Shown: positions 1 through 60,000 of the stretch, in pieces | How the letters are laid out: the number at the start of each line of letters is the position of its first letter | Position numbering within the stretch: position 1 is the stretch's first letter | Assembly (NCBI RefSeq): GCF_026151205.1 | Contig: NC_087076.1 | Span: forward strand, 250,001-310,000 | From: Bolinopsis microptera | Taxonomy: Eukaryota; Ctenophora; Tentaculata; Lobata; Bolinopsidae | Length of the DNA: 60,000 nt | Direction of reading: 5' to 3' | Notes under the pieces: generated by a model | The model's input: only the letters and a program-made list of their open reading frames with translations | The model's database searches: none | What the model was told of the DNA's origin: nothing | Program-made: the position numbers and the translations under genes

Positions 1-242
1 TGTAATCGTAGTCAAACCCAATAACTTCTATGTCAGTTAGTCGGAGTTCTGAATTCGTGAACACCTGACTCGGATCCAACTGAATTGTTTCAACTTTTTT
101 GATTTGGAATAGAAATTAAATTATAAGTTATATAATATTAGTATTTGAACAAATTAAATAATGTTTCGGTACAAACCTTTCTCAAACACTTTCGGGGTAA
201 AAAACCCTAGTATAATTTTCGAACCTCTAATGAGAGCCTCCA
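1..242. other. AT-rich sequence without a recognisable feature
   Basis: No open frame, inverted repeat or known motif was seen here. It ends where the G-run minisatellite begins. Confidence 0.5.
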
Positions 243-652
243 CTGCACCACTCGCTGAGGGGGGGGGGGGGGGGGGTGCACCATTCACTCGCTGAGGGGG
301 GGGGGGGGGGGGGGGGTGCACCATTCACTCGCTGAGGGGGGGGGGGGGGGGTGCACCATTCACTCGCTGAGGGGGGGGGGGTGCACCATTCACTCGCTGA
401 GGGGGGGGGGGGGGGGTGCACCATTCACTCGCTGAGGGGGGGGGGTGCACCATTCACTCGCTGAGGGGGGGGGTGCACCATTCACTCGCTGAGGGGGGGG
501 GGGGTGCACCATTCACTCGCTGAGGGGGGGGGGGGTTGCACCATTCACTCGCTGAGGGGGGGTGCACCATTCACTCGCTGAGGGGGGGGGGGGGTGCACC
601 ATTCACTCGCTGAGGGGGGGGTGCACCATTCACTCGCTGAGGGGGGGGGGGG
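243..652. repeat. Minisatellite with variable G-runs
   Basis: About thirteen tandem units share the core GTGCACCATTCACTCGCTGA followed by a G-run that varies from about 7 to over 20. The core is nearly invariant while the G-run length changes from unit to unit, so length change seems confined to the homopolymer. Open frames on the minus strand (proline-rich) come from the array and are not genes. Confidence 0.95.
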
Positions 653-1165
653 GTGTATTCTAGTAGCTGGTGTTAATGGCTGCCATCACTTTTTAAACCC
701 GGGACCAGACATAATTCGGGGCCAGTAAACAGGCGGAATATTGTATTATACAACTGAGCCAAGTTCGGTCAAAATTGTCCAATACTCATAGAGTATTATA
801 TATGAAATGAAATGAAATGAAATGAAATGAAATGAGGTATTTATATCCCGCTCATATGATTAACCAACAACACAAGGAAGGTGGTTAACCATGTCATATA
901 TAATATATATATATAATATAATATATAATATATTATATACATTAATATTTGGATTGTCAAACCAAATTTGGATAAGTTTATAAATGACTTCCTTTTTATT
1001 GCCAGCAGATATAAATTACCAGTTGCTGTTGCCAATTACATTCTATAAAGTTTCAATTTTCAAGTTATGGAGAAAAAAAATAGTGAGGTTCACGTGAGCT
1101 CAATTGCATAGAACCTGTCTTTTATCACAGTCAGTGCTGTCAGGGTCAATGGGAAGGTAAGTTGA
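653..1165. other. AT-rich spacer with short GAAAT array
   Basis: A pentamer array (GAAAT, about six units) lies near 803-835, and TA-rich stretches lie near 898-935. No supported gene was seen. The open frame of the next feature begins at 1166. Confidence 0.5.
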
Positions 1166-1273
1166 TGTCAACTCGGGTACCGGACAAGGAGTCAGGAGAT
1201 ATACAGGGTCCTACAATCTTCAACTTTTGTCTCGATTAATCATGTACCTTACCTTCATGACAAACGGAAATCT

Positions 1274-2638
1274 GTGTTTAGTAATGATAAAGCTTGTGAA
1301 GAATTAGCGTTTATTAGAAAGTATTTTGTTTTATGTCCGGTGGACAAAGCAACTAAGAACGTCGCTATAATTTGTAAACATTATTATTTAAGTGATATTA
1401 TACAAGAGTGTCAATCTAATGAGGGTATTGATGATGTTAGTGGGGAACATGATGTTCGTGATATTAACAGAGATATTTTCAAGTTCATAGAAGACGTTGG
1501 GATAAAAGTAGATTCTAATATTGATAATTTGCCTCACATGTTTTCGAGTCCTAAATTTCATAAGCCAATTTTAAAGTTTAGGTATGTTATTTCTTATGCT
1601 AATTGTAGTATTAAGCCCTTGGCAGTAAAGATTTCTTTAGCCTTAAAGGCTGTTTATTCAGAGATCTGCCGATATACTAACATGTTGTTTAAAGTAACAG
1701 GAGTTAATAGGAATTGGGTCATTTTGAATAATAAGCCGATTTTAGAAGCTTTAGATAAAATTAATGATAATAGCTTAGCGAGAAACATCCAAACTTTTGA
1801 TTTTTCTACTTTATACACGAATTTAGCCCATAAAGATATCAAGGATGCTCTCAAGTTTACTGTTAAATTAGCCTTTAGGAATAGTAGGAAGAAGTTTATA
1901 GCTGTTTACGATAAAGGGTCTGCTTGGGTAAATAGCTTTAGAGATGGGACTGTGGCTTTTGATGAAGTTAAGTTGATTAAATGTGTTGAGTTTCTACTGG
2001 ATAATTGTTACTTTAAAGTAGGAGAGATCTTATATCGGCAACATATCGGTGTACCTATTGGAATCAACCCTGGTCCATATATTGCTAACTTAACACTTTT
2101 TTATTTTGAGAACAGTTTCCTAGATAGTACGTATAAAAATAGATACTATATTGTAAAGAAGTTAAATAATACATTTAGACTTATAGATGATATTACTACC
2201 CTTAACTCTGATGGTTACTTAGAGGAATATTTTAAGTTAATATATCCAGACTCACTTACTCTTAATGAGGAAAATGAAGTAGATAGTGCCACCAATGTAT
2301 TAGATCTTGATATTTCGATAAATAGAGAGGGGAAGTTTTCTTGTAGAGTTTATGATAAAAGGGATAAGTTTGGTTTTAAAGTGGTTAAGTTTCAACCTTT
2401 GATGAGTAATCAAGCTAGTAGTGTATTATATGGCACGTACTGTTCACAGGTTGTGAGATATTCTAGGATCTGTAATAACGTTGTTGCTTTTTCTGATAGG
2501 GTTTTGAAATTTACTGATGATTTAATTGAGTTGGGTTTTAGACGGGATCGTCTTAGTAAAATATACTTATCTGTGGTAAAGAGGCATGGGCTAAAGAATA
2601 AGTTTGGTATTGGGTGTGGAAATATATTAATGCCATAG
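1274..2638 (+). CDS. Penelope-like element reverse transcriptase, 5'-truncated and lacking an endonuclease
   Basis: A 454-codon open frame resembles the reverse transcriptase of Penelope-like retroelements. Visible landmarks in order: an N-terminal PVDKATKNV block, YVISYANCSIKPL, motif A FDFSTLYTN with its Asp, motif B IGVPIGINPGPYIANL, motif C RLIDDITTL with the Asp pair, then YDKRDKFGF and VVRYSR blocks. All three catalytic Asp residues are present. No ATG opens the frame: it begins with GTG at 1274, and the frame stays open back to 1166, so the N-terminus is truncated or comes from elsewhere. The stop follows the RT domain directly, with no GIY-YIG nuclease. Use of IGINPGP where many members have PMGTNCAP suggests a divergent lineage. 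The family call is from memory of conserved motifs. Confidence 0.75.
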   Translation: MFSNDKACEELAFIRKYFVLCPVDKATKNVAIICKHYYLSDIIQECQSNEGIDDVSGEHDVRDINRDIFKFIEDVGIKVDSNIDNLPHMFSSPKFHKPILKFRYVISYANCSIKPLAVKISLALKAVYSEICRYTNMLFKVTGVNRNWVILNNKPILEALDKINDNSLARNIQTFDFSTLYTNLAHKDIKDALKFTVKLAFRNSRKKFIAVYDKGSAWVNSFRDGTVAFDEVKLIKCVEFLLDNCYFKVGEILYRQHIGVPIGINPGPYIANLTLFYFENSFLDSTYKNRYYIVKKLNNTFRLIDDITTLNSDGYLEEYFKLIYPDSLTLNEENEVDSATNVLDLDISINREGKFSCRVYDKRDKFGFKVVKFQPLMSNQASSVLYGTYCSQVVRYSRICNNVVAFSDRVLKFTDDLIELGFRRDRLSKIYLSVVKRHGLKNKFGIGCGNILMP

Positions 2639-2739
2639 CTTGACCTATTGGCATCTATTTCTATTGTTGCGCAATATTTGTTGCACGTGTTGAATTTAGT
2701 TTTATAATAACTTTGCAACGGCGCAAATCGGAGTTCTAG

Positions 2740-3300
2740 AAAGGAGGCTGGTCACATTAAAATGTAAGTTTGGTCACATTAAAATGTAAGTTTTTTCCGA
2801 TTTGAGGCCGGGGATTTAATATACTTTAATATACCTATTTCCCTATCCTTTTGGAGCTCTAAATAAAAAATCGCTGCACGCAATAAGCTTGAAATGCGAT
2901 GTTTAATCGATTCCGAACATTTCATGCAAAAACATTGAAAACTGATTTAGTTATTTCGATTTTAATGAAGTCATTTTATTTAGCGAGTATCGCAAACCGA
3001 GATATTATGGGCAATTTTGTTTATGGTGATTTTTTTACTTACTATCCACTATTCAACAGATATTGAGCTATATCTTTCATGTGAAGTAAGTCTCATTTAA
3101 AAATGTTGAAATTTAATCGATTTTTGGGCAAAAGCTTTCAAATTTGGTGCGTATGTCCAAATATGGGCATATGGTTTTTAGCTCATAACTCAGCCACTTT
3201 TTGTCCAAACTGGATGTAAATTCATATACTAGTTCAGGAGTCCATAACCAGGCTTATCATGCAAATCTAAACAAAGAATATAGCTCGACTCAATTATGGG
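2740..3300 (+). repeat. Dispersed repeat, same family as the 53.2-53.9 kb element
   Basis: Holds CACATTAAAATGTAAG, TTTAATATACTTTAATATACC, a block ending in ATTTCATGCAAAAACATTG, and the palindromic CCAAATATGGGCATATGG. The same blocks in the same order, inverted, occupy 53221-53940. Parts also appear at 18050-18200, 21220-21260, 21530-21600 and 41490-41600. No coding capacity was seen. Confidence 0.8.
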
Positions 3301-3305
3301 TATAT

Positions 3306-3959
3306 TAAAGGGTTGCGTGTGGGCCCAGAAGTAACTGCCCACACGCAACCCTTTAATATCTCATGTAATTGGTGTCAGAATTGCTCTAAAATGAATATAG
3401 GGTCAAACTTAAATTTCCTGAAAGTTTAGTAAAACTAGCAGGAACCTGTATAACCCTAAAATAGTGTCAAGAATCAAGAGACTAAAATAATTATTACCTA
3501 TTTAATTCGCGTTTTTGACATCACTTGGGGTTTAAATTTTGGTCTCTAAAATTACTATTCCTTGGCCAATTTCTTATTTTTTCATGCTGATTTGGAGGCC
3601 ATTAAAGCATTTGACCCAGTCAAAAAAGTTTCAGTTGTATATATCTTTTATGGTTTTTGCGGAAAGTCGCGTTAAAGTTGATGCCGTGGTGTGGCACGTC
3701 ACTCCCTCTTTTTAACCATTGTCATCATAAAGTGGTAACTCTTTGAGCTAGGAACTACAAACTTTCTATACACATTTTCTTTGATAATTAAAGTGCTTCC
3801 CCCAAATGTCATGTTGGTTGTTCACAATTTAACCAAGTTATGACCCTTTTAAGATCTTGCAGATACGTGATCTTGGCACCTTCTCAGTGAGCAATTCTAA
3901 CACTAATTACGTGAGTTATTAAAGGGTTGCATGTGGGCAGTTACTTCTGGGCCACCCTG
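3306..3959. mobile_element. Mariner-type foldback element with nested insertion and rearranged left end
   Basis: The right end, GGGCAGTTACTTCTGGGCCACCCTG followed by TA, matches the right end of the complete element at 38055-38517. The left end has lost its CAGGGTGG tip. Instead, GGGTTGCGTGTGGGC lies next to its own inverted copy (3310-3354), making a short palindrome. The interior is interrupted at 3437-3690 by the repeat also found at 38693-38950. Confidence 0.85.
3437..3690 (+). repeat. About 255-bp dispersed element nested in the mariner-type MITE
   Basis: Starts CTAGCAGGAACCTGTATAAC and ends near GTTGATGCCGTGGTGT. It is nearly collinear with 38693-38950, which lies next to an exon of the EFCAB6-like gene. 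It interrupts an element that is continuous at 38055-38517, so the ends of the insertion can be read by comparison. No coding capacity or terminal inverted repeat was found; the class is unknown. Confidence 0.8.
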
Positions 3960-4019
3960 TATACATATTAAAATGTAGGTTTTTTGTCCAATTTAATATG
4001 TATGTTAATGTATACATTA

Positions 4020-4467
4020 ATATAATTTAATATGGTTACCCCCCCCCCCCCCACCTTGCATCTCCTGGGGTAAAAGAGAAACATCTCTTGGACACTAACT
4101 ATACTGGTGAAATGTAAGACGACTCAAAGGAGGGGCTGCAGGAAACCACTGAGCTTCTCTGTAAATACAGTTTTTATGCATGTCTGAAGATTAATGATGG
4201 CAAAACAAATAGCATGGCTGTCAGCAAAAGTGCATTGCAGATGCCGTATTCTAAAGACAACACCGTGGAAGGTCTCCCAATACTCCGATACACTCAGTTC
4301 GTTATACTTTACCGTCTTAATGTCATCTTAACTGTCTTTAAATTTGCTGGTAGAAACAAAGTCAGTGTGCTTTATTAAATCCGATCTATTTTGAGTCCTG
4401 TTGTGGCGTCATTTGAAGGCTTTGTCTTTATAAAGCGCGTCTTTATAAAACAAACTGACTAGTGTAC
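4020..4467. other. Unassigned sequence with a poly-C tract
   Basis: TTTAATATGGTTA plus a C-run at 4038-4051 resembles the right terminus of the G/C-run element at 53221-53940, so this may be a detached end of that family. The rest shows no supported feature. Confidence 0.45.
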
Positions 4468-4763
4468 AACAGGTCAGCAACTTCACTTATTTGGGTGCTA
4501 TCATCAGTGCGGATGGAACAATTGACCAAGAACTTTCAGCTTGTATTAAAAATGTCTCTGGGCATTCTATCAGCTCAGCAACATTAAGACACGAACTAAA
4601 ATCAGGATCTATAAAGCGGCTGTGCCCCCTGAGTCCGTTTATATATTTTTTCAAGCAGCTAGGCTCAGATGGTTTGGTCATGTGGTGAAATTGCCAGAAG
4701 ATCGAATACCCAACTATCTTCTGCGCTGGATCCCAAAAAAGGCAAAAGGTTATCATGTGTCCT
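4468..4763 (+). pseudogene. Decayed non-LTR reverse transcriptase C-terminal fragment
   Basis: One frame reads QVSNFTYLGAIISADGTIDQ, and after a deletion or frameshift another reads RLRWFGHVVKLPEDRIPNYL then LRWIPKKAKG. These are hallmark blocks of the region after the palm domain in LINE reverse transcriptases (the YLG..I..DG and RWFGHV..M motifs). The sequence between them is missing and out of frame, so this is a relic. It belongs to a different lineage from the LINE at 19065-20957. Confidence 0.7.
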
Positions 4764-4870
4764 AGAGGATGTGGTTATTTTCAGTTTTCACAGGTGTAAA
4801 TAATATCACAATGGAAGCTGCAGATCAACAAGCAACAGACAGTGTACATTGGAGAGGTCTCGTACATCGG

Positions 4871-5929
4871 AATAAGGAGTAACTGTGTGGTGCAGGCCAC
4901 TCCAACAATAAGGAGTAACTGTGTGGTGCAGGCCACTCCAACAATAAGGAGTAACTGTGTGGTGCAGGCCACTCCAACAATAAGGAGTAACTGTGTGGTG
5001 CAGGCCACTCCAACAATAAGGAGTAACTGTGTGGTGCAGGCCACTCCAACAATAAGGAGTAACTGTGTGGTGCAGGCCACTCAAACAATAAGGAGTAACT
5101 GTGTGGTGCAGGCCACTCCAACAATAAGGAGTAACTGTGTGGTGCAGGCCACTCCAACAATAAGGAGTAACTGTGTGGTGCAGGCCACTCCAACAATAAG
5201 GAGTAACTGTGTGGTGCAGGCCACTCCAACAATAAGGAGTCGAGTAACTGTGTGGTGCAGGCCACTCAAACAATAAGGAGTAACTGTGTGGTGCAGGCCA
5301 CTCCAACAATAAGGAGTAACTGTGTGGTGCAGGCCACTCAAACAATAAGGAGTAACTGTGTGGTGCAGGCCACTCCAACAATAAGGAGTAACTGTGTGGT
5401 GCAGGCCACTCCAACAATAAGGAGTAACTGTGTGGTGCAGGCCACTCCAACAATAAGGAGTAACTGTGTGGTGCAGGCCACTCCAACAATAAGGAGTAAC
5501 TGTGTGGTGCAGGCCACTCCAACAATAAGGAGTAACTGTGTGGTGCAGGCCACTCCAACAATAAGGAGTAACTGTGTGGTGCAGGCCACTCCAACAATAA
5601 GGAGTAACTGTGTGGTGCAGGCCACTCCAACAATAAGGAGTAACTGTGTGGTGCAGGCCACTCCAACAATAAGGAGTAACTGTGTGGTGCAGGCCACTCC
5701 AACAATAAGGAGTAACTGTGTGGTGCAGGCCACTCCAACAATAAGGAGTAACTGTGTGGTGCAGGCCACTCCAACAATAAGGAGTAACTGTGTGGTGCAG
5801 GCCACTCCAACAATAAGAAGTAACTGTGTGGTGCAGGCCACTCCAACAATAAGAAGTAACTGTGTGGTGCAGGCCACTCCAACGATTAGGAGTAACTGTG
5901 TGGTGCAGGCCACTCCAACGATTAGGAGT
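4871..5929. repeat. 36-bp satellite array, about 29 copies
   Basis: The period is 36 bp with core AGTAACTGTGTGGTGCAGGC. Units are almost identical. Variation is limited to CAAACA versus CCAACA in a few units, a 5-bp insertion near 5240, and AAGAAG or GATTAG variants in the last four units, where the array meets unique DNA. Because 36 is divisible by 3, long repetitive frames stay open on both strands; none looks like a real gene. There are no unique spacers, so it is not a CRISPR array. Confidence 0.97.
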
Positions 5930-8076
5930 CAAGACCTTTTCAAGTGCAATTAGAATTAGAATTAGACATTCAAATCAGTCGAACACTTTTAATAGAGTGC
6001 CCTTCTAAGGACTAAGAATCAAAACATATTATAGTATATAAATAATAAGTTAATGAGTATAAAGTATGGTACAAGTAAATAAGTATTAAATACTGAGGAA
6101 AAAATAGTAGTATCCACTCACTTTTTTAATGTAAATTATTTTAAACTATTTATTTAGCCTTATGCTTGTTTCGTTTACACATTTGTAGTTTACCCTATTG
6201 CCGGTTATTATATTTTGAGGTTTATTTTAACCATTGTGTGTTGCTGCTATGTAAAGTGGTATGACTGTATTGGATTTTCAGATACCTATAATCTTTATCA
6301 TCAGTTACTGTTCTGCAGTAAACTTCTTCAATCAATTTTTATTGTATATTGGAAACTTCAGATTGTTTGTATATTTGGAGTCTATAAAATTTCTATGGAT
6401 TTTTTAAGGAATTTTTATTGAGTTTTTATAGAATTTTTAATATACAGGGAATTTCATTTTTATAAACCTGATTTTTAAATTTGTTAGGCTGTTGAGTTTC
6501 ATACTGCGATTTCTTGTAGTCATTATCCTTTCCTCTAGTCCTCTGTTAGAAAACCTGCTAACCCTTCTTGGATATCTGCTTGTTAGGTGCATCTGCCTTA
6601 TTTAGTCACGTTATATTTTACAGTTTTTATCACCTGTTTTCTGAACAGTTTCTTGTTCCACCTCCGTCTAAGGCAAAGATGCACACTCTCGTTAATTTAA
6701 GTATCATTTACAGCTGTGCATAAGGGTTAAATTTAAATTATTTAACCTTTTGGTGCTGTATAAAAATAACATTAATTTATTATTATTATTATTAAAGTGT
6801 AATTTAACGATTTATCTAGGACAGACGTATATATAATGTATCCAGAACTTTCATGTTGCCTGATATATTTTGTTTTAAAGTCTGTGGAAACTCTCATTTC
6901 GTCCTCAGTCATGAATCATCATCGACCCAGAGTAAAGACTGAAAAGTTCATAGATCTGATCTAAATGTCCCTAACAATTTCTGAAGCATATTTTAATTAT
7001 TTAATTTGAGAAATTAATTTGATTAAAATTATAATTCTAATACCTGGGCGAAAGTAGTCTTTGGAACCAAGCATCTGATCCGTTTATGATGCTCAATAAG
7101 ATTATTTATAGAAGCCGTGCTAAACAATCTGCGGTGGATTATTATGTTTCGTTTATGGGCCCTTTCCCATACACAGCCAGGTATTGCAACAGACTGATTA
7201 GAGATGCAGCGCAGAGCTCTTGTAGCTATCAAAGCCCCTGCCATCCCTTCATTAACTTTAAGAATTATGTTACAGTATGTACCATTTACATACTCTTCGT
7301 TAGAGGTGTAAGCAGTAGTAAAATCGGTAAACCATTAATTGGGTAATGTAAGAATTAAACAACAAAATGTGGTCTGGGCCGTAAATTCTTAGTTTAAATC
7401 AGAAGTGTTAACCGTGGTGTCTGCAGTTTCATTAGACCTGAGGAGCATCTTCTAGTCTAACCCGAGCATGTGACTGTGGTAGGAGGAGTAGTAGTAGGAG
7501 CATTTTAACATTTTTGTTTTCACGCGCTCGATTCGATCGAGTTATATATTATTGCACCCAGCTCGATGATTAAAAATGGTCCATTGCGCGGCGCTATTAT
7601 GCGTATTTTATAACAAGTTAATTGATTTTAATAGATTTTAAAAAATGATTTGTTCATAATTTTGTATTTGATTTATATTGAACAATATATCTTTATTTTA
7701 AAAGTATTTATTTATTATAAAATTTAGCAATAAAACTACTACTACCGATTTGTAGTTTTATTGGTTAATTTGTTTGCGCCGCGCACATTCCAAGACCATT
7801 TTCGCAAAATTTAGCGCAGATAAAATTTTGCGGAGGGTTTCCATAGCGTTCCTAAGTAACTTACTATAATCTTTCATTGTGTGTTCTCGATTTCAAATAG
7901 GAATTGATCTGTCAAATTCTATCAGTAAAACTTGTTGATTGTTAGAAGTAGTGTTACATTTGATTTGTCTATAAATTTGCAAGTTGTTTACGGTTCCTCG
8001 TGTTTAAGTCATCTGATATTGCTGATTCTACACCACTTTGTTTAAGATCGATACACTAAACCTGGGTTTATCAACC
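5930..8076. other. AT-rich intergenic region upstream of the TMEM232-like gene
   Basis: Contains short poly-AT tracts and an ATT trinucleotide run near 6776-6795. Small open frames (6215-6421, 7029-7346) show no family resemblance. The promoter and 5' leader of the next gene should lie in roughly 7750-8076, but no core promoter motif can be assigned with confidence. Confidence 0.4.
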
Positions 8077-9948
8077 ATGCCTGTGGACAAAATTCAACTT
8101 CAGCACAAATTTGGTATTATATCTCACAATCATCGCCAAAATCTCTTAGAGCGGATTTCTGCACCACCAACTCCTACCAATAACATAAGAAAACCCATTC
8201 CATGTGAAATTTCTCACGATTTTATCTTATCTTACAATCGGGCCGACCTTTTTGAAAGGTCGAAGTTTGATGTCAAAGCATCTCAGCTCCTTCAAAGAGT
8301 TAAACGAAGAGCTGGCCTTTTATCAGGTGGATCTGGAAGACATGTCCACATTCCACGTTCATGGGTAGAATTGACGTTGCTTGCAAGATGTAAAGGTCAT
8401 TTTCGTGACGAAGTTTTGAAAGTATTGTTTGCATCTCTGCTTACGGCACCTCCAAGCGTTGATAATATCCCCAGCTTGTTCTTAGTCTGTGAAACTGTTA
8501 TTGAATGGATCAAAGAATTGGGTAACCCTATTCCTGAGACTGCGTGGTCAAACACTCAAATACTTACATACAACATCTCCGAGCTTTGTTTTTGGAGAGT
8601 CTACAACCATGCATTGCTGCACAATTTGCAGGGGTGCGACTCATTTCTGTCAGATTTGAGTTGGCATGTTGAGAACCTCGACTTTGTACGGAAAGTATAC
8701 TCAAAGTATCCTGACGGGGAACTCTTATTGCGTCTTCTCGAATCCATTAAGACTGTGTTATCGGAAATTTACCCCAGCAAAAATGAACCGGATTGCCTTC
8801 TGAAGAAAAATTTCACCAGTGACGGTTTGATGTATGGTTTGGACTTTTATCAGAGTGTGAGGAACGGGTCAGATCCGAGTACATCACTCAGCGCCTTATT
8901 AACCACACTAACACTCTTAGGAACTGAGGACCATCTTAACACGGTTTTAACATTTAAATTGATGACGGTTGTTTGCTGTAAGAACTACCTTGCTCTACAA
9001 ATCATACAAGCAGCAGCAACCGGCAATCTCCCAATTTCTGGCTCAGATAATACTGAAAACTCTGGCATATGTAAGTCAAGTTTTCAAAGTTGGGACTGGG
9101 TCACAGCATCCGAATTTATCAGTCTTTTGGTTCACACTGCAATCGATGGGGAAACAAGTGAAATCCAGAAAAGTGCAATACAGGCTGGTGAAATGACGTC
9201 AGTCAGAGTTGACAGTGCTCCAGTGCTAGGATACGGATTGCTGGACCTCGTTGCTTTGAACACTACTGAGGCTTTTGGTCCGGCTGTTCAATACGCCCTC
9301 CAGCAAGCTTTAACTCGTCTTCATATTCATGTCAAAAAGCACTCTCTCAGAAAAAGTGCTGCTCACTTGATATGGTCAGCCCTGCAAACCACAAAAAACT
9401 GTGTCGGCCATAGAATTATTGTTGGAATTGCTCAGAATAAGATGAATTGTCTCGAATCAGTTGAATCTGAACTTGAACCCCATGGAAAATTGCTGTTTGA
9501 ACGAATTTTTGATAATCTAGCTGATCATTACATTCCGCAGAATGTACCAATTTCGTGTAATAAAACTTCAAAACAAAAGCTATTACCAAAGAAACTCCAT
9601 TGTGAACCATACGTTCAACCAACGGTATCCTTAGCCAGTAACATATCAGTGATTTCAAAACCAGGTTCAGTCGTCAAGCTAATGAACAAAGTTCGAACGA
9701 TCCCTGATCTCCATCTAGAGTCCTACACAGATCGCAACAACAAGATCCTTCAGGAGGTTGTAGCTGATCAGTGGTATAAGGAGCTGGTGGCAGTGTTCCG
9801 TGCTGCAGAGAAGGTGCAGCAAACTGTCCAGGAATGTGAGGAGCTGAGTGAAGCGGAACAAAACCGGGCTCAACAGATTGTTGAAGAACTTGAGCTTACT
9901 GAGAGTGAAGTTTGTAACGTCATGAACACTCTTGTCGTCAGACCTTAG
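8077..9948 (+). CDS. TMEM232: TMEM232-like cilium/sperm flagellum protein
   Basis: A 623-residue protein in a single coding exon. The ATG at 8077 opens MPVDKIQLQHKFGIISHNHR, which resembles the conserved N-terminus of TMEM232. The frame is open 13 codons further upstream without an ATG, so 8077 is preferred. A strongly conserved block follows at about residues 75-140 (RVKRRAGLLSGGSG, HIPRSWVELTLLARCKGHFR, then IPSLFLVCETVIEWI). The middle is helical and leucine-rich. The last 60 residues are a charged coiled coil rich in Glu and Gln. Length is close to vertebrate TMEM232 (about 650 residues). Despite the name, I see no clear membrane segment. The vertebrate protein is linked to the sperm flagellum, and four other cilium genes follow on the same strand. 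Lack of introns is notable beside its intron-rich neighbours. The family call rests on motif memory. Confidence 0.75.
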   Translation: MPVDKIQLQHKFGIISHNHRQNLLERISAPPTPTNNIRKPIPCEISHDFILSYNRADLFERSKFDVKASQLLQRVKRRAGLLSGGSGRHVHIPRSWVELTLLARCKGHFRDEVLKVLFASLLTAPPSVDNIPSLFLVCETVIEWIKELGNPIPETAWSNTQILTYNISELCFWRVYNHALLHNLQGCDSFLSDLSWHVENLDFVRKVYSKYPDGELLLRLLESIKTVLSEIYPSKNEPDCLLKKNFTSDGLMYGLDFYQSVRNGSDPSTSLSALLTTLTLLGTEDHLNTVLTFKLMTVVCCKNYLALQIIQAAATGNLPISGSDNTENSGICKSSFQSWDWVTASEFISLLVHTAIDGETSEIQKSAIQAGEMTSVRVDSAPVLGYGLLDLVALNTTEAFGPAVQYALQQALTRLHIHVKKHSLRKSAAHLIWSALQTTKNCVGHRIIVGIAQNKMNCLESVESELEPHGKLLFERIFDNLADHYIPQNVPISCNKTSKQKLLPKKLHCEPYVQPTVSLASNISVISKPGSVVKLMNKVRTIPDLHLESYTDRNNKILQEVVADQWYKELVAVFRAAEKVQQTVQECEELSEAEQNRAQQIVEELELTESEVCNVMNTLVVRP

Positions 9949-10301
9949 TAAATCACTTTCATCTTAATTGGGTTGTGTTGGATGATTTAAATTTTAGTAT
10001 TTTATGTGATGCCGAAAATTAGAGGTAAATTAACAAATTCCAAGAGTAAACTCTATCTCTTATTTAATCATAATCAGAAATCTGTTGCTTTTAATATTCT
10101 TGATTTTTGAGTTTCTTTGATGATTTTAATGATCTTCGAAAAATTAGTCGTGAATTTTACTCAAGTTGATACATTTTAAAACAAGGCACAAGCTCTTCTG
10201 GTGATCTTAAAGATATTTCTGTGATTGAATCTTGATAACTAGTTTTATTTATATTTCCAGTTGACAGACCGTTGCATCACATCTAACCCTCTATAGGTAG
10301 G
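9949..10301 (+). other. Short intergenic gap with a possible splice acceptor before CFAP299
   Basis: Only 353 bp separate the TMEM232-like stop from the CFAP299 start. A pyrimidine-rich acceptor (TTTATTTATATTTCCAG, AG at 10259-10260) lies 41 nt before the ATG, and a second candidate (CCCTCTATAG, AG at 10295-10296) lies 5 nt before it. No AATAAA was seen after the upstream stop. Confidence 0.5.
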
Positions 10302-12281
10302 ATGGACACAGCCCTTGAAGTGCCGGCAGGGGGCGACTCTTTTGCTGAATTCCCAACCTATGAGGACTTTCTTAACTCACAGGTACATATTATATATATA
10401 TAAGTTCAAATAATCTATATTTTCGGATTAAACGGGGGGAGCGGAGGGGGTTCTGGTTATCTAAACTTTTTTACACCATACATAAAAAAAGGCAAAAGTG
10501 TACTGTAACAAAGTGTAGTGTAAAATAGCCTAAAAATGCCTTAAAAGTGTAAAAAAGTGACATTTTTTCTCACCAAAGGTATGTTTTTCCTTTGGAAATG
10601 TACTACGTGAAGACTGATGGGAAAATATTAGGAAAAAAGAAGATTTTGAGAAAATAATTTGGTTAAGTGTAATTTAAGATGTAAAGAAGTGTAAGAAAGT
10701 GTAATTTAGTGTACCTTTTTTACTACACTTTTTAATACACCATACACCAAAAAAGGCAAAAGTGTAGTGTAAAAAAGTGTAGTGAACACTGAACCCCCCA
10801 CATGTAACAAAATCACTAGATGTCTATTAATGCTTTTCATACAAAGTTACAACGAATTCTTCATGTTTACAGTGATCATTAGGAAATTTGCTACCGATCT
10901 AGTTTAAATCCTATGTGCGTCCACAGTTGTTAGCAAAAAAGAAGCTAGACATTTTGAACGTCCATTTCTTAGGTCAACAACAAAACAGAGAGGATTAAAA
11001 CAGATAATGTCTACTGTTGACGGAAAATCCATTAGTCAATCAGAGATAAACAATAACTTAAAGATATCAGTTTTTCGGAAGGATTCTCGGACGTCCGGAT
11101 TTCCAGCTACTTTTAAGAGTACAAATAAAACCAACTCAAATTCATTGTTAATAACGTACATGTAGTTACTTAAAATAGACAATAATACATTTGGTGTCGA
11201 ACAAGTTTAGCACAAGTACTATAAGTTATACTTAAGTAGCCATCCAATCGAATAAGTTTTAAGGCAGTAGTAGAATATGCGAGTTGTGTCTCGGCTCTCA
11301 TGAGCTGCTCATGCTCTGAGAATCGAATTTTCGTTTAAAATACAGGGATCTAAACTTACAGAGTAATTAGTGTCAAAGAGTTAAAATAAATGGGACTTTT
11401 TTCGTTAATTCTGCCAAAATTTCCGGACGTCCAGATTTTCAGAAACCACCCCCCCCCCTCCCCTTGTCCGGATTTGTCCGAAATTCAAAAACCACCCCTC
11501 CCTATTGCCGGACGTCCTAAGTAGATGGCCCCTAACCGGATCGGCACTAACGCCTTAAAATTGTATATTTAAGGAATAAGGATATTAACAATAAATAATT
11601 ATATTTCACCAAATTTCTGTAAAGTTGATATTGTTATTACTAAATTTCCAGATTACCTCCATGGATTTGTATTATCTGGAGGACGAAGAACTAGCTCGTC
11701 AACTTGTTGAACTAGGATACCGGGGAAGTGGTGAAGTTCTGAAGCGGGAGGAATTCGAAGCACGCAAACAGCTAGCTGAGGCAAGCAGGCTCTCGAAACG
11801 GAGCCAAAAGAAAACCCTAGCGAGTGCTAATAAAAATCTTGAGAATTATCCTTTCTTGGAAGCTTTAGCACAAAGAGAGGAAGCCAACAAAACAGGAAAG
11901 ATGACGTCTATTATTTTTATCAGAGATAAGAACGCTAAAGGTCAAGAGATATCAGGGTATATTGACTTTGCTCATCGCCTAAAAACAGAGGATTTCGAGC
12001 CGTACTTCACAGGAAAGAAAAGAGTCCTCCCAAAACTTACCGACCTCAGTTTTTACAACTGGGAAACCCAAAAGAGTACATCAAATGCGACTCCCAACTA
12101 TCAAGTCATCGCTGATAACGCCTCAGGGCTTCTCTTCAAAAACAAGAGAGATAGAAAGATCGTCAATGTTGATCCTAAAGCTGCCCGGCCTGGTGACAAC
12201 TCATCTCGGGTTCCTATAGATAGTCAGGGACAATATATTCAGGTTGTTATCTACGATCATATCACCCGACGGAAAACGTGA
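10302..12281 (+). CDS. CFAP299: CFAP299 (cilia- and flagella-associated protein 299)
   Basis: Two exons, 10302-10382 (27 codons, phase 0) and 11652-12281, give a 236-residue protein; human CFAP299 is about the same length. Exon 1 ends [11 protein letters not shown] before a GTACAT donor, and exon 2 starts [20 protein letters not shown] after a TAAATTTCCAG acceptor. Conserved blocks are [75 protein letters not shown] and the C-terminal DHITRRKT. The family is nearly invariant among ciliated animals and is associated with flagellum assembly in sperm; its exact biochemical role is not known. The gene sits 353 bp after the TMEM232-like gene on the same strand. Confidence 0.96.
10383..11651 (+). 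other. CFAP299 intron with repeat relics
   Basis: Near 10470-10800 the motif AAAGTGTAGTGTAAAA recurs in several degenerate copies, flanked by G-rich (10433-10452) and C-rich (10795) ends. Near 11085-11110 and 11420-11520 GGACGTCCGGA-like blocks recur next to C-runs, suggesting an eroded foldback element. No coding sequence was seen. Confidence 0.6.
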
Positions 12282-13048
12282 AGTGTTTCTATTCAATTCT
12301 TTATCGGTTTTATGAGACCTTATTGGCATGAATTCCTTGTCTTTACCGTCATGAAATGTACACTTGCTAACCAATGAAATGGTTTGAGCTGCAAGATGGC
12401 TCTTGGTCAAAGTTTTAAAAATATTTATGCTGGCCGATTCATCTGTAATTCGTTGTAATAATTGTGATACGAAAGAAATTTTTATATTTTAATGATTTGA
12501 TTGTCTTGTAAAAATTCATTTATTATCATGGTAGGAATATTCTAGTTGGTTCGTGCATTGATTTTTCGGGAAAGGAGGAGTGTGTTCAGATTATTTCGTG
12601 CTTTTTCTTATGCGCGGCACCCATCTGTATACATGCTAGAAAGAAATTCGACTGCTTGGAAGTATTCCAGAACAGTTGCTTGTACTGTGAACAGTATTCA
12701 CTGTGCACTCGTCACTGTGCACTCGTCACTGTTTGCTGTTTGCTGTTCACTGTTTGCTGTTCACTGTACACTTACAGCACGTAAAAACATCCGTTAGAAT
12801 AGTCGAATAGTCGAGAGAATATCAAAACACACCTTCAACTCTATGTCTTTCAAATGCAGTTTCTTCTTTAACTCTTGGTTTGAAGTACCCTGTACTTGCT
12901 ATTCCATTCCAGGTGTAGCTTAAAACATGTTTGCTGAGATATTTCGTGCCAAAGTTTGAGTTTTACCTGTAATTACATGTACAACTTAAACTTAAATAGG
13001 TTTTCCTCTTTAAGGTTTTCCTCTTTAAGTTTCCTCCTCAGGCTATTA
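12282..13048. other. Intergenic sequence, CFAP299 to CFAP119
   Basis: A small cluster of imperfect GTTCACTGTTTGCT-like repeats lies at 12690-12770. A small duplication (TTTTCCTCTTTAAG, twice) lies near 13002-13029. No gene was supported. Confidence 0.5.
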
Positions 13049-13220
13049 GGGGTTGTTCAAATATTACGTAATCAGCTGAGGGGGGGGGGGGGAGGTTTCC
13101 AAATGATTACTCTAGTGTAATTTTATTTTTGACACAAAAGCAATGTGTAAACTGATTATGGAGGGGGGGGGGGGGGGTAAAAATGTTCCAAAAATGATAA
13201 CGTAATATGTGAACGACCCC
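13049..13220. mobile_element. Harbinger-type MITE with TTA duplication
   Basis: A 172-bp foldback: the left end GGGGTTGTTCAAATATTACG pairs with the right end CGTAATATGTGAACGACCCC. TTA flanks both ends (13046-13048 and 13221-13223), the three-base target duplication typical of PIF/Harbinger elements. Two G-runs (13079-13092, 13162-13177) lie inside. It is too short to encode a transposase. Confidence 0.8.
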
Positions 13221-13474
13221 TTACCCAAAATCCTTATGTACAGAATTTTGATATTTTTCTTTGTCCTTGAGATATGAGGTTAACTTGAAATTTTGATGCG
13301 GTTTTTTCGTACCTTTTCATCTCGAGCAGCTCTATTGCATAATGTTGAGGCTAACTAAATGATCCCACTGACCTTCAGCTAAATATTGCGAGCACAAAAC
13401 ATGTTTTAAGCTACCCCAGTACCCCTTTTGATCCGCCCAACTTGTTCCAGTAGAGCTCACAGAACGTTATCAAT

Positions 13475-13642
13475 TATCATGTCTCCAGTTGTACCGCTTT
13501 GAGTTCCTGGCAATAGTGCAGAGAGCCATAATTAGCTTGATGTTGTACTCCCTCTCTCTAATTATCATGTCTCCAGTTGTACCGCTTTGAGTTCCTGGCA
13601 ATAGTGCAGAGAGCCATAATTAGCTTGTACTCCCTCTCTCTA
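13475..13642. repeat. Tandem duplication of about 83 bp upstream of CFAP119
   Basis: A segment starting AATTATCATGTCTCCAGTTG and ending in TACTCCCTCTCTCT occurs twice (about 13475-13557 and 13558-13642). The second copy lacks a few bases (ATGTTG). It lies 110-280 bp before the CFAP119 start, so it may overlap the promoter or leader. Confidence 0.85.
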
Positions 13643-13752
13643 AGAGTGTCATGCACGAACCAACTATAATGATGAAACATTTTTTTGAAAATATCTTTGT
13701 TGCTAAAATCATCAAATCAACAGTAAATACCCCTAATTTTAATCTTAGCAAA

Positions 13753-16525
13753 ATGGGGGATAGTAAAAGACCACGATCCAAGACACAACGAAGTCCGAGT
13801 TCGAATAGTCTGAAAGCAGAGAGACAGAGGTCACAGAGCAAGGCTGAACCTCAAACACCAGACGTCGAGCCAGAGCCAGAAGCGATCGAGAATGTTCTTC
13901 CCTGGGAAATCTTCAACAAAGACCAGATCACGTTAGTTATGCAGGGAGAATTAATAAGTCTATAGATTGACACATGTGTGATCTTATGTATTAGAGGGGA
14001 GGGGGTCGAGGTCTTCATGAAAATTCTCTCGAAATTGAGTTTAAAGTTATATCTGATACCGGAGTGATATGTGTTTTTGGGTGATTGCTCAAAAAATGTG
14101 GAAGACGGATTTTTTCAGTTTTTCCAGAGCTACTAGACGAAAATCTAGTAGAGAAAACTGCATCAAAATTCGACCTTGCGTTCCTGAGATATTATGCGCT
14201 AAAGTTTGAGGTTTATTTTTAATTACTAGTTAGGGTAAGAATAAGAATTCTGTGAATGAATTTGTCTATAATTATGACCATCCTGCTCGAAATTGATTTT
14301 ATAGTTGTTTCTGATAGAGGGGAGTTATATCTATCTGTTGCTTTTGGTCGCATGGAAAAATATTGATTCTACCCGAAGTTATTGCCGGTCAAAGGTCAGC
14401 GCTCATGAGTAATTGTATTGCGCGAGCTATTTTCAATCGCGCGCCCTGAAAATCGAGTCTAAAAATCTATTGAAACTTTCAGGATGTGTTCTAAGGACCA
14501 TTTAGAAGATTCTGGTCTATCAGAATTTTAAGATCTAAGGCATTAGGAAATTTGTTATTAAATTTTGAAAATCTTGGACCTGGAAAAATCGTCAAAAAAC
14601 GAGGTCCAAGATTTTCAAAATTGAATAAAAGTTTCTAAGGCCTATCTTAAAATTCTGATCGCTCGAGCAATACAATTACCAATCGAACCAATTTATCCAT
14701 AGACACAGTGTTTCGTCCTATTAGGACTCATCAGTATGGCTATATATATATATATATATATATACAAACATGCAAATTGAAACGACCGGTTGAGTCAGAC
14801 AAATGTTTCAATCATGATACAAAACCATGATATCATCTGAGACAACTGAGGTAACTAAAATTAAAATTACAAAGCTAAAAGTTTACATAAATATTCACTC
14901 GTGAAACAATATATAATTACTAGGGTTTAGATAGATTGAGGAAGATGATTGTTAAATCACTTTAAAAGACATCGTACGTCTGCCATAATATGACAACTGT
15001 GGTCCTTTGCCACCCACTATCGAGGTCTCATTGACTTCCAAAATCGAGTTATGACATTTAAGGTTGGGGCGTATAGGCGCCTGGAAAACATTAGTTTTCC
15101 ATCAGTTTCAGTCTAACCACTTTTTGGCATGGTTTCTGGAACTATGGACAGCACATTCCCACAGAGAAACATTTGTTACGAATTTATTCACAAAAAGTCC
15201 CATAACTATACTGTAACTATACTGTAAATACCTGTAAAAATACTATACTTGTAAAACTGAAACTTAACATTTGTCTTCTGAACTATTGGAAAAGACTAGC
15301 CACTCCCAGGACCTGAAACTTGGCACAGCTGATATTCCTTTGGCGAATACCAAAAATCAATATGTTACAGAATTTTACCTTTTTTCTTGTAACATGAGGT
15401 TGAATTTACCCAAATTCATCGAAAATTACACTTTTTTAGAAAGTTAACTTCATAGTTCATAAACAGAGGCGAAATTTCAAAGTCTGTTTCAAAAGTTGAG
15501 GTTAATCTGATTTTCAGGAGAGCAAATTTCAATTTAAGTTTGACTTGTAATTACAGGTAAACCTCAAACTTTGGCGCGCAAGGAATGCAAGGTCGGATTT
15601 TTATGCGGTTTTTTCCTATTTGTACAATGTACATCTCCGGCATGAGCAGCTCTGTCACATATATAATATATATAATGTGAAAACTGAAAACATATGCTAA
15701 CAAACGAATCGATGGAAATTCGTGGGTAAATAATGATTGTTTAATTTAATAACCTAACATAACATTTCCAACAGGGAGTTGTTGTCGTGCACACCAACTG
15801 AGATGCTCTCTAAACTTAACACCCTCATACCATCCCCAAACACCCACGTTAACTTAAAGAATAGTATCAAAGCAGACCTATACCTCTTAGTCTTACATTT
15901 TGCTCAACAGCAGCATTTCTTAGAGGACCAAGCAGGGGCTATCGTTACACTCTATCAACATATCCTAAACATGGTTCTTGAGGGTAAGGAGCTGATGGCT
16001 CTTGTTCTAGAAACTTCCCTGCTGTTAACATGCCAGAAGGAGTTCACACCAGGCATGAAGTTTAATTTTTTCAACCCAGACCAAGTCAGCAAGATATCAA
16101 AATACTTCTCAATGGGAGTTTTCCAACATTTCAAACTGTACCGCTTTAGTATGCTTCAAGAACAAGATCAAAATATCATTAGTCTGGAGAAAATTGTCCA
16201 CACCTGTCCACCACAAGGGTCCTTCGATCCACCCCCACTTGCAGAAGCTATATCGGAACACGATATTGAGTCGTATCTGAACGCTTCCCCTCCAGAATCA
16301 CCTCGCTCAGAGGAGGAGGTAGCGGGTGAGGAGGGTGAGCTGGGAACTGAAGAGCAGGTCGAACAACCTAACCCTCTTATCTCAATGGCTAACGTTCAGA
16401 CTGTTCTCGATACAGTTGGCAACGACATAATGGACAAGTTTACAAAAGACATGAAGAATAAGTGTACCGAGAAGGAAAATCAGTATGTGAACAGGTTGAA
16501 CAAGGTCAAGAAGGCTCTAGATTGA
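13753..16525 (+). CDS. CFAP119: CFAP119/CCDC189-like protein (flagellar C1a-32 family)
   Basis: Two exons, 13753-13931 and 15775-16525, give 309 residues. The donor is GTTAGT at 13932 and the acceptor is TTTCCAACAG at 15774. The split codon joins DQI-T-ELLSCTPTEM exactly in frame. Residues 1-45 are a basic, Ser-rich, disordered tail. PWEIFNKDQIT follows, then a helical domain at about residues 60-180 containing ADLYLLVLHFAQQQHFLEDQ, FNFFNPDQVSKISKYF and FQHFKLYRF. This matches the family of flagellar central-apparatus C1a subunit C1a-32. An acidic linker (about 220-250) and a C-terminal coiled coil (MDKFTKDMKNK...RLNKVKKALD) complete it. The family is needed for central-pair function and sperm motility. 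Assignment rests on the FFxPxQ and HFKLY motifs and on length (vertebrate about 320 residues). Confidence 0.75.
13932..15774 (+). other. CFAP119 intron holding foldback relics
   Basis: Position 13995-14060 (GGGGGTCGAGGTCTTCATG) and 14300-14470 match the TTAA element complete at 37294-37921. A hairpin whose arms read ACCTGGAAAAATC and CGAGGTCCAAGATTTTC lies at about 14555-14625. A (TA)n run lies at 14741-14763. From 15180 to 15670 there are blocks shared with the second TTAA family (CAGCTCTGTCACAT, TTTGGAAAAGACTAGCCAC-like, AACCTCAAACTTTGGCGCGC). No coding sequence was seen. Confidence 0.75.
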
Positions 16526-16645
16526 AGATTTTATATTTGACTGTAGCTGTCGTTGATTCGATTTGGGTCGTTGATTTCGCTGTGGGTCTAAGGAGTTTAA
16601 AAAAGAGTGAGGCATTTTCCCAACTCCCAAAATATGTACTTCAAC

Positions 16646-16651
16646 AATAAA
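16646..16651 (+). promoter_or_regulatory. Polyadenylation signal of CFAP119
   Basis: AATAAA lies 121 nt after the CFAP119 stop in a run reading TCAACAATAAAAATGTGGGG; it is the first canonical signal downstream and at a typical distance. Confidence 0.6.
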
Positions 16652-16929
16652 AATGTGGGGAATGCGTTTGCTTGACATGTTACGAATTATGGTAAATTAT
16701 GAGAAACGAGGGAAATATTTTCTGGTTCAGTACTATTCTGAACATTCTGAGAATTACGAATTTTATGAAATCAGATTTCAATTTGAGAATTTCCTGTGAA
16801 AATGTGATCTTTACGTATGGTTTAACTTTTGATATGTGTTACTTTTATTGTTTTAGCCCTTTTGGGCGACCGACAACTGAACCTAGTTCCCACACAGTTA
16901 ATACTAATAGGGCACCCAAATCCCAATCA

Positions 16930-17300
16930 GATTAAGGGGCCTTAACGAACAAAATATTGTTCCTGGTCGAAGTTATCGCTGGTCAAAGGTCAGCGCTTAC
17001 AATGTGTTATTGTATTGCGTGAGCGAACTTTGATCGCTTGTACGAAATCGAGTCTTAAAATCTATGTTATTCTACATTCTTTAAGCAATCACCCTGAAAC
17101 TTTCAGGATATGTTCTGAAAATCATTTAGACGAGATTCTGTAGGCTAAATTTTGAGACAATTACGAAACATCGTCAAAAAACCAGGTTTTAGAAACCTGT
17201 TCAACTGTTATGTTAAGTAATTTCAAGTGAAAATTGGGTTCAGTTGTCGTTTCAAAGATAACTAGATAGACTGATTCAGATTGGGGTTATAATTATTTTT
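16930..17300. repeat. Partial copy of the TTAA-type foldback family
   Basis: Shares AACAAAATATTGTTCCTGGTCG, TCGCTGGTCAAAGGTCAGCG, TGTATTGCGTGAGCG and AATCACCCTGAAACTTTCAG-like blocks with 37294-37921. Only one arm is present and no terminus with TTAA can be fixed. Confidence 0.75.
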
Positions 17301-17440
17301 CCTATAATCGTTTCAAAACAATTGTGATAGATACGTTTTTAATCCAAATCCATTTGCATTACTTAACATCCCATCCTCACTATTTCAAAAGTTTTACTTA
17401 TTCTTTATTAGATTTTATAGCATGATAGAGGCCAGAGAGA

Positions 17441-20400
17441 ATGGTTGAGACGGCTTCTTTACCGGAACTAAAACTCCGGCCAGAATTCCGGGCAGATGCA
17501 GAGGTCAAGTTCATGAACACCCTTGTCAAGCCAAAAAAGGTAAGATGCTATTAGATTTTTTTCTTTTTTCCTTATTTTGCTGCTCTACTGATAAATCATC
17601 ATTATGCGCTTAGTCAATAAAGACACCGTGGTTGTTATAAAAAGGAGATGATGAAGTATTCAGGAACATAGGCATGACACAAAGAAAAATGGTCGGTGGG
17701 GATTGGGACCCACTTAATCAGTAATCCATCCTGTCACTCAAATTATTTGTTATATAGTAGTGTTGAAAGTATTAAAACATCATTATGATTTATCAGTGGA
17801 GCAGCAAAATAAGTAAAATATCTTTTGCAAGGTTTTTTAAGGGTTCAGCCTGAAATTTTTGTGAAACTTGATTCTGACTGTATAGCACTAGCATGAGCAG
17901 TTGACCAACTAACTAGGACATGTGACCAAACTTTTGAGGGGGTCCCGGACCCCAACCGCCCACCGGTGCCTGCGGTGCAGCCGTGCCCATATTTGTGCCC
18001 AAATAGGCCAAATCACCTTAACATGCCCAAAACCCAGATTTGTTTCTCCCTGAACACGTATATGGATTTTCATCCAGATTGGACAAAAAATGACTGAGTT
18101 ATGAGCCAAAAACCATAGGCCCATATTTGGGTATAGGCACCAAATTTGATTGATTTTGGCCCATAAATTGAAAAATTGGTCAAATATCAATATTTTTGAA
18201 TGAAACCAACTTTATATGAAAGGTAAGCCCAAACTTACATTCTCTGAGATAATATTATATAGCTTAATATTTATATAAATGTGGAAACTAAGGCCACTAA
18301 GACCACTAAAAATGGAGAAAACTGCCCATATATGCAGGCCAAATACATGCGGCACGTGTATTTTAAGGGGGCAGGGGGGGTCTTTATGAAATTTCTCTCG
18401 AAATTGATTTTATAGTTGTTTCTAATAGAGGGGAGTGATATCTATCTGCTACTTTTGGTCCCATGGAAAAATATTGTTCCTAGCCGAAATTATTGCCGGT
18501 CAAAGGTCAGTGCTCATGTGTAATTGTATTGCGCGAGCGATTTTCAATCGTGCGCCCTGAAAATCGAGTCTAAAAATCTAAACATTCAAAATGTTTACTA
18601 ATACATCATTTTATTTCAAAGAAAATTCGCCGAATGACCTTACATGCCTTGACAAGTGACCGAATGTAAACAAAATTAGGGACACCGAAACACCAGTTGA
18701 CCAGTAAACTGGTCATAGCAATTACATCGGGCCCTATATGCACCTATAAGTGACGCGATGCTGCAACCGAGGCATGCTAAGTTTATATCATTGGACTAAT
18801 AAGGTTACAGCCTAAAATATGAATATAATAACAATGTACCATAATTATAAACACAATTTATAAGCATAATATAATGATTATGAAGTTAACTGAGCTTTTA
18901 GTGAACGGAAATCTAGCGTCCACCACAACGAAAAAAACGGGCGCAATTCTTGATGAGTTAGGCCTTTAAAAAATTAACCCAGGCCTAACTCAAAAATCTG
19001 GGGCAAAAGATAAGGCCCTGAGACTTACTTACTTTGGATACTTTGGAGAGATTCGTAGATTCCTCTACTGGGTCATCGAAAAGTTCGACCGCCCTTGCAG
19101 CATCGCTGCTGCCTTATTCATACTCCAGTCCAGCAAAGAATTTCCATTAGGGCAGCTGTAATTGCTCACAGGTGGGTTATCTGGAAACGGTTTAAGAAAT
19201 GCTGATAGTTTTGCTTTGAACAGCAGTGGGTCTTCAATGAGGTGAAGATCTGATGGAATGGTGTTCCATAAACGTGGCCCCATTACTGCAAATGAACCAT
19301 CATACAATGACTGTTGACGTTGAGTACTGCTCTTGCTGAGACTTGGAATGGTGGCCTTGATTCCGTGTCTTGATGGAGTAGAAAAAAGAATCCCAAGGTC
19401 ATTTGGGCAGCGTTGATGTAAGATTTTCCACATGTGGATGATAACATAACGCTCTCTCCTCCTTTGCATCGACATTAGATTTAGTGCTTTGAGCCGCTGC
19501 CAATAGTCAAGATGTTGAACACCCCAAATCCTTGAGGTGAAAGTACGCTGTACTCCTTCAATCTGTTGGATGTCTGAGATTTTACTGGTATTCCACAGAG
19601 GGCAGCAGTACTCTAAATGACTTCGGATAAGTGACTTGTAAAGTGTCAACATTGTTATTCTATTTCTGCACTTGAACGCACTGAGCACCCAGGCTGCCAC
19701 TTTTCTAGCTCGAGATGCCATAGAACTGACATGATGTGACCACGACATATCAGAAGACACTATAACTCCAAGATCCTTAACTTGGTCTGTAGGATAGAGC
19801 ATATTACCGCCTGACACCTTGTATGTTTGTGTTTGACATACAAAAGGCAGCTCATACAGACTCTCATTAGGATTCCCCCGGTGAACTAGGAGCTCAAACT
19901 TATCCTCATGTAAAACCATGTTATTACGTTTGGCCCATGCAATGACATGGTCGAGATCTTGCTGAAGAACGATAACATCCTGTTCTGTATATATGTGCTT
20001 CAGTATACGGGTGTCATCAGCAAAGAATCTTATAATTGAACCAGTAACACAAAGCTTCATGTCATTTATGAAGAGCTTAAAAAGGAGGGGTCCAAGAACG
20101 GTTCCTTGGGGGACTCCACTGATAACCAAGGCTGCGAAGGAAGACACCCCGTTCAGAACAACATGTTGATGACGGTCCGACAGAAACGACTCCAGCCACT
20201 TAAGAATCCTTCCGTTAAATCCATACTTTTGCAATTTATCAATGAGAAGACGATGATCCACCTTGTCGAAGGCCTTCGCAAAGTCTAGATATATTGCATC
20301 AGTATCTGACCCACTCAAAAGGCCACTCATAATGTCGTCGAAGTGGCTAAGAAGCTGAGTCAAACAGCTCCTTCCCGAACGAAATCCATGTTGATTATCA

Positions 20401-23400
20401 CACAAAATTTCATTTTCATCTAAGTACTTGACCATGGTGCTCCGTAGAATGCGCTCATAGATCTTGATGATGTGTGAGGTGAGGGCAACGGGACGGTAGT
20501 TCACTGCATGTGCCCGGTTTCCCTTTTTGTAGAGAGGAGAAATGTGTGTCTCCTTATAGAATTTGGGTACAAGACCCAGGGTGTATGATTCCGTCCAGAT
20601 AAGTTTAATGGGTTGGCACAGTTCTTGAGCACATGTCTTGAGAAGACAAACTGGCACTCCATCTGGTCCACAACCCGAATCGGGTGAGATTGCAGAAATA
20701 GCCGATATGATGTCTTCATCAGAAATAACAAAATCTTCGTCAGTTAGTGGTTGCGTTATATCTGCTGCCATGAACTGGGGATCTTGAACATCGGGACAAT
20801 CTGGATCACTGAAAACAGAGCTAAATTGCTCTTGTAGAAGATCTGCCATTGACTTAGGATCAGTGATTATTTCATCACGTTTGTTGAACAGCATGCTAAT
20901 TGAAGATTTGATTTTTGATAAGGACTTGGCATAACTATAAAAGACGATTTCAAACATAACCTAAAAATTTCATAGGAAAATTTTGAAAAATGAAAATTCC
21001 TGAGGCGAAATTGTCTTATACACATAAATTCACTACATGTGTCACGTAAAAATTGAGCTTACTGTATAATTATACATTAAAATACACGTGCCGCGTGTAT
21101 TTGGCCTGCATTATATGGACAGTTTTCTTCATTTTTAGTGGTCTTTTAGCCTTAGTTTCCACATTTCTATAAATATCAAGCTATTATATATCTCAGAGAA
21201 TGTAAGTTTGGGCTTACCTTTCATATAAAGTTGGTTTCATTAAAAAATATTATTCAAATTTGGTGCGTATACCTATTTTTTTTTATTTGAAAATTCAATT
21301 AATCATTATATATATAAATCAAGCGTTACATTTCAGCCATGCAAAAATACAATGACATATTTTGATATACTAAATGGTAAATGGTACTGCAATATAAGTT
21401 GCTTAATGTTTGGCCGGATGACAACTAACGAGAAAAATAAACTTGATTATATAATAATTAATTCGGCTGAACCAACACATAGCAAGAGCCACATTAACGT
21501 TGGGGCCGTCTAAACGTTGGGGCCGTCTATGGGCATATGTTTTTTGACTCAGTCATTTTTGTCTAATCTGGATGAAAATCTATACCTTACTCGGGAATAT
21601 TATAACCGGGATAAAGTGGTGGGTTTTGGAAGATTCCGCCATATTTTTCCCGGTCAAAAATTTTACCAGTCATAAAAACTCAGATTATGGGGTTCCAAGG
21701 GGGTGGTGATCATCATATTTTACCTGAAGTCTCATATGTGCTAGAGAAGACTTTTGAAGCAGTGGATGGAGGGCTGTAACTTTATTGGCGGTTGCTACCA
21801 TAATTTCGGTATAAAAATCACAATTTGGTTATAGAAATTTGGTTATAGATTTGGTTATAGAAATCAGATTTCAGGCCAACTTGTGGCCACATCCCGCTAG
21901 AAGTGAGTAAACTGTGCCACTATTTCATGGTCCACGGTGGATTGATTCAGATTACTGGAGCAGTTGAAGATGCAAAGCCAAGACGTTCCCCAATACCATT
22001 ACCAAGCGGTGGGCAGGAAATTAAGCTCCGGCTGACCTTCAGAGCAGTAGCCCCATTAGCGGACAAAATGAAAGTCTTGTTAAGACAACAATACAACTTC
22101 GAATTTGACGATCAGCAGCAGGGGGATATCAATAATGATAATGGAGGGGACATTAGCGATAATGAGAATGAGAATACGCTTTAATGAAGATTTGACTTAT
22201 TATTGCTTAGATTTATTTTCCTTTAAATAGACGTGTCTTTTTTTTCTATTTCTGAGTAATATCAATAACTGTAAATTGAAATAACTTCTTTAACAAGTAA
22301 CAAAAACAGAAATTTCGGTTGAAAATTTGTTGACCTCTGAAAAAAAACTTGAAAGGTCGGCCACCGGTAAATACATGACCGGGATAATTTGGCGGGTTTT
22401 GGGAAAGTCCGCCATATTTTTCCCGGTCATTAATTTTCCCAGTCATAAATTAACCCGCTATAATATTCCCGAGTAAGGTATACGAGTTCAAGGGACCACT
22501 AGCTACAGGTAGAACACCTAAAATCTGGGTTTTGGGCATGTTAAGGTGATTTGGGACAAATATGGGTGCAGCTGCACCGCAGGCACCGGTGGGCGTTTGG
22601 GGTCCGGGACCCCCTCAAAAATTTGGTCACAGGTCCTAGTTTGTTGGTCAACTGCTATGTCGGAATAAAAGTTTTTAATAGAGACTAACAAGTTACTAAG
22701 TTACGATACTTTTGCAGTTGATAACTTAACAATATTTGTATTTGCCTAGGTGACATCAGTTAGATCAGGGAAGATACCGCTCGTGAAAACAACAGAGAAG
22801 ACTGAAGGCTGGCCAGCTGGTAATCCCACTGCTATAAAACATGCACTTGACAGTGGTCATTATGAAATGGCAGAAGATGAACCCTTTTACGCCAGCAAGG
22901 TGAATCACAGTGCTGGCAAGCACGACCGTCAGCCTTTAAAGTTTATACTCCCTCGCTATTTTAAGACTACGAATACTAGTAGAACTGGAACTTCAAGAAA
23001 ATTCTCTCGAAATTCTAAAGCCTGACTACATGTGCACATTATGCAGTTAGGTTGCGTCTCATTTTTCAATGAAAGTTACAGATAACAAACACTACACTAC
23101 AAAATTCAAAATCATAGACTCAGACTGATCAACCAAAAGATGAACGCAATTGTGGCAATCTAGTAATATAAGCTATCATTCCAGGAGGTTGAACGTTTGG
23201 AGGATAACCTGTACCTCGTAACTGGACAAGGTAAAGAGACAAAGAAGAGTGACATAATTGAGCGTATAACAGAGAGTAGAAGACAACGGCATAAGAATGC
23301 TCTGGAAGACTTACACGAGGAACTGGGCCATTTGAATAAAGCTGTCGAACCTCAGGTCAGCCTTGAAAGAGCTGATTTCAGCCTTAATCCGATTGTAACT

Positions 23401-26400
23401 TAGTTATCTTTTGTTCAATCAATTATTCGAATTCCTTTTGAGAGGTTCTTGTAGGTATTAATTTAAAATTCCAGACAAAACATTATAACTCGATACCTTT
23501 AAAAATTACCAAAAAATATATATTAAGGCCTGAGGAGGGTAAAGTTAAACACATATTTTTCAGTTTTCACATAATGTGACAGAGCTGCTGGAGACGAACA
23601 AGAAGAAAAACCTGTATCAAACTCCGACCTTGCGTTCCTGAGATATTGCTCGCCAAAGTTTGAGGTTTACTTGTTATAAATAGTGAAACTTAAACCTAAA
23701 ATTGCTCTCCTAAACATAGGGTAAACCTCAACTTTTGGAAAAGACTGGCCACACCCAGGACCTGCGACTTTGCACAAGTGTTCCTTCGGCTATTTCCCAA
23801 AAAACTTATGTAACAGAATTTTGAATTTTGCCTTTTGCCTTTTTCCTTGAAATATGAGGCTAACTTTCTAAAAAAGTGTAATTTTTAATGAAATTGGGTT
23901 ATAGTTAACCTCATATATCAAGAACAAAGGCAAAATTCAAAATTCTGTTATATGAGTTATTTAAGTATTCATCCGAGGAACACCCTATGTTCAGGAGAGC
24001 AATATTAAGTCTAAGTTTTACTAATAGTAAACCTCAAACTTTGACGCACAATATCTCACAAGCTCAAGGTCGGATTTTTATGCAATTTTGTGTACTTGTT
24101 TATCTCCAGCAGCTATGTCATACATGTGAAAACTTCGCCTTATTACGCAAAAACATTTTGAGCGCTCCTCGAATTGTTTCGAAAATGCGAATGCTAAACA
24201 AATTCACGAGGTACCAAAATATATGTGTTTACCGACGTGTCCAACCCAAGAAAAATGTAGCTTTGTTATTATCAGGTAGCGAACGAACTAGACAGTACTA
24301 AAGAACAGATAAGTTGGATACTATCAGAGATACATATCCTGTTTTCTGGGATAGAAAACGACAATATTCTCTTCACATATCCTCTAAAAAGACTCCAAGT
24401 CCTGTGGGAAGACGTCGTTACTCTCCTCCAAAAACGTAGCAACAAAATCACAGATCTTAGAGAGCAACTTAACGAAACAGAGTCCCAGAGAAAGGACCAA
24501 ATATCAGAACTTTTCAAGCACTACAGCGCTTCGTTCCACGATATCGCGTATTTGAATACGGGCGCAATCAACTTACTGATGGACCTGGAAGTCTACACAT
24601 CCAACCAACTGCTACTAACAAACTACAAACACTACTCCAACATGATTTCTCAGATACAGCTGGAGAACGTGGTCAGGTTAAGACAGTACAGGGTGCGATG
24701 GGAAGAGAGGTTAGCCACCTGGCGAGACCTCCATACTCACCAAACCACTGATAAATTCACTACCTTCATGTACACTCCCGCCATCACTGATTGTCCGGAT
24801 ATTGAGTCAATATCAGAGATGATGAAGTGCGAGCTTAACGGATTGGTAGAACGGAGGTTTAACAAGCTGCAAAGTGTCAGAGAGATGAAACCTCCCTCGT
24901 TTACTTGTAAAACAGTGTTGCGCTGGTATGAAGAGGTGTGTGAGCTTAGCCTCACCTTGGAAAACACGCACCGGAAATACGTTGCTAAGCTAGCTGCTGT
25001 GGGAGACAAAGTTTTGCTAGATTGTGAAACAGTTGCTGACAGAATGTTGGAAACGCTTCAAGAAGAGGGAGTTTGTTCTGATTCTGAAGCTCAAGATCTA
25101 AAGTTTTCTGATCTGATGCCGCTGATCGCTGTGTGGGGCACAAAACACAGAGAGAAGATTCTTCGGTTGGAGGAAAAGTTTTCAGATGAAGCTGCAAAGT
25201 TCAAATCAAACCTTCATTTGCTCTATGACTTCCAAAACGGTGCCGCTAATATTTGGACCGAGTATTGCTCGAGAGTGACTGATAAGAATAGCGAACTATC
25301 AGCCTTGGTGAGGAAATGTCGACGAAAACACGACGAAATCAATCAACGGTTAGAGAGCTCTTTAGACATGGAGATGGACAGAATGAGACAGGACACCAAT
25401 GATTTTGAGTTGAAGAAACATCTGGATAAAGCGACAGAAGCTCTGGAGGAGATTGCTGCTGCTTACACCAATTTCAAACGAGATATGGCCGATGTTATCA
25501 AGACATATCCTGATATGATCTCAAATGAGCTACTCAACTATTCGATGCAGATAAGGAAACATTTAAGTTGCTACACGGAAGAAGATACCAAAGTGGAAGA
25601 TGGAGAGGAAGGACTAGGATCTGACAATGCTTCCATCGGTGGAATTGTCGATCAAGCTCCACACGAGTCGACTGAGAAGGGTGGAGTTGATATCGCGTTC
25701 ATGACAGAAGTCTCGGCGGCAGCACCTCAACAACCACCGTCATACTCTGATGAAAGGTTCAAAGTATTAGAAGAGGGCCTGACTATTGTCTACTTGGAGC
25801 ATCTTGACCTACTAACTCACGAGGTCGCTCAACATTCTGATCAAACCGTAGGGGAGAAGTTGAGTGAGCTGAAAAGCGAAGTTGAACTGCGACATCACAT
25901 CCACAAACCCAGGGTCACTAGAATGAAGTTGGACATTTACAACGTGAGACTGAACGAACTGAAGAACCACGATGAAAGAGTTAAGCAACATGGAGCAGGA
26001 ATTACGCTGGAAATAAGCACCTTGAGAAGCGAGTTCAAGAAGCTCGGCATGGAGCATGATGTGAAGGGAAAGAAATTTAAACAACTTGTGGAGGATTGTG
26101 AAAAGACGCTTCCCACTCTTGAGAAAACTGCTCATTTACAGACCTTACAAAATAAAGTTACTACTGCGTATGAAGGCCATATGAATGTGATAAAGTTGGA
26201 GCTGTCGTCTTTCAGAAATAAAATGGAGATGAAACTAAACGATTTGAGGGAGAGTAACCAGCACTTTGGTTTGGCTTTCAAACCCTTCGCTGAAGGTGGC
26301 AATTTTGGACCGGACGAAATCGAAACGTTCCGGAAGAAACTTGAGAAATGTAACCTCAAGATTGACAACTGTGAAACGTTTATTCTTACCGAACTTGATG

Positions 26401-29138
26401 GAATGGAGTCCAAATGTCTCGATGCCGCAGTTGAGATGACAAGCAGCTTTGAAGCGAGACTGAAGATGCACATTCTCGACGTGGCATTCCTGGAGAAAGT
26501 GAACAGCTGGATGTCAAATTGTCAGGTGAAGATCAAGACGGAGGTTGCCGCCTGCAATATGATGTCCAAGAAGTTGAAAACAAAGATAGAAAGTCTAAGA
26601 AAACTGATCGACAGCTGTGCCAGACCTCATCCTGACAAACCGACTGTAAAACCGGAAGAAGTACTTTCTGCGATTCCCGATATGTACAACTTGTTCCAGC
26701 AGAGAATCATGTATCTAGACTGTGCTAAACCTGCTACTAAAACATCTGTTCAGATAAATCCAGATCACCCTGATTTTCAAATGTCTCGAGAGTCTACGCA
26801 CGATTTCCAAAGTGTCGTTAACCTGACTAAGAATATCCTCACGATGTCCAGAAAATACAGCTCTCCTTCGATGGACTCTGAGTCAGTAACCATTGACAAG
26901 AGAAAACCTATCGTAACGGAGTCTCTTTATCAGTGGTTTATAGCGAAACAGGAAAATCCGAAACCAATGTCCAAACGAGGCAAAAGTCGGGTTGAGACAT
27001 CAGAGCGGACCAAAAGACTCGGCTCTGCCTCTTCTCGATCATCCATGATGTCTGTGGTTCTGACAGACGCGCAGTCATTCATGCCTATTATCAAGAAGAT
27101 TCTCCAGGAGACCCAGGGAGCGCTGTTTATTTCTAGCGAAGCGTACTACACGCAGTACCAAGGTCCTCCCCTTAGAACGGGTATTGCTGAGACTCTGGAG
27201 GGGTGCATGGAGGAGCTAAACAAGCGGTTGAATAATTACTACGTCCAAACTCAGGAGTTTTACAACAAGTGTATTCAGGATCTGAGGAGCATACTGACTG
27301 ATGTCCTTCAGTTGCACATGGAGATTCCACCGCTACTTTACGACGAAATACTGGAGAAATATGTCACTGAGGTATCCCAGAAGACGTCTGTCATAAAACA
27401 TCAGTTTGACCAAAACAGAGCAAAAATAGCTGATCTACGAGAGACCAATAAAGTTCAGTTGAAACCTATTTTAGGACATCCAAATAGAGAAATAGATATG
27501 AATAATCTGTGTAGAAGAGAGGAAGGTAGGGCTTTGGAATCGGGCGATGTTCTTTATGAGTACTACAACGAACTGACCAACACTGAACGTTCCATCGCAC
27601 AAAATTTCATAGAGTCTATAAATTATTGCACAGAGCGGCTCATGAACCTGTTTGACCAGCTGATAACAACAGATGATGTCATCCTTGGAACAGTTGCTGA
27701 AGAGAAGCTGCCTACCACGGTTCTCCTGAAACGGGAGCTTAGAGCCAAGCAGGGCGACCAGACCTCTTTGCCAGGTCTCAGTAGAGAAGGACAACAGATA
27801 AAACTTTTAAGATTAGCCGACATAGCGGTGGATCGAACAGCTTCCTCTAAATCTGAAAACTTTAAAACGGGCAAGTTTACTCCGGTGCACGAGGAAGCGC
27901 TTAGTTCAATGAACAGAGTTTGTGGTGAGTATAAGGAGCGTTTTGGGCTGGTTATGGAGGAAATTGAATCTTTGTCCGCAAAGTGGACTTCCAGCGAAGA
28001 AAAGTGGAAGAGACAGTGGCTGTCTTCCGTTCAACACGTACGTAACTTGTATAAACCTAACAACATTTCTTAGTCTCCTGTTATTCGAGCCCGTTATTTG
28101 AGCTACATCGGTAGAAGTTTGTGTTTTCTGACGTGTTTTTGGTCAAAAAGACTAGGGTTCAGGGAAAAAATCTTCTATTTACATGAAGCAGCTTTAGATT
28201 TAACATGGTAGGTACTAGGTTTTCTTTATTTAGATACTGCGTGGGATGGACCGTCTTCTTTCTTTAGTTCAGGGTTTTTCGCTAAGATGAGAAGTACGGG
28301 GGATAAATTTACGTATCCGTACGCTAAATTGTAAAGTGCCACGTACTTTTCGCTCAAAATTCTATACAATTTTTTTTTGTAATATGAAATTGTCAAGTGT
28401 CGACGCGATAGTTTGAAATTTTGAAGGTAATTAATAGTTTTCCGGTAATAATTAGGTGAGAATCAATATTCAAGGTAATAAAAAAATTAGGATAGAATAA
28501 TTTAAGTCCGTTTTTGAAAAGATCGACGTTCATACTATACTAAGTCGTATGTTACATATATGTATATCTATTATATGTATTATTGTATATATATATAGAT
28601 ATTCAAGACTCATACACAGGTTTTACACACATTTTTTGGACTGTACCTACTTTTCAATACAAATTTAAAAGTACGTATGAAATATCGTATGATATCGTCG
28701 AATTTAGAAGTGTGTCTACTCCGTACTTCTCATCTTAGGTTTGTTGATATAGGTAATTTGAATTCAGATATTTAATTGCGGACAGAGGGTGGTTTTTCAG
28801 TTTCAGATCGTTTTCTACTGATTCCATATTTAACACAAACTGTAATTTATTATTAAGTTTTTTCGCTTTTTGAAATGCTAGGGTCGCTGCTTTTATAACT
28901 TATTCACAGACATAAATTACCAAGAATTTGGCGAAATTGTGCATACATAAATTTAAAATCCAATGTTGATTTTTCGTTTATCTGAATTGTTTGTTTTTTT
29001 TTTCAGAGTGATCAGTACTGCATCCAATTCATCGAATTCTTTCAAAGATTCCACAACGATCCGGATCACTCATCTCGCCAAACCATAAATCACAGATTTT
29101 CTCTTTATCCTGGCTTCAGCGATTTTATGAGACACTAG
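17441..29138 (+). CDS. CCDC180: CCDC180-like coiled-coil cilium protein
   Basis: Five exons fit: 17441-17539 (33 codons), 22750-22899 (50), 23185-23355 (57), 24276-28037 (1254) and 29007-29138 (43 plus stop), all phase 0, giving about 1437 residues. Alternatively exon 4 reads through the GTACGT donor to a stop at 28073, giving 1405 residues. Exon 3 carries a KKSDIIERITESRRQRHKNA-type block that matches CCDC180. Exon 4 is mostly heptad coiled coil: NLLMDLEVYTSNQLLLTNYK and WREDLHTHQ-like regions (DUF4455-like), an acidic break near residue 500, then YYTQYQGPPLRTGIAETLEG and PLLYDEILEKYVTEVSQKT near residues 1090-1190 (DUF4456-like). Vertebrate CCDC180 is about 1650-1700 residues with the same two domains, so some length is missing or lineage-specific. 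The family is ciliary; its mechanism is unclear. The start is the first ATG after a TTTTATAG acceptor. The huge intron 1 (5.2 kb) is full of transposons. Confidence 0.82.
17880..18365. repeat. Left arm of a large inverted repeat in CCDC180 intron 1
   Basis: Runs from AGCAGTTGACCAACTAAC through GGGGGTCCCGGACCCC and CACCGGTGCCTGCGGTGCAG to AAATACATGCGGCACGTGTA. The right arm is its inverse at about 21060-22660, interrupted by two further insertions (21277-21531 and 21593-22476). Between the arms lie a TTAA-family copy and the LINE. Part of the same sequence is found alone at 41458-41800. Confidence 0.85.
18366..18585 (+). mobile_element. Copy of the TTAA-type foldback family
   Basis: GGGGGCAGGGGGGGTCTTTATG, GATATCTATCTGCTACTTTTGG, GAAATTATTGCCGGTCAAAGG and GCGCCCTGAAAATCGAGTC follow in the same order as in the complete element at 37294-37921. 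Preceded by TTTTAAGG. Only one arm is present. Confidence 0.8.
18586..19019. other. Unassigned intronic sequence
   Basis: AT-rich, no reading frame or clear repeat; near 18940-19000 a short inverted pair (GATGAGTTAGGCCTTTAAAA / TTAACCCAGGCCTAACTC) is visible. Confidence 0.4.
19065..20957 (-). CDS. CR1/Jockey-like LINE reverse transcriptase, 5'-truncated
   Basis: An intact 630-codon frame lies in the antisense direction in CCDC180 intron 1. It begins mid-protein at FYSYAKSLSKIKSS, a region that in full elements lies between the endonuclease and the RT, so the APE endonuclease is missing. RT motifs in order: VNYRPVALTSHIIKIYERIL, GFRSGRSCLTQLLSHF, motif A YLDFAKAFDKVDH, motif B GVPQGTVLGPLLFKLFIND and motif C FFADDTRIL with both Asp. 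The C-terminal domain carries SHLEYCCPLWN and MQRRRERYVIIHMWKILH and is complete. Beyond the stop the 3' UTR is very short and ends in a (TAAG)n-like tail (near 19025-19040 on the + strand). An uninterrupted frame implies recent insertion. The 3' tail recurs at 31674-31750. Confidence 0.92.
   Translation of the reverse strand: MFEIVFYSYAKSLSKIKSSISMLFNKRDEIITDPKSMADLLQEQFSSVFSDPDCPDVQDPQFMAADITQPLTDEDFVISDEDIISAISAISPDSGCGPDGVPVCLLKTCAQELCQPIKLIWTESYTLGLVPKFYKETHISPLYKKGNRAHAVNYRPVALTSHIIKIYERILRSTMVKYLDENEILCDNQHGFRSGRSCLTQLLSHFDDIMSGLLSGSDTDAIYLDFAKAFDKVDHRLLIDKLQKYGFNGRILKWLESFLSDRHQHVVLNGVSSFAALVISGVPQGTVLGPLLFKLFINDMKLCVTGSIIRFFADDTRILKHIYTEQDVIVLQQDLDHVIAWAKRNNMVLHEDKFELLVHRGNPNESLYELPFVCQTQTYKVSGGNMLYPTDQVKDLGVIVSSDMSWSHHVSSMASRARKVAAWVLSAFKCRNRITMLTLYKSLIRSHLEYCCPLWNTSKISDIQQIEGVQRTFTSRIWGVQHLDYWQRLKALNLMSMQRRRERYVIIHMWKILHQRCPNDLGILFSTPSRHGIKATIPSLSKSSTQRQQSLYDGSFAVMGPRLWNTIPSDLHLIEDPLLFKAKLSAFLKPFPDNPPVSNYSCPNGNSLLDWSMNKAAAMLQGRSNFSMTQ
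21277..21531 (-). repeat. About 255-bp dispersed repeat, second copy at 40308-40560
   Basis: Shares, inverted, the blocks GCCACATTAACGTTGGG, TTAATTCGGCTGAACCAACA, GTAACGCTTGATT(reverse) and AATTCAATTAAT with 40308-40560. Here it splits the right arm of the large inverted repeat, just after a short repeated GTTGGGGCCGTCTA. Confidence 0.75.
21593..22476. mobile_element. Nested foldback element with CTTACTCGGG ends
   Basis: The left end CCTTACTCGGGAATATTATA pairs with the right end TATAATATTCCCGAGTAAGG. Flanks read TATA on both sides, so TA or TATA is the target. A second inverted block (TCCGCCATATTTTTCCCGGTC, near 21630 and 22400) follows on each side. It sits inside the right arm of the 17.9-22.7 kb inverted repeat and contains a coding-like fragment at 21903-22184. 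Confidence 0.8.
21903..22184 (+). CDS. Unrecognised coding-like fragment inside a foldback element
   Basis: A 93-codon open frame starts at GTG and has no ATG before residue 9. It reads with ordinary amino-acid use: HGGLIQITGAVEDAKPRRSP, IPLPSGGQEIKLRLTFRAVA, then PLADKMKVLLRQQYNFEFDD, followed by an Asn/Asp/Glu-rich tail. I do not recognise the family. Position inside terminal inverted repeats suggests a remnant or C-terminal exon of the element's own protein, or a captured host exon: ATCCCGCTAG just upstream could be a splice acceptor. It is unlikely to be a CCDC180 exon, since it ends in a stop. Confidence 0.4.
   Translation: MSKLCHYFMVHGGLIQITGAVEDAKPRRSPIPLPSGGQEIKLRLTFRAVAPLADKMKVLLRQQYNFEFDDQQQGDINNDNGGDISDNENENTL
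23527..24130. mobile_element. TTAA-type foldback family B copy in CCDC180 intron 3
   Basis: TTAA (23523-23526) is followed by GGCCTGAGGAGGGTAAAGTT and TTCACATAATGTGACAGAGC; the inverse, TATCTCCAGCAGCTATGTCA then CATGTGAAAAC, appears near 24098-24132. Interior blocks (AACCTCATATATCAAGAAC, TTTTGGAAAAGACTGGCCAC) recur at 15300, 39340 and 53050. The right terminal TTAA is eroded. The element ends about 145 bp before exon 4. Confidence 0.75.
28074..29006 (+). other. CCDC180 last intron or 3' region
   Basis: AT-rich. AGATGAGAAGTACGG (28285) and its inverse CCGTACTTCTCATCT (28720) bound about 450 bp with inner inverted similarity (TACGTAC-like, ATATCGTATGATATCG), so a degraded foldback element is likely. 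A strong acceptor (poly-T then CAG, 29006) ends the stretch and supports a final exon at 29007. Confidence 0.55.
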
Positions 29139-29216
29139 AAAATGATTTAAGCATAACCAGAAAATTTATATTTGAAATAATTTATCAAGTTGTTAAGTCA
29201 TTTTAGCATTACATGT

Positions 29217-29222
29217 ATTAAA
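29217..29222 (+). promoter_or_regulatory. Possible polyadenylation signal of the CCDC180-like gene
   Basis: ATTAAA lies 79 nt after the stop at 29138 and 94 nt before the next gene's ATG. It is a common variant signal, but in such AT-rich DNA it may be chance. Confidence 0.35.
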
Positions 29223-29315
29223 TCACACTCTTACTGATTCTCCGAATCAAAATAGAATAACCCAAAATTCCACTATAACATATTATATAATATATATTAT
29301 ATAGGGATACATGAA

Positions 29316-60000
<30,685 letters not shown>

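Follow-up and report, generated by a model that had tools for sequence, protein, structure and literature searches.

The window, that is, the whole stretch of DNA analyzed here, covers 60,000 nucleotides of the Bolinopsis microptera genome (C5:250001-310000; positions given without a contig are those of the window). Orthologues of TMEM232, CFAP299, CFAP119, CCDC180 and EFCAB6 follow one another, in this order, on its + strand:

8077-9948, plus: TMEM232 orthologue (Pfam PF15877, E 4.1e-31)
9949-10301, plus: gap between TMEM232 and CFAP299, 353 nt from stop to ATG (read in the sequence)
10302-10382, plus: CFAP299 coding exon 1, 27 codons, with donor CAG/GTACAT, the slash marking the exon/intron boundary (read in the sequence)
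11652-12281, plus: second coding exon of CFAP299, matching DUF4464 (Pfam PF14713, 4.7e-87)
15803-16525, plus: CFAP119 orthologue, CLAMP domain in one open frame (Pfam PF14769, 2.3e-14)
19068-20960, minus: reverse-transcriptase open reading frame of a retroelement in the CFAP119-CCDC180 gap (Pfam RVT_1, 3.8e-28)
23185-23355, plus: CCDC180 5' exon with the start of DUF4455 (Pfam E 0.001, below cut-off; splice sites)
24276-28073, plus: last exon of CCDC180, carrying DUF4455 and DUF4456 in 1265 codons (Pfam, PDB)
31075-60000, plus, running beyond the window: EFCAB6 orthologue, many small exons (EF-hand matches, exon candidates, PDB)

The earlier note had claimed a consecutive run of five co-oriented cilium/flagellum genes on the + strand, and all five identities were upheld. 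Judged by Pfam and by sequence comparison with the PDB, they are firm, TMEM232 being assigned on Pfam alone. Its PF15877 match reached 108.9 bits against a cut-off of 27, over profile positions 4-189 of 452, and no PDB match was found; its whole coding sequence is apparently one open frame of 623 codons from the inferred start. In CFAP299, the PF14713 match covers profile positions 13-230 of 230, and the PDB CFAP299 chains matched at 1.4e-92. The gene starts at 10302, in a first exon that had been overlooked, and the acceptor of exon 2 lies at 11651, in frame ahead of ITSMDLYYL. As looked for in CFAP119 / C1a-32, a CLAMP domain scored 54 bits against a cut-off of 22.7, and the PDB returned FAP119 (5.5e-6) and mouse CFAP119 (0.0019). 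The start codon of CFAP119 is inferred and further 5' coding exons may exist; the mouse chain has ~86 N-terminal residues more than the open frame found here. CCDC180 carries DUF4455 then DUF4456, the order expected of CCDC180 / FAP76 (PF14643, 4.5e-71; PF14644, 1.8e-41), and matched CCDC180 (5.9e-102) and FAP76 (5.5e-18) in the PDB. Its 5' exon, covering DUF4455 profile positions 2-36, gave no CCDC180 match when this piece alone was compared with the PDB, and additional 5' exons are likely. As for EFCAB6, the first exon with EF-hand support begins at 31903, the outermost exon bounds are provisional, and EF-hand matches continue past 60000 in the right flank. A 1137-aa model, whose exon pieces were joined by eye, matched a PDB EFCAB6 chain in four stretches at 2.2e-76, the best non-EFCAB6 protein being CFAP115 at 1.9e-13. 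The PDB entries with the matched EFCAB6 and CFAP299 chains are axonemal. In the central apparatus of mouse sperm, CFAP119 has been placed in C1a/C1e, and CCDC180 has been found to run along C1 (PMC12297659); defective sperm flagella are described in Tmem232 knockout mice (PMC11549365). By these assignments, five genes that are unrelated to one another, yet all serve motile cilia or the sperm tail, do adjoin on one strand.

Besides one reverse-transcriptase element and repeats, nothing was found between the five genes. The absence of intervening host genes and the ciliary nature of the families, also asserted earlier, were both borne out: no other host family was found there among the Pfam matches of further open reading frames (ORFs) of the window. 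These numbered 180 (at least 52 aa on the + strand and at least 62 aa on the - strand) after ORFs mostly within tandem repeats or known exons had been dropped. Scanning 172 of them against Pfam at E <= 0.05, an ORF-based search that genes built of small exons only could escape, yielded EF-hands, the 5' exon of CCDC180 and a reverse-transcriptase match of low score; the other weak matches we read as chance. The remaining repeats and elements were as follows, four of the six long arrays lying within the EFCAB6 span:

1166-2635: weak reverse-transcriptase match upstream of TMEM232 (Pfam)
4871-5929: minisatellite/microsatellite array, unit 36 bases
30538-30843: minisatellite/microsatellite array, unit 6 bases
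35117-35399: minisatellite/microsatellite array, unit 15 bases
35829-36324: minisatellite/microsatellite array, unit 15 bases
44195-44511: minisatellite/microsatellite array, unit 23 bases
58172-58459: minisatellite/microsatellite array, unit 2 bases

The flanks were scanned as ORFs of at least 72 aa on the left (C5:185-250 kb; 123 ORFs) and at least 66 aa on the right (C5:310-360 kb), with longer ORFs scanned beyond; such scans could miss genes of small exons. The nearest host gene found on the left is a non-ciliary gene of the 5'-nucleotidase family, on the minus strand near C5:249 kb (matches in 4 of 115 left-flank ORFs, one at C5:248892-249284, minus). Further left lie retroelements and a PP2A B56 gene. 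On the right, the nearest host gene found is ARPC2, also non-ciliary (C5:323003-316912, minus, six tblastn pieces), with P34-Arc in 3 of 101 right-flank ORFs; the same flank holds 7tm and VWD matches. A coiled-coil-like exon on the plus strand ~26 kb left of TMEM232 (C5:232240-232503) matched DUF4618 weakly (E 0.0011, 19 bits against a cut-off of 34.9) and could belong to another gene linked to cilia.

In four of the five genes, a single 3' exon carries the coding sequence entirely or for the most part; EFCAB6 has many exons. The coding sequence of CFAP299 is split over two exons, that of CCDC180 over a 3.8-kb terminal exon and one or more 5' exons, and that of CFAP119 fills one frame as far as recognisable. 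Intron paucity as a mark of this cluster alone was rejected, since CCT and PP2A B56 genes share the pattern and EFCAB6 does not. Elsewhere, several dynein heavy-chain genes and some CCT genes show the same pattern, and a PP2A B56 gene shares it:

C1:6093721-6104829, minus: dynein heavy-chain gene, single open frame of 3703 codons (read in the DNA)
C3:8952096-8962166, plus: dynein heavy-chain gene, single open frame of 3357 codons (read in the DNA)
C5:15573254, C3:16432880 and C3:12732292-12733942: CCT chaperonin genes, domain in one or two open frames, paralogues elsewhere split into many
C5:190956-192362, minus: PP2A B56 regulatory subunit (PPP2R5), open frame of 469 codons that contains the Pfam domain in full

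Within the 3703-codon frame, 2093 codons match 11 dynein-type families, and smaller ORFs upstream look like candidate 5' exons. At 6 of the 17 dynein D6 loci, the open frame reaches 1600 codons or more. A single frame holds the domain at two CCT loci; at a third, a small 5' exon precedes a long frame, and the others are split. In contrast, the 679-residue motor is broken up at all 11 myosin loci (our grouping; 65 of 94 candidates scored), with 279 residues as the longest piece, although some myosin matches lie in open frames as long as 1218 codons. Introns can be lost through reverse-transcribed mRNA. The long 3' exons look like 3'-biased intron loss, and loss by that route fits because introns are kept at the 5' end. 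It does not explain the gene clustering. Retrogene origin was rejected as well: TMEM232, CFAP299 and CFAP119 each gave a single match genome-wide (264,652,675 bases, 232 contigs), with no intron-bearing parent copy elsewhere, and introns persist at the 5' end of CFAP299 and CCDC180. The very long 3' exons seen in genes for ciliary motors bear on how introns are lost; we did not find them described in the available portions of the literature on ctenophore intron loss and Mnemiopsis exons.

The spacing of the five genes is uneven. TMEM232 and CFAP299 are separated by 353 nt, and the other gaps measure ~3.5 kb (CFAP299-CFAP119), up to 6.7 kb (from CFAP119 to the most upstream CCDC180 exon identified, retroelement inside) and ~3 kb (CCDC180-EFCAB6). 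Within the short gap, position 10025 may serve as a 5' splice site, and a strong 3' splice site ends at 10260, 312 nt past the TMEM232 stop and 41 nt ahead of the CFAP299 ATG. Using a matrix of 14 cis acceptors of the window, picked from exon context and themselves scoring 9.2-16.2, this acceptor scored 14.42, a value reached by a fraction of 0.0004 of 5000 random ATG contexts from a 260-kb region. Acceptor-like sites near the ATG of TMEM232, CFAP119, PPP2R5, ARPC2 and a CCT gene were not above random (matched by 0.11 to 0.66 of random ATGs). Since only CFAP299 stands out among the six scored, three of them from the cluster, 5' splice acceptors were rejected as a mark of the cluster genes, and cluster-wide trans-splicing is unsupported.

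In at least one ctenophore, 56% of full-length reads are reported to carry a trans-spliced leader (PMC8527503). Searching the genome for the spliced-leader motif AATTTGAGGTAAG gave 106 matches, most of them arranged in arrays; the reversed control gave 11. This search (100 places listed) revealed tandem arrays of AATTTGAG followed by a GTAAG donor:

C3:13.511-13.551 Mb: spliced-leader RNA gene array, spacing ~591 bases
C5:21.342-21.352 Mb: spliced-leader RNA gene array, spacing ~857 bases
C13:12.78-12.95 Mb: spliced-leader RNA gene array, spacing ~860-890 bases or more

In the copies read, six in number, a splice donor sits behind the leader. Compared ungapped with the Hormiphora spliced leader, four of the six copies were identical at 34 of 44 positions and two at 24 or 25. 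In four of the six, the leader ends in CAGTTTTAATACTTTCAACACTACTATATAACAAATAATTTGAG, directly followed by GTAAG; its 5' end is provisional. Two other queries had been discarded, namely the last 22 nt of the Hormiphora leader, which at up to 3 mismatches matched 22 times where the control matched 24 times, and a variant of it (4 against 8), and it was the shorter motif with the donor that worked.

Because spliced-leader arrays exist in the genome, trans-splicing at 10260 is plausible. The plain alternative is the cis donor at 10025 (GAG/GTAAAT, boundary at the slash), which would give an ordinary 5' UTR intron. Whether splicing is trans or cis, the TMEM232 and CFAP299 transcription units nearly touch, and the two genes may be co-transcribed. 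A missing polyadenylation signal was rejected as operon evidence, since CFAP299 also has none of the listed signals within 800 nt. Of the shared transcription proposed in the earlier note, what stands is a plausible case for TMEM232-CFAP299 alone, with its 353 nt and strong acceptor. The part concerning the whole run found no support: one gap in four has the close spacing expected of a spliced-leader operon, and the three of ~3 to 6.7 kb are not operon-like. Shared control, raised in the same note, fared no better on the sole motif tried. The RFX X-box pattern was found 10 times in the window against 6.4 expected, and 13 of 100 shuffles reached 10; a shared X-box across the cluster was therefore rejected. 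That all five genes are transcribed or controlled as one unit is unsupported, nothing of the kind having been seen.

The run looks unlikely by chance. Under random gene order, the expected number of co-oriented five-gene runs is 3.6e-6 to 3.5e-4, a rough, after-the-fact figure that assumes 18,000 genes with 2-5% ciliary. It overstates the surprise, because the ciliary class was picked after seeing the run and many genomes were scanned. We consider the run modestly surprising and probably a lineage-specific neighbourhood.

The account that we favour, with about an even chance of being right, is that gene-order shuffling within the ctenophore lineage would have brought the five axoneme or sperm-flagellum genes together. 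Most of them would keep their own transcription start, and the TMEM232 and CFAP299 units would abut or overlap, the CFAP299 mRNA probably arising by splicing at 10260, where either the trans-spliced leader would be joined or a short 5' exon located within the 3' end of TMEM232. The sequence shows the identities, order, strand and spacing of the genes, the acceptor and, elsewhere in the genome, the leader arrays; we infer the recent assembly of the run, the separate promoters and the co-transcription of the pair. Non-ciliary genes on the opposite strand were found on both sides of the run, in keeping with this account. The strong acceptor 312 nt past the TMEM232 stop, the leader arrays and the scatter of the dynein genes (below) count in its favour too. 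It is also supported by gene order being unconserved between two ctenophore families, since the chromosomes of Bolinopsis and Hormiphora correspond one to one and gene order does not, as stated in PMC10232365. The low random-order expectation leaves room for selection, and the unremarkable acceptors of the other five genes scored, like the possible cis donor at 10025, also weigh against the account.

Pure coincidence, every gene being transcribed independently, the close pair included, and the cluster having no functional meaning, is a possible reading, to our mind a rather unlikely one. It fits the kilobase gaps everywhere except one, the retroelement between CFAP119 and CCDC180, and the lack of X-box enrichment. 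It also fits the scatter of the dyneins: the 21 matches to dynein heavy-chain D6 form, by our grouping, 17 loci spread over 10 of the 13 chromosomes, and just two of these loci lie less than 0.4 Mb apart, so this family is not clustered. Moreover, with many windows and genomes scanned, rare runs are expected to turn up. The low random-order expectation and the strong acceptor 312 nt past the TMEM232 stop speak against it.

Giant cilia drive the locomotion of ctenophores. That TMEM232 and CFAP299 form a bicistronic operon resolved by the spliced leader, the nucleus of a ciliary neighbourhood, is unlikely in our judgement. If true, no operon would have been reported from ctenophores before it, so far as the literature found goes: PMC7986045 (2021) states that operons were unreported in this group. 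The same statement weighs against an improbable alternative, namely a five-gene co-regulated domain, be it a shared chromatin domain or loop or an old operon spread by transposon insertions, kept by selection for ciliated cells. All five genes are co-oriented between opposite-strand neighbours, and repeats that recur across the window sit in the gaps, as such a domain would have it; yet the X-box is not enriched and EFCAB6 by itself spans ~29 kb or more. Linkage of ciliary genes conserved from the animal ancestor is highly improbable, as gene order already differs between Bolinopsis and Hormiphora and the human orthologues lie on five different chromosomes.

Three known systems bear comparison with this neighbourhood and its tight pair. 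Retrogenes resemble it in that coding sequence here lies mostly in one exon, but the 5' introns kept in CFAP299 and CCDC180 and the lack of a second copy for the three genes searched set it apart. Spliced-leader-resolved operons occur in nematodes and tunicates. The likeness lies in the spliced-leader arrays and in one short-spaced pair with an acceptor before its second gene; the difference lies in the other gaps, which are in kilobases, and in operons being said to be unreported in ctenophores (PMC7986045, as above). This tight ciliary pair with a strong acceptor between its genes nonetheless offers a concrete locus for seeking a ctenophore operon. Finally, the local clusters of co-expressed non-homologous genes in Drosophila (PMC3129673), for which the title of that paper states no evidence for gene order conservation, differ in that the shared class here is cilium structure. 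They resemble the present run in what defines it, unrelated genes of like function lying side by side.
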